NCBI GenBank assembly: GCA_947568835.1
Contig: OX387603.1
Span: 5,182,701-5,246,700, forward strand
Direction of reading: 5' to 3'
DNA: 64,000 bases
Source of the DNA: Protonemura montana
Taxonomy: Eukaryota; Arthropoda; Insecta; Plecoptera; Nemouridae
Positions within the stretch are counted from its first letter, which is position 1. The number at the start of each line of letters is the position of its first letter. The notes under the pieces are model-generated. The model worked only from the letters and a program-made list of their open reading frames with translations, was not told the DNA's origin and made no database searches. Shown piece after piece: positions 1 through 64,000 of the stretch. A program made the translations under genes and the position numbers.

Positions 1-1975
1 TTCGCCGTGGGGCTCGTGTGATAGAGTGCTTTTAGAATGACAGCCAATTGTTGTTCCCATTCACATAAATCATGCTAATGCAATTAGCTACGTGAAATGG
101 GTTTGGTCCTTGACGGCAACAGAAATAAGCGGCGAAAGAGGAATCTTTGTCCTTTCTCCTGATTGAAGATTGGAGTTAAAAGGATTTCGATTTCGTATTG
201 CGGCTAGGGCGGCTCGGCCTGAGCGTTGGTTGTTTCCGTTGGTGGAGAGGTACGGTCCCTATGGGGGACAATTCTCTAGTTTTATTTTGGAAAGAAACTT
301 ATGTTTTATTTATAATTTTGAGGGTGAACGATGCTTGCAGCCATATATTTATGTCGATGATAAACAGGCATTCCGTAAAGACCACGGGACCAACCAACTA
401 TAGACTGACACTTTAGGTAGAGGGGAGCAAAGATTATTCTTATATTCACTCTAATATCTGATACTAAGTAAACTTTGGAACATATTTAACAACTTAGAAT
501 CAACTTTTTAATCAAAATAATATTGCTAAATGGTTCAGATGGTATAACATGCACCAAACTGACCACTTCTTGGTTCCAACCATCATGTGGCAAGGCAAAA
601 ACTTGGCTGGACGATACCTCAAATAATAATTTGCAGTCAAGAAATTTGCACAAAATTGACAACATTGCACAGAACAGTGAAACTTCAGTAGATCCTTCCC
701 TTCACAGTAAAAACCCCCATCTCCCTTGTTCCTTTCATTTGACTTTTCCGATGGACTTCATCTGCCGTATGTAAGCAACCAGTTCGCCATGTTGGTTTTG
801 ATAACGGTAAGAACCGTCACTTGCCGGCTTACAGTGAAATTTTGAAGCGGTCCATAATATGAATTATAGCGGGCAGGTATGGTATTTGTGATTTCATCTG
901 GCTATGCATGAGCCATCATGCCCTAAAGCGCCATAACGCCAATGCCATCGATATAATTGTACTTATTACACACGGGATATGCTGGCCAGCGAGCACAGCA
1001 CAAACCCTCCCTTTTCCATCATGCCCTAGCATAGCGTGGATCGCTGCTCCCGCCTATAGATTTTGTCCCTAGAGGGCGATTCTCTAGCTCTGTTCGCTTT
1101 GGAAAATCATTGTTTTACATGGAAAACGAGTGCGACTGAGAGGGGGTTATACAACGGTTATGCAAGTCAATTCCATTTTGTTCTATGGTTCTAGGAAAAT
1201 ATTTCCCAATGCAAATAAGTAGGGTAGCGCAATGTACACAAATGTTGGGCAGAAAATCGGCCGCCAGTATTTTTTTACTCAGCGTTTGGGGTGGTTTGAA
1301 AATAGACCCGGGTGCAAAAACTTGATTTTTTAATGTTGAATAGCTACTCCAGTATGTTGATCTATACTATTTACACTCCAAACCAAACATTGAGACTTGT
1401 AACCGCTAATTTTACGTTTACAAGTGGGCGTACGCATATCTTTACTGTCTCTTCTTGGTAAAGGGTATAAGCAAATACAACATATGAATTAAACGAAAAA
1501 GCGGTTATATAGTATTAGATTGAATGATAACCCGGGCGCTAAAACAAACATTCGCATTGCCGACTGAAAGACCGCTCGCAGCGTACCTCACCTTACCATT
1601 ACAGTCGCTTACTCAAATAGTCGATAAATCCCTCGCTCAGATTATGCCTCTCATATACCCGCGCTAAACCTAACTGATTTAGGCGACGCTCGGATATATA
1701 ATGCCAACTAATCCGTACAGAATTATGCAAAGCATGTCAATTGCAGACGGCATTACCGCAAACTTTGCGTCGGGCTTCCATGGCGTCGTTCGTTGCTCGA
1801 CGTCGTCCATTGATTTGCCTAAGTGCGCCCCCTGGAGATTTGGCGGGCGGCGAGCTCGAGTCGAGTCCCCGGGACGCCGTGACGGCGACACTCCGTTGTT
1901 TCAGTAGCCGATCACTCCAATCAGTTCGACAAAAGCTAGCGTCACTCGGAAGACCTCGAAGCGCGGTGGTTCGCG
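1..1975. other. No gene recognised (upstream or intron)
   Basis: Mostly AT-rich sequence. A GC-rich patch at 1740-1975 has open frames in several directions but no protein I recognise. It may belong to a GABBR2 intron or lie upstream of the gene. Confidence 0.5.
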
Positions 1976-2270
1976 ACGTATCGGTCGCGTTGGCTGCGAT
2001 GGGCGGGAGTTGGTTGGAGGGATGACCGGTGAACTAGGAATTTATGCGAGTGCGGGGCCTGTTGAAAGAAATGCTAGGAGATTTTCGATGTATCGGTCAC
2101 GCTGGCTTCGTTAGCGGGGAGTGGGCTAGAGTGATGACCGGTGAACTGGGAATTTATGCGAATGCGGGGCCGACCGAAAGCAATGCTGTTTTTTTTTTTG
2201 TGAATCGGTCGCGCTGGCTGTGATGGCCAAATGTGAATTAAAGTGATGACTGGTAAACTGAAAATGTATA
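1976..2270 (+). repeat. Degenerate 112-bp tandem triplication
   Basis: ATCGGTCGCGTTGGCTGCGA at about 1979 recurs diverged at about 2091 and 2204. Each is followed by GATGACCGGTGAACT-type and AATTTATGCGA-type words. Confidence 0.8.
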
Positions 2271-5200
2271 TTGAAAAGACCGAGGCATATTGGGTCTGAT
2301 GAAATTAGGCGTAAGGAATTAGGATTTATTTCTTTGTGAATAGGAATTTGGAATTAGATCTTGGAACCTTGTTTGTTTGGCTTCGTCCACTCCAACCACC
2401 GGATCAAAGCCGCCCAGTTATTGAATGGCAGGCTGGTTTTGTCCGGAAATTGAGCAGAGAAATGATTCTAGAGTGAACCGGTGATCGGCACGTAATGAGA
2501 ACGGCACGCATCGGCAAAAAGGTAGCCGAAATACGGCAAAACTCAACAACCAGGATTCCTCCACCAAGACACGATGTCGATAGTGGCTCATAAGCCGGGT
2601 GAGTGACTTTGTTGCACTAACTTTAACCCCTTCAAGCTCACCCCCGACCGGAACTGTCCCTGCTCAGTTCCAGAAAGTGCAGTGCTTTTAGCAGACTTGC
2701 CGTTGTTTCAAAGGATTACTGCCAGCTTCCGGTTTCCGGCTGCCGATAAAGCGCCCTCTCGACACACCGGAAATGAAGAAACGCGTCTGCACAGACAAAG
2801 AGGGCCGTGACCCCCTGGCCGCCTTGAGGGGAGGGGGGCAACAGGTGGGGGTTATGAAAAATTATGGCAGGCCAGCGCCACTGGGATGCTAGTGGAGATG
2901 GAGTGAATTAACCAGCGCTATCTGGATTAGAAATTTTGGTAGAGAGTAGGGAGGTGGCGGTGGATTTAATGGGGGTCACGGGCATGCGCAGTGATTTCAC
3001 TGCGTAGACTGGGCGCGGTAGGGTAGAGTGAGTTTTTGACACGCTTAAAGCACATTTGCGGTATGTGTCAGACCTCCAGACAAGTCGAGGAGAATCTGGC
3101 ACTTTGGAGGTGAAGGGTGCAAGGGTGGTCAAAAACTTGCTCAAAAATAGCCATGGGGATGATGAAATCCTTCCTGCAATTATTCTAGATATGAAAATAT
3201 TTAATGTAAAACTAAAAATATGTGTTTTTTTTTTGTCAAATGCATAATGCAGCAATTGATATTTTGAGATTGTTACCTGCCACCATATTGGTTTGAGTTC
3301 CTTGTCGTTGCAGGCAATTCGATTTAAATTGAAAGGCATTCAGGTATATGAAATGGAAATACTATGCAAAACATGCAAAAACAAAATTAAATGCGCTCAA
3401 GCGTCTGTGCCCGTAAGCTTGCAATTTGTGGGATGTTGGCATTTTCGGAAAGTACTGAAGAAGGCTTATGTAGTGCACAGCGATGAGCTTTTGTCTGTCT
3501 TTGATTGCTGGGGCATTTTTTTTCTCATTGATTTTCAATTGCTGCTGCCAAAGTATGCTAGATTTTAAAGCAGGTTTTTGTTCGATGCATTAAATACTGA
3601 ATTCGATACTGATTTCACACCCACTTTGCAGAGAAGTTCTTTATTTTGTGCGATTGAAACAGTGATAATCTAGACACCCTATTCTAGCGATGGAATTAAA
3701 ACCTAAGTACCATAATTAACTCATTGGGCGTTTAGGTTTAGTCAGAGTCTCAGCGCTAATGGTTAACGGTCTTCGCAAAAATTACATAACGATCAACATA
3801 AACACAGAAAAAATTGTGACGTTACTTTTATATAAAGTCACATTTAAAATAAAAACACGTTTTCCTGCATTAACGCTCACACGCTTCATTGATGCCAACC
3901 TCAGCGCTTGATTTATACACTAATCATAGTTTTCAGCCATAATTATCTAATTTGAGAGGTTTGTTAAAAAATAACGGTCACGAACGCCATCTGCTGGCAC
4001 TTATCATTACCACGTGCTGCCGGCTCGTTTGCTCAGCAGGGCGTTTAAAATTAGCGCTTAACCAATGATACCACTTTACCTTGCCTCTACGTTTACCTTG
4101 CCTTCTCTGCAACGAATTAACGCCTTTATCATTTCAACCCAAAAAGACACGAATACCGACTCGGTTTCCTTTTCAAAGCGTTCCAACATCCAGTATTATT
4201 TCCTCTGCCAGATGAAGTCCACTGAGGCTGTCTAGGTTTCGGTCTTTGTTAGATCCACCCGCTGCTACAGTCAACTCATTTAACACCCAACTTACTCGGC
4301 AAGCGCGACTTGGTTTGCATACATCATCAACTAGACGCTGGTAAACTACTTCTTGTTTTACTTTCCTCTGATGTACTGTTGTTATTTTGGCGCTGAACTC
4401 AACACTGGCTTTGTACAGAGCAACCTAGACTGACTTAATGCGTCCATTTGGCGGTGGGATTCGTCACAAGTAACACAGGTGGCGGTTGTTGAATAGAGAA
4501 GCCAGTGCCTCCTTGATTTCGTCTGGATAATTGGCTTATATGTGAGGCGTGAGTTTTGCTACGGTGACCTTGGTGATAGCGCTATAGCTTAGCCGAATTT
4601 ATTAAAACATTTTGACACATCCATGTTTAAGGTAAAATTGGATGTAAAATTGATCAATTTTGGGGGTATAACTAGATAAAATTACTTTTCGTAGAACCAG
4701 TTTTGTATTTTTGTATTTTTTTTTAAGAGCTGAGCTTTTGACTCAAAGAAACATTTCAATTTTACTGCATGTGTTTTGAAGTTGCCATGCCAGTCGTTTG
4801 ATCTACTGCTTCATCCATAGGAGTTGCAAAAGTTGTCAAACTGGATCTTAAAATGAGAACGTAAACACAATTACATTATACCCCCCGTGACTTTGCTTTC
4901 CATAGTTTTGCTGGTTTCAAAATGGCATCCCGACTGCCTGCAATGGGATCAGACAATTCAAACATTAAAGATTACGATCACGATCAATGTTTGAAGTTTG
5001 AACTATACGCCAGCCTGTCAAAACATGTTTAAACTTCAATAGTTTTGGAGTGCGACACGCGAGTGTGCTGCTACGCGGTCGCTTTGTGTACTAATTCAAG
5101 ACAACAGTCGGGATTTGAGCGTTAGAATCGAGTCGACATCAAGTAGGCGTTGCTCAAAACATAGGTACTATGATCTAAATAACCGGGGAAATGCTGACCA

Positions 5201-6974
5201 ACTTCATTCACTCGTAAAACTGTCTTGCAGTGGAGAGAACGGACCATTACTTTGACTGCCGGCGCTCTCTCTGATCGCATAAAGCAACTATTTAATTACC
5301 CACAGCTGTAAACTGTGGCATGTGGACTTTACTAGACAGTCACTGCCTGCTTTATGCAAAACAATTGGGTCCGGGTCGAGTCCGGGTCGGTTAATTTTGT
5401 TCGAGAAGACTGTGGTCCAGTGGATGGCTGATCAAGTGGAAAATGTGGTCTTTCCCGTCTGAACCTATAATTGGAAAAGTTGATTGTTTGTGACGGTAAA
5501 AGCAGACATGGCTTACTTGAACAAACCTTTTTATGTTTGTTGTAAACACGCCAGAGAACTTGTTTATTTTTCTTTAGTGGCTTTTGAGATGTTACTTAAA
5601 AATATGACCTAGCGTCAGATAATAATGATAGACGAACAAATCTCGATGTTCGCTTTGGAAAGTTTTCAATTCTAAAAGTATAAAACTGGAGTTGAAAAAT
5701 TGTACGGATGTGCGCTTGTTTGACCTCTTTCAAAGCAGAATCGCAGCAAAAGGAAATTGTTGTGCTCGCCTGAAGTGGCGAAGAAGAGAAAGAGAAGAGA
5801 AAAAACCACAATTAGTACATTCCACCTCGTTAACTTTAGATATAATATATATATTTTAAATAAATCTCATATAAATGTACAAAGTTTTAAATATATTCAA
5901 ATTGGTTCCTTTGAGCGCGCTACTTGTTTGACCCACTCAAAAACTTATAATTAGAGAAATCAAGTGCATTACTAATTCATCATCTCTTCGTGCAGATCGT
6001 GCTGTACATTATAAATAACTCGTGTATCTAAAGTCTGGGGGTCGTCAGAGGAGAGCAGTTTGCTTGTTTCGTCGTAAGTTCGAGGCAAAGTTCTGGCAGA
6101 GAAGATCGCCTTTGGGGTACGCCGACAAGAACGTTTGGCAGGGGCGCATAAAGCACCGCGCCTGAACTGCGCCTGAATCGACGCCGAACTCGCTCTTATT
6201 CTGGGAGTCTAAGATAATAAATAATACAAATTTACTGAAAACAACGCCCACTTTGGTTAGGCCATGGAAATTTAATTAAACCATTAAATACAATATTTAC
6301 AAAATAAAAAATGGATTATCTACTGCAAGCATTTTGCAATTTATGGTAGATAACATCTAAGGGCTTACGAAGAACACACATATGTTCATAAATACAAACG
6401 AATACGTACAAAAATGAGGTATTTCTAATATTAAATTGGAAAGAACGATGCTAAGACTGTAAAAAACCTTGAGAGAAGCTAAGAAATGCTTTAAATTAGC
6501 TTTCATTTAAACATATTTAGGTAACTAATTTGTCAAAACGACATCGAAATCATTCTGTTTCATACACCCAGTCCCCTTAACGACAAGACACCCGATCGAC
6601 CTGCCCCCCCTCCACGGCACACTACGTCGTAAAGACGTTGTGATGACGAGGCGGGTATCATCCTGGCCGGGCCTAGCTTGAAACAGCTCCCCAGCGATCC
6701 ACAGGACCGGGAACCGGCCGTTCTCCTTAAGCCCGGCCCCGGTGATTTCGCGCTCCTCGCCCGCCGATGGATGTAATCATACTTCTTTTCGTGGACGACG
6801 TTTATGACTAAGCATGGACGCCGACGAACCAATCGTCGCTTGGGTTGGTCTACGCTAGGAGCAAGCGTTTCGTCTCGTCTTTACTGAATTGCCATGAAAA
6901 AAAAACACAAGGAGACAAGCAATTTTTTTATTTTAGTTTTTTTAGAGAAATACATGTTAGGTACTTAATTTGAT
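2271..6974. other. No gene recognised apart from one repeat
   Basis: Apart from the MITE-like repeat at 3731-4060, I see no exon with receptor similarity and no long ORF. Only short palindromes occur, such as around 4965-5000. A CpG-rich patch lies at 6590-6830. Confidence 0.5.
3731..4060. repeat. Dispersed MITE-like repeat, copy 1
   Basis: The left end is TTTAGTCAGAGTCTCAGCGC. The right part on the minus strand is GAGCAAACGAGCCGGCAGCA, then CAGATGGCGTTCGTGACCG and TTTAACAAACCTCTCA. GCGCTAAT plus a TTAAACG-like word occurs inverted at both ends. Related sequence is at 8.4, 53.4 and 60.6 kb. Confidence 0.65.
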
Positions 6975-7261
6975 GTGCAAGCGCACTATCAAGGAGTGTC
7001 CTGCACAGAAGCACCGGAGAGTTTCCTCCACTTTCTTGTATGTTAGAAAAGTTCTTTTCATTCAATTTCTAAAAAACACGATATTAAGGCTTAATAAAGA
7101 CGGGCAAATCGAAGTTATTTGGAGTGTTTTTTATCCCGTTCCCCTGAACGCAACCCGCAGATCAACCCGGCACTTCCATCAACCTAGATCTGACGTTTTA
7201 AACTCAATAAGCTTAGTGAAACAGTTGAAAATAATACTTTTTAGCAATTTTATAAGGTACA

Positions 7262-7349
7262 CTGTCACGAAATATCTAGCACAGAAGTGACAGTGAATGT
7301 CCACTTCATTACCTGTAACAAAACATGCCACAGAATGTCCAGCACGGAG
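7262..7349 (+). repeat. Decayed 70-bp repeat units fused to a SINE
   Basis: Two degenerate copies (TGTCACGAAATATCTAGCAC and CCACAGAATGTCCAGCACGG) match the 70-bp unit of the arrays at 18 and 28 kb. The second runs straight into the 5S-like head of the SINE at 7350. Another trace lies near 6980-7035. Confidence 0.65.
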
Positions 7350-7740
7350 ACAACACTCTGCGCTGAGTCAGGTATTGAATGGGTGACCATTATACACATG
7401 ACCAGTTCTGTTCGGAAGAGAGGTTGGAGGGATGCAAGTTAGTACAGCAACTTCATTCGCCTTGCTTATCAACCTCTCGACAGCATGGATTTGTGGAGGA
7501 ATCCTGCTGTTCGAGTTGTACCGTCCTTCGGAAGGGACGTGAAGCCGGTGGTCCCCTTGGTGCTCTTCGACAGGAGTAGGCTACGTGCAGGCACCGGGTT
7601 TCCCCTTCTCCCTTCTAGACTAGGTTAGGTTCATCATCATCCTCATCATCATCCACTCATTCACCGACGCCATTAGACCAGTGCCGCAGGGCCAGTTGTC
7701 AAAACAGTGAGTCGTTAAACACCACAAATAATAATAATAA
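7350..7740 (+). mobile_element. 5S-rRNA-type SINE, head truncated
   Basis: It carries CAACACTCTGCGCTGAGTCA...GGGTGACC, which resembles the 3' half of 5S rRNA. The family body follows (GCCTTGCTTATCAACCTCTC, CGTCCTTCGGAAGGGACG), then an ATC-rich patch, CCGACGCCATTAGACC and the 3' end CGTTAAACACCACAAAT with a TAA tail. The first part of the head is missing. Confidence 0.9.
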
Positions 7741-8336
7741 CGGAAACAACACCGAGTTAACATTTGATCGCGCGGAGCGAAACTAGTGTCGGTTTAGGCC
7801 GCTCGATTAAAATACAGGAGTTGAGCTCTCTATCTCTGTTCAAGACCGGGCAATTCGGATTGATTTATTATCGTTTAATAGCGCCAACTTGGGGCTGATT
7901 CATGAGGTCATTACCTACTGCAGACTAGCACGATCAGCCGAGAGACGACCACTCATATCTGACTCTGTGACAGAAATATCTGGGTTCAAGGGGTCGGAAC
8001 ATAATTATGCATCCAACAAAAACCGGGGAAATGTTTTTAGATGCCGTGTCTGCGGCATTGATTGAACAGAAATGTGCCATTTTTTAGTGAGTGGAAATAT
8101 CAATTAAGAGTTCTACTATTAATGCAGCAGCGTAGGGTTTACATGTTTCGTCAGAGTACCATCGCTAGTAAAATATCGATGAATATGATAGAATCACCAT
8201 CTTTTTAAGAGTTTAGAAATAATACTTTGTGTTATTTGTCACAAATAACTCGCATTAAAGACGTGTTTTAAACTAAAATTATCTTCAATACTGCTGATTT
8301 TAACGATTAATTTACATTTATCGTTTTTTTTTTTTT

Positions 8337-8490
8337 TAGTCCTAATTATCTGATCATAGAGGTTTGTTAAAAAGAAAAGCCGCAAGCGCCATCGGGTGGC
8401 AGCTACGTTAACCATGCGCTGCCGGCTGGTAAGCTCTGCAGAACGTTTAACAGAAGCACTTGGACTCTGACTAAGACTATAAACCCAAAG
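8337..8490 (-). repeat. Dispersed MITE-like repeat, copy 2
   Basis: On the minus strand: TTAGTCAGAGTCCAAGTGCT, GTTAAACGTTCTGCAGAGC, AGCCGGCAGCGCATGG, CGATGGCGCTTGCGGC and TTTTTAACAAACCTCTATGA, the same order as copy 1. Confidence 0.65.
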
Positions 8491-11400
8491 CATTAAAAGA
8501 ATCTTATATTGTGGTGGGAATTATAGCTAATGAATATGGTGCTTTCATTATTTTTGCAAGACCTACTCAAGATCACACGGGGCAAGCTACACCAGCCGAA
8601 AACAAGGTCAGATGCGTTTAACGGAGTAACGCACAATTGGCAGTGGTCCTTCTCAACTGGGTTCTTTGACTCAAACGACCTGCGCCGTATCGAGTTTGCT
8701 GATTTTGAGGTCTTGCTAATTAAGCACTCGGTAGACTCATTGACTTTGAATCTTTTGAAGATAGATTTTGATTGAATTTATGCTCAAGGGTTACTCGCGA
8801 TCCTTGGGAACAGTCATGGTCAGTCAGATATGTTTAGATCAGAATCGCTAAGGCGCTGTTCCAGATTGACATCTTTGCCAAGTGGTGCTAAGTATTCCCG
8901 GAGTTTTCACGCAAGCGCTTGCCTTTAATTAGGAAATGTGCGTTAACTAAGGTCCACACATTAAAAGTTTTATTTTGTATAAAAATCTGGGTTGCCTTGT
9001 TTGATCGGAGAAGAAATCGGAGACTCACTTGATCCCAAATATGAGGAGTCTAATACCAATTAGGAATTTTAGCTGTCAAAAATTAATTCAAAAGAGGATT
9101 AAAACAACTGGTTTCAACAGGTCGACGAGAATTAAACAGGCGGCTCACGCACGGCAATGACGTGTACAAAACGCTCTCGTTTGTTGCGCGCTAAGCTAAT
9201 TACTGTGCAGACGCGCACACAGAAATGCTAATTGCGTTTTTAATTATTTCCCAGCACGTTGTGATTTTATCTCAAAAAAGCCGGTAAAATTAAGACCGCT
9301 GCAAGCGCTGGATTTTCAAAAGATGGCTTCAGCTGGAAGGATTACAGTGAGATAATTTGAAAGAATATTGTATTTTCTCTTTGAGTTATTTTGTAATTTT
9401 GCCTGTGTATTATGCGTCCCAAGGTATAAAGTAAGCCGAAGATGGCTTGCCAACAAAGGGAAATGAGGTTATGTGTTCATTATAATATTTAACTTTACTC
9501 CTTCCTGATTTCTTGTTTATGTCGGTAACGCAGACGTCCAGGAAGCCATTATTCAATCATATCATTCGGTTACTTGCCCAATATCAACAGCATCACGGCA
9601 AAGTCTTTTAAAAACGTATTAAAAAAGCGATATTAAAAATCAAAATGGTGGTAATAAAATATTAATAGTAAATAAAACTAGTGAATGGTGCAAACTATGA
9701 ATTGTGATACGGTTATAAACATGCTGAAAGGACTCGTTCCACGTCAGTTTAATAGCCAACATATAGTTCTGCGTCAATCCGAGCGGTCATGCGGTAGATG
9801 GACAAGTTTATCAGACCTTTATTATTTTATAGGTTATATCGGAAGCTTAAACGGCCGTTTGAAGGGGCGCCAATAAATCCTTCGAACAAAACAGATGTTC
9901 ATTGGTGAGTTTGGTCTTGATCGGATATGAACGACCGTTAAAAATGTCTTCTTGCTTGATTAGATTTCGAGACGGCCATTTTAACTGATGTGCCGAAGTC
10001 TGCAAATACTTGTGTATTTGTTCGTCTAATACCTGACTCAGCGCAGTTCTGCTCAATTTCACATAATAAGATAATGCAAAATAGTTTACACCTAGTTTTG
10101 TATAGGAAATAAAGGTCCTCGTGAGATCATCCAAGTTAACCAACATTGCGCTGGGTCAGGTATTGGTTGGGTGATCATCATACACATGACTAGCTCTGTA
10201 ACTTTCATCCCTCTAACCTATCTCCCAGCAAGAACAGTATATCTTTGTTCGCCTTGCTTATCAATATTTTAACAGCATAGATTTGTGGATGAATCCTGTT
10301 AATTGAGTTGCACCGTCCTTCGGAAGGGACGTTAAGCCGGCGCTCCCCTTAACGCACTTCGTCAGGAGTATGTAACGAGCTGGGACCGGATTTCCTCTTT
10401 TAACTTCTAGGCTAGGTTCTAGACTAGGTAACCGACGCCATTAGACCAGAGCCACAGGGCCAGTTGCCAAAACAGTGCGTCCACAAATGAATCAAAATAG
10501 TACCAAGACATAAAATAACGGTAGTGTTGGATGCAAATCTTCTCTGGCTTCTTCATTTATTAACTTTCGGCCCAGTAATGCGATTCTTTAATTTTCCAAT
10601 TGCTAATTGTCTTTTCCAGCGCTGTTTTCGTTATTAAAAGCGCGCAATTAAATTATTTAAATAATGGGTCGCGTATTAAATCATCATCACCACGGAAACT
10701 CTGGCAGATTTCGTTCGCTCTCTCTCTGGGCGGCTCGGGAATTAACAAGAACGCGACAAGCGGAGATGAGATTCCGCCGCTGCTGAGATTTATCGCGCTG
10801 CATTCGGGAGCAGCATTCAAAATAAGGGAGTGGATCGCGATTGGGAGTCGTGTTCACAAAACAAGGCGTTCTTTTTTTGAAGCGCAAACCATGGGTAGCA
10901 AAGTTATGAGATTGAAAGTTTAGTCACAAGCATAATAGCGTTGTCAACAAACAAAAAACTGTCTTCAGGAGGAAGTGCTGAGATTTTCTTTTGGTTGCAA
11001 CAAGCGAATTTGTCTACAAGGTGATAAAAATTCAGGTTTGAGTTACCAAATCTTGGCATCGGACAGTTAATCATAGTGCTTCAATAAAGGGTGCGTTTAA
11101 CAAGGCAATTGAAAATATTTCTGCTGGCAAGCAAAACTTATACTTGACTGAATGTGCATACGCGGTGTTTAACTGACTTTGAGGTTAGCTTTAACCTCAC
11201 TGTTAAGCCTTTCTGCTGATGTCTTCACCTAGACTTACACTTACTTATAGTTCCATATAGTTTGCCACTCTCGCCGTAGCAAGGCTCTCCACCCAGCCCC
11301 GTTTTTGCGAGCTGCCGGGCCGTGCCCTCGAGCATCACAATTACCTTTCTTGCTCGCTGATATTTATCCGATAGATTATATATTTTTTAATCGATTTTCA

Positions 11401-13408
11401 TCTTTCTACAGCAAAGATAATGCAGGAAATAGAAGTGTGCCACTGACGTACTCAATTAAGACCTTGCCGATATTGTAACCCAATATTACAGTCTGCGCTG
11501 CACGATTTCTGGAAAGAACAAAAAAAAAAGGTCGAATTCGTTCTTCTTTTCCTCTGTGCAGAGTCAGGAATCGAGTGAATAACATGCCAGAGGCACGGCC
11601 ATGTAGACTGGTTAAATATATGAGTTTAAGTTTGCACAATACGGCATATATTATGCACATCTTACTACAGTTGCCGTAGCGAGCGTAGCGAGCGAGGCTT
11701 GTGATACAACGACTTTAATAAACCTACCCTTGACGAAAAAAATTTGATGAAAAGTCAAGAAAACTTATCTAAAGTTAAAATAGTTATATTTTTTGTTGGC
11801 ATTTTTCAACAGTGTTTTGAATTATCTTTGTCACATTCTCGAATTTTGTTCTGCCTTCTTCCGTGCATAGTACGAGTCGAACAGAAAGTTTTTTATATGA
11901 GGCTAATTTCCACCAGGAGTACTGGTACCACAAAACTGAGTTTACGGAACATGCAACTTTTCCATTAAATATACGGGGTAGCTACAACTCTGCCATGTGG
12001 TATCAGCCTCAGGAGTTACAGTCTGTTTGTGCTAGAATTACTCTAATAATTGTACAAATCAAGCTCAGATCCCACTAGGCACTGACCCTATAAGTCTGGC
12101 ATAAAAGAAATGCGACTCCGGCCACCTCCGGGCCGACCGACACGTAGTCGAGTCATGCCCACAAACTAACACAAACTCACGTCGCCGCACGCACAAAAAC
12201 GACTCGCAAATAATCGCCATCGCCGCCACCGTCTCCACATTAGTTCGCTGAAATCCCGCGCGAAATTCGACGCGTCGCGCCCGATGCTTTTTACTGTTCG
12301 TGGATCCGCAATTTATGACCGCCTACCCGCCCTACGTGACGCGTTACCCTGATACCGCTACCCTGGGTGGAGGGGTAAATAACTGCCAGTTAGATTCCAT
12401 CGCGGACCGTCCGGAACCTCGCAAACAACTGCCTTCTGCGGCTGCATATGTGCATGTCATCGAACGCTATTTTTTGGCGTGGATAGGTCGGTGTTAGTGA
12501 CCATTTCTGTCCTAAAGTCCCAACTACCTCAGCGGTAACAGAGTCTCGCCGATGCCGGTCTGGCGATGGTGAATTGTACAAAAATATTATTTTATTTTAA
12601 CTGAAAGGATTTCCATTCAGGCTTGAAAACAAGTTCAAAGAATATTCGCTTTTAGTTCTCAGACCTCATGGTCGATGCCATGTCCACACAGGCATTTAGA
12701 GATCGTGGTTGTGCTTGGGATTTACAAAGCTGCGAGCAAGACGAGAGGGCGGTGACGGAAACCAGCAGGCGGTGCAAGGCGATGGTGTCCGTGAGCCTAA
12801 ATTATTGGAAAAATAAAAATGGTTTACAATGGAAATCATATTATCGCGGTTTGCTCGGTGTCGTAAATTTTGTCGAGCACTATTTCCATGCGTCTGTCTG
12901 CACGGGTTTCGCGCGAACCAATGCGGCGTTTTTTTCTTTTCGTTTTTTTTTTGGTTGGCCAGCACCCATTTCACAGAACCTTTCACCCCGAGTCTGGATG
13001 GGTTCGCAATGGTTACTTGCAAAAAGCTCCGAAGGCGTAAAGAAATGTTAGGATTGCGGCTTAAATGAAATACTGAACCGAAATCGTTTGCTTTTTGCCT
13101 GGGTTGTGATTGGTTTGCAGTGAATCCAATTTAAGTACGACTGACGACTGCTGAGTACAAAACATGTCTACTCTGACGTTGTACTTGGTTTAGTGAAAAA
13201 AACAGACAAGAAAATGAGGGATTGTTAAAAAGATACTGGTTCGTCTGTTTGTGTTTCGTAACAAAATGTCAGATTTCTGGCACAGTGGCGACGTTGAGAG
13301 TCCTCGCTGGAAATATCGGAGCAAACTCCTATCTTTCAGATGCAAACTTATGGTAAATAACCTGTTACAACAGCGTAACTAACCTCCTGTATTGTTTCCG
13401 TATTTCAG
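8491..13408. other. No gene recognised apart from one SINE
   Basis: The SINE at 10141-10490 is the only clear element. A CpG-rich patch lies at 12110-12560, about 1 kb before the first visible exon. It contains no recognised coding sequence. Confidence 0.5.
10141..10490 (+). mobile_element. 5S-rRNA-type SINE, diverged
   Basis: Starts at CAACATTGCGCTGGGTCAGG, GGGTGATC and runs through the family body (CCGTCCTTCGGAAGGGACGT) to a decayed end CAGTGCGTCCACAAATGAAT. The first part of the head is missing. Confidence 0.87.
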
Positions 13409-13546
13409 TGCAATACGGCTGTCGGCGTCAAGGCGTTCTTCGACATGATGCACATGCGCCCTGCCAAGGTGATGCTGTTCGGCGCCGCCTGCACCCACGT
13501 CACCGATCCCATCGCGAAAGCGTCCAAGCGGTGGCACCTCACGCAG
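13409..13546 (+). CDS. GABBR2: GABBR2 exon a: ligand-binding lobe 1
   Basis: Forty-six codons from [11 protein letters not shown] to KRWHLTQ, after TTTCAG and before GTACTG; phase 0 at both ends. It corresponds to the lobe-1 segment of the periplasmic-binding-protein-like domain containing the conserved FGAAC stretch. It is the first exon I can recognise, so the preceding exon(s) must end in phase 0. An intron of about 20.3 kb follows. Confidence 0.93.
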
Positions 13547-16500
13547 GTACTGAACACCTTCGAACTCATATCTACTTGCCCCACGTTGGGCGCCAATGAG
13601 CCCAAGGATCTTTGCTTTATAGTTGTTAAAACGGTTATTGGGTGTGTACAGTTCTAGCCCATATTGTAGCCGAACCTTTCACAATCCGACGCTTGGGGGC
13701 TTGAGCGCTCTTAACCGACATAACCTAGAATATGACAAACGGATTTTGGCGTTCGGTACAGTGCGCACTCGACAATTCTCAGTGCCAACTCTACCGAGGT
13801 ACTCATGGCTGCTATCGTTATATTATGGGGAAGTATTTGCTTGCGCTTTGTGAAGTGCTGCTAGGTTCCTGTCGAGCCTCAAAAGCTTTCGACGGGTCAA
13901 CTATTGGTGTCATTGATCCTTGAAAATGAACCTGTCTTTCATTGACAGCAGTTAAAAAGTGCGTCGCTGAACACTACAATTCCACAGGTGCCCGTTTGTT
14001 TCGGTTTCAGCGTCGCTTAGAGACAATAACCGTAAGCACTGTCAATTGGCGGACAGCGTGAATTAGTAAGTACCGGACTCGATGGCAGGTGGCGCTGTCG
14101 CCGGGACAATGCAACCGGCTTCCTGGTTTTACGCGCGGATGTCAAACGAGTGTGCGATCGTTGCCGAGACAATGGGGGTCGTGAATATCTGGCAGGCCAC
14201 GCGGCGCTGGGTCGTTGTTTTGTTTCCTCTGGGCAGGGCACACTGATGTGTGATCTCTAGCTTGGGTGGAGTGAACTAGTTTGCAAGCCGTTGCGGTCGT
14301 GAATTCAGCTTGGTCCTGTGTTTTCTAAAGTTTGGTGTCGAGATTGGTTTTAGTACGTTGTTATTTAATTAACTGAAATGCGTTTTTTTTTATACAGTTA
14401 CAAGATTTTTTTTCGATAAAATAAATAGAAGACACATTTCTGATGAAGTTAGTAATATTTTGAAGATGGTGTTAAAAATTGCATGATGGTAACCAAGATT
14501 TCAATTTTGCTAATTCGGAGAGAAAAAAGGGACTTAAATTTCTTGAATCTAGCCAAAAATTAAAATTAAACCCACCCGAGTGTAGCCTAGTTTTTTTAGG
14601 TACCGAACGGTTTGGCGTGTTGGAAACACTCGTTCTCATGAGAGCACCGAAGTTAAGCAACACTGCGCTGATTCACGTATTGGATGGATGACCATCATAC
14701 ACATGATCAGTTCTGTTCGGGAGAGAGGTTAGGGGTTGAAAGTTAGTACAGCAACTTTATTCGCCTTGCTTATCAACCTCTCAACAGCATGGATTTGTGG
14801 AAGAAGTTCGCGTTGCACCGCCCTCCTGAAGGGACGTTAAGTCGATGTTCCTCTTGGTGATTTTCTACAGAAGAAGGCTACGTGCCGGCACCGGGTTTCC
14901 CCTCCTTCGTTCTTAGATAGGTTAGGTTCATCATTTTCCTCATTATCATCCACTCATTCACCGACGCCATTAAACCAGAGCCGCATGGCCAGATGTCAAA
15001 ACAGTGCGTCGTTAAACACCACAAATCAATATATCTAGGTTATGCTATCGTGGCGTATTAAGATATACTTTAAATTCATCATAAGTTCTTGTAAAATCGG
15101 GAAAGACTTATGAAAATAAAAAAAATCCAGGGTAAAGATTTCAGCAATTGCTAAGAATTTACGGTTTTAGCTCTCGTGGTTCAGGAACGCAATCCCTTGG
15201 ACTGATTTAGTGACCATGATAAGCATACCTGTGCCTCAAGCTTAATGCCCGCTTATCTCTGCTTATAATTTCAAGAAAAACCGTGATCGATGCTTGCAAA
15301 TATGGCGCATGCTTTTCGTGAATCGAAACAGACGTGAATTTAGGCTCCCAGTTAATCGCCGTGGCCTGTTGCCAGCTTCCTGTCGCCGTTACGTTCGGCA
15401 TTTCGCTAATGACAATGCTTAAAGCTGATGAGAATGCACTTCCGTTGCATTTAGCGACTGCAGCCTGTGAGCCAGGGACAAGAACATCGGCTTTAATATT
15501 GCATAGATGCAAGGAGATGGGATCACTGCCTGCTAGACTCCGCGAGATAACGCTTTAGAAGGCGGGGACTTGATCGGCAGCTAATTTAAATTTTCAAGTG
15601 GTGTAGGTACCTACAGCCTGGTTTTAATAAGGTCATCAAGAGTGGGACTTTGACGCTAGAAGTGCGGGGTTTGGTTCCCGGTTGTATAGAATTTTAGTGA
15701 ATTTCATCTTTTCCTTTCCCTGGCCTTGGAGATTTTTTGAACTTGGTCGCCTTGCATTTGGTGGTTCGTTTTTTTGACTTGTGAATTTGAATTTTGCTTG
15801 ATTGTTTTGACAACAATACTTTGTTTTACAATTTTAATTGCATTTAAATTGCGTTTTCAATTTGTAATTTAATTTAATTTCCCGCTAAAAACAACTTCAA
15901 ATCATGTTCACAATAAAATTCAAAATACGCTAGTTCGTTTAAAATGCCTGGGCTTTGGAATCCAGTTTTTGTAGCGTTATGGATGCACGGCCTCTGAGAC
16001 CGGAACAAGTTTGAGCTTGTTAAAAAGAGTCTGTACAGCTTAGGGAATTCTTGAAAAAATGAACGCGACGATATCTACTCTGTGGTGTAATGAGTGAAAT
16101 TTAAAACTTTTCCCACAGCTTTTACTTACAAATTTCCCCGAAAATGCGAATAAAACGGTTGCGGAAAAAAGTTCAGGGCTTAAACAGTAAGAAATATACC
16201 ATTTTAATTTGTTCTACGAATTTTTTTAAGTTTATTCCGTAGAATATGTTTGCTTTTTGTTGAAAAGCCTTTAAAGGATTTTTTAAAATATTGCATTTTG
16301 CCTAGTGCAACAACGCGTGCGTGGCTTGAAAACCACCACCAGAATCGAAAGAGTTCAACAATTAAATTAAAATTAAGAGTCTGAATTAACATTTAGAATC
16401 TCCTCAGTCCTTGACTCTTTCGGAGGCAAAATTAAAGTATAGTTCTTGGGGTTGAAAAATGACCTGAGGTCAGATGACCAGTCACCTCCACGCTGTGTCA

Positions 16501-19500
16501 AAATATTACTATTATTATTTATCTCCTTTGCAGCCGACAATTCAGGAGAGTGGAGACCGGACATTATAATTCTGAGATTAATTTTCCTAACTGAACACGA
16601 AACTTTTAGCTGGACATTGTAAAACAGGTCGTTAAAATCATAACTGCTGATTTGCTATGCGCACAATGCTCGGGGCTGTTTGCAGTTCGGTAGTTTGAAC
16701 TGTTTGCTGTTTGTTGCCAGTGAAATCTACGTCCAATCGCTAGAATAAACATCACACAAACTAAAATCACAGATTGATAAACCATAATTGCAAACTATGA
16801 TTCCTATGATAACATGCCTTTGGAATGCAAACTCCTTTTTTTTTAACTAACAAATTTTTGCTTTTAAATCTAGGCCAAAAAATCACCCATATTCTATTTG
16901 TGCTAAACCCACGGCCACTGGAAAACTTCCTAAAACATGTCATAATATTCCTTTTTTTTTCACCAAATTATGGACTTAATTCGATTAAAAATCCGGTCAT
17001 GCATTGCGTAAAAACATCAACGAAAATGAAAACAAAAAATTCTACACACACTCCAGTACAAAATACACAACAATAGTAAAAATACACAACCGAACGTCCA
17101 CACAAAACAAAAGCAAACATGTGTAGGTATTACCAACCAAACAAAAGCAACGTGCTAGACAAACGGCCAGATCGCCGACCATCGCACCACCTCGTTACCA
17201 CCGGCAACTTATTTAATCAACGAATCTATTTCGCGCTTAACTTAACTTTCGAATTTGCATCTCACGTTTTCCCCATACTAATTCATAACATATGCATAAT
17301 TATATTAATTTAAAGTGCGAGTTCAACGTGGAAAGTTTAGCCGCCATGGCCAGGGCCCCCTGGATTTCGTATTCCCCGTAAACCCGTCCTCGTAATTCCG
17401 TTCATTAACACGGGGTTGTTAATCAAGAAGGCCGAGCTCGCAAGGCAAGGTGATTATCAACCATGGTTAGACTCGTGTAGGCCCTGGGATATGCCGACCA
17501 TCAATTACCCGCAATGCTTGAACGTAGCACGGGTTGCCTACCTAGCGTTGCCACTGTGTTTAGGATTCGCCGTGAAGACTACGCTATCTTTTTTTGTTGT
17601 TGTTGCGAGGAGCGTATCGGACTTGGGTTTATACAACTTTCAAGAGGGTACTAATATAATGAAACGATCTAGAACGTCGGTCCAATTGTTTTGCTGTCTG
17701 ACTAATGACCGAGATGCCGTGATTTGTTCCTTCACTTCTTTCTACCATGTACAGGTACTTTCACTGATTGTTTTTAGGACTCTATGCGTCATATATAGAA
17801 TAGGTACCTACCACAAAAAATTTATAAAAATCAATGTTTCTTTTTTCACCGTACAGAGACTGTACCGTACTCAAACCAACCGACAGATTTTTATTTTATT
17901 TCTTTTTCCCTTTGCGAATTGAATTCTTTAACAGTCCGATAGAGTGGATTATAGTCCGTACGGCGTGAGCGTACTTTGAAAAAAATACTAGAAATAAAGT
18001 CTGCACCTTTGCGTGCAGCGAAAAAAGCGCCCTGTCACGGAATGTCAAGCACAGAGGCGACGGCGAGTGTCCGCTTCTTTGAGTGGAGCGAAACAAGCAC
18101 CCTGTCACGGAATGTCCAGCACAGAGGCGACGGCGAGTGTCCGCTTCTTTGAGTGGAGCGAAACAAGCACCCTGTCACGGAATATCCAGCACAGAGGCGA
18201 CGGCGAGTGTCCGCTCCTTTGCGGGGAGCGAAAATATGTCGATCACCGCATATTTCCCGGCTTCACGGCTTCTTAGATCGCACGATCTGTAGGACTCGTG
18301 TTGTGATAAAGCCGGACTGGAATTCAGTTTTATCTGGCGCATGGCAAATATCGCTAAGTCTTTCATGCCCACGGCATTCATAGCCAGTCGGCCCAGCACC
18401 CATCCCACCCGCCAATTCCACGGATTACGCGTAGGCACCTACTTTTTAAGGTAGAAGTAAATTGTGTTTTCAATTTTATGCGCGAGCTTCGAATACTTCG
18501 ATCCTTTGTGCGAACCTTTTGCCACTGCGGTTTGGAAAAATACATTCCAAATATCAAACAGCACGGTTGTTTGAATTTGTTTATCAGACAGGCGATTTTT
18601 TCACGAATAAAACGTTAATAATTATGTGTTGGGAGTGCAAAAAAAGCAAAAGTAAATCAACATTTACAAGAACTTCCTCTGTTACGAGGAAATCCGAGTG
18701 TTTGTTAATCGTATTTCTTTTCTAAGCCCGTGGGCGTAAAAAATCAGCAATGCTAATCTTCTATACGCACACTTGTTCGCGAGGCAGGAAATTTAAAATC
18801 TGTCTCGGTTTTAAAGCTGTATGTGTGTGTGTGTTTCATTTCAATCTCCCCCCCCGGGGGAAACTTTCCTCTTTAAGCATATTGGCGCTGCCATCGATTT
18901 TCTAAACGTATTTACCACCACTTTAAACCAATGACTATGGCCGCCTCGTCAAGAGGATTACGTTTTTAAAGAGCTTTCATTGGTTTTTCTTTCTCGTTTC
19001 TGCTCTACACGCGCTCGCCGTGGAAACACGTTACCACGGAGCGACATTGTCTGCATTGCAAAAGCAACGATTTTCATATTTAAACAAATGCGCTCCATTT
19101 GGCAAGGTTCACTTTGTGTAGGTTTCATTTGTGGTGTTTAACAACGCACTGATTTGACAACGGGTCTTTTGGCACTAATCTAATGACGTCGGTTAATTTG
19201 TGGGTGATAAATAGCATTACCTTATCTAGAAGGGTGGAGGGAAACTCCCAGCTTAATGTACCTTCCGAACGATGGTACAAAAGGAAAAACAGGGTGTCCA
19301 CAAATCCATTCCGTGAAGAGGTTGATGAGAGAGAATAGTGAAGCTGTTATAACTTAAAATCTCTCTAACTTATCTCTCGAATAGAACTGTCAATGCACAT
19401 GATGGTCACCCATTCAATGCCTGAATTAGCGCAGGGTATTTAATTTCGGTGATTTCATGAAAACCGGTGTTTCTTAGAGCGCCAAACCGATCGGTTGTTA

Positions 19501-22500
19501 TGTAGTCATGGGATGTAATTGAACAGGGTGAGTTGTTGGTTTGCTTTTCGCACATTTAAGATTGTATGACCTGCACGAAAAAAGAGATTGGCATGGAAAT
19601 CGGTGCAAAGGAACCTCATGGAGTGCAAATGGTAGAAATTATTACACTATCAATAAACCAGGCAAATAAGTTTTCACATGAGGAAGAACACGGGAGACGG
19701 GACGGGAGAAAATACAGTCGTTTTTTGATAAGCTACGACAACAACAAGCTTCAGCGACCTCCGCATTAAAGTTAGAGGTCAAACAGCGCTCAGATAGAAT
19801 AGCTGAAGAATTCGAGTGCCCGCCGTTTTACTGAGAGCAAAACCAACAGAGATTTAGGCAACATTTTTCTAGTACAGGGCCCTTAAAACTCGGAAGCATC
19901 CGAAAGATATAAGTCGCTATTAAACAGAGATTTTGCTAACGACTCCGCAGACATTCATTCTGTAATTTTCTAGATTTCTTGACACTCTGCCAGCCCCGCG
20001 CGCGCCGAGTCTGTTCTCAGTAAGAATTGCGGGGGAATGACGATGTTTTTTGCACTCAATTAGGAAAGAAGTCGGTCTCTATGACAAGTTAACAAGGGAG
20101 GCAATACGGCCGCCTGGTCAACTGCCAATTCAGAGAACACATGCTGAAAACAGCATGGTCTCTGACGCACGAAGTCGCGGATGGCCAGCGCCGAGGGCGT
20201 TTTTCTGTCGAGCCCTGTTTGAATATTGTATGTAGCATATTGAAAAAAGAAAGCGAGGGGCTTCTTAAAATTGGTTAGGACGAGGTCGTCAGGAAAATTG
20301 AATAAAATGGAGTATAAAATGTCTGGGCATGTAACATAATATGAAACCACGATATGGGTTGATCTCCCCACGGACTTACAAGTGCTACGCAGGACGTGCA
20401 TCGCTTTGCTATTGCAACGAATGCGTTCTGTCAACGTAAGTGGGATGTAATCGAGGGGCATTTCGGGAGATTTTCAGCCATTTTTCGTCTATCAAAAACA
20501 ATAAAAAACAATAAATAGAGCCAGTTTTAATTGTGAAATAGCAGGTAGCTGCACGAGAGATCGAACTACTAGCTCACAAAACAAGACAGATGACCGTCTG
20601 GCGATACAACCGGAAATGCGTTACTATTGGCCGTCGTTCAATCATGTAGCACGTCCTGCCGTGGTCTCACCATCAAAATGTTTGATATCCATTTCTTATC
20701 AGAGTCATGGAGACCCGCAACGGGTACCAACGAGCACCTAACTACGGGTTGCACAGATAGAAAAACACATGGTCCAGGGTCATGCAAGATTCTAAACCTT
20801 CACACGGTATCTACAATTACAGAGTAGACATGCGATAGAGAAAAAGTTATCGAGCTGAGTTCACCGTAAGTCAAGAGCACATGGTTGCTACCTGCGCTAG
20901 CGTTTACCATAGCCTGGTGTATACTGATTAATGCCTAGATTTTATGGCCGACTCCGAGCACGGTCCCGAGTGTTGCGTAGCGAGCTTCTATCGACTCTGC
21001 CCCCCCCCCCCCCCTCTTCCGACACCGCCCCCTCGACCCATGAAGCCGGCAGCCGGAAAGTCTGCTAACTTTTCCACCGCCTGGCTTTTGTTTTCCACCG
21101 TGGACAGATCCAGAGGGCTGTGGAGATCGAGGAGAGGTAGTGGAGGCGTAGACGCCATGATATTTGGTGTGTTGTACTTGCTCTGACATGCAAAACAGAA
21201 ATTTTAAGCAATCGGCCGAGTTTATCTCTTTTTATTTCAAAATCTAGCAATCGGTAGAGACTTTGCATCCGGGGGAATTGAATTTAGGTAAAAGCGGATT
21301 CAGAAAATAGCGAAAAATGGAAAAGAAAAGCAGCTGCCTTGTTGCCTTTCAATCCAGTTGTTAGACTTTTGCAGAATTTTAACCCAAACATCGAATACGT
21401 AACAGCTGATTCTTAGCGCGAAAACAAACAAAATCTTGCAGCCACTGACCTGGAAAACATAATGTAGAAATTATTTAACAATCTGCATGTAAAGGGTAAC
21501 CTATACTTCTGAAACCACGTGTTTTTATGCCAATACAGGAAATTCCTAACTCAACTCATTACTCCCATTACTCCCATTTCCCAACTCATTAAATCTCAAA
21601 TAAAACATAAAAGTACCGATTGAAGTTGAGGTAATAGTCAACTCTCTCTGTTAGGTAGCTCTCTACCACTGCCTTCTAGACAGCTAGGCACGGCCGCGGC
21701 GATCGTAAATCTGGCGACGGTTTTCCGACTCGCAGCTTCCCCCGCCCGTCCCCCCACCCAACCCAATCCTCACGAGCACCGACGAAGCCAGGCCGAACAT
21801 TGCCGAAGCCGGACGCAAAGTGGCAGTGCTTTGACGCCGCCGACGCGACAAGTGGCTCCGTGACGTAACCTCTCCCCCTCTCACCACCTTCGTCTCGCCA
21901 CAAAAGTCAGTTCTAAAGCAGGAATCTCTTTATTAGAAGAAAAGTTGAAGGGGTTCGACCGCCGAACCCTCGCGGCCCCCGGGAGTTTGGTCTTTGGACA
22001 GGAGCTGGCTGCCACCGGGTTCTCGCTCGGATCCCGCTTAGAGTTGACTATCTTTGTCAGCAGCTAATCGCTCACCAAAAGGAGATGAGTGCCTCTGGTA
22101 AAGCTGCTGGACAGTGATTTATGTAAGCGGTGGATTGTCTGCACTGGTTCCACGCTGAGCTGCAAAGCCAGACCGACCTGTTATCATGAACACCCAATCG
22201 AAAATGTCTAAAATCTACACATTCAAAGTGTTTTTCTGAGAATCGGGAAAAAGGTGTTCCTATTTGGAGCAACATTTTTATATGGTAGTAGCGTTGAGTG
22301 TGCAGGTTCTAGGTAGAGGCAGAACGTTAATGTTAAACCGTTGAGTATGTAGGTTATAGGTAGAGGCAGAACGTTAATGTTAAACCGTTGAGTGTGCAGG
22401 TTCTAGGTAGAGGCAGAACGTTAATGTTAAATCGTTGAGCGTGCAGATTATAGGTAGAGGCAGAACGTGAATGTTAAATCGTTGAGTGTGCAGGTTCTAG

Positions 22501-25500
22501 GTATAGGTAGAACTTTAATGTTAAACCGTTGAGTGTGCAGGTTCTAGGTAGAGGCAGAACGTTAATGTTAAACCGTTGAGTGTGCAGGTTCTAGGTAGAG
22601 GCAGAACGTTAATGTTAAACCGTTGAGTGTGCAGGTTTTAGGAAGAGGCAGAACGTTAATGTTAAATCTTTGAGTGTGCAGGTTCTAGGTAGAGGCAGAA
22701 CGTTGATTTTACAGTCTCTGTGAGAAAGATGGCCATTAAATGACTACCTTACCGACAAAAATGCAGAGTACCAGAACATCACGTTAAGTGGAGCCACTGT
22801 CGTATGAAATTTAATTTCGACATTTCTCGTAGGTAAGTCGCTTTTGAATATCGTTACGTGTATATCAATTGTTGCGGTATAAATTGATGGAGATCTTTTG
22901 AGCATGAAAAGTCTCAAAAGCGAGTAAGCCTACGAGAATTATGGAAATGAAATTTCATACAACAGTGGCTCCGCTTAACGGGGTGTTCTGGTACTCTGCA
23001 TTTTTGTCGGTAAATGAGTCATTTGGCGGATATCTTTCACGCAGAAACTTTCGCATTTACGGTTCTCCCTCTACCTATAACCAGCACATTCAACGGTAGT
23101 AGTGTTCAGTTTATAATTACACGAATTCCTGTTCACTGTTATGGTTTTTAGACTCATATCTAACATTATCACTAGTTTAAAAAAAAAAAGTGATTCAAAA
23201 CTGGTTTTTTGATTGCTTTGGAAAACAACTTTATTTTGCCGACGTTTCGTAGGTTATGCCTGTTACATCATCAAAGGTAATTCCATTTAATAGCAAGGCG
23301 TTTGATCTTCTATCCCGCGTGGTGAACAGGCATAAGTTGCGAAACGTCGGGAAAACTAGTTTTTATACTTAGCACTCAAAAACTCAGTTTCACTCTTTTT
23401 TTCACGTCCTTTTTATTGTAAATTTCAGAATGTTAACTCGTTAGTTACTAAATTAACTTAATTATTAGCACAATACCATAGGGAGACCGCGAACTCGATG
23501 CGTCTTAAAATATAACCGATTCCCATATCCAAGTTAATCCCAAGCAAACAATGGAGGCGGCTGGTGAAAAATTTTCGTATCTAACATTATCCAAGCCGAA
23601 CAGATGAGTGCCGCGGAAAAAGCCAGTGCCTTCTCTTACACCGGCAATCGACCGGTGATCTCTTGCCTTTGCAGAACAATGCGACAAACAATCGACTGTA
23701 TGACGCGAAATAATCTGCATTGTGCACAAGGAAGGCTGTGGGCAGATTGCAAAACGGTGGAAATGCGCGGACAAAGAAATGCTGAGTTGGCGGTAAACGC
23801 GATTTTAAAAACCGGGGCATTGACAATTTTTAAAATTGCATTTGCATAACGCTGTGCCCCGTAAATGGGTCGTATTTTACATGGTTTGCTGGCTGGCGTG
23901 GGGTGGTTCGTTACAGAGGGGCGCGGGGGTCGCAAGTAAATTGTTCTACGTGCTCATTGCGCTGCGCTAGAGGTGGAGTGACGTAATCGCACTGAAAGAT
24001 TACAAAACGTTTCAAGGGCATGCAATTTCATATTTATTTTTAAATAATCTTTTCGATTGAATCGGTGACTGTAGAAAGGTATTTGTTTTGAGCTTCAGGC
24101 ACGCAATATATATTTGTGTGTTTTCCTTGTGTTGTGCCTGGGGCAAGGAAGCAAATGGTTCTGAACGTTTTCCTTCTTTATGGCTTGCCAACAATCAAGT
24201 TACCATGAACTGCAAACTTGTTTTCAGCAATTCATTGGCAAAATATAGCAACAAGATAAAGAAGTCCTGGCTAATTGTAATTCAACGCGAAAGGTGCATA
24301 TCTGGGTCTGTGCTACGTTGCATTTTAAACCATCAGATGGACAAGCCGAGTTTGCTCTGCGGGCTGCGTTCAGGGGCACGATATGGAGGAGCCGAGTCTG
24401 CTCTGCGGGTTGCGTTCAGGGCCACAAGGTGGAGGAGCCTAGTTTGCTCTGCGGGCTGCGTTCAGGGGCACGAGATGGAGGAGCTGATTCTGCTCTGATG
24501 GCAAATCAAATATCCAGTTGGATTTGTTGAAATAAATTTACTTCAACAGAAACTTTTGAAATTACAAATTCAATAACCCACTGATGTTTTATGTTTTTTC
24601 GTAAAATTTCAGCAAGAAGTTTGATTATTTATTTGAAGTTTCTGGTTTATTTGAAAAACAAATTCCAAAGAAGTTACATTAAATGTGGAACTGGTGCGCT
24701 GAAATAAGGTCCACTCAGTGCACGCGCCCAATGATGTAATAATAGCCATCTCATTTGTGGGGAAATACGGGAGATAAGAACTCTCCTGAGCTAGATTAGG
24801 CAGTCCAATTATCTCGCTTGGATAATCATATAAGCCTTAACAATCATCTCGCTACCGTCCTTTACTTTCAAACTGAATCAATGTTTTTGCGTTTCCTCCG
24901 TTCTCCATCTATATACCGCTCCGAAATTCAAAACAAACTAGACCTTCATCCTACAGCGTGGCCACCCGTCGCATCACGTGCTATCTGCGACGCCGGGCAC
25001 GAGCGACCGGCGACCGGCATCCAGAAGGCTCGGTGCGGGAGAGCCGGGCTGTTGGGGGTATTGATCGACGGGACAGTGCACGTGGGCCTGCCATCCCTGA
25101 ACAAACACACCTGCATTCCGCGGCTGTTTAGCCGCCGGCTTCAGTTAGTGCTGCTTAACGACGCACTCGCATATTGGCAGGTTGACGGTGACGCCAGCGA
25201 GGTCTAAGCACCTAGTAGTCTTTTCGTTTCTACCAATAGCACGAGGTCTTGTTGGTCTTATAGGGCCGTCGTCTTTTGACACTGTATATGCAGTACTGGC
25301 CCATTTTCTTTCGGTGATTGACAGATTTATGATATCTCATTTACCTTCCAGGGAAAGGATGGTAAGCCCTGTGCGAGGAAATTATCTCACCCTGTGAAGC
25401 TCCACTTATGATCACAGGTGTTGCTGGTGGTTGCTGGTAGTAGTAAATAGGAGCAGAGCTTCATAAAGTAGACTTAGATGTAGATAAATAGATGTGGCTT

Positions 25501-28500
25501 GATGTTTCGTTCCGTGACAGGATGCTTGTTTCGCTCCAAGCAAAGGAGCGGACACTCGCCGTCGCCTCTGTGCTGGACATTCTGTGACAGGGTGCTTGTT
25601 TCGCTCCACGTAAATGAGCCGACACTAACCGTCGCCTCTGTGCTGGACTTTTCGTGACAGGGTGCTTGTTTCGCTCCCCGCAAAGGAGCCGACATTCACA
25701 GTCGCCTCTATGCTGGACATTTCGTGACAGGGCGCTTGTTTCACTCCACGCAAAGGAGCCGACATTCACAGTCGCCTCTATGCTGGACATCTATGACAGT
25801 GCTACTCCTATGTTTAGTTACGAGGCTACTAGTGCATGAAAATAGTGAAAATGTCCTTATAAATTACCCAAGTTAAGAAACACTTTGAGTTTACACTCAA
25901 TAGGTGGGTGACCTCCAAGTCTAGAGGGAATGAAATGACAACAAACACTTCTTCCGTCGTGTTTACCCCAGAATCGCAAAGATTGATGACACGCTTCCAG
26001 TTGTACCGTTCTTTGGAAGGAGCAAACAACGGACAGTCTCCAATGCCACACCAGATCCGTGGGGTCCGATATCAAAACAAAGCTAGTGATATTGCAAGGC
26101 ATCCTCTATCAACTAGGCTTTGAAATTCACTGACGCACATTTACCTAGAAGCGAGCGTACCCCCATCTCTGTCTCTCGTGTTTGCATTCAATTAGACCGT
26201 GGAAACACAACTCAATCTCTGAATGCGTCCTCCCCCTCCCTCGTGCCCCACTCTCTCGTACAGAGTAGAAGGGGGGGGGGGGGGGGGGAGTCGTAGCATC
26301 TGCATTGAAATTAAAAAACTTCCCGCCGTTTTCAACCAGAGCCGCTTTTGTGTGGTGGTACTACTGATGTAGAGGGCTGCGTCGCGTCGGGAGCGAGTGA
26401 CTGTGAAAGTTTTTACAAAATTCTTGCTACGAATTTGTGCGGTGGTAGAGATATAATTTTTTTATTTTTTTTTTTTCTGAAATGAACACACTTCAAAACG
26501 TCTTATGACTAAAAAATATTCAAGGGGCAAATAAGTTGTTGAAATTGTGTTCTTGTACCTACGGCGACGTAAAGCCCTCCAACCAATTATTTCAGAAATG
26601 GGAATAATAATATTAATAATCGATATTTTGAATGGTAAGTTCTTCAACAAAAAATCACCGTCACCGTCGCTGTAAGCGCCAGCAACTTTCAGAAAATGCA
26701 TAAAAAACTATTTCATGTGATTGGCCGTTTTGTGACATTATATCGTACATACATGCGTCAACTACTAAAATAAACGACTGCTTTTGCTATGTAGAGATAT
26801 TTGTTGCTTTACTCTAAAAGTGTTTTTAACATAACCATAGCTATTGTGAATATTTCCCCTGGTAAGACGGCCATGCAAGCAGATGGCCACTCACACCCTA
26901 AGCAAGACTCTCTTTTCCACCGCCGCCGTTCTCTGCCTGAATGAGGAGATCCACAAGGCGCATCCAGTGCGCTCTTGAAACTTTAAGCCCGCATTCCACT
27001 AGAGTTGCAGTCGACCGGCTCACGGCCCTCTTGGCCCACACATTCACCCGTGAGAGCTAATGTAACAAAATCATCCAGTGGGCTGTGGAGCGGGCCCGAC
27101 AGCCAAGTGGAATACAGGCTTTATTGAATTTGCCGTGGCGGTCGGGAACACCGCCCCCGTCGGATGCTGTGGTTGGTCTTTGTACCACTGGAGACCACGA
27201 TCCGTGTGCACTGGCGTTACCTGATTCCCGTGTTGTTATAGATTATTTAGAGTTAAATTTGTAAGTTTTATTTATGACGGAAATGGTCCGATTGCTTGTT
27301 ACGGTTACCACTGGAGGGAATATAAACAATTATTATGTTTGGTAACTTATGGTGGATGGAGAGATTGGTTTATTTTAGTTAAAACAGACTCTATTTCACG
27401 ATTAAACTTAAAATCGCACACCAACACCATTAGGGTTTGGTTATATGTACCAGTACCGCAATAGGTTAAATATAATTATTAAAAACCAAATATAAGCGAA
27501 AGTATATAGACATATCATATTTATGGCTATTTGGATGATTCCAAATTATCGGAACTGATCTTTTATAAATCAGATCTACATAAAATATAAATAAATCTAC
27601 GATCTTATATTTAGAAGCAACTTCTCACTAGCCATCTGCTTGGTATTTTTGACATTATAAAGGGAGCCAGACTGCAAACATGTGTGATACACAAAAGTGA
27701 ACATATCACAAGGATCACTCACTACACATCCCAACCAAATTGTTAAGGTCACACAAGACAGAAAAAAAAAACCTGGTTACCTTTTTGGATGAAATCTTAA
27801 TTAAATTGCAAACGCTTGCTATGCGCGGGGTATTTTATTATTATGAACACTAAAACCATCTCAACAATTGATGCCCAAACGGGGTTTCCTTTTGGGCACC
27901 AATTTTTGCGACGGTTTTAGTGTTCATAATCATAAAAGACCTGGTTACCGTTAACATCAAAAGTCGAGGATTACCCACGTTTATTTATTAAATAAATAAA
28001 GGTTGCAGCCCTGCAGAGGAACGAGGGCTGTAGCGCACACAAATTAGATTGTACTGGCTCGATCGTTCATCACCGTGGCAGCGACTTCATTCCATTGTCT
28101 TCCTTCTTTTCCTCATCCACTTCCTACGTCACCCACGGCAAACAAAGCCTTCGCTTTTTTACTTAATATTCACGTAGCTCCATCAGATGTCGCCCCATAC
28201 GAATTTTGTTTTTGTATTGTTTACGTTCTATTTGCATGTTGCTGTCGTAGAAACAACTCATGCCGTTGTTGATCTACCTGCAGCATTCAACCCCCAGTGC
28301 CTAAACCTACTCTTGTTTCGATCGCCCTTGCCGTCGCTTCTGTGCTAGACATTCTGTGACAGGGTGCTTGTTTCACTCCACGCAAAGGAGCGGACACTTG
28401 CCGTCGCCTCTGTGCTGGGCATTCCGTGACAGGGTGCTTGTTTCGTTCCACGCAAAGCAGCGGACACTCGCCGTCGCTTCTGTGCTGGACATTCTGTGAC

Positions 28501-31500
28501 AGGGTGCTTGTTTTGCTCTACGCAAAGGAGCGGACACTTGCCGTCGCCTCTGTGCTGGGCATTCCGTGACAGGGTGCTTGTTTCGCTCCACGCGAAGGAG
28601 CGGACACTCGCCGTCACCTCTGTGCTGGGCATTCCGTGACAGGGTGCTTGTTTCGCTCCACGCAAAGGAGCGGACACTCGCCGTCGCTTCTGTGCTGGAC
28701 ATTCTGTGACAGGGTGCTTGTTTTGCTCTACGCAAAGGAGCGGACACTTGCCGTCGCTTCTGTGCTGGGCATTCCGTGACAGGGTGCTTGTTTCGCTCCA
28801 CGCGAAGGAGCGGACACTCGCCGTCGCCTCTGTGCTGGACATTCCGTGACAGGGCGCTTGCTTCGCTCCACGCAAAGGAGCGGACACTCGCCGTCGCCTC
28901 TGTGCTGGACATTCCGTGACAGGGTGCTTGTTTCGCTCCACGCAAAGCAGCGGACACTCGCCGTCGCCTCTGTGCTGGACATTCCATGACAGGGTGCTTG
29001 TTTCGCTCCAAGCAAAGGAGTGGACACTCGCCGTCGCTTCTGTGCTAGACATTCCGTGACAGGGTGCTTTTTCTTGTTTCGAATTTGAAGTGATTGCTCG
29101 TAGATCAATGACAGATTTCTTATAACCTGACCAAATACTAGAGATATTGCAGTACAATTTTATTTGTCATCATGTATTTACCGTTGATTATCCAGCACAT
29201 GCATAAGTCTTCATTTTTTCACATCCTTGCTGGAAGCAAATTAAGCGTCGGTTTAGGAACTTTAACAACTAGAAATTGCCTTGCGTCTGTTTTTCTCTAA
29301 CACAATCAACTCTAGTAAATGGATTTTTGTCTCGTCTTTTTCTAAAACGACTAAATGAAATGATATTATGACGACCCCAAGACCACAAAGGCTGAAGTTT
29401 TATAAATTTGCGCTTTATATTCCGTGGGCATTTGCGTTTTGCATTTAATCCTGGTTTAAAGGTACGTAGACTCGCAGCGACGAGCTGAGGAAAAGGTAAG
29501 CGAGATAGTTTTAAATTAGGTCCGCGATCGAGGGAAATCGAGTAGCGAGTCAGTGGCGGCGTGTGCTTGGAAGTGGAAGTCTTGAAGATTTAAGCAATAT
29601 TAGGGATAGATCAGCTAATGTTTTCTGTTTAATGGAACCTTCGAATGCTGAAAAAAAATCTCCCCTCACCGGTTGTCTTTAACCCACAACAATAGAATCA
29701 GACAGAAGGATTCCGAACTTTCCTGATTTGCAATTCTAAACCTTCGCCGCTGCAGCATCACTAAAGAAATTGGATTGATACGAGTTTTCAGATTTAACCT
29801 TAAGATCTAACATTTGGTTTTTTTCCGTCATGATTGCACCAACCGTGTTGAAGAACCGTTAGGGTTCCCCGACATTTGAATTCAGACGAGCTGCAGTCTT
29901 TGTACAGAGAAGACTTTGAAACGTCGGTGCTTCGTAAAAACTACACCACCTTCAAGACATAATATAATCAAAGAAGTATTGACTGCAAAAACCTCTAGTG
30001 TCACATCATGACCAGATCAACAGCAGGTCAAGGCACTCTGCGAACGACACGCTTGCCTCTTTCAAAAGCCTTTTTGCGGCGCTTTTTTTACGCGACTCTC
30101 GAGTGTCGAACCGAGGACCGTCGTCCATGCGAAAACAGACTGGGGAGCTGGGCGATTGTTTGGCTCTCATGGCGTACCAGATAGTTCATATGAGAACAGA
30201 GGAAAAGGAGCCTTGTCATTACAAAGTTTCAAACTTTCGAGAAGCGATCAAGATGAACTATGGGTCCACTTTGTAGTCGTTCCTTCACAAACTGCTAGAA
30301 TCATTTCCTAAAGTGTTGAAAAATTCTGAAAAATGTAGAAGTCAAACGCCATGTATAAAAATGAACACAAAAAGAACCTGTATTTTTTATGAAATCTGAC
30401 ATTTAAAACATTTGCAGACTAGGAATTCTCCAAAAATAATTTAAAAAAAAATCACACTGAGATAAACGCAGTTTAACTTGGTTTTTGAAAGTGAAGCAAC
30501 GTTTCGGATTTCAGCACTTATTTAGAAGCTATGACAAAAGATAGGAAAACTAATTTTCTACAAAATATAGTCAACACCTTTCCCTAGGTTGTGTAGTCAA
30601 AAGCAGGTCATTCTGAGCCAAGGAATGTTCCCTGGAATTATTTCCTTCGCCCTCTGCATTGTTTTTTGTGGCAAAAACCACTAAAAACACGGCCTTGGAT
30701 CGAGATAGAAAAGAATTTAATACCACTTGACACTTGGAATGTTTTGATCGATTTGTGGTGCAAATTTTCAATTACCTGGTGATAGGATTTTATGTCAACT
30801 AATTGACATTTTTATTTATCCTACATTACCAATACCTGCACGTAACTCGAACCTAGTCTAAAGATCTCTGTCGTCAAGTCTAGACTTGCTATGCATGTAT
30901 GTATGTGTCTTTATGTGTCTGTAAACCTTCATATATTTATGTTATTCTTCATTCTTTATAAACCACATTCTTTATTCTCAATATCTTAACTTCGTCGCCT
31001 TGACGAGATTCTCTGCAACGCTCTTTGGGATTGGTAGGCAAGAAAATCGAAGCACCTGCGTCAACCAATCATCACGACTCTAATAAAATGGTAAACTGTA
31101 TGATGGTTTTTAGACTCATGTCTACTTTATTTATCCTTAGCACTAGTTTTAACAAAAACTATTTGAAATGGGGTAAAGAACAACTAAATTTCCCGACGTT
31201 TCGTAACATGTACTAGTTACTTCTTCAAGGGTGAGAGCTTTTCAATAGATTTTGTTAAAATGGTAAACCGTTTGAGTCCACCTTGTTAAAATCGTCACCG
31301 AAATCGAGTGCGCAAAGCTAAATAAACAGTGGATTGGGAAAAGAATGGCTAACAGACAGGCGTCGGCGAGTGTCCGCTGCTTTGCGTGGAGCGAATCTGG
31401 AAGCGGTCTAGGCGTCTCAGTTCCGAATCGCCGAATTCCGAAAACTCAAGATCCACGCAAAGTCTGTGCAGACGTATCGATGACGTCACCGTGGGATGAC

Positions 31501-34500
31501 GAGGTTATCAAAATATTCAACACGTTGTCGATCGCCGGTTTTTTTGACAGTTTTTGCGATGGCCAGCTGTCGAGGCGACGGGCTTCAGATTTTTAAAAGC
31601 GCGCGTTCAATTTTTAATCTGATTCATTTGACCATTTCTCTCTTCGCCGTTTCCGTTCATCGCCGTTGACCGTTTCACGCCGGAACTTGAATAGGTTTTG
31701 AACATTGTGTTTATTTAGTTATTTTTTTTCTTTTCCCAATAACAAAAAATAACGTCTTCTGGTTTAAACCACTATATTTAATTAACTTAACCGTAATACT
31801 GTGTTTTTTTTAACGTCTCCATTTGCCCTTTCCAAGCTGGGTTTCCTCATGCTTTCATTGAACAAAACAAGTGCTTCGGGGACAGAAGAAAACTTTGTGT
31901 CAAAAGACTCTGAAAAAGATGTTCCCGCTTCAGTTAGTCTTTTCCTTCCCTCTCAATTTTCCAGGAATATCATAAAACCATCTGGTATATTTGTTTATGT
32001 TCCTTGATGTTTGCTCGGAGCGGGAAAAGCGAGGACTAAATCGTGTCCCTCGAATTGAAAAGGTTGCCGAGCAAACGTCCCTGCAGGCCAGCGCGCGGCG
32101 GTGGTCTAACTAGCTTCGGAAACAAACAGAACCGGCGAACGCTAGAAAATGTATTTCTGCTTTTTGGTCGGCGTCTACCTGAGCGATATGTTTACCGAGT
32201 TCGAATCACGGGGGGACTGGTGTTATTGACAGAAGAAATATCATTTGGACGATGTCAATAAACGATCATGGATTGGCGTGGAAAAGACCGCTGCTATACC
32301 AACATGCGTTTCACAGAGTATTTTGGAAAATATTTCTGTGTTTGCGTCGTTTTATTGAAATATAAATATTTATTTTTCAGTTTGATAAATTTTATTTAAA
32401 ATTTCTTTGCACACAATCGTAAACGGCATCTTATTTTAAATTCACCGTGCCCTAAAAAAGGTGAAGCACGACTTTACTTAACTGTTCTAGTTTTGCTAAT
32501 GACATAGTTTGACTCGGTATAACTCGACTTGCACCCTACGGGCGTTGTTTGACTTATTCTTTTTCGGTTCCTTGTCTTAGTCTCCCTAGTCTTGAGACTG
32601 TCTTCTTCGTTGCTATTAAATAATTCAACAGCAAAGAAGACCACCCGAGGCACGTTCGGCAAACACTCGGCTAATAGACCTGCGGCCCACTGCTCCACCT
32701 GCAACTTGACTTCTCTAGGAAACTATCTTCAGAGTGGCCCATCGAAAAGCACTTGATTTGAAACTTCCAGCGGCCACACGATAACGAAACGCAATCACAT
32801 AATCTACGACGCAGCCGGTGTTTCACTCGTATCTGAACGTGGTCAGAACGTAAATAGCTGTGCAATTATTGTTTACCACATAATACCGTTAATAACTTCA
32901 GTGGATTTGCGGTGATCGATAACCCTCAATTAAACCGACTCTAACCGCATTTTGCTGGATATCAGCTCAGACTTAATGGTTGGGTTTACAGGTTTTACTG
33001 TAAATTCGTTATTTTCTGTGGTGGCCAGTCACAAAGAACTGGACGTGGACAAACTTTAGCAGTGACTTTAAGATGACTCTCACGATGGTTCAATGGTTCA
33101 ATTGCCTTGCATCTCAACTGTCCACGAAGATTACGACTGTTCATTTTAGGTCCATTAACCTTGCCCCTCCTTAACTGAGTATTAAGCCAGAGCTCTCTTA
33201 GTTCTCTGATCCCAACAAAATTTAGAATATTTGAAATCTTATTTAAATTGCAGACGCTTGCAATGTGAGGGGTATTTTATTATTATGAACATTACTGCCG
33301 TCTCAAAAATGGATGTCCAAACGGGGACTCGAACCCCGATCTCCACCTATTGCATCTATCGCACAGATCGGGGTTCGAGTCCCCTTTTGGCATAATTTTT
33401 TGAGACGGTAGCATAATGATTTTAAAAAAATTATTGTTTTCCTATAGTATTATTATCAACACTATAACCGTTTCAAAAATTAATGCATCAATTTTTGAGA
33501 CGGTTATACTGTTGATAATAATAAAATAACCCGCGCATTGCAAGCGTTTGCAATTTTAATCAGATTTCATCTTAAGTTTTCCTATATCTTCCACGAAAAA
33601 ATAAGTAAAAAGTTTTGGAGAGGTTAGAGTTCAACATGAGGATTAATTTTCAGACAATCTACTAATTGGTGCTCAAGACTACTTGCTAAACTCCCAAGGA
33701 TCAACTGTTGAATTGGCGAATCGTTGATGAGCAGGCTTCATAACGGCACCTTATTCATCCTCGCCTCCCTTTCAGACATGGAAAATGTTGACCTATTAAC
33801 AAATTTTGTTTCTCCTTGTTTCAGCTGTCCTACGCTGATACGCACCCGATGTTTACCCCGCGACACTTCCCGAACTTCTTTCGGGTAGTTCCGTCCGAAA
33901 ACGCATTCAACCTGCCGCGTCTGAAGCTCCTCGAGGCCTTCAACTGGACTCGGGTCGGCACGATCTACCAGAACGAACCGCGCTACTCGCTGGTAGGAAC
34001 TGGAGTCACTTCTATCTTCTAGCAGATTCAGTTGCTGTTAGACAGGAAGTAGTAGTAATAGTAGAGTAGTTAGAGCAGTAATTGTTTGGTCTGGCACTTG
34101 ATGAAAACTTTTGGCTGGCGCAGCCATGATTCAGGTAGTTCAGATTAAGATAGTACTTCAGGCTACCACCATCTAGCTGGGAAACCTATTTCCAAGCTAA
34201 ATCTTAATGAAAAACGAGAAAATATAATTTTCTTAATTATTAGAATTTCATAAAATATTCTATCATTATGACGTAAAGAGCTCGACAAATCCTTCAAATT
34301 CGGTTTCACATAAGAAAAAATTAAACATAGACGCAAATAAATATTCTGAAAAATGTTTCTACAGTTTTGAATTACTTTTATTTCTGCAAGCTCCAGCGGT
34401 CTAGAGAATTAAAAAAAAAAAAAAACTCTGTTGAAATTGATAATTATAATTTTTTTTAAACTTCAATAAAGATGTAATCACCATTGCTCACATAAACGCA

Positions 34501-37500
34501 AAGCAAGCTATAGAGCTAAGATTATCTGGGTGATAGCCGGCAAGACTTCAGGAGCTAGAACAACCCTTTTTACCACCTGTCTCGGCCAAGCTTTTAATGG
34601 AAGACTACCAACTGCGCACGGGGTGCTAAAGGTCACGCCAGGCCAACTTAACCCGCGACCTCTACGGCCTCCCTTAAGGCTCTAATGTCGATGTAATCCA
34701 ACACTCCCCCTTCCAGTAGCCGGTAGCGCTGTTCGACAGGTACGGGTTAATGAGTGGTGCTCTGTTACCAAGGGAATAATCAGCCCACGACCTTTCGCCT
34801 TGATCCCACATGTCTGTGCTAATCCCTTTTCGGGCAAGGGGTCCCTCGACCGCTGTCGGACTCAGATTGGGTTGTTTGTTGTAAGATACTGTATCATGAA
34901 AAAGAGAAAAACGTTAAAAACGTTAAAATTGGCGTCATGGAGAATTTAAAAAGCTTAGGTTGAGTTGTATCACTCTTTTTGGATGTGTTTGAAGTTGCTA
35001 GGTAAGCGACTGGATAAAGGAAAGTTAAAATTGGTGCGGACTACATTGAAAGTTCTATTTGCAAACTATTTAAACGAGGAAAAAATAATCGGAAGTAACC
35101 AGACGATTAGTTTTGGTTACACCTTCTATCGCAATACGTTCTTGTTCCGGTTTTATCAATCCTGTACCAAGAATAACACAACGCAACCCACAATTTACTA
35201 TTTTTAATCATTTTTAAACTCGATTTCTTATCTCTTTTATGGTAACGAAGCCACACAGTAGTGTATATGATGACTTTGATGAGGTTCTAATGAGCTTATA
35301 CCTTGTTGAGTAATAAACAAGAAGAAATAAACAAAAGGAACAGGTGTGCAGCTAGAACTATGATTTGATAGTTGATACTTTTAACCGTTTTAAAACGACA
35401 CATAGCTCCCGACCTAACCACCCTCCGCCTTGTCTCTTCGTGCGCAGGCGCACAATCACCTGGTGGCGGACCTGGACACCGTGGGCTTCGAGATAGCTGA
35501 GACCCAGAGCTTCGGCAACGAGGTCGTCACGGCCATGTCGAAGCTCAAGCAGAAGGACGTTCGCATCATCTTGGGCAACTTCAACGAGTCGTGGGCTCGC
35601 CGTGTCTTTTGCGAAGCCCACAGGTAACATGCGCGTTACGTTTATCTTGGTAGCGCCCGGTAATCATGGTGGTAACATCCTGTTATTGTGGTAGTGACCC
35701 CCGGTAAGCATGGTGGTAGCCCCCGGTAACTGATAGTAACATCCGTTTCTGGTGGTATATCTGGTTCTGCTGGTGTACCTGGTGGTGTAACCCTCGATAA
35801 TTGGATGGTAACCATCGGTAACTGGTGGTGTCCCACGTTAACTTGTGGTAACCGAATAGTACATGGTAACCCCTGGTGACTGGAGGTATCTAAGTCATGT
35901 TTGTCAGAAGCCCCCTGTATCCAGTGGTTTAAAAGCTCTAAAACGTCTGACTTGGTGGATACAGGATCCAGAAAGGAGGCCAAGGACACCCTTAGGGACG
36001 ATTCTGGGTTGGTTCACTTTTTTGGGAAATAACTGTAAGTTTTGCAGCGTCTTTACGTGACCGTGGAAATTCCCGGCGCCCATAAGAAAAGGAAATTACC
36101 AAGAAGCTCGGTGTCTGGAAGCTTGTTATGACTTAGGTATCGGTGTTCGTATAGGTTTGATTGCCCTGAGACCCGGGTAGTGGGAAAATAAGGAATTCCC
36201 GAGAGACGGTTCTGAGAGGAATTTTGCGAGCACAAAATAACTCCGACATTGCTTACAGAGTGGGCATGTTCGGACGGAAGTACCAGTGGCTGATCATGGG
36301 CACGTACGCCGACCAGTGGTGGGCGGCTGAAGAAGGGGTAGTCCCGTGCGCGCCCAACGAGCTTCAGGCGGCGCTGGAGGGATGCATTCTCACCGATCTG
36401 TTGCCGCTGTCTACCTCTGGAGAGATCACCGTCTCTGGCATTGTGAGTGGACTCTGCTTATAATACTCTCGATCTTGAAAAGTATTAGTTTGTTCCTTTC
36501 CGGAGAGAGGCAATGTTTTTGTCTCGACCCGAATGTCTCGACTATATACTGCTTATTTTAGCGAAAAAAAATAGACCTCGGTGAATTAAAGCAGTCCCTT
36601 TTCATGGTTCTGTATGCCCAGTGTCATTTATGATGCATATGTTTACAGTTGAGTAGTACCAACTTTCAGTTTGGGATTTTCGCAGCTATATATCATCGCA
36701 AGTTTTTATAAATAGTAATGACGGTCAAGGTAAATGTCAAATGTGAGCTCGCATTAAATATCGAAACTTGTCAGTTATTGTCAGTTATGGAAGGTTTTAT
36801 CAACCAAATTTTAAGCTGAAAATCTCGTTTCCCACGCATTTCATCTGTTCGGTTGTGAGTTTCGCGTCCCAAGCCGCCCCTCACCCTCACTGCCGACAAA
36901 CGCTCCCATTCCATCTCTCTAGCGACACCTGTCATCATTGCTATTGACAGCTTACCTGTCATCAGAGACTCACAAGGGTTATTAGCCCCGCATGCAACAA
37001 GTTTCGGTGACTTTTTGATATAGGTTTGCAAAACCGCCGCTAGTTTCGCTCCGTTTATCGAGTGGCATACAGGAGCGCGGTTATACCGTTGAGTGTACAG
37101 GTTATAGGTAGCTAGGCAGAACGTTAATGTTACACTTTCTGCGTGAAAGATGGCCGCCAAATGACTACTTTACTGATAAAAATGCAGAGTACCAGAACAC
37201 CCCGTTAAGTGGAGCCACTGTCGTATGAAATTTAATTTCAGTATTTCTCGTAGGCTTACTCGCTTTTGAGACTTTTCACTCTCAAAAGATCTCCATCAAT
37301 GTTTATACCTTAACGATTAATATATACACGTAACGACATTCAAAAGCGAGTAACGACCATGAAGGTGCAGGCCATTATACGATCCAATGGAAAGCATGAA
37401 AATCCGCCAATTTATTTGAATTATAAAATACATGAGTTTGAACTTTGAATTATGAAAAATCACTCATCTATAGCCTTGCTTTTCAAACATATTACAGAGT

Positions 37501-40500
37501 TTTAAAAATTTGTAAATTTGTCTAGAAATCCTCTGATTTCACAAATCTTTTTTAAATGGTAGCTGTACCAATTTTTAAGACCTAAGAGCATTCTCCATAT
37601 AAAATTTAAACTTCATTTAAAATGAGAGTAAAATACCCGGAACAAGCATTGAACCTGTAGGTAAGTGTTAAATTTAGCACATCCTATAATAGAGTGGGTT
37701 CCATCCCGTCCGGATCCCTACTTAGCGAGGTCCCCCATTTGACATCGGTACTTAACTAGCCACCGAGTTCCTGATTTTCCCATAAGAAGATTTTCCATTC
37801 CCATTGGCGATAGATTGAGGACACATTTTAAAGCCACGGTTCCTAGTTTGGCAAGGGACTGAGCCCCACTTGACTTCTCCGACTCCCCTCACAGACCGCC
37901 GATGAGTACCTGGCCGAGTACGACTCCCGGCGTGGCGGCGAGTACTCTCGCTTCCACGGGTATACGTACGACGGCATCTGGGCGGTGGCACTCGCCATCC
38001 AGCATGTGGCGCGTCGGGTGCGCGTTCACCGGAAGAACGCCACCGTCGCCGACTTCCGGTATCGGGACCCGTTGTGGGAGACGCTGTTCTTGGAGGCGCT
38101 GAGAAACACCAGCTTCGAGGGTGTCACGGTAATGGAAACTTTCATGCAGTCCGCTTTCTGACGTTCTATTGGTGGTGGCATTTGAATATGGAAAACGAAG
38201 TTTGTGTCTGGATTCAAGATTAGATGGCCAAAGCATTTCAAAGCTTTGGGACTCCAGAGCTTTCACTTAACGTTTTGAAAAAAAAAACCTCTTCAAGATT
38301 AAAATGAGGCTAGTTGCAATTTGTATGAAGAATTCTTTGAATTTCGTGTTTCAATCAGTAGATCAATAACAAAATAGGGAATCCTTTCGAAATAAGTGTC
38401 GTATTCCCCAAGGCGATGAATGTAGTTGAATCTGTGACAGTAAATCAATGACATCTTCGAGGGCTACAATTTACCGAAGATTTCAAACATATTCAAGTAC
38501 AAATTTTGTCTGTTCCAGGGCCCAGTGCGTTTCTATGACAACGAACGCAAAGCCAGCATCCTTCTCAAGCAGTTTCAAAGTAAGCAACAAGCTTACTTTC
38601 AATATCTTTCTACTTTAGCTTCAATAAATGTTCCTGCGTTGATTTTATGTAGAGTAGGTATGTAGAGTATGTCAAGGTGTGTTTCCAGCAAGCCCATGCT
38701 GGAAACAGCACGGTTTTTACACAAACTTTGACCACTTATTGTCGTGGGTAATTTATCTTCTATTTGCTACTTAGCAAAAAAATGCAGTGCCTACTGTACT
38801 GGTTATTGTCTACTTATAGGTAATAGGCACCAAAATTATTCACAGTGAGTGCCAATTAAATCTTAACAAAACCGACAAGATTAGGTTAGTTTTGAAACTG
38901 TTCTGTTCATTAAACTGTTATGTTTTTGGAACTGAAACTGTTTTTTTCTGCGCAAGTTTTGAAACTTTGTACTAATCTTGCGTTAACCAATCAAACCAGA
39001 GGCCTCGGTCTTGGTTCCCTTTATCAGTGGATGTATTGTATAACGGATACCCAGTATATACAATGAGACGTCTGTACGTTGCCCTGCAGACGGCAGCGAG
39101 ATCAAGGTGGGCGAGTTCAACGGGGTGACCGGCCAGCTGGACTTGACCCGTGGCGGGCCGATCCGCTGGCAGGGTCGTCACCCCCCTAAAGACCGCACGC
39201 GGCATATCTACGAGCACTCCCACGTCAACGTGACAATCTACGCGAGCATCGCGGCCACAGCCAGTGTCGGCATCGTCATAGCGGCCGTGTTCCTAGGCGT
39301 CAACATCCGCTTCCGGAACCAGCGGTACATCAAGATGTCGAGTCCGTATCTCAACAATCTCATCATAGTCGGGTAGGTGGTATAATGGTTATTTTGTTGA
39401 GGGCGATCATGTTAAAGTATTAACGTAACAGTCCTGATCCACACACTAGCTACGTACAAAACATGACTAGCGTGATTATAAAAATAACTGTAACAAAAGT
39501 GTAGTACTGCTCTTGAAAGGTTTTCTGTACTGAAATACTCTTTTTGAGCTTATATTTAATTACGTATATCTATTTGATTAATTAACACACAGTTTTAAAA
39601 AAAGTAAGCGTTAAGTTTGGTAAGATAATGGAAGAATAATAAAACATAAAACAATAGATTATTCAGTACATTTCTGTTTTACTGAAGTAATGTTGAGAGT
39701 AGAAATATTATTTTAAAGGTTTTTTTTCAATACCACTTTGTACCAGCTGGCTTGTTCACACAAAAACAGCAAAACAATTAGCCATGTTCTGGTGTAAAAC
39801 AGAAAAAGATAAAAAAAATGTAATTTTGTAATTACTTGAAAATGCGCCGTGCGCATGACACTATTTGTGGTTCCCTTCCAACAGATGCATGCTGACCTAC
39901 TCAAGCGTGCTGTTCCTGGGTCTGGACAGCACGCTGACCTCCATAGACTCGTTCCCGTACATCTGCACGGCCAGGGCGTGGCTCCTGATGGCGGGCTTCT
40001 CCCTCGCCTTCGGCTCTATGTTCTCCAAGACCTGGCGAGTGCACTCCATCTTCACCGACGTCTCACTCAACAAGAAGGTAGCCACAAATTTGACATTGAC
40101 ATTGTTTTTTTCAATTTTGTTTCAATTTGGGAGTTAGTTACGTTGCCGCCTGCTATTATTGAAGTCCTTTTTCAGTATTATGATGTTTACATGTCTACTT
40201 TATCTAATCTTAGCATTAGTTTTGAAAAAATATATATATTTTTTTTAATTCTATGTAAAACAACTCATTTTCTCGGTGTTTTGCAACTTATGTCTTTCAT
40301 TTCATCAAGGGTGAAAGCAATTGTGACTTTTTGCCAATAATTTAAAAACTCAAACAAATTTAAAATTTTTTAAAAAAATGTCTAGGCACCCTTAGTTTGG
40401 GTTTTACCAACATTTTCATGAGCTCAGGATCCTTTCCCCCACGTTTACAAACGTCATTGGAGAATCGATCTTCACTGCCGAGCTCAGATAGTTCTCTAAG

Positions 40501-43500
40501 ACTGTGTGCCCACAAGTATAAGAAGACCATCCTTGTGCCCTGTTTGTCATTTGCTGTACCCCAATGAAAAGTAAACTGCGCTAAATGTGTGACAAAATAC
40601 ACCAAAAACTTTATTGCTCAACTATTAACTGAACGAGAAATAACAAAGAACATAACTTTTTCCAGATTCATCTAGCTGTAATAAAAGTCAAGCTATTTAT
40701 GTTTCTTTCAGAGAAAATCCCTGAGATGCCTTTCAACCTTCCAAGATCCGGTTATAAAAATGACCATAAACCATCAAACGCTTTCTTTTAGCTCTTTTAT
40801 TCTTTCAACGACCAGTCCACCAAACTTCTGCACATCCCATAACGGCACGCCAGATGAACTTAACTAGCTTTGGGTGCTTGTCTACACAGATCATCAAGGA
40901 CTACCAGCTGTTCATGGTCGTGGGCATCCTGCTCTTCGTCGACTTGGCAATCATGACTACGTGGCAGGTGGCCGACCCGTTCTACCGCGAGACGAAGCAG
41001 ATGGAAGCATACGTAAGCATTTCACATTTTCATTTGGATTAGCAACCAATGGCTTGCCTTTTACTTTAGTAACCTGGCAACTGCCTTTGTAGAGGTTTCA
41101 ACCTTCAATAATCTACATAGAAGTCTTAGTCTTCTTTTCTGTGCGGTTCTGTTTTATTGACGCTATGGCGTACACCATAGAAGCTGTATGCGTTCTTACT
41201 TGGATGGATGGATTTTTCTTGCTGCAAAGGTGTATAATTTTCCGCGGACCTAACTAACACAATGTGATGTTTTCAGCCGCACCCATCGAGCGAAGACATC
41301 ATGATCGTCCCGGAGAACGAGTACTGTGCTTCGGAGCTGATGACCATCTTCGTTGGATCGATCTACGCGTACAAGGGCCTGCTTATGGTGAGTTCCAACA
41401 TCCAAGGGCTGGCGATTTTGTAACACAATCAGGGGAGATGGGTGAGGTAGGGTGCTTTCTCAAAAAAGTACAATAAAGACCTGAATGCATTTGACTAGTG
41501 AAATGTTACAGTACTTTCACTGCCTGCTTCCTGACCCTTTCTGCTGCTGTCCTTCATTAAGTTTTACCAACGAGAGTGGCGTTGCAGACTTGAAATATGG
41601 GCCATCTTTGCTTCCCAAATTGTGTGGCATATTACAAGTGGACATCATTGAAATTGAATGGATGCGGGCGGACAGGACGCAAAGAGAATTGCTGAAACGT
41701 TTTTTCTTAAGAAAAAAATGGTGGACTAAATGAAAAGGTTTCTTCTGATTTATGTTATTGCCTATTGGATAGCCAGACATTGTTGTATTTTTTCATTTAG
41801 GAAACTTTATTGGATGTTTTTATAAAAAAAATCTCCTGCTTATGAAAGGCACTAATGCATTTCTTTGCTCCCATCTTAAAGATCTTTGGTGCATTCCTTG
41901 CGTGGGAGACGCGGAACGTGAACATCCCGGCGTTGAACGACAGCAAGTACGTCGGCATGTCGGTCTACAACGTGGTCATCATGTGCGTGATGGGCGCCGC
42001 CGTCTCCTTCGTGTTGAGCGACAAGCAGGACGCCAGCTTCGTGCTTATCTCAGTGTTCATCATCTTCTGTACCACCGGCACCCTCTGCCTCGTCTTCGTG
42101 CCAAAGGTGGGTCCAGTTCATGGTGTCAAGACTACATCCCGTGGGCATCGCTCCACTATTACGTTAGGAAAACATATAAAAACCTGCTCTAAGGTCGTTT
42201 TTAAATAAATTTTTCTGCATATGAAGGTAAATTTGCCGTCGCTAGTATTTTTGTGCCATGTCCTAATAAAGACTCAACTAATTGATGCTTGCTTTTAACG
42301 ATTATACCCGGTATACACTTTCAATGCGCTTGATTTAAGAGTTAAAGTGTCTTATCGGTTGGTATTTAATTTCTATTGGCTGACAAATGTCACCACTTGG
42401 TAATGCTGGCGTACTGACAGCAAAACCCAGCTTGATCCCTCTTCTAACTTATCTTCCTGCCATGCCAGCTGGTGGAGCTACGACGCAACCCGCACGGCTC
42501 AATAGACAAGCGCTGTCGCGCCACGTTACGACCAGTCTCTAAAACACGGCGCGACTCGGCTGCGCACGAGGCAGAGCTGCGCCTGCGCGACGCCAAGTCC
42601 GGCAACGCGGCGCTGCGCGCCCAGCTTGCCGGCAAGGACGCTGAGCTGGCGGCGTTGTTGCGGCGGCTCGGCGACGAGGCAGACGGCGGAGCAGACAGGC
42701 TGCAAGTGCCGAGCCTGTTGCGCAGGGAAGGTATGTCGAACATTTTTCGACTATCTTCTAGATATGTCTGAATTAATTAGGATCAGACTGCATGCCAAGG
42801 TGCATGCTTGGCAATGCCAAGATGTTTCACTAATATCAACAACTTCTTCTCATTTGATTTTTCCAACTTTTGCCAATGGTTCCAATGGAACAAATACCAG
42901 TGTATTGATCGACTACCACAGTGATGTATTGGTCAATGCACGCGGGTGTACGCAGTCCACCCACTATTAATTTTATTTTTGGCCGTACCCCCACTTTGAA
43001 TTTTTGAGGGAACGCAGGTGAACGCACGGGAACGCAGTATTAAATTATGATTATTCGAAATATCCTGCACTTCTTTATTTTCAAGGCGAAAATATCCCAG
43101 TTAAGGGTTTCATTTCTAATAACTTACTTATAAAAATATACCTACGAAGAATGCCACTGTAGCGAACGTACTAAGAGTAGGTAGGCTGGAACTATGTCGG
43201 CGTCGCGACTCGCATCAAAGGGGTAAGTTAGAACCATATTACTGTTATCACGTAGGGAAGTCGGTAGTTGCTTTCGCGGCGTCGCACGGCGGTGCAAGCT
43301 CTCAGAAGCAAGCCCGCTTCAAATAATAAGAATTCGCAGGAAAGACAAAAATACAAACAATAACAAAATGCCACATACGAGCCACACTGGACGAGTTAGT
43401 TCAATTCAAGATGCAGAAGAGGAAGCAAGTGGATTTGCGATCCCTTTGGGGCCTTGCTCCTTCTAAAAAACAAAAATTTGGTTTGGTAAAAGTTGAAGAC

Positions 43501-46500
43501 ACCGCCAACGTCAACGTCAACGTTGAAGACACCACCAACGTCAACGTCAATGCTGAAGACACCACCAACGTCAACGTCAATGCTGAAGACACCACCAACG
43601 TCAACGTCAATGCTGAAGACACCACCAACGTCAACGTCAACGCTGAAGACACCACCAACGTCAACGTCAACGTTGGAGTCGACACCAACATCGAAGTCAA
43701 CGTCAACGCTTCTGATTTGGAAGGTGGCACGTCGTCGTCGGATAGTGGAAGCGTTCCCGGCGCCGAGGCAACGCCAACTTCCTGTCACTGGCCATCGATA
43801 TGGACAGAGAACACATATTTGGAGTTTAAAGAAAAATATCCCTGGATCAGCTGCAAGGATGGGAATCTTGGTAAGCTAAGTTCAATATCTAAATTTGCAG
43901 ATCCGAGCACTAGCGGTATAGCAATTGCTCTTGCTCATAAGCCCCGGCAACGAAGCTTTTGACCCGAACAAATTGCAAGAGTTCTGAAAGGCACTTTTAT
44001 TCAGAAAAATTCGATGATCAAGAACAAGGTCGAGAAAAGATTTCTGATAAGAAATTGTCTTAATTTCCTTTTTAATCCAAATTAAGCTAATTTGTATTTA
44101 TTATTTTTTGATTTTTTGACTCACCAAAATGATCAAGAGGTACCAAAACTATGCAAATTACCGCAAGCAATTTTACAAAAATAGGCACTACCTATAAACA
44201 AGTCGTACAAAATTTGATTACTTTTCGATTAATTCGAATTCAATCAAACGCTCGCAACTCCAAAACTATACAAGATAGCGATCAGGTCAACATTTACGAG
44301 TGTGTTAGGAATGAATCAAGACCGAACGGTTTGTCGTGTTGGAAACACCGGTTCTCATGAGATCACCGAAGTTAAGCAACACTGCGCTGGGTCAGGTATT
44401 GGATGGGTGACCACCATACACATGACCAGTTCTGTTCGGGAGAGGCTGGAGGGATGAAAGTTAAGCAACACTGCGCTGAGTCAGGTATTGGATGGGTGAC
44501 CGTCATACACATGACCAGTTCTGTTCGGAAGAGTTCGGCGAGATAGGTCGGCGGTACTTTATATCGGCTCACTTCGAGTGAATTCTTAAATAGGTACCTA
44601 CTACATATAGGTTAATTAAAAAATATGTGTGTCTGACAGTACATTTTATATTTTGCAGGATGTTTACAGTGCAGCCAAATAAATATGGCAGCGGATAATA
44701 ACTTGCTAGTGTTCACAAAGCAAGGCGTTTATCTCTCAGAAGAGTGGGTGAAATACCGAATTAATGAGGGAGAAAGCTCAAAGCTTACTTCTCGTCAAGC
44801 GTCATTGAGGAAAAAGATTAAAAAGCACCGCGAATCGTCTGCCCACAGCATAGCAGGCAGCCTGTTGTTATCAAAAAAGAAGAAGATAATTGAAACAGGA
44901 TTAGCAGCACATGCGGCAATCACGGATGTAGCATCGGGAAATATATTTCGCACGGCCTATTACATGGCAAAAAAGAATCGACCGTTCTCCGATCATGAAT
45001 CCTTGGTCGAGCTGCAAGAGATGAACGGTGCTAACATGGGGGGGATCCTACATTCGAGATTCTCAGCCACCAACATCATTCACCACGTAGCGAGCGACAT
45101 GCGGAAGAAAATTGTCGAAGACATCGTTTCCTCCAATTCGAAAATAGCAGTACTTATAGACGAAGCCACCACTGTCAGTCATAAGTCTGTAATGACAGTG
45201 AACATCAAGGCAGCTGTCGGAGGAAGCATCGAACCGGTGTTCATATTCCTTGATATGGTAGAACTGCAATCGCAAAATGCAGCTGATATAAAAAAGGATT
45301 TGGTGCAATGCTTAAAAAGGCACGGATTTCACGAGAGTTTTTTGCAAGAAAACTGGATAGCGTTTGCGTCTGATGGTGCTAGTGTGATGTTTGGAAAGAA
45401 AAATGGTGTTGCTAAATTAATAACGGATGAATACAGTAGAGTGTTTACTTGGCACTGCTTAAACCACAGACTAGAGTTGGCTGTTAGTGATTGTACTAAA
45501 GACGTTTCGGCTGTAAATCACTTCCAATCTTTTATGGACGCCCTTTACACGACATATAGCCAATCGAGTAAAAATCAACGTGAACTCCGCCAAGCGTCAT
45601 TGGAACTCGAGTCAGAAATTCTGAAGATCGGGCGCGTTTTGGATGTTCGCTGGGTAGCGAGCAGCTTCCGATCGGTGAGTGCTGTTTGGAAAACCTATGC
45701 TGCTCTGCATAGCCATTTTAAATCAGCTTCTGAAGATGCAAGTCGTGAAGATAAATCGCGGAAGAAGTTTAAAGGGCTGTATCTGCGACTGGGAAGCCCA
45801 GAATTCTTGATGGATCTGGCGCTGTTTTGTGACGTTTTAGAAGAGCTTTCTTCGTTGTCACTGAAGCTTCAATCAAGATCAGTTACAATTTTGAAGTCAG
45901 AAAAGTTCATCCAGACAACGATTCGTGTTATCGGAACGTTTAAAGATGATCCCGGCCACCACATGCTTCAAGCGAACGACGCAATAAAAAACAAACTTTT
46001 CAAAGGTGTTGAGCTGCACCAGAACCCAAAAATTGCTCGAATGAATCACAAACAATTTTTGCAGAGTCTTTGCGACAACTTACGGCAGAGACTATGCACG
46101 ACAAATAATGAAAAAAACAACAAAACAATTTCTGACTTGGCCGTTTTGGACCAAGGGAATTGGCCCGCTCAGCCAAATCTCAGCATTCGGCACGGAGAAG
46201 AAGAGATCCGGCGGCTGTGTATTCAGTTCAACCTGAATGCGAAAAAATCCATTTCCGGGATGAGGGAGCTAATCGAACAGGTTTTGGAAAATTCAGATGC
46301 GACAAGGAAACTTGCGCCTGTTCCCGCCGACCTTATCCCGCTTTACACTTGCATGAAGACCTTGCCGTGCAGCACTGCTGAGTGCGAGAGAATGTTCAGC
46401 TTAATGAATATCGTGTGCAGTGATCTGCGAAATAGATTGCTGGTGACGAACATCGCAAATGTAATATTTATCAACATAAATGGTCCCCCCGTAAAGATGT

Positions 46501-49500
46501 GGAAACCAGAGCCCTACGTAAAGACGTGGGCAGTAAATCATCGACGTGCGGATGACACAAAATCAAAGACAGTCGCATCACGCAGCAGCAAGGAGCCCAA
46601 TGAAAAAGAGTCACTGTGGAAACTAGTGTAATCTCCTCAACGCGAAAGTAGGGGAGGAGGGGTCTAGTTGTCTCAAAATCTATCTATGCGTGCAAATCTT
46701 CTAGAAAATTGAAGTTATTCTTATGTTATATTTTTGTTAATGATTAATACACATTTGGTTATAATGTGAATTTTTTTGCGATTTATTAGACCGTAAGTTG
46801 AATTGTTATGTCTCTTAGTTGACCTAAAAATGTTTTAGACTTTTAACCCCACGTGTGGGTCAAGTTGTCTCACACACTGAGGCTAGTTGTCTCGGTGAGA
46901 AATTTCGTCATGTGATCATATAATTAATTTAATTAAAATCTGCATCAGTTACTTTATGACAATACCGAGTCAATGTTCGATAATTTATGTAAAAATATTT
47001 TGCCACTTTTTCTTGCAACACAAATTGAGCAGCGCGTAACATGACATCGGGTGCTACCAGCCACTGATAAGATTTTTTTATAATCTCATAATTGGTAATT
47101 TTTGTTAATTGGTTCTGTAAAAAGTAGAAAAAACAATCAATTACTTACAAAACAAACAAAATGAACTTGAAAGCTTCTTCTGGGGTTATGTCATTCTGTG
47201 ACAACTAGACCCATCATAGACTTTCAGCTTTACATTTAAAATTAATATAAATCTCGTGCATAAATTCATCATATAAGAAAAATTATAAACAGGCAATATG
47301 TTTGCTTAAAAGAATATAAAAATACGCATTCAATTAGATGGATATTTGTATTATTATTATTATTAATATTTATTTATTCTCATACTCAGGCATGGTACAT
47401 GTTCTATGATTGCCGGTTGTATGGTGTCCGGTTAGTGTAAAGTTTTACAATGAAATTATCTAAGTTATTTGAAGTTAGCTACGTTATTAGCAGGACTAGT
47501 CTTTCGAATTATTCCGTCTTTGATTTTCTTTCAACCGGCGTCTAAATTCCTTTGCGATCTTGGGGAAGGGGACTTTACGTAAAATATGAAATAACTTAGC
47601 AACAGAAAAGTTACTAACCACCTGTCAAAACAAACAATCTCTTCCAGTAGTCTGAATTATGCACCGAAACGAATTAAATTTTCAAAATAGTAAGATATTT
47701 AGACGTCGAAGCTGTCCGGATCAGTATTTTGCTTCTGGTAACATTTGGAGTCGAGATTTTAACACTAAGCCAACCAGCCCCTGAGACTTTTTGACCCCTT
47801 CTCCCCTACCTATCTATGGATAGTTTCAACAAAAATTAAAACCAGTATTCGATTAAAATGATTGACTTTCTTTTACCAAATTTCCGAATCCCCACCAAAT
47901 TTCAAGACTGCAACAATGTAGGAAGGTGTAGACATGAGAGGGCAGCATTAATTTAATTTTCTCAAAATCATTACGTAATTAAAAATGCAGTTCTGACCAT
48001 GTCCTTTCAAGCCCAATTTCATCGTAAACTCGTAGATTGACTCCAAAAGAAACCTTAGAAGAAAAATTCACTTGGAGCTGCGCCCGAAGCCCCCTATTTC
48101 CCACTCTAATATTTCGCCTTGAGTCTCCTCCCCCCCCCCCCCCCCCCACACAACCACCGACACAAAATGGGTCATTTTTGCGTACCCCCACTAAAAATTT
48201 TACGAATACATCACTGGACTACCATGAAGCAAAGTCTTAGAATCGCCCCACTGAATCAGTCTGCACGGAATTACGGAATTATACTGGAGCGCTGTGCATG
48301 CCAAACCGTTGAACTTAGAGTTTTTTATTTCCATTTAACACATTAAATGTTTTGATACAAAATGGGTGAAAAATATGATTTAAAAAATAAAAACTTCTAT
48401 TATGAGAAGAAATACGATACAATTGCAAGTTTCAATTCAAGGTATAACCTGTTTTCTGTATTTAATCAGGGATTTTTCTTTGCAATTTTAAATGAAGTAT
48501 CAGCTAGAATGATGCATAATTGTCTTTCGAAAATGTAAATAATGTGTTTAAACTGCGAAGCATTTGCATTAGCTACCTAGTATACTTTTTTTTCTTTTGG
48601 CTAACACAGTTTAAATGAATGTTGTACGATTTGTTAAATTTACTTAAGAAAGCAGCGCTGAGGTTTAATCGGTCGTGGCTTGTTCCAGCAGCGCCAAGCG
48701 GAACGGAGACGACGGACGTGAGCTCCCTGTGCTCGTTGACGTCATCACAGGACGGCGGCGACTACGTGAACCTCGCGGTCGACACGCCCCAGAGGTAAGT
48801 TTCCCTACCAGGACACACCAGAAATAAAGACAGCCCATTGTGGCCGGAAAGCACAATAATTTCAATTACGGGCACGATCTTAGTTTATAAATAAATAAGT
48901 TTAAACACTTATCTTCTATTGGTACTGCAACAATAAAATGGAAAATGAGGAAGATGTAACCCTCATTAGGTTGATCCCATATAATCTTTACCCCAGCTAA
49001 GCGATGGACATCATACCTTTAATTATGAAATTATGCTGGTCCTTATCAGAATTTTCTCATAGTCACTCTTTAACAGTAACAATGGTCACAGCTATCCAAT
49101 CAAGTTATTTCCCATTTTGGCTATTTCCAGATTGTTATCCCATTGAGTTATCATTCATAAAAAAATGCTTACCTCTTGGTTCTGATTGTTTTGACAGAGT
49201 GAAGAAGGCGGTGTTTGCTGGTAAGCAGTCGGCCTTGGCAGTTTCTGCAGCGCGAGAAATCGCCGCTTTGGTGGGCGGTGCCATAGACTCTGAGGACCGC
49301 CCACGCATGGCCACGCCACCCACGCAACAGCAGCCGCTCGTTAAGGTGCGTGTCTTCGACCAAAGGAGGTTTGCTGTCCCCCTGGTTTCGGAAATACTGG
49401 AAAGCAAGCCAGACAAAAGAAGACCATACTGTTATTCACGTGGCACGGTATTCGCGTCAATCATTTGCAAATTTGGTCTTGTTAGGCCCATATCCAGTAA

Positions 49501-52500
49501 CAGTGAAATATTAACGCAGGAACAGGGAATGCCAGTGCTTGGAACATTTCTTATGCAGACAGCATTGACTGTTGACAGCTACACCTGCAGGTGGCAAGGT
49601 GGCATCTAGTTCATTCTCCGCTCTCTATACATTTGGCTGATTTTGCCATCGACCTGTCATCAACTCACAATCTATTGTTAAGCTTACCGCAATGTCAGCA
49701 AAAATCTTTTACCACACTCAACGCTTTTACCCTCCGTTCCTTCGCAGGTGGTATCTTTCGGCGACGTGACAGATACAAGCGCTCCTATCCTGCTCCCGCC
49801 GCGTCAGTTCATACCTCGGGTGCCATCGGCCTCCGTCGGCTGCGTTCGGCACGGAGCCACGCCTCCTACCACCCCATCACGGCCGCACGACAACGCGGCC
49901 ATGTCACAACGCCGCGAAGACGGCAACGTCATCTCGTACAGGGAAGACAAGAACATGACGGGGTACAGGGACGACGGCAACGTAACTTCGTATCGCGACG
50001 ACGTGATCAAGACGCCGTACAGAGACGGCATCACGATCGGCATGTACAGGGACGAGATGAACAACACGGCGTATCGTGACGACATGACGATGGGGACGTT
50101 TCACGAAGACTTTGCCGTGGTCCCGGGGAGGGGCGACGTTTCTATGACGACGTGTCGGAAGGACGGGAGGCGGCGGTCCAGTTTCAAGGCGTCGCCGCCG
50201 TCGTCGGCGCAGCGCAGGACAAGCGTCCCGTGTTGTCATGCCAACCAGGTACATGTCCACTTTCGTTGTAAAACTTTGCCTGGTCATTTTTTTCTGTCTG
50301 TGCGAATCATGGAGCTACAGATCTGAGTTGTTTATGTAATTTTTTTCACAATCTACCACCGGTTGCAGTGGCGAATCCATGTGGCTGGTTCCTGATTCAG
50401 TTTTTTTCTTGAGTATCTATGATACTGACCAAACAGACCATGACACTGATCTTCAGGTTTCCTGTTAAAATCTAAAAAACATAATTTTCAGCTGGAGACA
50501 GCTTCCAGTTTGTTCTAACTCTTTCTTTGCTGGTAGATACTTCCTGGGAGTCGGCGGGGAGACGCTGGTCTGCGTGGCCTGGACCGTCGAGACCTGGCGG
50601 ATCTGGCCGCTAGACAGAGAGACAGGATGGCCGCCCTGGATGGCGGGGACCTGCTGCTCTCCTCGCTAGTGCGGCACTCACCCAGGGACCTCGGTAGGCT
50701 ATCACCAAGCACCATTATATTGTGTCTTCTAGAGTACTTTAGTTGGAGTACTTATGCCAGATAGATAGAAAGGCAGATAGACCTCAGAACATCGATTTAT
50801 ATGTTGTGCAAGTTTTTGTGGCGTGGCGGGTGGGGTCGAGAAAATGCTCTGTGTTAATCGACGAGTAATTTTTCCTAAGCTTCCAAGCCAAAAAAGAAAC
50901 GGCATCATTGATCATATTTGCTTGGGGTTGTGGCAAAGGATAAATATTTTGATTATATTTGACAGAACTACGGAACATAAATAAGTTAGAAATTGAATTA
51001 AATTAGGTAAATTAGGTATCTAGCGGCAAAATTGGAGTTATTTGAGTTTGACAGGTTGTGACGTGGTATAGCGTCACTAGAATCAGAGTGACTGTGAGTA
51101 TTCACAGCCTCTTGGTTCTACTCCTAGGAGATTCGTCATTCTCATCAAATACACCAAAATCGTCTCAAAAAGCCAGTGTCCAAGTAGCTCAATTGTTCAG
51201 AGCAACACCCGCGAAAGGTGGAGATCGGGGTTCGAGTCCGCGTTTGGGCATCAATTTTTAAGACGGTTATAGTGTTGTTAACAATAAAATACCCCGCGCA
51301 TTGCAAGCGTTTGCAATTTAAATAAGATTTCATCCTAAGAATGTAATCGAATGTTTCTCTACTCTCCGCAGATCGCGACTCGGCGTCGATGCAGAGGTCG
51401 GTATCAGCCAAGACAGGCCGCGCGGCGACTCAGCAACGACGCCGACGGCACGCGCAGTCGACGCCCGACGTCGCTCACCCCGCGGCCTCGGTGTCATCCC
51501 TCTGCGCTGCCACGTCCGAGGGCGAGCTGCTCGACCTCGCGATCCTGCCCATCTTCCAGAAGCTGCTGGCTGAGAGGTCGGTGCCAAACACGTCATCATT
51601 TTGTATGGTTTTTAGACTCATGTCTACTTGATTTACTCATCATTTTCTAGTCATTTTATTTCATTTTATTTCATTTCATTTCATATTTATTTTTATTACA
51701 TCATTTCATCTACGTCATCATTTTCATAGCCCATCATCTTTGAAAAAGAAATATTTCTTTATAATTAGCATCAAACTTTGAGAGGGTAGTAGAGTTCCTC
51801 ATAATAGAATACTTCGCGCATTGCAAGCGTTTGGTATTTAAATCAAATTACTTAAATTACACAATATTTGTTTTCTTTAATTGTGTATTTTCTCGATGAT
51901 GGTCCAAAAATCAGTTGATTTGATATCTCGCTCTTTTGCGTGGTGCTTACATGTGTGAAAGTAGTCAACAGAATGAGATGGAATGAGTCACGAGGTTGAC
52001 TGACGATTACGGTAGTTAAAGTAAGAACAACAATAACATGAATAAAATCATTTTTAGTCGACTTTAAACATTTCTATTAATGGTTTGGTGAAGTGGTTCA
52101 GAGCCGTGGGTGAATGTTGTGGTAAGTAATGGACTCGCTCTGTTGAGATTGACTTGCGGTCCTAAAAAGGACCTAAAAAGTCGACGTTTCGTCGGCGATG
52201 GCGCCGACATCTTCAGGACTGTGTCGAGGCTGCAGGTGTTCGCCGCTTTTATTTTGAAGGTTCCCTTCCCGGTGCTGGTCATTGGGGGTGGTAACTGGCC
52301 AATCAGAGTCCACCCTGGTTTGTGGTTGGTTCGGCTTTGGCTTTTTAGGTTCTTTTTAGGACCGCAAGTCAATCTCAACAGAGCAAGTCCGTTACTTACC
52401 ACAACATTTATATTAATGTCACTGAATGTTTCACCGACTAAAATCACCCAGGACCGAGTTGTGATTGGCTGTGCTTCTCTCCGCAGATTAAAGCGTCGCC

Positions 52501-52571
52501 CGGGTTACGGAGCCAGTGTGGCGTCGTGTCCAAACATCAGCATCAAGTGCGACATCGTCGAGTACCTATAA
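13409..52571 (+). CDS. GABBR2: GABA-B receptor subunit 2 (18 exons, 5' end missing)
   Basis: Class C G-protein-coupled receptor subunit for the neurotransmitter GABA. In known GABA-B heterodimers subunit 2 couples to G proteins and escorts subunit 1 to the plasma membrane. Joined exons: 13409-13546, 33825-33992, 35448-35623, 36259-36442, 37895-38128, 38519-38579, 39090-39372, 39885-40077, 40890-41012, 41277-41387, 41882-42106, 42469-42730, 48689-48794, 49198-49345, 49748-50248, 50537-50693, 51372-51576, 52487-52571. Every junction is GT/AG and phases agree. The product has ligand-domain, seven-helix, coiled-coil and tail parts in family order. Helix 5-6 motifs [15 protein letters not shown] and GMSVYNV are typical of subunit 2 and differ from subunit 1. 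I judge the insect subunit-3 paralogue less likely. The start codon, signal peptide and roughly the first 100 residues are not found. The exons are much richer in G+C than the introns. Exact splice choices are by eye. Confidence 0.95.
14602..15027 (+). mobile_element. 5S-rRNA-type SINE, full length
   Basis: Begins ACCGAACGGTTTGGCGTGTT and has the 5S-like GAAGTTAAGCAACACTGCG internal promoter region. It continues through the body and ends CGTCGTTAAACACCACAAAT. At 426 bases it is one of the two most complete copies and a good reference for the family. Confidence 0.93.
15028..18001. other. Intron sequence, nothing recognised
   Basis: Part of the 20-kb GABBR2 intron. AT-rich. The 168-residue open stretch at 17416-17922 has no recognisable domain or codon bias. 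Confidence 0.6.
18002..18232 (+). repeat. 70-bp tandem array, about 3.3 copies
   Basis: CCTGTCACGG recurs at 18031, 18101 and 18171, a strict 70-base period. Each unit holds AATGTCCAGCACAGAGGCGA and TTTGCGTGGAGCG-like sequence. Orientation is opposite to the arrays at 25.5 and 28.3 kb. Confidence 0.95.
19128..19495 (-). mobile_element. 5S-rRNA-type SINE, minus strand
   Basis: Read on the minus strand it starts near ACCGATCGGTTTGGCGC, passes the head and body, and ends AACACCACAAAT at 19128. It is more diverged than the copy at 14602 and has internal deletions. Confidence 0.87.
19496..22284. other. Intron sequence, nothing recognised
   Basis: Same intron. It includes a C run at about 21000, and a CpG-rich patch at 21660-21900 with short open frames but no recognised product. 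Confidence 0.55.
22292..22710 (+). repeat. 47-bp minisatellite, about 9 copies
   Basis: CGTTGAGTGTGCAGG recurs at 22292, 22339, 22386 and so on, with AGGTAGAGGCAGAACGTTAA inside each unit. The unit is the outer end of the foldback element, present once at that element's other end and once in the copy at 37087. Confidence 0.95.
22292..23095. mobile_element. Foldback DNA element with expanded terminal repeat
   Basis: Long inverted arms begin CGTTGAGTGTGCAGG on the left and end TTCAACG on the right. The element is flanked by a 7-bp direct repeat, GTAGTAG, at 22285-22291 and 23096-23102. The left end unit is repeated in tandem; the right end has one copy. Inner arms pair over about 100 bases (TGCAGAGTACCAGAACA with TGTTCTGGTACTCTGCA). 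There is no ORF of note. It is probably a non-autonomous MITE-like element of unknown superfamily. Confidence 0.88.
23139..23400. repeat. Dispersed element with GACGTTTCG motif, inverted pair
   Basis: A left copy (TGGTTTTTAGACTCATATCT ... GCCGACGTTTCG ... CATCAAAGG) is followed by a right copy in reverse (GCATAAGTTGCGAAACGTCG). The family recurs at 31.1, 40.2, 51.6, 55.0 and 61.3 kb. Confidence 0.72.
24345..24496 (+). repeat. 46-bp tandem repeat, about 3.2 copies
   Basis: GTTTGCTCTGCGGGCTGCGT recurs with a 46-base period (GGG at 24361, 24407, 24453), followed by AGGGGCACGATATGGAGGAG. The period is not a multiple of three, so open frames here are incidental. Confidence 0.9.
24497..25507. other. 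Intron sequence with GC-rich patch
   Basis: Between two tandem arrays. A 129-codon open stretch at 24818-25207 is GC-rich toward its end but matches no family I know. Confidence 0.5.
25508..25795 (-). repeat. 70-bp tandem array, about 4 copies
   Basis: GTGACAGG recurs at 25514, 25584, 25654 and 25724. It is the same unit as at 18 kb in reverse orientation, somewhat diverged toward its right end. Confidence 0.94.
26269..26288. repeat. G homopolymer of about 20
   Basis: A run of G interrupted by nothing obvious. Other C or G runs occur at about 21000-21014, 48128-48147 and 58648-58671. Lengths may be sequencing-dependent. Confidence 0.8.
26985..27122. mobile_element. Small MITE-like element
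   Basis: The ends AAGCCCGCATTCCACT and AGTGGAATACAGGCTT are inverted repeats with two mismatches, 138 bases apart overall, around a GC-rich centre. No clear target duplication. Confidence 0.65.
27789..27942. mobile_element. Palindromic tRNA-derived element, collapsed centre
   Basis: A reverse tail (GGATGAAATCTTAATTAAAT) leads into arms GAACACTAAAACC and GGTTTTAGTGTTC around a stub GCCCAAACGGGG...TTTTGGGC, which is what remains of the tRNA-like acceptor stem. The right tail is cut short at about 27942. Confidence 0.83.
28326..29071 (-). repeat. 70-bp tandem array, about 10.6 copies
   Basis: GTGACAGGGTGCTTG recurs every 70 bases from 28356 to 29056. Units are highly similar and contain CGCTCCACGCAAAGGAGCG, a 6-bp stem with a 7-base loop. 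Because 70 is not a multiple of three, a long minus-strand ORF cycles through all three frames of the unit. I treat that ORF as a by-product. Confidence 0.96.
29072..31098. other. Intron sequence, nothing recognised
   Basis: AT-rich sequence between the largest 70-bp array and the 31.1-kb dispersed element. Short open frames only. Confidence 0.6.
31099..31260 (+). repeat. Dispersed element with GACGTTTCG motif
   Basis: ATGGTTTTTAGACTCATGTC at 31103 leads to CCCGACGTTTCGTAAC and TTCTTCAAGGGTGAGAG. This is the cleanest copy of the family in the window. Confidence 0.75.
31357..31396 (+). repeat. Single partial 70-bp unit
   Basis: About 40 bases (GGCGTCGGCGAGTGTCCGCT, then CTTTGCGTGGAGCGAA) match part of one array unit. 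It is an isolated copy in the same intron as the arrays. Confidence 0.8.
31397..33230. other. Intron sequence, nothing recognised
   Basis: Tail of the 20-kb intron before the palindromic tRNA-derived element. Mixed composition with no element boundaries that I can define. Confidence 0.55.
33231..33575. mobile_element. Palindromic tRNA-derived element (two centres)
   Basis: The outer ends are inverted copies of the tail (GAAATCTTATTTAAATTGCA and its reverse at 33540-33573). The first centre, 33310-33400, has two tRNA 3' halves head to head (GGGGACTCGAACCCCGATCT and AGATCGGGGTTCGAGTCCCC). The second centre, 33440-33520, keeps only the inverted flanks around AATTAATGCATCAA. No target duplication seen. 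Confidence 0.85.
33825..33992 (+). CDS. GABBR2: GABBR2 exon b: ligand-binding domain
   Basis: Fifty-six codons starting LSYADTHP and including [13 protein letters not shown] and [17 protein letters not shown]; phase 0 at both ends, acceptor TTTCAG, donor GTAGGA. The FFRVVPS stretch is the usual hinge-side signature of class C ligand domains. NWT is a potential N-glycosylation site. Confidence 0.96.
33993..35447. other. GABBR2 intron b-c, nothing recognised
   Basis: 1455 bases. The GC-richer part at 34530-34880 looks like an old repeat but I cannot assign it to a family. Confidence 0.5.
35448..35623 (+). CDS. GABBR2: GABBR2 exon c: ligand-binding lobe 2
   Basis: Fifty-eight codons plus two bases, from [10 protein letters not shown] to CEAHR. 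It holds [14 protein letters not shown], matching the DVRIILG strand of subunit 2. Acceptor GCGCAG, donor AG|GTAACA. The following intron begins with a degenerate minisatellite made of donor-like GGTAAC words. Confidence 0.95.
35628..35890 (+). repeat. Degenerate GGTAAC-rich minisatellite next to exon c donor
   Basis: Starting four bases after the exon boundary, words such as GGTGGTAACATCC, CCCGGTAAGC and ACTGGTGGT repeat irregularly for about 260 bases. Many match a 5' splice-site core. Confidence 0.75.
36259..36442 (+). CDS. GABBR2: GABBR2 exon d: ligand-binding lobe 2
   Basis: One base plus 61 codons, reading [22 protein letters not shown] and on to the [11 protein letters not shown] end. 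The GRKYQW...WW pattern is conserved in subunit 2. Acceptor TTACAG, donor GTGAGT, exit phase 0. Confidence 0.95.
37087..37356. mobile_element. Truncated copy of the 22-kb foldback element
   Basis: It has one terminal unit (CGTTGAGTGTACAGGTTATA), then the arm (TGCAGAGTACCAGAACACCC) and the centre in opposite orientation to the 22-kb copy. It stops near AAAGCGAGTAACGACCATG without the second arm. It lies in the intron between GABBR2 exons d and e. Confidence 0.87.
37895..38128 (+). CDS. GABBR2: GABBR2 exon e: ligand-binding domain
   Basis: Seventy-eight codons with [17 protein letters not shown], the conserved YDGIW helix of the domain, and the ending [10 protein letters not shown]. Potential N-glycosylation sites are NAT and NTS. 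Phase 0 at both ends. Confidence 0.95.
38519..38579 (+). CDS. GABBR2: GABBR2 exon f: ligand-binding domain, short
   Basis: Twenty codons plus one base, reading [20 protein letters not shown]. It matches the G-x-V-x-F strand and the I-x-Q-F segment before the lobe-1 return. It is too short to stand out alone, but its splice sites and phase link exons e and g exactly. Confidence 0.92.
38681..38706. other. Perfect 10-bp intronic hairpin
   Basis: GTTTCCAGCA and TGCTGGAAAC are perfect inverted copies with a 6-base loop in the intron after exon f. The function is unknown. It is too short for a microRNA precursor by itself. Confidence 0.6.
39090..39372 (+). CDS. GABBR2: GABBR2 exon g: end of ligand domain, TM1, start of TM2
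   Basis: Two bases, 93 codons and two bases. [12 protein letters not shown] and [13 protein letters not shown] close the ligand domain. There is no cysteine-rich domain, as expected for GABA-B receptors. A hydrophobic stretch follows ([20 protein letters not shown]), then [21 protein letters not shown], the intracellular loop 1 and the start of TM2. Confidence 0.96.
39885..40077 (+). CDS. GABBR2: GABBR2 exon h: TM2-TM3 and intracellular loop 2
   Basis: One base plus 64 codons. [15 protein letters not shown] completes TM2. [20 protein letters not shown] is TM3, with the conserved cysteine at its outer end and KTWRVHSIF at the inner end. Intracellular loop 2 follows (TDVSLNKK). Confidence 0.96.
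40163..40330 (+). repeat. Dispersed element with GACGTTTCG motif, diverged
   Basis: ACATGTCTACTTTATCTAAT then CTCGGTGTTTTGCAACTTAT and TCATCAAGGGTGAAAG follow the order of the 31.1-kb copy. Located in the intron between GABBR2 exons h and i. Confidence 0.65.
40890..41012 (+). CDS. GABBR2: GABBR2 exon i: TM4
   Basis: Forty-one codons: [20 protein letters not shown], then [21 protein letters not shown]. One hydrophobic helix ends in the conserved W-Q-x-x-DP motif. Acceptor ACACAG, donor GTAAGC. Confidence 0.95.
41277..41387 (+). CDS. GABBR2: GABBR2 exon j: extracellular loop 2 and TM5
   Basis: Thirty-seven codons. [12 protein letters not shown] holds the loop cysteine expected to pair with TM3. 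The exon ends in IYAYKGLLM, the conserved YAYKGLL core of TM5. Confidence 0.96.
41882..42106 (+). CDS. GABBR2: GABBR2 exon k: end of TM5, TM6, TM7
   Basis: Seventy-five codons with [38 protein letters not shown] (TM6) and [17 protein letters not shown] (TM7). This is the best diagnostic exon for subunit 2. Acceptor TTAAAG, donor GTGGGT. Confidence 0.97.
42469..42730 (+). CDS. GABBR2: GABBR2 exon l: coiled-coil region of tail
   Basis: Eighty-seven codons plus one base, beginning [26 protein letters not shown]...[20 protein letters not shown] has heptad-like spacing of leucines and alanines, at the position of the coiled coil through which subunit 2 pairs with subunit 1. It is very GC-rich and rich in Ala and Arg. 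The hAT transposon is inserted 188 bases past its donor. Confidence 0.92.
43411..46631 (+). CDS. hAT transposase, two exons (810 aa)
   Basis: Exons 43411-43870 and 44659-46631 join in phase 1 across GTAAGC...TTGCAG. This rebuilds a zinc-finger-like stretch (CLQC at residues 155-158, with histidines near 210 and 216) that neither ORF shows alone. The N-terminus is basic ([13 protein letters not shown]), followed by six degenerate [10 protein letters not shown] units and [19 protein letters not shown]. The catalytic RNase H-like fold shows [10 protein letters not shown] (Asp at about 321), [11 protein letters not shown] (Asp at about 392) and WHCLNH (Cys 420, His 423). [11 protein letters not shown] near residue 727 belongs to the C-terminal hAT dimerisation region. 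It resembles the KIAA1586-like/ZNF-type hAT proteins. The frame has no stop or frameshift, so activity is possible but unproven. An alternative start is the ATG at 44685, which would lose the finger. Confidence 0.88.
43490..43679 (+). repeat. 30-bp tandem repeat in transposase exon 1
   Basis: About six copies of a 30-base unit, GAAGACACC(G/A)CCAACGTCAA plus CGTCAATGCT-like sequence, encode [10 protein letters not shown] decapeptides. Copy number probably varies. The deleted relative at 58593-59671 keeps only about one unit at this place. Confidence 0.9.
43871..44658 (+). other. Transposase intron carrying a SINE
   Basis: A 788-base intron with GT and AG ends inside the hAT gene. A SINE fragment with a duplicated 5S-like head occupies 44321-44533. 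The rest is AT-rich with no feature I recognise. Confidence 0.8.
44321..44533 (+). mobile_element. 5S-rRNA-type SINE, head only, head part duplicated
   Basis: It starts ACCGAACGGTTTGTCGTGTT and has the 5S-like segment GAAGTTAAGCAACACTGCG through GGATGGGTGACC. After about 120 bases, AGTTAAGCAACACTGCGCTG and the following sequence are repeated up to CTGTTCGGAAGAG. The body and 3' tail are missing. Two internal promoter-like regions therefore lie in tandem inside the transposase intron. Confidence 0.88.
46651..47806. mobile_element. TA-flanked DNA transposon, 1.16 kb, non-autonomous
   Basis: The inverted ends GGGGAGGAGGGGTC and GACCCCTTCTCCCC are flanked by TA on both sides. The shorter hAT relative at 58593-59671 runs directly from the sequence on the left flank to that on the right, so it gives a near-empty site. 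The interior is AT-rich with recurring TAGTTGTCTC/AAGTTGTCTC words and no ORF of note. TA duplication fits the Tc1/mariner group, but no transposase is present. Confidence 0.75.
48689..48794 (+). CDS. GABBR2: GABBR2 exon m: cytoplasmic tail
   Basis: Two bases, 34 codons and two bases, reading [20 protein letters not shown] and [15 protein letters not shown]. Acceptor TTCCAG, donor AG|GTAAGT; phases fit exons l and n. It is rich in serine and threonine. Sequence similarity is weak, so the call rests on phase, splice sites and GC content. Confidence 0.85.
49198..49345 (+). CDS. GABBR2: GABBR2 exon n: cytoplasmic tail
   Basis: One base plus 49 codons, reading [20 protein letters not shown] then a [17 protein letters not shown] end. 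Acceptor GACAG, donor GTGCGT. Function of this part of the tail is unknown. Supported by phase and open frame. Confidence 0.82.
49748..50248 (+). CDS. GABBR2: GABBR2 exon o: large tail exon with Tyr-Arg-Asp repeats
   Basis: The largest exon, 167 codons, phase 0 at both ends. It opens [20 protein letters not shown]. Between about 49910 and 50110 it encodes a degenerate run of roughly ten-residue units around YRDD/YRED (for example [10 protein letters not shown] and VIKTPYRDG). It then becomes basic and serine-rich. The repeats are at protein level with some DNA-level similarity. I know of no named domain with this pattern. Confidence 0.88.
50537..50693 (+). CDS. GABBR2: GABBR2 exon p: cytoplasmic tail
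   Basis: Fifty-two codons plus one base. It is rich in charged residues, Leu and Asp ([20 protein letters not shown]), ending [10 protein letters not shown]. The acceptor TGGTAG has a poor polypyrimidine tract just before it, so the start could be shifted. Exit phase 1 fits exon q. Confidence 0.78.
51174..51340 (+). mobile_element. tRNA-derived element inside inverted flanks
   Basis: TGTCCAAGTAGCTCAATTGT...GAGC is box-A-like and GGGGTTCGAGTCC is a good box B. The stretch folds as a tRNA-like cloverleaf closed by GTCCAA/TTGGGC. It is framed by CGTCTCAAAAA and its inverted form TTTTTAAGACG. A tail GCGCATTGCAAGCGTTTGCA to AGATTTCATCC follows. It is shared with the collapsed copies at 27.8 and 33.3 kb. 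It lies in the intron between GABBR2 exons p and q. Confidence 0.82.
51372..51576 (+). CDS. GABBR2: GABBR2 exon q: cytoplasmic tail
   Basis: Two bases, 67 codons and two bases. It includes [14 protein letters not shown], an Arg-rich patch, then [20 protein letters not shown], which could form an amphipathic helix. Donor AG|GTCGGT. Confidence 0.85.
51604..51650 (+). repeat. Fragment of the GACGTTTCG-motif family
   Basis: TATGGTTTTTAGACTCATGT and CTACTTGATTTACTCATCA match only the first part of the 31.1-kb copy. Confidence 0.6.
51781..51860 (+). repeat. Tail fragment of the tRNA-derived family
   Basis: AATACTTCGCGCATTGCAAG then CGTTTGGTATTTAAATCAAA matches only the 3' tail of the element at 51174. 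Confidence 0.75.
52113..52408. mobile_element. Foldback element with 68-bp inverted arms in last GABBR2 intron
   Basis: Arms 52113-52180 and 52341-52408 are inverted copies with, by my reading, three mismatches (each begins AATGTTGTGGTAAGTAA). The centre contains a GC-rich hairpin with hammerhead-like flanking words at 52181-52216. I see no target-site duplication. The arms end CCTAAAAAG next to the centre. Confidence 0.88.
52487..52571 (+). CDS. GABBR2: GABBR2 last exon and stop
   Basis: One base, 27 codons and TAA. It reads [14 protein letters not shown] then [13 protein letters not shown]-stop. I recall the [12 protein letters not shown]-type ending from other arthropod subunit-2 proteins; this needs a database check. 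Acceptor CCGCAG. Confidence 0.9.
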
Positions 52572-53372
52572 GTTCCCCGACCGGTTCGATCCGGTTCCGA
52601 TCGGTTACCAGTCGCTACGGAAAGATATCTGAACACATCGAACAACGAATCCACTCTAGGTGACCACTCTCGGAGTAGAAGGACGATGATGTATCTCTTG
52701 GAACGTGCAATCGCCATCGCCATGACGACATACAGGAGGAATACGTTGACCGCGAAGTGTGGTTGTCGGCGGGGCTGTCAGATAAGTCCGGCTGCTCCCG
52801 TCGAAAGTCGGGGATTCTGGAGTTTATAATGTTAATTGTTGTCGATCTAGACTTGAAAGACATTGGAGGTGCGATGTTGAAAATATCGACACGTACGTTT
52901 ACGAATTCGAGGAATATGGTTTAGGTATTATATGCTGTTACGGAACCTCAAGGGACGTTTTTAGATAATATATATCTAGGTAAATGTTATCACAAAAAAC
53001 TGTTTATACTACGTTAGTCTTAGCTTCTAGACGTGTTATCGTCGTCTAGAAAATGTGCCCCGCCTTTTGGAGAGCCACTTTCGTGACAGCCTTGTCGACA
53101 GCGTTTGTTATCTTCGGTAGTCGCCGTGACTGCCACGTGGCGAAACCCTGGTGGCAGACTCAGTTGCGGTGAAAGAAAGGAGACGAAAAATATACCCTAA
53201 AGATGTCAAGCGCGCTATTTATGTACTCACGAGGATAGCCGATATGAGTGGACAAGTGCGACAAAACTAGGACAAAAAGCCAGCCGGCTTTTAGCTTTTA
53301 ACGTTTACACAGGTCAGAGTCGCAGTATCACAGTCGGGTCAAACACAGTGTCACAATCAAAGTCCCACTGCT
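52572..53372 (+). other. Probable GABBR2 3' untranslated region
   Basis: About 800 bases after the stop without a recognised gene. No AATAAA occurs before the repeat at 53373. The first AATAAA I see is at 53522-53527, inside that repeat, followed by T-rich sequence. It is only a candidate poly(A) signal. Confidence 0.4.
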
Positions 53373-53642
53373 AATATTAAACGTTCTGAAGAGCAAACGA
53401 GCCGGCGACATGTGGCATTAGTAGCCCTCACCCGATGGCGTTTGAAGCCGTCTTTTTTTAACGAACCTCTAAAATTAAACAATTTCGGCTCAAAAATCTG
53501 CCAATCGTTGGGGTTTGCATCAATAAAGATCAATTGAATGTAAACCAGTCTCAAATGCAGGTAGAAGCAACTACCGTTTTTGTCTTGTTTTTGCGATGAC
53601 AGTTATAGCATTAGCGCTGATACTCCGACTAAACCTATAAAC
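53373..53642 (+). repeat. Dispersed MITE-like repeat, copy 3
   Basis: TTAAACGTTCTGAAGAGCAA, ACGAGCCGGCGACATGTGG, CGATGGCGTTTGAAGCCG and TTTTTAACGAACCTCT, then an inverted end GCGCTGATACTCCGACTAAA. It overlaps the candidate poly(A) region of GABBR2. Confidence 0.65.
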
Positions 53643-54989
53643 TTAATGATATCCGGCAAGGTTTTATATCATCAGGTATATTGTGTAACCTTTTTGGACG
53701 AGAAGGTTACAACACAAAAGGTTGCCCATTCAGTAAAGAAACAGGTCGTTGCTAAGCAGCGCTTTGAAACAAGTCCACGTCATACGCTACCCTCGGAAGT
53801 GTCGCACAAATCAGCGCCCACTTGACATCTATATGCAAATCGGTTGTGACTCGAACCTAAGGAAATCAAGCTCAATTGGGTCGTGCGGCCCCCCGTGTTT
53901 TCTGTCTAGTTTCTAAGTGTTAGCGGACTTGAATGGGTCGGTGTCATCGGGGCAAGTCTCTCGCGACCTCTGGGCTCTCCCTGGTAAAGGTGGAAGGCAG
54001 GGTTTTGCTCGATTGAATTCTGCGAGAGACGATTTTTAGTTAGTTTTAAATTCCAACATTTCCATTCATAACAATATGGTTTTATGACTCGAATTAAAAA
54101 AATAAATCGCAAAAAACTCGAGACATGAACGTAAAGAAACTCTCTTTTATGTTTCACAAACATCTTGAATTAAAAATCGTTATTGAACACGCATGAGCGT
54201 GCTGTCTGAACCGAGCTGTCGAAACCAAATTGTTTGAATCTGACGCGATCCCGACCGAGGAGAGCCGAGAATACCCGAGTGCGAATCGTTTCCCGGGGCC
54301 CGGCTGCCGTTCCACGACGAAGTTGCACGTTATTCCATTCGAGTAACCTTGGCGACCGCGTTTTTGTGTACGGTGACCTATAAACATGGCAACGTTTGGG
54401 TTCCCATGGCAGACGATATGCGGCTGCCATCTTTGTTTGTTCAATTGTTCCATTAAAACAATACAGTGTACAAGGATTTGAGTGTTGCGGATTCCTGACC
54501 TACCGTTTTCCGATTACCTCCGTTAACTTTCCCTCTCATTTCTACCTCTTACGACTGATGTCACCAACCTCGAGCTAAGTTTGGTTTAGACTCGGATCAA
54601 ATATTCATTTTTGCTGATTTTATGATATTTTGAAAGTTCTAAAAGAAGATATTTACACAACTACTAGAAACAAATGAGGCTGTTCCGTCTGAGCAACTAT
54701 CACTGTGCACGAAGACTCACTTCATCCGCTTATGTCAGCGATGCTGATTACTAAAGGCAAATCACATGGCCAGCATGTGTTAGCGATGGCCATGGTGTCA
54801 GATCGTTCACAGATGCCATCAAGTAAGAAGGACTTTAACTTGTAACGAGCCTTTACAATTAAGAAAAGAAGCCATCAAGAAAAGTGTATAATATTGAACT
54901 TAAACGAGTTGGCTTAACAGGTGAGAGGTGAGATCACAATCCACCTTAAAGACATTTTTCATAAAGATTTTATATCAGATATCGATCAG
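53643..54989. other. Downstream of GABBR2, nothing recognised
   Basis: No host gene or bounded element seen. The open frames of 85-99 codons at 53906-54453 on the minus strand have no recognisable domain. Confidence 0.5.
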
Positions 54990-55110
54990 CTGAGAAGCTT
55001 TGAGAAAAACTATTTGAACTGGATTTTGAATGCTAAATTTTCCACACTACATTTCCCAAAGTTTCACAACTTGTACCTTTTACTTTTCAAGGGTTAGAGC
55101 AGTCACTAGA
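54990..55110 (+). repeat. Dispersed element with GACGTTTCG motif, decayed
   Basis: AAAACTATTTGAACTGGATT, then TTTCCCAAAGTTTCACAACT and TTTTCAAGGGTTAGAG keep the order and spacing of the family, with many changes. Confidence 0.55.
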
Positions 55111-55357
55111 AAGGGGTACTTTTTCATTACCTCCTTAAAATTACACAGATGATAGAGAACGTGACACGCTTTCGATCTGTCTTAGTCTTGAGGTTATTGA
55201 AGTTATTTTTCCCGTATCGACTTCGACATTGAAACATTGAAATAGTATGTGTTTGATGAGCGTAGCGAGCAAAACAATCCAACCCCATTTGCAATTTAAA
55301 TCTATGCTTTAAATCATTTCACTTGGTTGTCAGCCTTTGGATTTGACTTTTGACATA

Positions 55358-55538
55358 TGGGTGATTATCATATACATGACCAGTTCTGTTCGGGAGAGAG
55401 GTTGGATGGAGGGATGAATGTTAGTACAGCAACTTCACTCACCTTGCTTATCAACCTCTCGACAGCATGGATTTGTGGGAGGAATCCTGTAGTTCAAGTT
55501 GTACCGTCCTTCGGAAGGGACGTCAAGCAAGTGGTCTC
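55358..55538 (+). mobile_element. 5S-rRNA-type SINE fragment
   Basis: Holds the end of the 5S-like head (TGGGTGATTATCATATACAT) and the body to CCGTCCTTCGGAAGGGACGT. Both ends of the SINE are lost. Confidence 0.85.
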
Positions 55539-55966
55539 TGACAGGTAATTTCGGTCCAAACACAGGTTCTAGTAAAACAGGTAAGAAATGAGCGACTGGA
55601 GCAGATATTTTTGAGAATTGCTTGACCTCACAAAAAATAGATTTTTGTGTGAACATACTCGGTTTTGTGTATGACATTGCTTGGTTGATATTGTGAATGC
55701 GGACCCTTGGTTCACTGATGGTAAAGGCTCTAAGGTATATTAGGCATATTTACTTACGGTCCGTTGTCACTGTCATTAAGTTGCGCTGGTAAGATCGCAC
55801 TACAACGCAGAAAATATCGTATCTTGTAAAGGTTTGCAACAAGTTTTGCAACAAAAGCCAGAATATCACATATTTTTATCTCCCGATCGGTCCTATTTTG
55901 AGGCGTTGCCTATGCCTAAAATTAAAAAGCTATATTTCACAAAATTGTGTCAAGTAGCTGGGAACG

Positions 55967-56491
55967 AGTAACGTTGTAAGGAAATTTAGTTTGCCTGTGA
56001 AAACTTTAAAGCAACTCGTGGTACGCGTGAGTGCCACGGGACTGCCTATACGTACGGTTAATCCAACCATGACAAGTTTCAACTGAAATAATCGTCTAAA
56101 ACGAGGCGAAAATTTGTCTCTTCGTACCAGGCGAGTAGCCGACAGAAGAGTATCGCCTGTAACCTACTGCATCGCTGTTCAAGTGACGTCACAACACGTG
56201 CTCGATCGACCCAGCCTCCTACTTTTAATCGACTGAAGCGCGGCTCCCATTAGCTGACCGGTTTTCGAAGTGGATCTAGGTGATAACAGCAATGGCGTCC
56301 ACGGCTGCTATCACCGACCAAATGTTTTCCAGGCATGCAGATGCTAAAGAACTGTAAATTCTCGTACTTTAATCGCGGAAATTTAATTAGATCTCTTTTA
56401 CCTATGTTAGCATTTGTTAGATGTGAGTGTTCTTTATCAAATCAAGTCACACAGCGGGTCCAATTGCTTACGAGCTCTCCTCGAATCGTCA
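55967..56491 (-). repeat. Left arm of a long inverted repeat
   Basis: About 500 bases match 62243-62752 in reverse orientation, from TTTGCCTGTGAAAACTTTAA to CTCGAATCGTCACA. It contains TGACGTCA at 56184-56191 and CACGTG at 56195-56200. It has no ORF of note. Either this is one terminal repeat of a 6.8-kb element or one of two independent copies. Confidence 0.9.
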
Positions 56492-56492
56492 C

Positions 56493-56716
56493 ACCGAACG
56501 GTTTGGCGTGTTGGAAACACCAGTTCTCGTGAGATCACCGACGTTAAGCAACACTGCGCTGGGTCAGGTATTGGATGGGTGACCATCATACACATGATCA
56601 GTTCTGTTCGGGAGAGAGGTTGGAGGAATGAATGTTAGTACAGCAACTTCATTCGCCTTGCTTATCAAACACTCGACTGCATGGATTTGTGAAGGAATCC
56701 TGCTGTTAGAGTTGTA
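56493..56716 (+). mobile_element. 5S-rRNA-type SINE, 3' truncated
   Basis: Complete head from ACCGAACGGTTTGGCGTGTT, with GACGTTAAGCAACACTGCGC and GGATGGGTGACC, then the start of the body up to CCTGCTGTTAGAGTTGTA. It lies exactly where similarity between the inverted arms at 56 kb and 62 kb stops. Confidence 0.88.
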
Positions 56717-57724
56717 AATACCTGAAAGCCTTCCTGGAATATACCTAAATTTCACCCGAACTTCTCCATTTCTATTCTCACCGTTTTCACAATGCTAAAT
56801 GCCAGTTAAATAAGCAGGTTAAGATGAAAACAGAAGTATCTGATTAGGTGTAACCATGGGGATGAGTCTTATAAATTAAGTTGGACATATTAAAACTGCC
56901 CGCTGGGAGAAATGTTGCCCAAAGTTCTATATGCACCCCCAAGTAAATGTCATAGAGGAAAAAAATTAGATTCACATTTTTGTCAAAAGTTGTCAAACAA
57001 ACCGTTACCAAACTTTTAACTCTTGTTTATTTTTATCTTTTAAAGTTGATGGGTGTAATGCTTATTGAATGGCAAGCACGTGTACCTACCCAATTTTTAG
57101 CACCAACTCTGCCATCCCTATGGGGTGGTAATACAATACTACCATGTAGCGACTGTGTTTACCACATTCAATGCGAAAAGATAAGATATTTTATTATTAA
57201 CAACACTATATCTAGATAAGATATGCTTAAAAAATCACTAATGACAGACAAATATTAGATAAAATAATTTAAAATCAACATGAACATATTATAAAAGAAA
57301 AACAAAATATGAAATAGACATAAATAAACAAAATAAAATAACGACGGGTCGTCTTTTGGACGCTTCGTCGTTATCATTGTGCGATTAAAGTGCTAAATTA
57401 CACGAGTTTACCCCGAAGTTCTTAATTCACTGAGGTCTGCCACCCATTTTGCTTGTATTTATAGCAAAATTTCATTGTTTCATCATCGAAAGTCATCTTT
57501 AAATTCACTGCCATCCAAAAATGAACCGTCGTCAGAAGGAATTTCTGTTAATTTGGTTTTATCAAGTGTGGCTTTAGCACCTGGTCACTGGCAGACCCAT
57601 TTGGTGATACATCTCAGTCACAAAGATCAAAATAATTCTCATAATGCTTAACTTTTTAAAACAACTTTCAACCCTTGTACTAGACCATGCAGTAAGTACT
57701 CATGGTGCATGGTGGTATAAGAGC
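56717..57724. other. Between SINE and hAT element, nothing recognised
   Basis: AT-rich sequence without a defined element. It lies inside the interval bounded by the long inverted arms. Confidence 0.5.
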
Positions 57725-58592
57725 ATTACCACCAGGGACCCGAACCGGAACCGGAACCGAAACCGGAACCCGAAAAAACCCGTATTTTCTTGGAACCGAA
57801 ACCGGAACCAGAACCGTTATTATTAATTTCCAAGAACCGGAACCGGAACCGGAACCCTTATTAAATCATGGGTTCTTTTCGGTTCCTTAAAGGTTCCATA
57901 AAGGTTCCGAAGTTATATTGTGATTTCAGAAATTCAGATTAATATTATTTGCTTATTTTGTTTACAACTTTTTTGTTTTTAATTTTTCCACACGAAAAAA
58001 AAATGTTTCACTGGTTTGTTCCGAAAACATCCATTGACTCATCTTGTATCCACGATTTTGTTTGGGGAAAACACAAGGCATTTTACACAACATACACGTC
58101 TTATGTATCCATAGCAACATTTTTAGGTACTATAATATTTACATTTACACTACAATTTTTCATTGTCTCTACCTTATACAATATAAAATCTTTTACAGTA
58201 TAAAAACATTTTTCAAGTAGAAAATTCTTGAGCACAATTTTGAATTTCTTGTCCTTTTTGATTTGAAGATCCGCCGGCAATGCCCTATAAAGCTCACAAC
58301 CCGCATAGGTAGGCCCCCTTTATAATTTTGAAAAGCTGGTTTATCCAGTTTATAGTTAATTTTATGTCTAGTGTTAAATAACCCATTGCCTGTCCCCATC
58401 AGAGTGTAACCGTAAATCCATTTCTTTACATTTTTTACTTGAAAGCCTCAAACAAACTAACCCCTTGTCGTGCATGCTTTGTCTTATAGAGATGGACTAG
58501 CCTGCCTTTTTTACTCCGTACATAGTAGTACTGTGTAACTCTACTGGTGCAGAGAAATTGAATCAAACAAATTATTACGACTTCGTTACACC

Positions 58593-59671
58593 CAGTGATG
58601 TATTCGTAAAATTTTTAGTGGGGGTACGCAAAAATGACAAATTTTTTTGTGTCGGTGGGGGGGGGGGGGGGGAGGAGGAGACCCAAGGCGAATGCACCGA
58701 AAGAGTGGAAATAGGGGGCTTCGGGCGCAGCTCCAAGTGAATTTTTATTCTAAGGTTTCTTTTGGAGCCAATCTACGAGTTTACGATGAAATTGGGCTTG
58801 GAATGACATGGTCAGAACTGCATTTTTAATTACGTAATGATTTTGAGAAAATTAAATTAATGCCGCCCTCTCGTGTCTACACCTTCCCACATTGTTGCAG
58901 TCTTGAAATTTGGTGGGGATTCGGGAATCTGGTAAAAGAAAGTCAATCATTTTAATCGAATACTGGTTTAAATTTTTGTTGAAACTATCCATAGATACGC
59001 GCGTACTTTCGCGTTGAGGAGATTACATCAGTTTCCACAATGACTCTTTTTCATTGAACTCTTCTTCATTCGACGTTGGTGGTGTCTTCAACTTCTCCCA
59101 AACCAAATTTTGGTTTTTTAGGAGGAGCAAGGCCCCAAAGGGAATGCAAATCCACTTGCTTCCTCTTCTGTATCTTGAATTGAACTAACTCGTCCAGTGT
59201 GGCTCGTATGTGTGGCAATTTGGTTATTGTTTGTATTTTTGTCTTTCCTGCGAATTCTTATTATTTGAAGCGGGCTTGCTTCTGAGAGCTTGCACCGCCG
59301 TGCGACGCCGCGAAAGCGGCTACCGACTTCCCTACGTGATAACAGTAATATGGTTCTAACTAACCCCTTTGTTGCAAGTCGCGACGCCGACATAATTCCT
59401 GTCTACCTACTCTTAGTACGTTCGCATACAGTGGCATTCTTGCTAGGTCTATTTTTAAGTAAGTGGATTATTAGGAATGAAACCCGTAACTGGGATATTT
59501 TCGGCTTTTAAAAAAAGAAGTGCAGGATATTCCGAATAATCATAATTTAATACTGCTTTCCCGTGCATTCACCTGCGTTCCCTCAAAAATTCAAAGTGGG
59601 GGTACGGCCAAAAATAAAATTAATAGTGGGTGGACTGCGTACACCCGCGTGCATTGACCAATACATCACTA
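58593..59671 (-). mobile_element. Internally deleted relative of the 5.3-kb hAT element
   Basis: It lies in reverse orientation, with ends CAGTGATGTATTCG and CATCACTA and a perfect 8-bp duplication GTTACACC at 58585-58592 and 59672-59679. Its sequence matches both ends of the 42919-48216 element. The 3' part runs from 58593 to about 59050 and includes the last transposase codons. The 5' part, with the first coding exon start, runs from about 59065 to 59671. Nearly all of the transposase is absent. It sits inside the GGAACC-rich hAT element. Confidence 0.93.
59060..59170 (-). pseudogene. Transposase remnant in deleted hAT copy
   Basis: On the minus strand the first transposase codons ([13 protein letters not shown]-like, then PPKKPKFG) and about one EDTTNV unit run into the codons for the NEKESLWKL end. 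The catalytic region is lost and the fused frame is broken, so no functional protein is expected. Confidence 0.75.
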
Positions 59672-60563
59672 GTTACACCCTTATCTTTTATGCAACTGGC
59701 TTCGTGTGCTTTGAAACCCAACGTGAGGAAAAAGACCTGTCCCTGGCAGATGGAAAAACAAAACTAAGTGTCACTAAAAACCACTAAAACTTGAACCTGT
59801 ACAACAGCAAAATTTTAAAAAATAACGCTTTATTTATTAAGTGGAACCGGAACCTTTTTAAACTTAAAGCCGGAATCAGAACCCTTATTTGAGAAAATTA
59901 GGAACCGGAACCGGAACCGGAACCCCTCTTCACAATATGGAACCGGAACCGAAACCGGAACCTTTAAAAACGTAAAACCGGAACCAGAACCAGAACCCTA
60001 ATTTGAAAAAATTAGGAACCGGAACCGGAACCAGAACCTTTAATCATTTCGGTTCGGGTCCCTGATTACCACTCTTTTATATGACTAGAGTAGAACTCCT
60101 AATAATTATGAAAATACTGTTTGGAAGCTCAGAAATGGTATGTAGATACATCAGCTTAGCTGAAAATTAATTTGTATTAACAAATTAAAGCGCACATGCA
60201 TCGGTATGCCCTCAAAGGCAGCGAGCGAGTGAACTGATTATTGTGGTGTAATAATATGTAGCTTCTTTTACCGCCAATCCACGAATCTAAGCGCAAGCGA
60301 TTTGAGGTATACGTAAGTTTTACCGCCCTTGGAATCAGCAGAAAAAAATCCAGAAATGGAGGTTATGGTGTCTTACCACCTGTGTCACCACCATGCCTCT
60401 GAGAGTAAACAAACAAAAAACATTTTCTTACTGGCCGTTGCCAAGCAAAAAAAAACACAATTTATATGACTGTTAGGTTTATAACGGAACACTGAAAAAT
60501 CGGCTCTTATATTGAAGAGTCATAGTATATATTCATAAAGTAGATTCATATGATAGTATAGTT

Positions 60564-60640
60564 CTGCAGAGTCAGAGCCTTACTGTTAAACTGTCTGCTG
60601 AGCAAACGAGCCGGCAACACGTGGTAACGGCAGGTGCTAC
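60564..60640 (+). repeat. Dispersed MITE-like repeat, fragment
   Basis: CAGAGTCAGAGCCTTACTGT, then GTCTGCTGAGCAAACGAGCC and GGCAACACGTGGTAACG match the first part of the family. Confidence 0.6.
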
Positions 60641-60804
60641 ACGATAATAATAAACATATACAAGTAAATAAAAACGACTCGAAATATCGATATCAATCGT
60701 TGAGGTTAGCAATTTTTTTGAAGTCGATTTTTATTTTTTCATTAATTAATTACAACAAGTAGATAATATTTAATTTGTGACATTTAACTCAAGTTAAAGC
60801 CACA

Positions 60805-61050
60805 TTATTTTTCGTCTTCTTCATTCTCTTTTTCATGCTCCTTTTCATTCACAAACTTGATCCATACTTCGTTATCTAGCCAGATGTCTTTCTCTTCTAC
60901 TTCATTCCATTTCCCTCCTCTTGCTTGTACTTTCTGTATCCGTCTTTCTCTTGGTCTGTCTCTTCTCCTTCTCTCATATTCTAAACTTAAAATCTTTTTC
61001 GGTAATCTTTCTTAATACATTCTCATAATTTTTCCAAATAATTTTAATCT
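60805..61050 (-). pseudogene. Decayed LINE reverse-transcriptase C-terminus
   Basis: On the minus strand the reading RLKLFGKIMRMY, stop, ERLPKKILSLEYERRRR, DRPRERRIQKV, KWNEVEEKDIW resembles the end of ORF2 in non-LTR retrotransposons (the RLPKK...GRPRKRW region). It has an in-frame stop and no catalytic domain nearby, so it is a dead fragment. Confidence 0.65.
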
Positions 61051-61266
61051 TTCTTTCCCAATTTTAAATCATAAGCTCTCATATGTTTATTCGACTTGAA
61101 CACATGAATACTCCTGACGGTCAGAAACACCTGCAAAACCCAGCACGGTGTAATAAAAACTGTCAGAAATGTCATTGTGCAATCTGGTAAATGGGTTTTT
61201 AACCTTTAATATGCGCGAATGATGGAGTGATTATGATGATTAATGTAGTCTAGCGTAGAAAAACAC

Positions 61267-61360
61267 ATTTTATTTTGTGGTTTTTGAACGATGAGTAAAT
61301 CAAGTAATTTTCCCGATGTTTCGCAACTAATGCCTGTAATCAAGGGTTAAAGTAACTGCA
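61267..61360 (+). repeat. Dispersed element with GACGTTTCG motif, decayed
   Basis: TTTTCCCGATGTTTCGCAAC then TAATCAAGGGTTAAAGTAAC follows the family pattern. Confidence 0.6.
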
Positions 61361-62242
61361 ACTTTTCTTCCACAGCAAACGAACCAAGAATATATGAAAA
61401 AAAATCCTTTTCTAGGCACCCTAAATGCAACTTACTGAAATAATCTAACCCAATAACTTAAAGAACAAATATATGAGTCATTCCATGTCAAACCAACAGC
61501 AAATAATCTGACCATTGTAAATATAAAAAATAATTGCTTGTACATAGGTACAGTGGGCCTCGGACAGAATAAAACAATAATGGTTTTTTAATTTCCGAAT
61601 TTATGGAAAGATCACAAGGTACCCTGCGTCGACGTTATTATGCCTAGCCCAAAATGCCCTAGAGACACGCCATTAGTTGTGATGCTGGCATCTCATCGAG
61701 TTCATGGTGTGGTGGGGGGAAGGGGGGGGGGGGGGGGTGTAGGTCGTCATGATCAACACAGCAATGCAATGTGACCCGTCAGCTGCCAGTCTTTACACTC
61801 CATCGGATTCCTCCTCAAGGAATCTGCACTTTAGACCCAGGTCAGTTGCACGGCATTTACCCGACGAAATCTCTCGGAAAGAATAACAAATATTAAAACA
61901 AAGCACTTAAGAGAAAGATTATCAGTTGAAAAAGGCAAAACAAAATAAAATAATTTAGGAATCTTTTCAAAGAGACCAAAAGGTGTAGTCAATTTCACGG
62001 TTAGAAAGATTCCCCGAGAGGAAACGTATAAATCTACAGAAAGAAAACCTGGCAGACGCCAGGCTGGTCACAGATAATGTAAGTTAGCATGAAACAAATC
62101 AGTGTCTCTCAACGAGTCAATGGAACGCAGAAGAATATTAACCTTAAAGGGCTAATAAGACTACCGACTGATTCCATTTCCTATGTAGCTAAGCCACAAG
62201 GTAGACATGACGGTGCAAGCCGGACAGCCAGTCGATGCATGT
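61361..62242. other. Before the right inverted arm, nothing recognised
   Basis: AT-rich with a G run near 61720-61737. No ORF or repeat boundary that I can support. Confidence 0.5.
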
Positions 62243-62752
62243 GACGATTCGAGGAGGGCTCAAACGTAATTTTACTCTCAATGTGACTTGGTTTAATCAA
62301 GAACACTCACATCTAACAAATGCTTAACATAGTTAAAATTCATCTAATTAAACATCCGCAATTAAAGTACGAGAATTTACCGTTATTTAGCATCTGCATG
62401 CCTGGACAACATTTGGTCTGTGATAGCAGCCGTGGACGCCATTGCTGTTATCACCTCGGTCCACTTCGAAAACCGGTCAGCCAATGGGAGCCGCGCTTCA
62501 GTCGATCGAATGTTCGAGGCGGGCTCGATCGACCACGTGTTGTGACGTCACTTGCACAGCGATGCAGTAGGTTTCAGGCGATACTCTTCTGTCGGCTACT
62601 CGCCTGGTGCGAAGAGACAAATTTTCGCCTCGTTTTAGACGATTATTTCAGTTGAAACTTGTCATGGTTGGATTAACCGTACGTATAGGCAGTCCCGTGG
62701 CACTCACGCGTACCACGAGTTGCTTCAAAGTTTTCACAGGTAAACGAAACAT
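62243..62752 (+). repeat. Right arm of a long inverted repeat
   Basis: Reverse-orientation partner of 55967-56491. It contains CCAAT at 62481, CACGTG at 62534-62539 and TGACGTCA at 62543-62550, a promoter-like cluster on the + strand. Short ORFs here are not conserved between the two arms. Confidence 0.9.
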
Positions 62753-62891
62753 TCTGAAGACACTTTCCCAGATTAATTTTCAGTTCATTTTCTATAACCT
62801 TATAAACTGCCTTGTTTATTTTCCTAAAATAAACTAAACTAAACTGCATTGTAAATAAATTCAAGAGATTACGGGCCCACGAGCGAATTTA

Positions 62892-63340
62892 ATTTGTGGT
62901 GTTTCACGACGCACCGTTTTGACATCTGGCCATGCGGCACTGGTCTAATGGCGTCGGGGAATGAGTGGATGATGGTAAGGATGATGATGATGATGATGAT
63001 GAACCTAACCTAGCTTAAAGGGAGGAGGGAAAACCCGGTGCCGGCACATAGTCTACTCCTGTCGAACAGCACCAAGGGACCACCGGCTAAACGTCCCTTC
63101 CGAAGGACGGTACAACTCGAACAGCATTATTCCTCCACAAATCCATGCTGTCGAGAGGTTGATAAGCAAGGTGAGTGAAGTTGCTGTACTAACTTTCATC
63201 CCTCCAGCCTCTCTCCCTAACAGAACTGGTCATGTGTATGTGGTCAGTGGCCACCCATACAATACCTAACTCAGCGTAGTGTTGCTTAACTTGGGTAATA
63301 TCACGAGAACCGGTGTTTCCAACACGCCAAACCTTTCGGT
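62892..63340 (-). mobile_element. 5S-rRNA-type SINE, full length, minus strand
   Basis: Read on the minus strand: ACCGAAAGGTTTGGCGTGTT, the 5S-like head, the body, a TCATCATC-rich patch and the end AACACCACAAAT at 62892. The ATG/TCA trinucleotide run at 62970-63002 is part of it. Confidence 0.92.
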
Positions 63341-63559
63341 CCCACGAGCGAAGGCTCGAGGACTCCCAACCCTCCCGCATCAGGGGAAAACGTTGGCTCG
63401 TGCCGCACTCGGGCCGGTCGACAATCCCCTGCTGCTGACCAAAGACTCGGCTGACGTAGCTCACGACTAGTTGATGATTGTCAAAATAATGTAAATTTAA
63501 AAGTTGCACAATAATAATAACAATACAAATACAATAATAGTAATAATAATACATATTTT

Positions 63560-63740
63560 TATTCCATGATTGGTTACATTTATAAAATTGTCAAGTTACA
63601 TTTTACAAATTTACATTTTAAATTTAAAATTTACATTTATATTTTAAAATTTACATTTTACAAATTACATTTTACATATTTTGAAAATCATAAGAAATCA
63701 TTTTACATTTACATCATACATACATAATGTAATTTTAAAT
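63560..63740. repeat. AT-rich simple repeat
   Basis: Irregular repeats of ACATTTTACAAATTTAC and TTTAAAATTTACATTT words. It follows an ATA/ATT trinucleotide run at 63510-63553. Confidence 0.75.
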
Positions 63741-64000
63741 TAATTAAAACATATCTTTTTACTAATCGTTTACAGAGTAGAAACAATGCGCCATTAGGAA
63801 TTGTTTTAGCAACCTGTCATAGTGTTTGTCATTGTGTCCTGCTCTAATATTGAAAGGAAGGTGATAAAACATCTTCACTTCATTTAAGATCGGTCCTTTT
63901 ATAAAAAATTTAGTTGTCAACTCATACCATTTGGTATTACGTTTCCGGGTGCAATTGTAAGTGCTTCATTATTGATTTGCGTCGACGATTTTAATCGTAA

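Follow-up and report, generated by a model that had tools for sequence, protein, structure and literature searches.

In the part of the literature we surveyed, SINEs are described as dependent on partner LINEs (PMC8010984), and this partial look turned up no case of a SINE paired with a Penelope element. Inversion of the 5′ part is common among L1 inserts specific to human or chimpanzee (30.9%, with microhomology used at the 5′ junction); in the same species, inverted copies number 1/5,554 for L1-moved Alu and 4/477 for SVA (PMC2912911). Among Penelope-like elements (PLEs), a lizard protein cuts and extends both target strands, starting at two internal RNA sites that lack homology to the cut DNA (PMC11167929), and one proposal for the origin of PLE palindromes is self-priming (PMC3846280). 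Host genes found between Penelope pLTRs in the rotifer Adineta vaga are non-PLE sequence that a PLE mobilized in trans; an inverted pLTR and a duplication of 8 bp accompany them.

Here we analyzed a 64,000-nt stretch of the Protonemura montana genome (contig OX387603.1, positions 5,182,701 to 5,246,700; hereafter the window), which holds copies of a repeat with a 331-bp reference unit (Table 1). This repeat is a non-autonomous tRNA-related SINE. With a probability of roughly two in three, it has two start sites on its RNA and is inserted from both cut strands of the target by a PLE-type enzyme, the products being joined by host repair.

Table 1. SINE copies and their parts, in window positions
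Feature	Position	Strand	Detail
Nearly full-length SINE copy	51019..51339	+	unit positions ~11-331
5′ strand of helix enclosing the tRNA-like domain	51151..51171	+	includes CGTCTCAAAAA; fold, register count over 27 copies
tRNA-like domain with A and B boxes	51178..51250	+	Rfam, ARAGORN, box matches
3′ strand of helix enclosing the tRNA-like domain	51255..51275	+	fold, register count
Internal A-rich cDNA start site	51280..51290	+	AATAATAAAAT in reference unit, positions 272-282
49-nt tail	51291..51339	+	one-sided in validated inverted insertions
Two-ended insertion	27783..27941	-	sense part 27783-27884, filler 27885-27890, inverted arm 27891-27941
Target duplication adjoining tail of 27783..27941	27766..27784	.	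CCTGGTTACC core
Target duplication adjoining inverted arm of 27783..27941	27934..27952	.	second duplication copy
Two-ended insertion	33443..33575	+	inverted arm 33443-33484 abuts sense part 33485-33575, no gap
Target duplication GTTTTCCTATA, 5′ copy, of 33443..33575	33436..33446	.	
Target duplication GTTTTCCTATA, 3′ copy, of 33443..33575	33576..33586	.	
Older two-ended insertion	33232..33409	-	sense part 33232-33353, filler, inverted arm 33365-33409
Old degraded copy of SINE 3′ part	51768..51849	+	78% identical
Tiny insertion of ~24 nt	57187..57210	-	ends at internal start site, without tail

The tRNA-like domain scores 42.4 bits against Rfam RF00005, ARAGORN calls a tRNA-Ser at 51177-51252, and both the A box and the B box are matched in full in the reference unit. 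The domain is a putative Pol III promoter and begins in an unusual place, about 165 nt into the unit. A sequence-only reading of this DNA had already described the cloverleaf, framed by CGTCTCAAAAA and its inverse, and we find both; the copy itself, placed by that reading at 51174, starts about 155 bp farther upstream. The helix around the domain pairs at 92% of cells over 27 copies in the right register, against 29-54% in six other registers. The 49-nt tail holds a hairpin (ATTGCAA-GCGT-TTGCAAT), and no hammerhead ribozyme motif was found in the SINE.

Genome-wide (258 Mb), with up to 1 mismatch allowed, a 22-base core of the tail was matched 5,663 times and its reversed control not once; the arm was counted 5,377 times and the arm with tail 3,884 times, under differing mismatch limits that keep these counts from being fractions of each other. 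COX1 of this genome looks arthropod-like and stays open throughout when TGA is read as Trp. Like tRNA-derived insect SINEs, this family is short, non-autonomous, dispersed at high copy number and flanked by target duplications, with A and B boxes in its tRNA-like domain. Unlike them, most of its copies are 5′-inverted, it has two RNA start sites and it forms partial head-to-tail tandems, second units making up 7/111 copies. Among the 100 listed arm sites, four same-strand pairs are neighbours within 600 bp, and all four are spaced exactly 331 bp apart.

To describe the ends of the insertions we used 104 tail-bearing copies, leaving out second units of tandems and dropping L001 (a locus of the window itself) and L014 (which coincides with L013). 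An antisense segment lies upstream of the sense part in 77 of the 104, and in 52 of these 77 it starts at unit position 276-288, at the A-rich site in Table 1. The remaining 25 outer ends may reflect wear, neighbouring copies or tandems, or be true exceptions; in four of them the start is at the distal site (324-331), a tandem unit follows and a validated duplication is lacking. Target duplications adjoin 45/104 copies, against 2.5 expected from swapped flanks, and were not clear in the other 59. They vary in length from 8 to 22 bp (median 12 bp). Among the 45 duplication-validated copies, 39 are inverted, and the outer end of the inverted arm falls at 276-288 in 36 of these 39.

None of the 39 has the 49-nt tail on both sides, and in none does the other side start at the distal site. 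Because copies were picked and oriented by their tail, the tail-bearing strand is fixed by construction, and the finding is the missing tail on the other side. Arm matches in 66 sequences (the window and 65 loci, 313 kb, most chosen for holding a tail) number 111: 59 with a tail, 47 inverted partners without one and 5 orphans. In each of the 39 inverted copies a single target duplication lies outside both arms, so arm and counter-arm form one insertion, as the sequence-only reading had supposed. Chance head-to-head insertions, each with a duplication of its own, are rejected on these joins and duplications; they are also unlikely from the geometry of neighbours within 600 bp, of which 13 are head-to-head, none tail-to-tail and 4 tandem (counted in the 100 listed arm sites, all exactly matching and on contig 1).

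The inner ends of the two arms behave differently from the outer ones. They are uncorrelated (rho 0.21, P 0.14, n=52), their difference (q minus r) spans -229 to +213, and in 7/52 copies no more than 6 nt separates them. Junction microhomology is weak. Within the window, the three palindromic structures described beside the cloverleaf lie where they had been placed, with inverted-repeat arms 27829-27882/27888-27941 (87% complementary), 33317-33342/33365-33390 (96%) and 33443-33485/33486-33528 (88%, no gap), and a common tail is present in all four structures. Two of the four (27783-27941 and 33443-33575) have a target duplication, no convincing one was seen for 33232..33409, and neither an inverted arm nor a duplication was found for 51019..51339.

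The sequence-only reading interpreted these structures as a foldback (SINE/MITE) element carrying a promoter cassette, caught in four states of collapse by palindrome rearrangement. Its SINE half stands, and the arms and counter-arms that it described do exist within a single insertion. As a foldback element, however, the repeat should have complete terminal inverted repeats with constant boundaries, and it has neither: inner ends differ greatly between copies, the observed joins argue against it, the arms are unequal as terminal repeats (other side without a tail in 39/39), duplications are of variable length, and arms match the subfamily of their own copy (see below). Variable inner ends, the absence of a two-sided tail and one duplication around the whole indicate that the palindromes were made at insertion. 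The supposed states are four separate copies that differ in the stopping points of two cDNAs, and hence have no order of collapse. We reject the decay series on the join and duplication data and give it almost no credence.

Also rejected on these data, and very improbable, is a snap-back origin, in which a single cDNA, or an antisense RNA as proposed for rotifer PLE palindromes, folds and copies itself. Some near-perfect palindromes, such as 33443-33575, and the seven copies with nearly coincident inner ends would suit it, but it predicts that inner ends coincide generally and leaves the fixed outer end beside a target duplication unexplained.

The two arms of a copy also share sequence variants. 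We compared arms in 44 of the 52 copies with an outer end at the peak, leaving out the 8 whose inner end lies beyond unit position 250; in 13 of the 44, one arm or both lack a main triplet type. Subfamily triplets agree in 28 of the remaining 31, against 10.8 expected, and disagree in 3. Other variants are common to both arms 11 times, against 6.0 expected (P 0.006). The arms of a copy therefore derive from the same RNA or the same source.

At the internal site, the target strand ends in bases that match the RNA complement over a mean of 2.4 nt, compared with 0.4 in the control, although 9/34 copies have no such match. Duplications begin with A in 21/34 and end with T in 29/34; A is found at -3 and -2 in 25/34 each, and T at +3 in 22/34 and at +4 in 20/34. 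This target preference is symmetric. Fixed outer ends, one duplication, uncorrelated inner ends and shared letters, all of them direct counts like the one-tail rule, together indicate that both target ends prime cDNA, one at the RNA 3′ end and the other 49 nt upstream. Priming of this SINE looks homology-assisted, in contrast to the lizard PLE, whose start sites are not homologous to the target.

We propose the following sequence of events. The SINE RNA would bear two cDNA start sites, a distal one where the RNA ends on its 3′ side (...CATCCTAA) and, 49 nt upstream of it, an internal one (...AATAAAA). An enzyme of the Penelope-like reverse transcriptase/endonuclease kind would cut both strands of an AT-rich target about 12 bp apart, one cut strand priming the distal site and the other the internal site. 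Both starts may lie on one RNA molecule, or the internal-site template may be a sister RNA of common origin. Synthesis of each cDNA would head to the RNA 5′ end and halt where RNA structure, presumably, stops it; host repair would then join the two cDNA ends, giving an inverted insertion whose arms meet head to head and whose tail is one-sided.

Alternatively, a LINE might mobilize the SINE. The inversions would then come from the usual twin priming (Ostertag and Kazazian), and the A-rich site 49 nt from the 3′ end would make them frequent. This would account for the inverted segment, the one duplication, the T-ending target strands and the pairing at the A-rich site, and twin-primed human and chimpanzee L1 likewise combine a 5′ inversion with one target duplication and pairing of the second target end with RNA. 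Several observations nonetheless make it unlikely. The sense part starts upstream of position 272 in 47/52 copies, which means that both arms contain sequence from RNA upstream of the internal start, whereas classical twin priming simply splits the RNA between them. The second start is here fixed within ~12 nt, and we know of no fixed second start in L1. The inverted element here is a SINE, while Alu, which L1 moves, and SVA are rarely inverted (frequencies above). A 5S-derived SINE in the same loci, whichever partner moves it, has both strands in 0/27 clusters. Finally, PLEs of the same genome share the one-tail geometry.

In these PLEs, two start sites lie 49-50 nt apart in PLE-1 and 34 nt apart in PLE-3; PLE tails in a rotifer measure 31-37 bp. 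By eye, exactly one tail is present in 6/6 inverted PLE insertions with both ends readable, leaving out one PLE-1 copy (L121/L127; both ends, no inverted arm) and one further copy (L109/L113; inverted outer end unclear) and scoring L116 and L118 as tailed despite incomplete tails. The sense side of PLE-1 ended at the internal site in 7/14 copies. Target duplications of ~10-13 bp with AT-rich ends (6 cases, by eye) resemble those of the SINE in length and target type. The SINE is like the endonuclease-bearing PLEs Penelope and Poseidon in its head-to-head inverted 5′ copy, one-sided tail, short target duplications, partial tandems, AT-rich cuts and two internal cDNA start sites.

Unlike them, it has no reverse transcriptase/endonuclease frame and no hammerhead motif, and it has a tRNA-related body and thousands of copies. 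PLE-1 and PLE-3 bear a putative hammerhead, assigned by its motif; Rfam at E up to 1 reported none in L107. Tail sequence is not common to the SINE and the PLEs examined, three families in part: a global comparison with the tail of PLE-1 gave no significant similarity (P 0.12), and the SINE tail was not found in other PLE loci (L102-L107, L108-L110). In local comparison the whole SINE unit matched a PLE-1 pLTR no better than shuffles did. Mobilization in trans by a PLE would parallel the Adineta vaga case, which differs in comprising single events with real PLE pLTRs; here a separate SINE family has its own ends.

Weighing both sides, our analysis indicates that the SINE is probably mobilized by a PLE-type enzyme, which may be a PLE protein, rather than by a LINE. 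We lean towards the further view that the family has left LINEs and lives on a Penelope-like enzyme, fixed-spacing starts, one per strand of the cut, leaving exactly one tail. If so, Penelope-type insertion would give SINEs a second kind of host enzyme, and thousands of natural products would record a poorly known reaction, making its cut preference, start spacing, use of both strands and end joining readable from the copies. Two-sided priming at two fixed RNA points makes many SINE copies palindromes and suggests an enzyme family unlike that of other SINEs.

Two details of copies in the window were read by eye: the inverted arm of 33232..33409 has a worn outer end extending to ~33432, and the tiny insertion at 57187..57210 has ATATCTTATCT on either flank.

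The window belongs to a eukaryotic genome of 258 Mb, in whose COX1 TGA is read as Trp. The 22-base core of the SINE tail has 5,663 matches in this genome at ≤1 mismatch (reversed control, 0). Head-to-tail copies set the length of the SINE unit at 331 bp. The sequence-only reading had described a tRNA-like cassette with A and B boxes, framed by a sequence and its inverse; the unit bears out both the boxes and the framing helix.

Features of the 331-bp SINE unit
Feature	Unit positions	Length	Description
5′ domain			Predicted compact fold (prediction without shuffle control)
tRNA-like domain			A box and B box both full
Helix enclosing the tRNA-like domain		21 bp	Imperfect; formed by CGTCTCAAAAA and its inverse
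A-rich site AATAATAAAAT	272-282		
Tail		49 nt	Contains a hairpin

We collected all tail copies at ≤2 mismatches in the window and the retrieved loci (113, or 111 once a duplicate locus was removed). Copies were chosen and oriented by their tail; the informative feature is where the opposite side begins. An antisense segment lies upstream of the sense part in 77 of the 111, 27 have none, and 7 are themselves second units of tandems. The antisense outer end falls at unit positions 276-288 in 52 of the 77. Among the remaining 25 are worn copies, neighbouring copies and tandems, and there may be genuine exceptions as well. Target duplications adjoin the element end in 45 of 104 copies (77 + 27; swapped-flank control, 2.5). 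Most of these are inverted (39/45), with the outer start at 276-288 in 36 of the 39, and L027, one of the six scored as non-inverted, has a short inverted stub by eye. A single duplication encloses both arms in the 39 inverted copies, at the outer ends that the sequence-only reading had singled out for checking, and arm and counter-arm therefore represent one event. None of these 39 carries the tail on both sides. Outside this validated set, four inverted segments start at the distal site (the unit 3′ end), all in copies followed by a tandem unit. What had been taken for four states of collapse is instead four copies whose cDNAs halted at different places.

Across the 52 copies, the antisense inner end does not correlate with the sense start (rho 0.21, P 0.14). 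Antisense inner ends cluster at about 220-245 and 105-136, sense starts at about 220-250, and the two lie ≤6 nt apart in 7 copies; this clustering would fit RNA structure halting two separate cDNAs. The terminal bases of the target strand agree with the beginning of the inverted arm over a mean of 2.4 nt (control 0.4, n = 34; zero match in 9) and could therefore pair with the A-rich site of the SINE RNA; T is the final base in 29 of 34. The three main subfamily triplets are concordant between arms in 28 of 31 copies (10.8 expected) and disagree in 3, while other arm-shared variants number 11, vs 6.0 among copies of the same class (P 0.006). Thus, a single RNA, or sister RNAs with a common source, gave rise to both arms. 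The data support well a model in which priming occurs from both target ends at two fixed sites on the RNA.

The inverted build is special to this tRNA-related SINE. Within 66 sequences (313 kb; the window plus 65 loci, most retrieved as tail-bearing), its 111 arm matches comprise 59 with the tail, 47 inverted partners without it and 5 orphans, and none of 27 clusters of a 5S RNA-derived SINE in the same sequences has both strands. Among human- and chimpanzee-specific inserts combined, PMC2912911 gives 5′ inversion in 1 of 5,554 Alu, 4 of 477 SVA and 30.9% of 2,068 L1 insertions. The 5S-rRNA-derived SINE has several copies in the window, including 14602-15001, 44321-44533 and 56493-56697 (Rfam RF00001, up to 64 bits), and some copies have their 5S parts in tandem repeat.

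PMC11167929 describes a purified lizard Penelope-like element (PLE) protein that cleaves both strands of the target, extends each of them and favours AT-rich ATT sites; cDNA starts at two adjacent internal RNA sites bounding an optional tail. Rotifer PLEs, according to PMC3846280, show head-to-head inverted pLTRs, one bearing the tail, as well as partial tandems and duplications of 8-10 bp. We therefore sought PLEs in this genome, obtaining 138 matches to the query. L107, a locus of the PLE-1 family, has an uninterrupted 856-aa frame with RVT_1 and a putative GIY-YIG-like motif, assigned by inspection rather than by Pfam. In PLE-1, two start sites are separated by 49-50 nt, compared with 49 nt in the SINE; sense ends in 14 readable copies lie at or near the distal site in 7 and the internal site in 7. 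The tail measures 49-50 nt in PLE-1 and 34 nt in PLE-3. The six inverted PLE insertions with both ends readable (two families) have target duplications of about 10-13 bp, and exactly one side is tailed in all six, a one-tail rule common to PLE-1, PLE-3 and the SINE. Highly similar PLE-1-like copies, many with equal stop-codon counts, occur near the ends of many chromosomes (contigs C1, C2, C4, C5 and C11-C16), and are perhaps shared subtelomeric duplications.

A PLE-type enzyme is the best reading of the agent of SINE insertion, with a probability of roughly two in three. No PLE with the SINE's tail was found among parts of three PLE families of this genome, the similarity between the SINE and PLE-1 tails is not significant (P 0.12), and a search of the SINE for a hammerhead motif found none. 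The main rival, plain LINE twin priming at an A-rich site built into the SINE RNA, we consider unlikely.

The SINE tRNA part is also arrayed at a ~52-bp period, lacking the T arm, at loci L010 (on the upstream side of the tail at position 1500), L018 and L115/L125, the last with a PLE-1 copy inserted within the array. In the window, a 648-aa open frame at 44685-46631 (+), just downstream of a 5S-SINE remnant, contains a hAT dimerisation domain (PF05699) and probably encodes a hAT-type transposase. A minisatellite-like run at 28345-29157, with repeats of ~24 codons by eye, is open in two overlapping frames. Finally, a COX1 copy on a large chromosome (G000:C4:5760925-5762262) scores equally with that of small contig C34, and so reflects either recent transfer of mitochondrial DNA to the nucleus or a misassembly.
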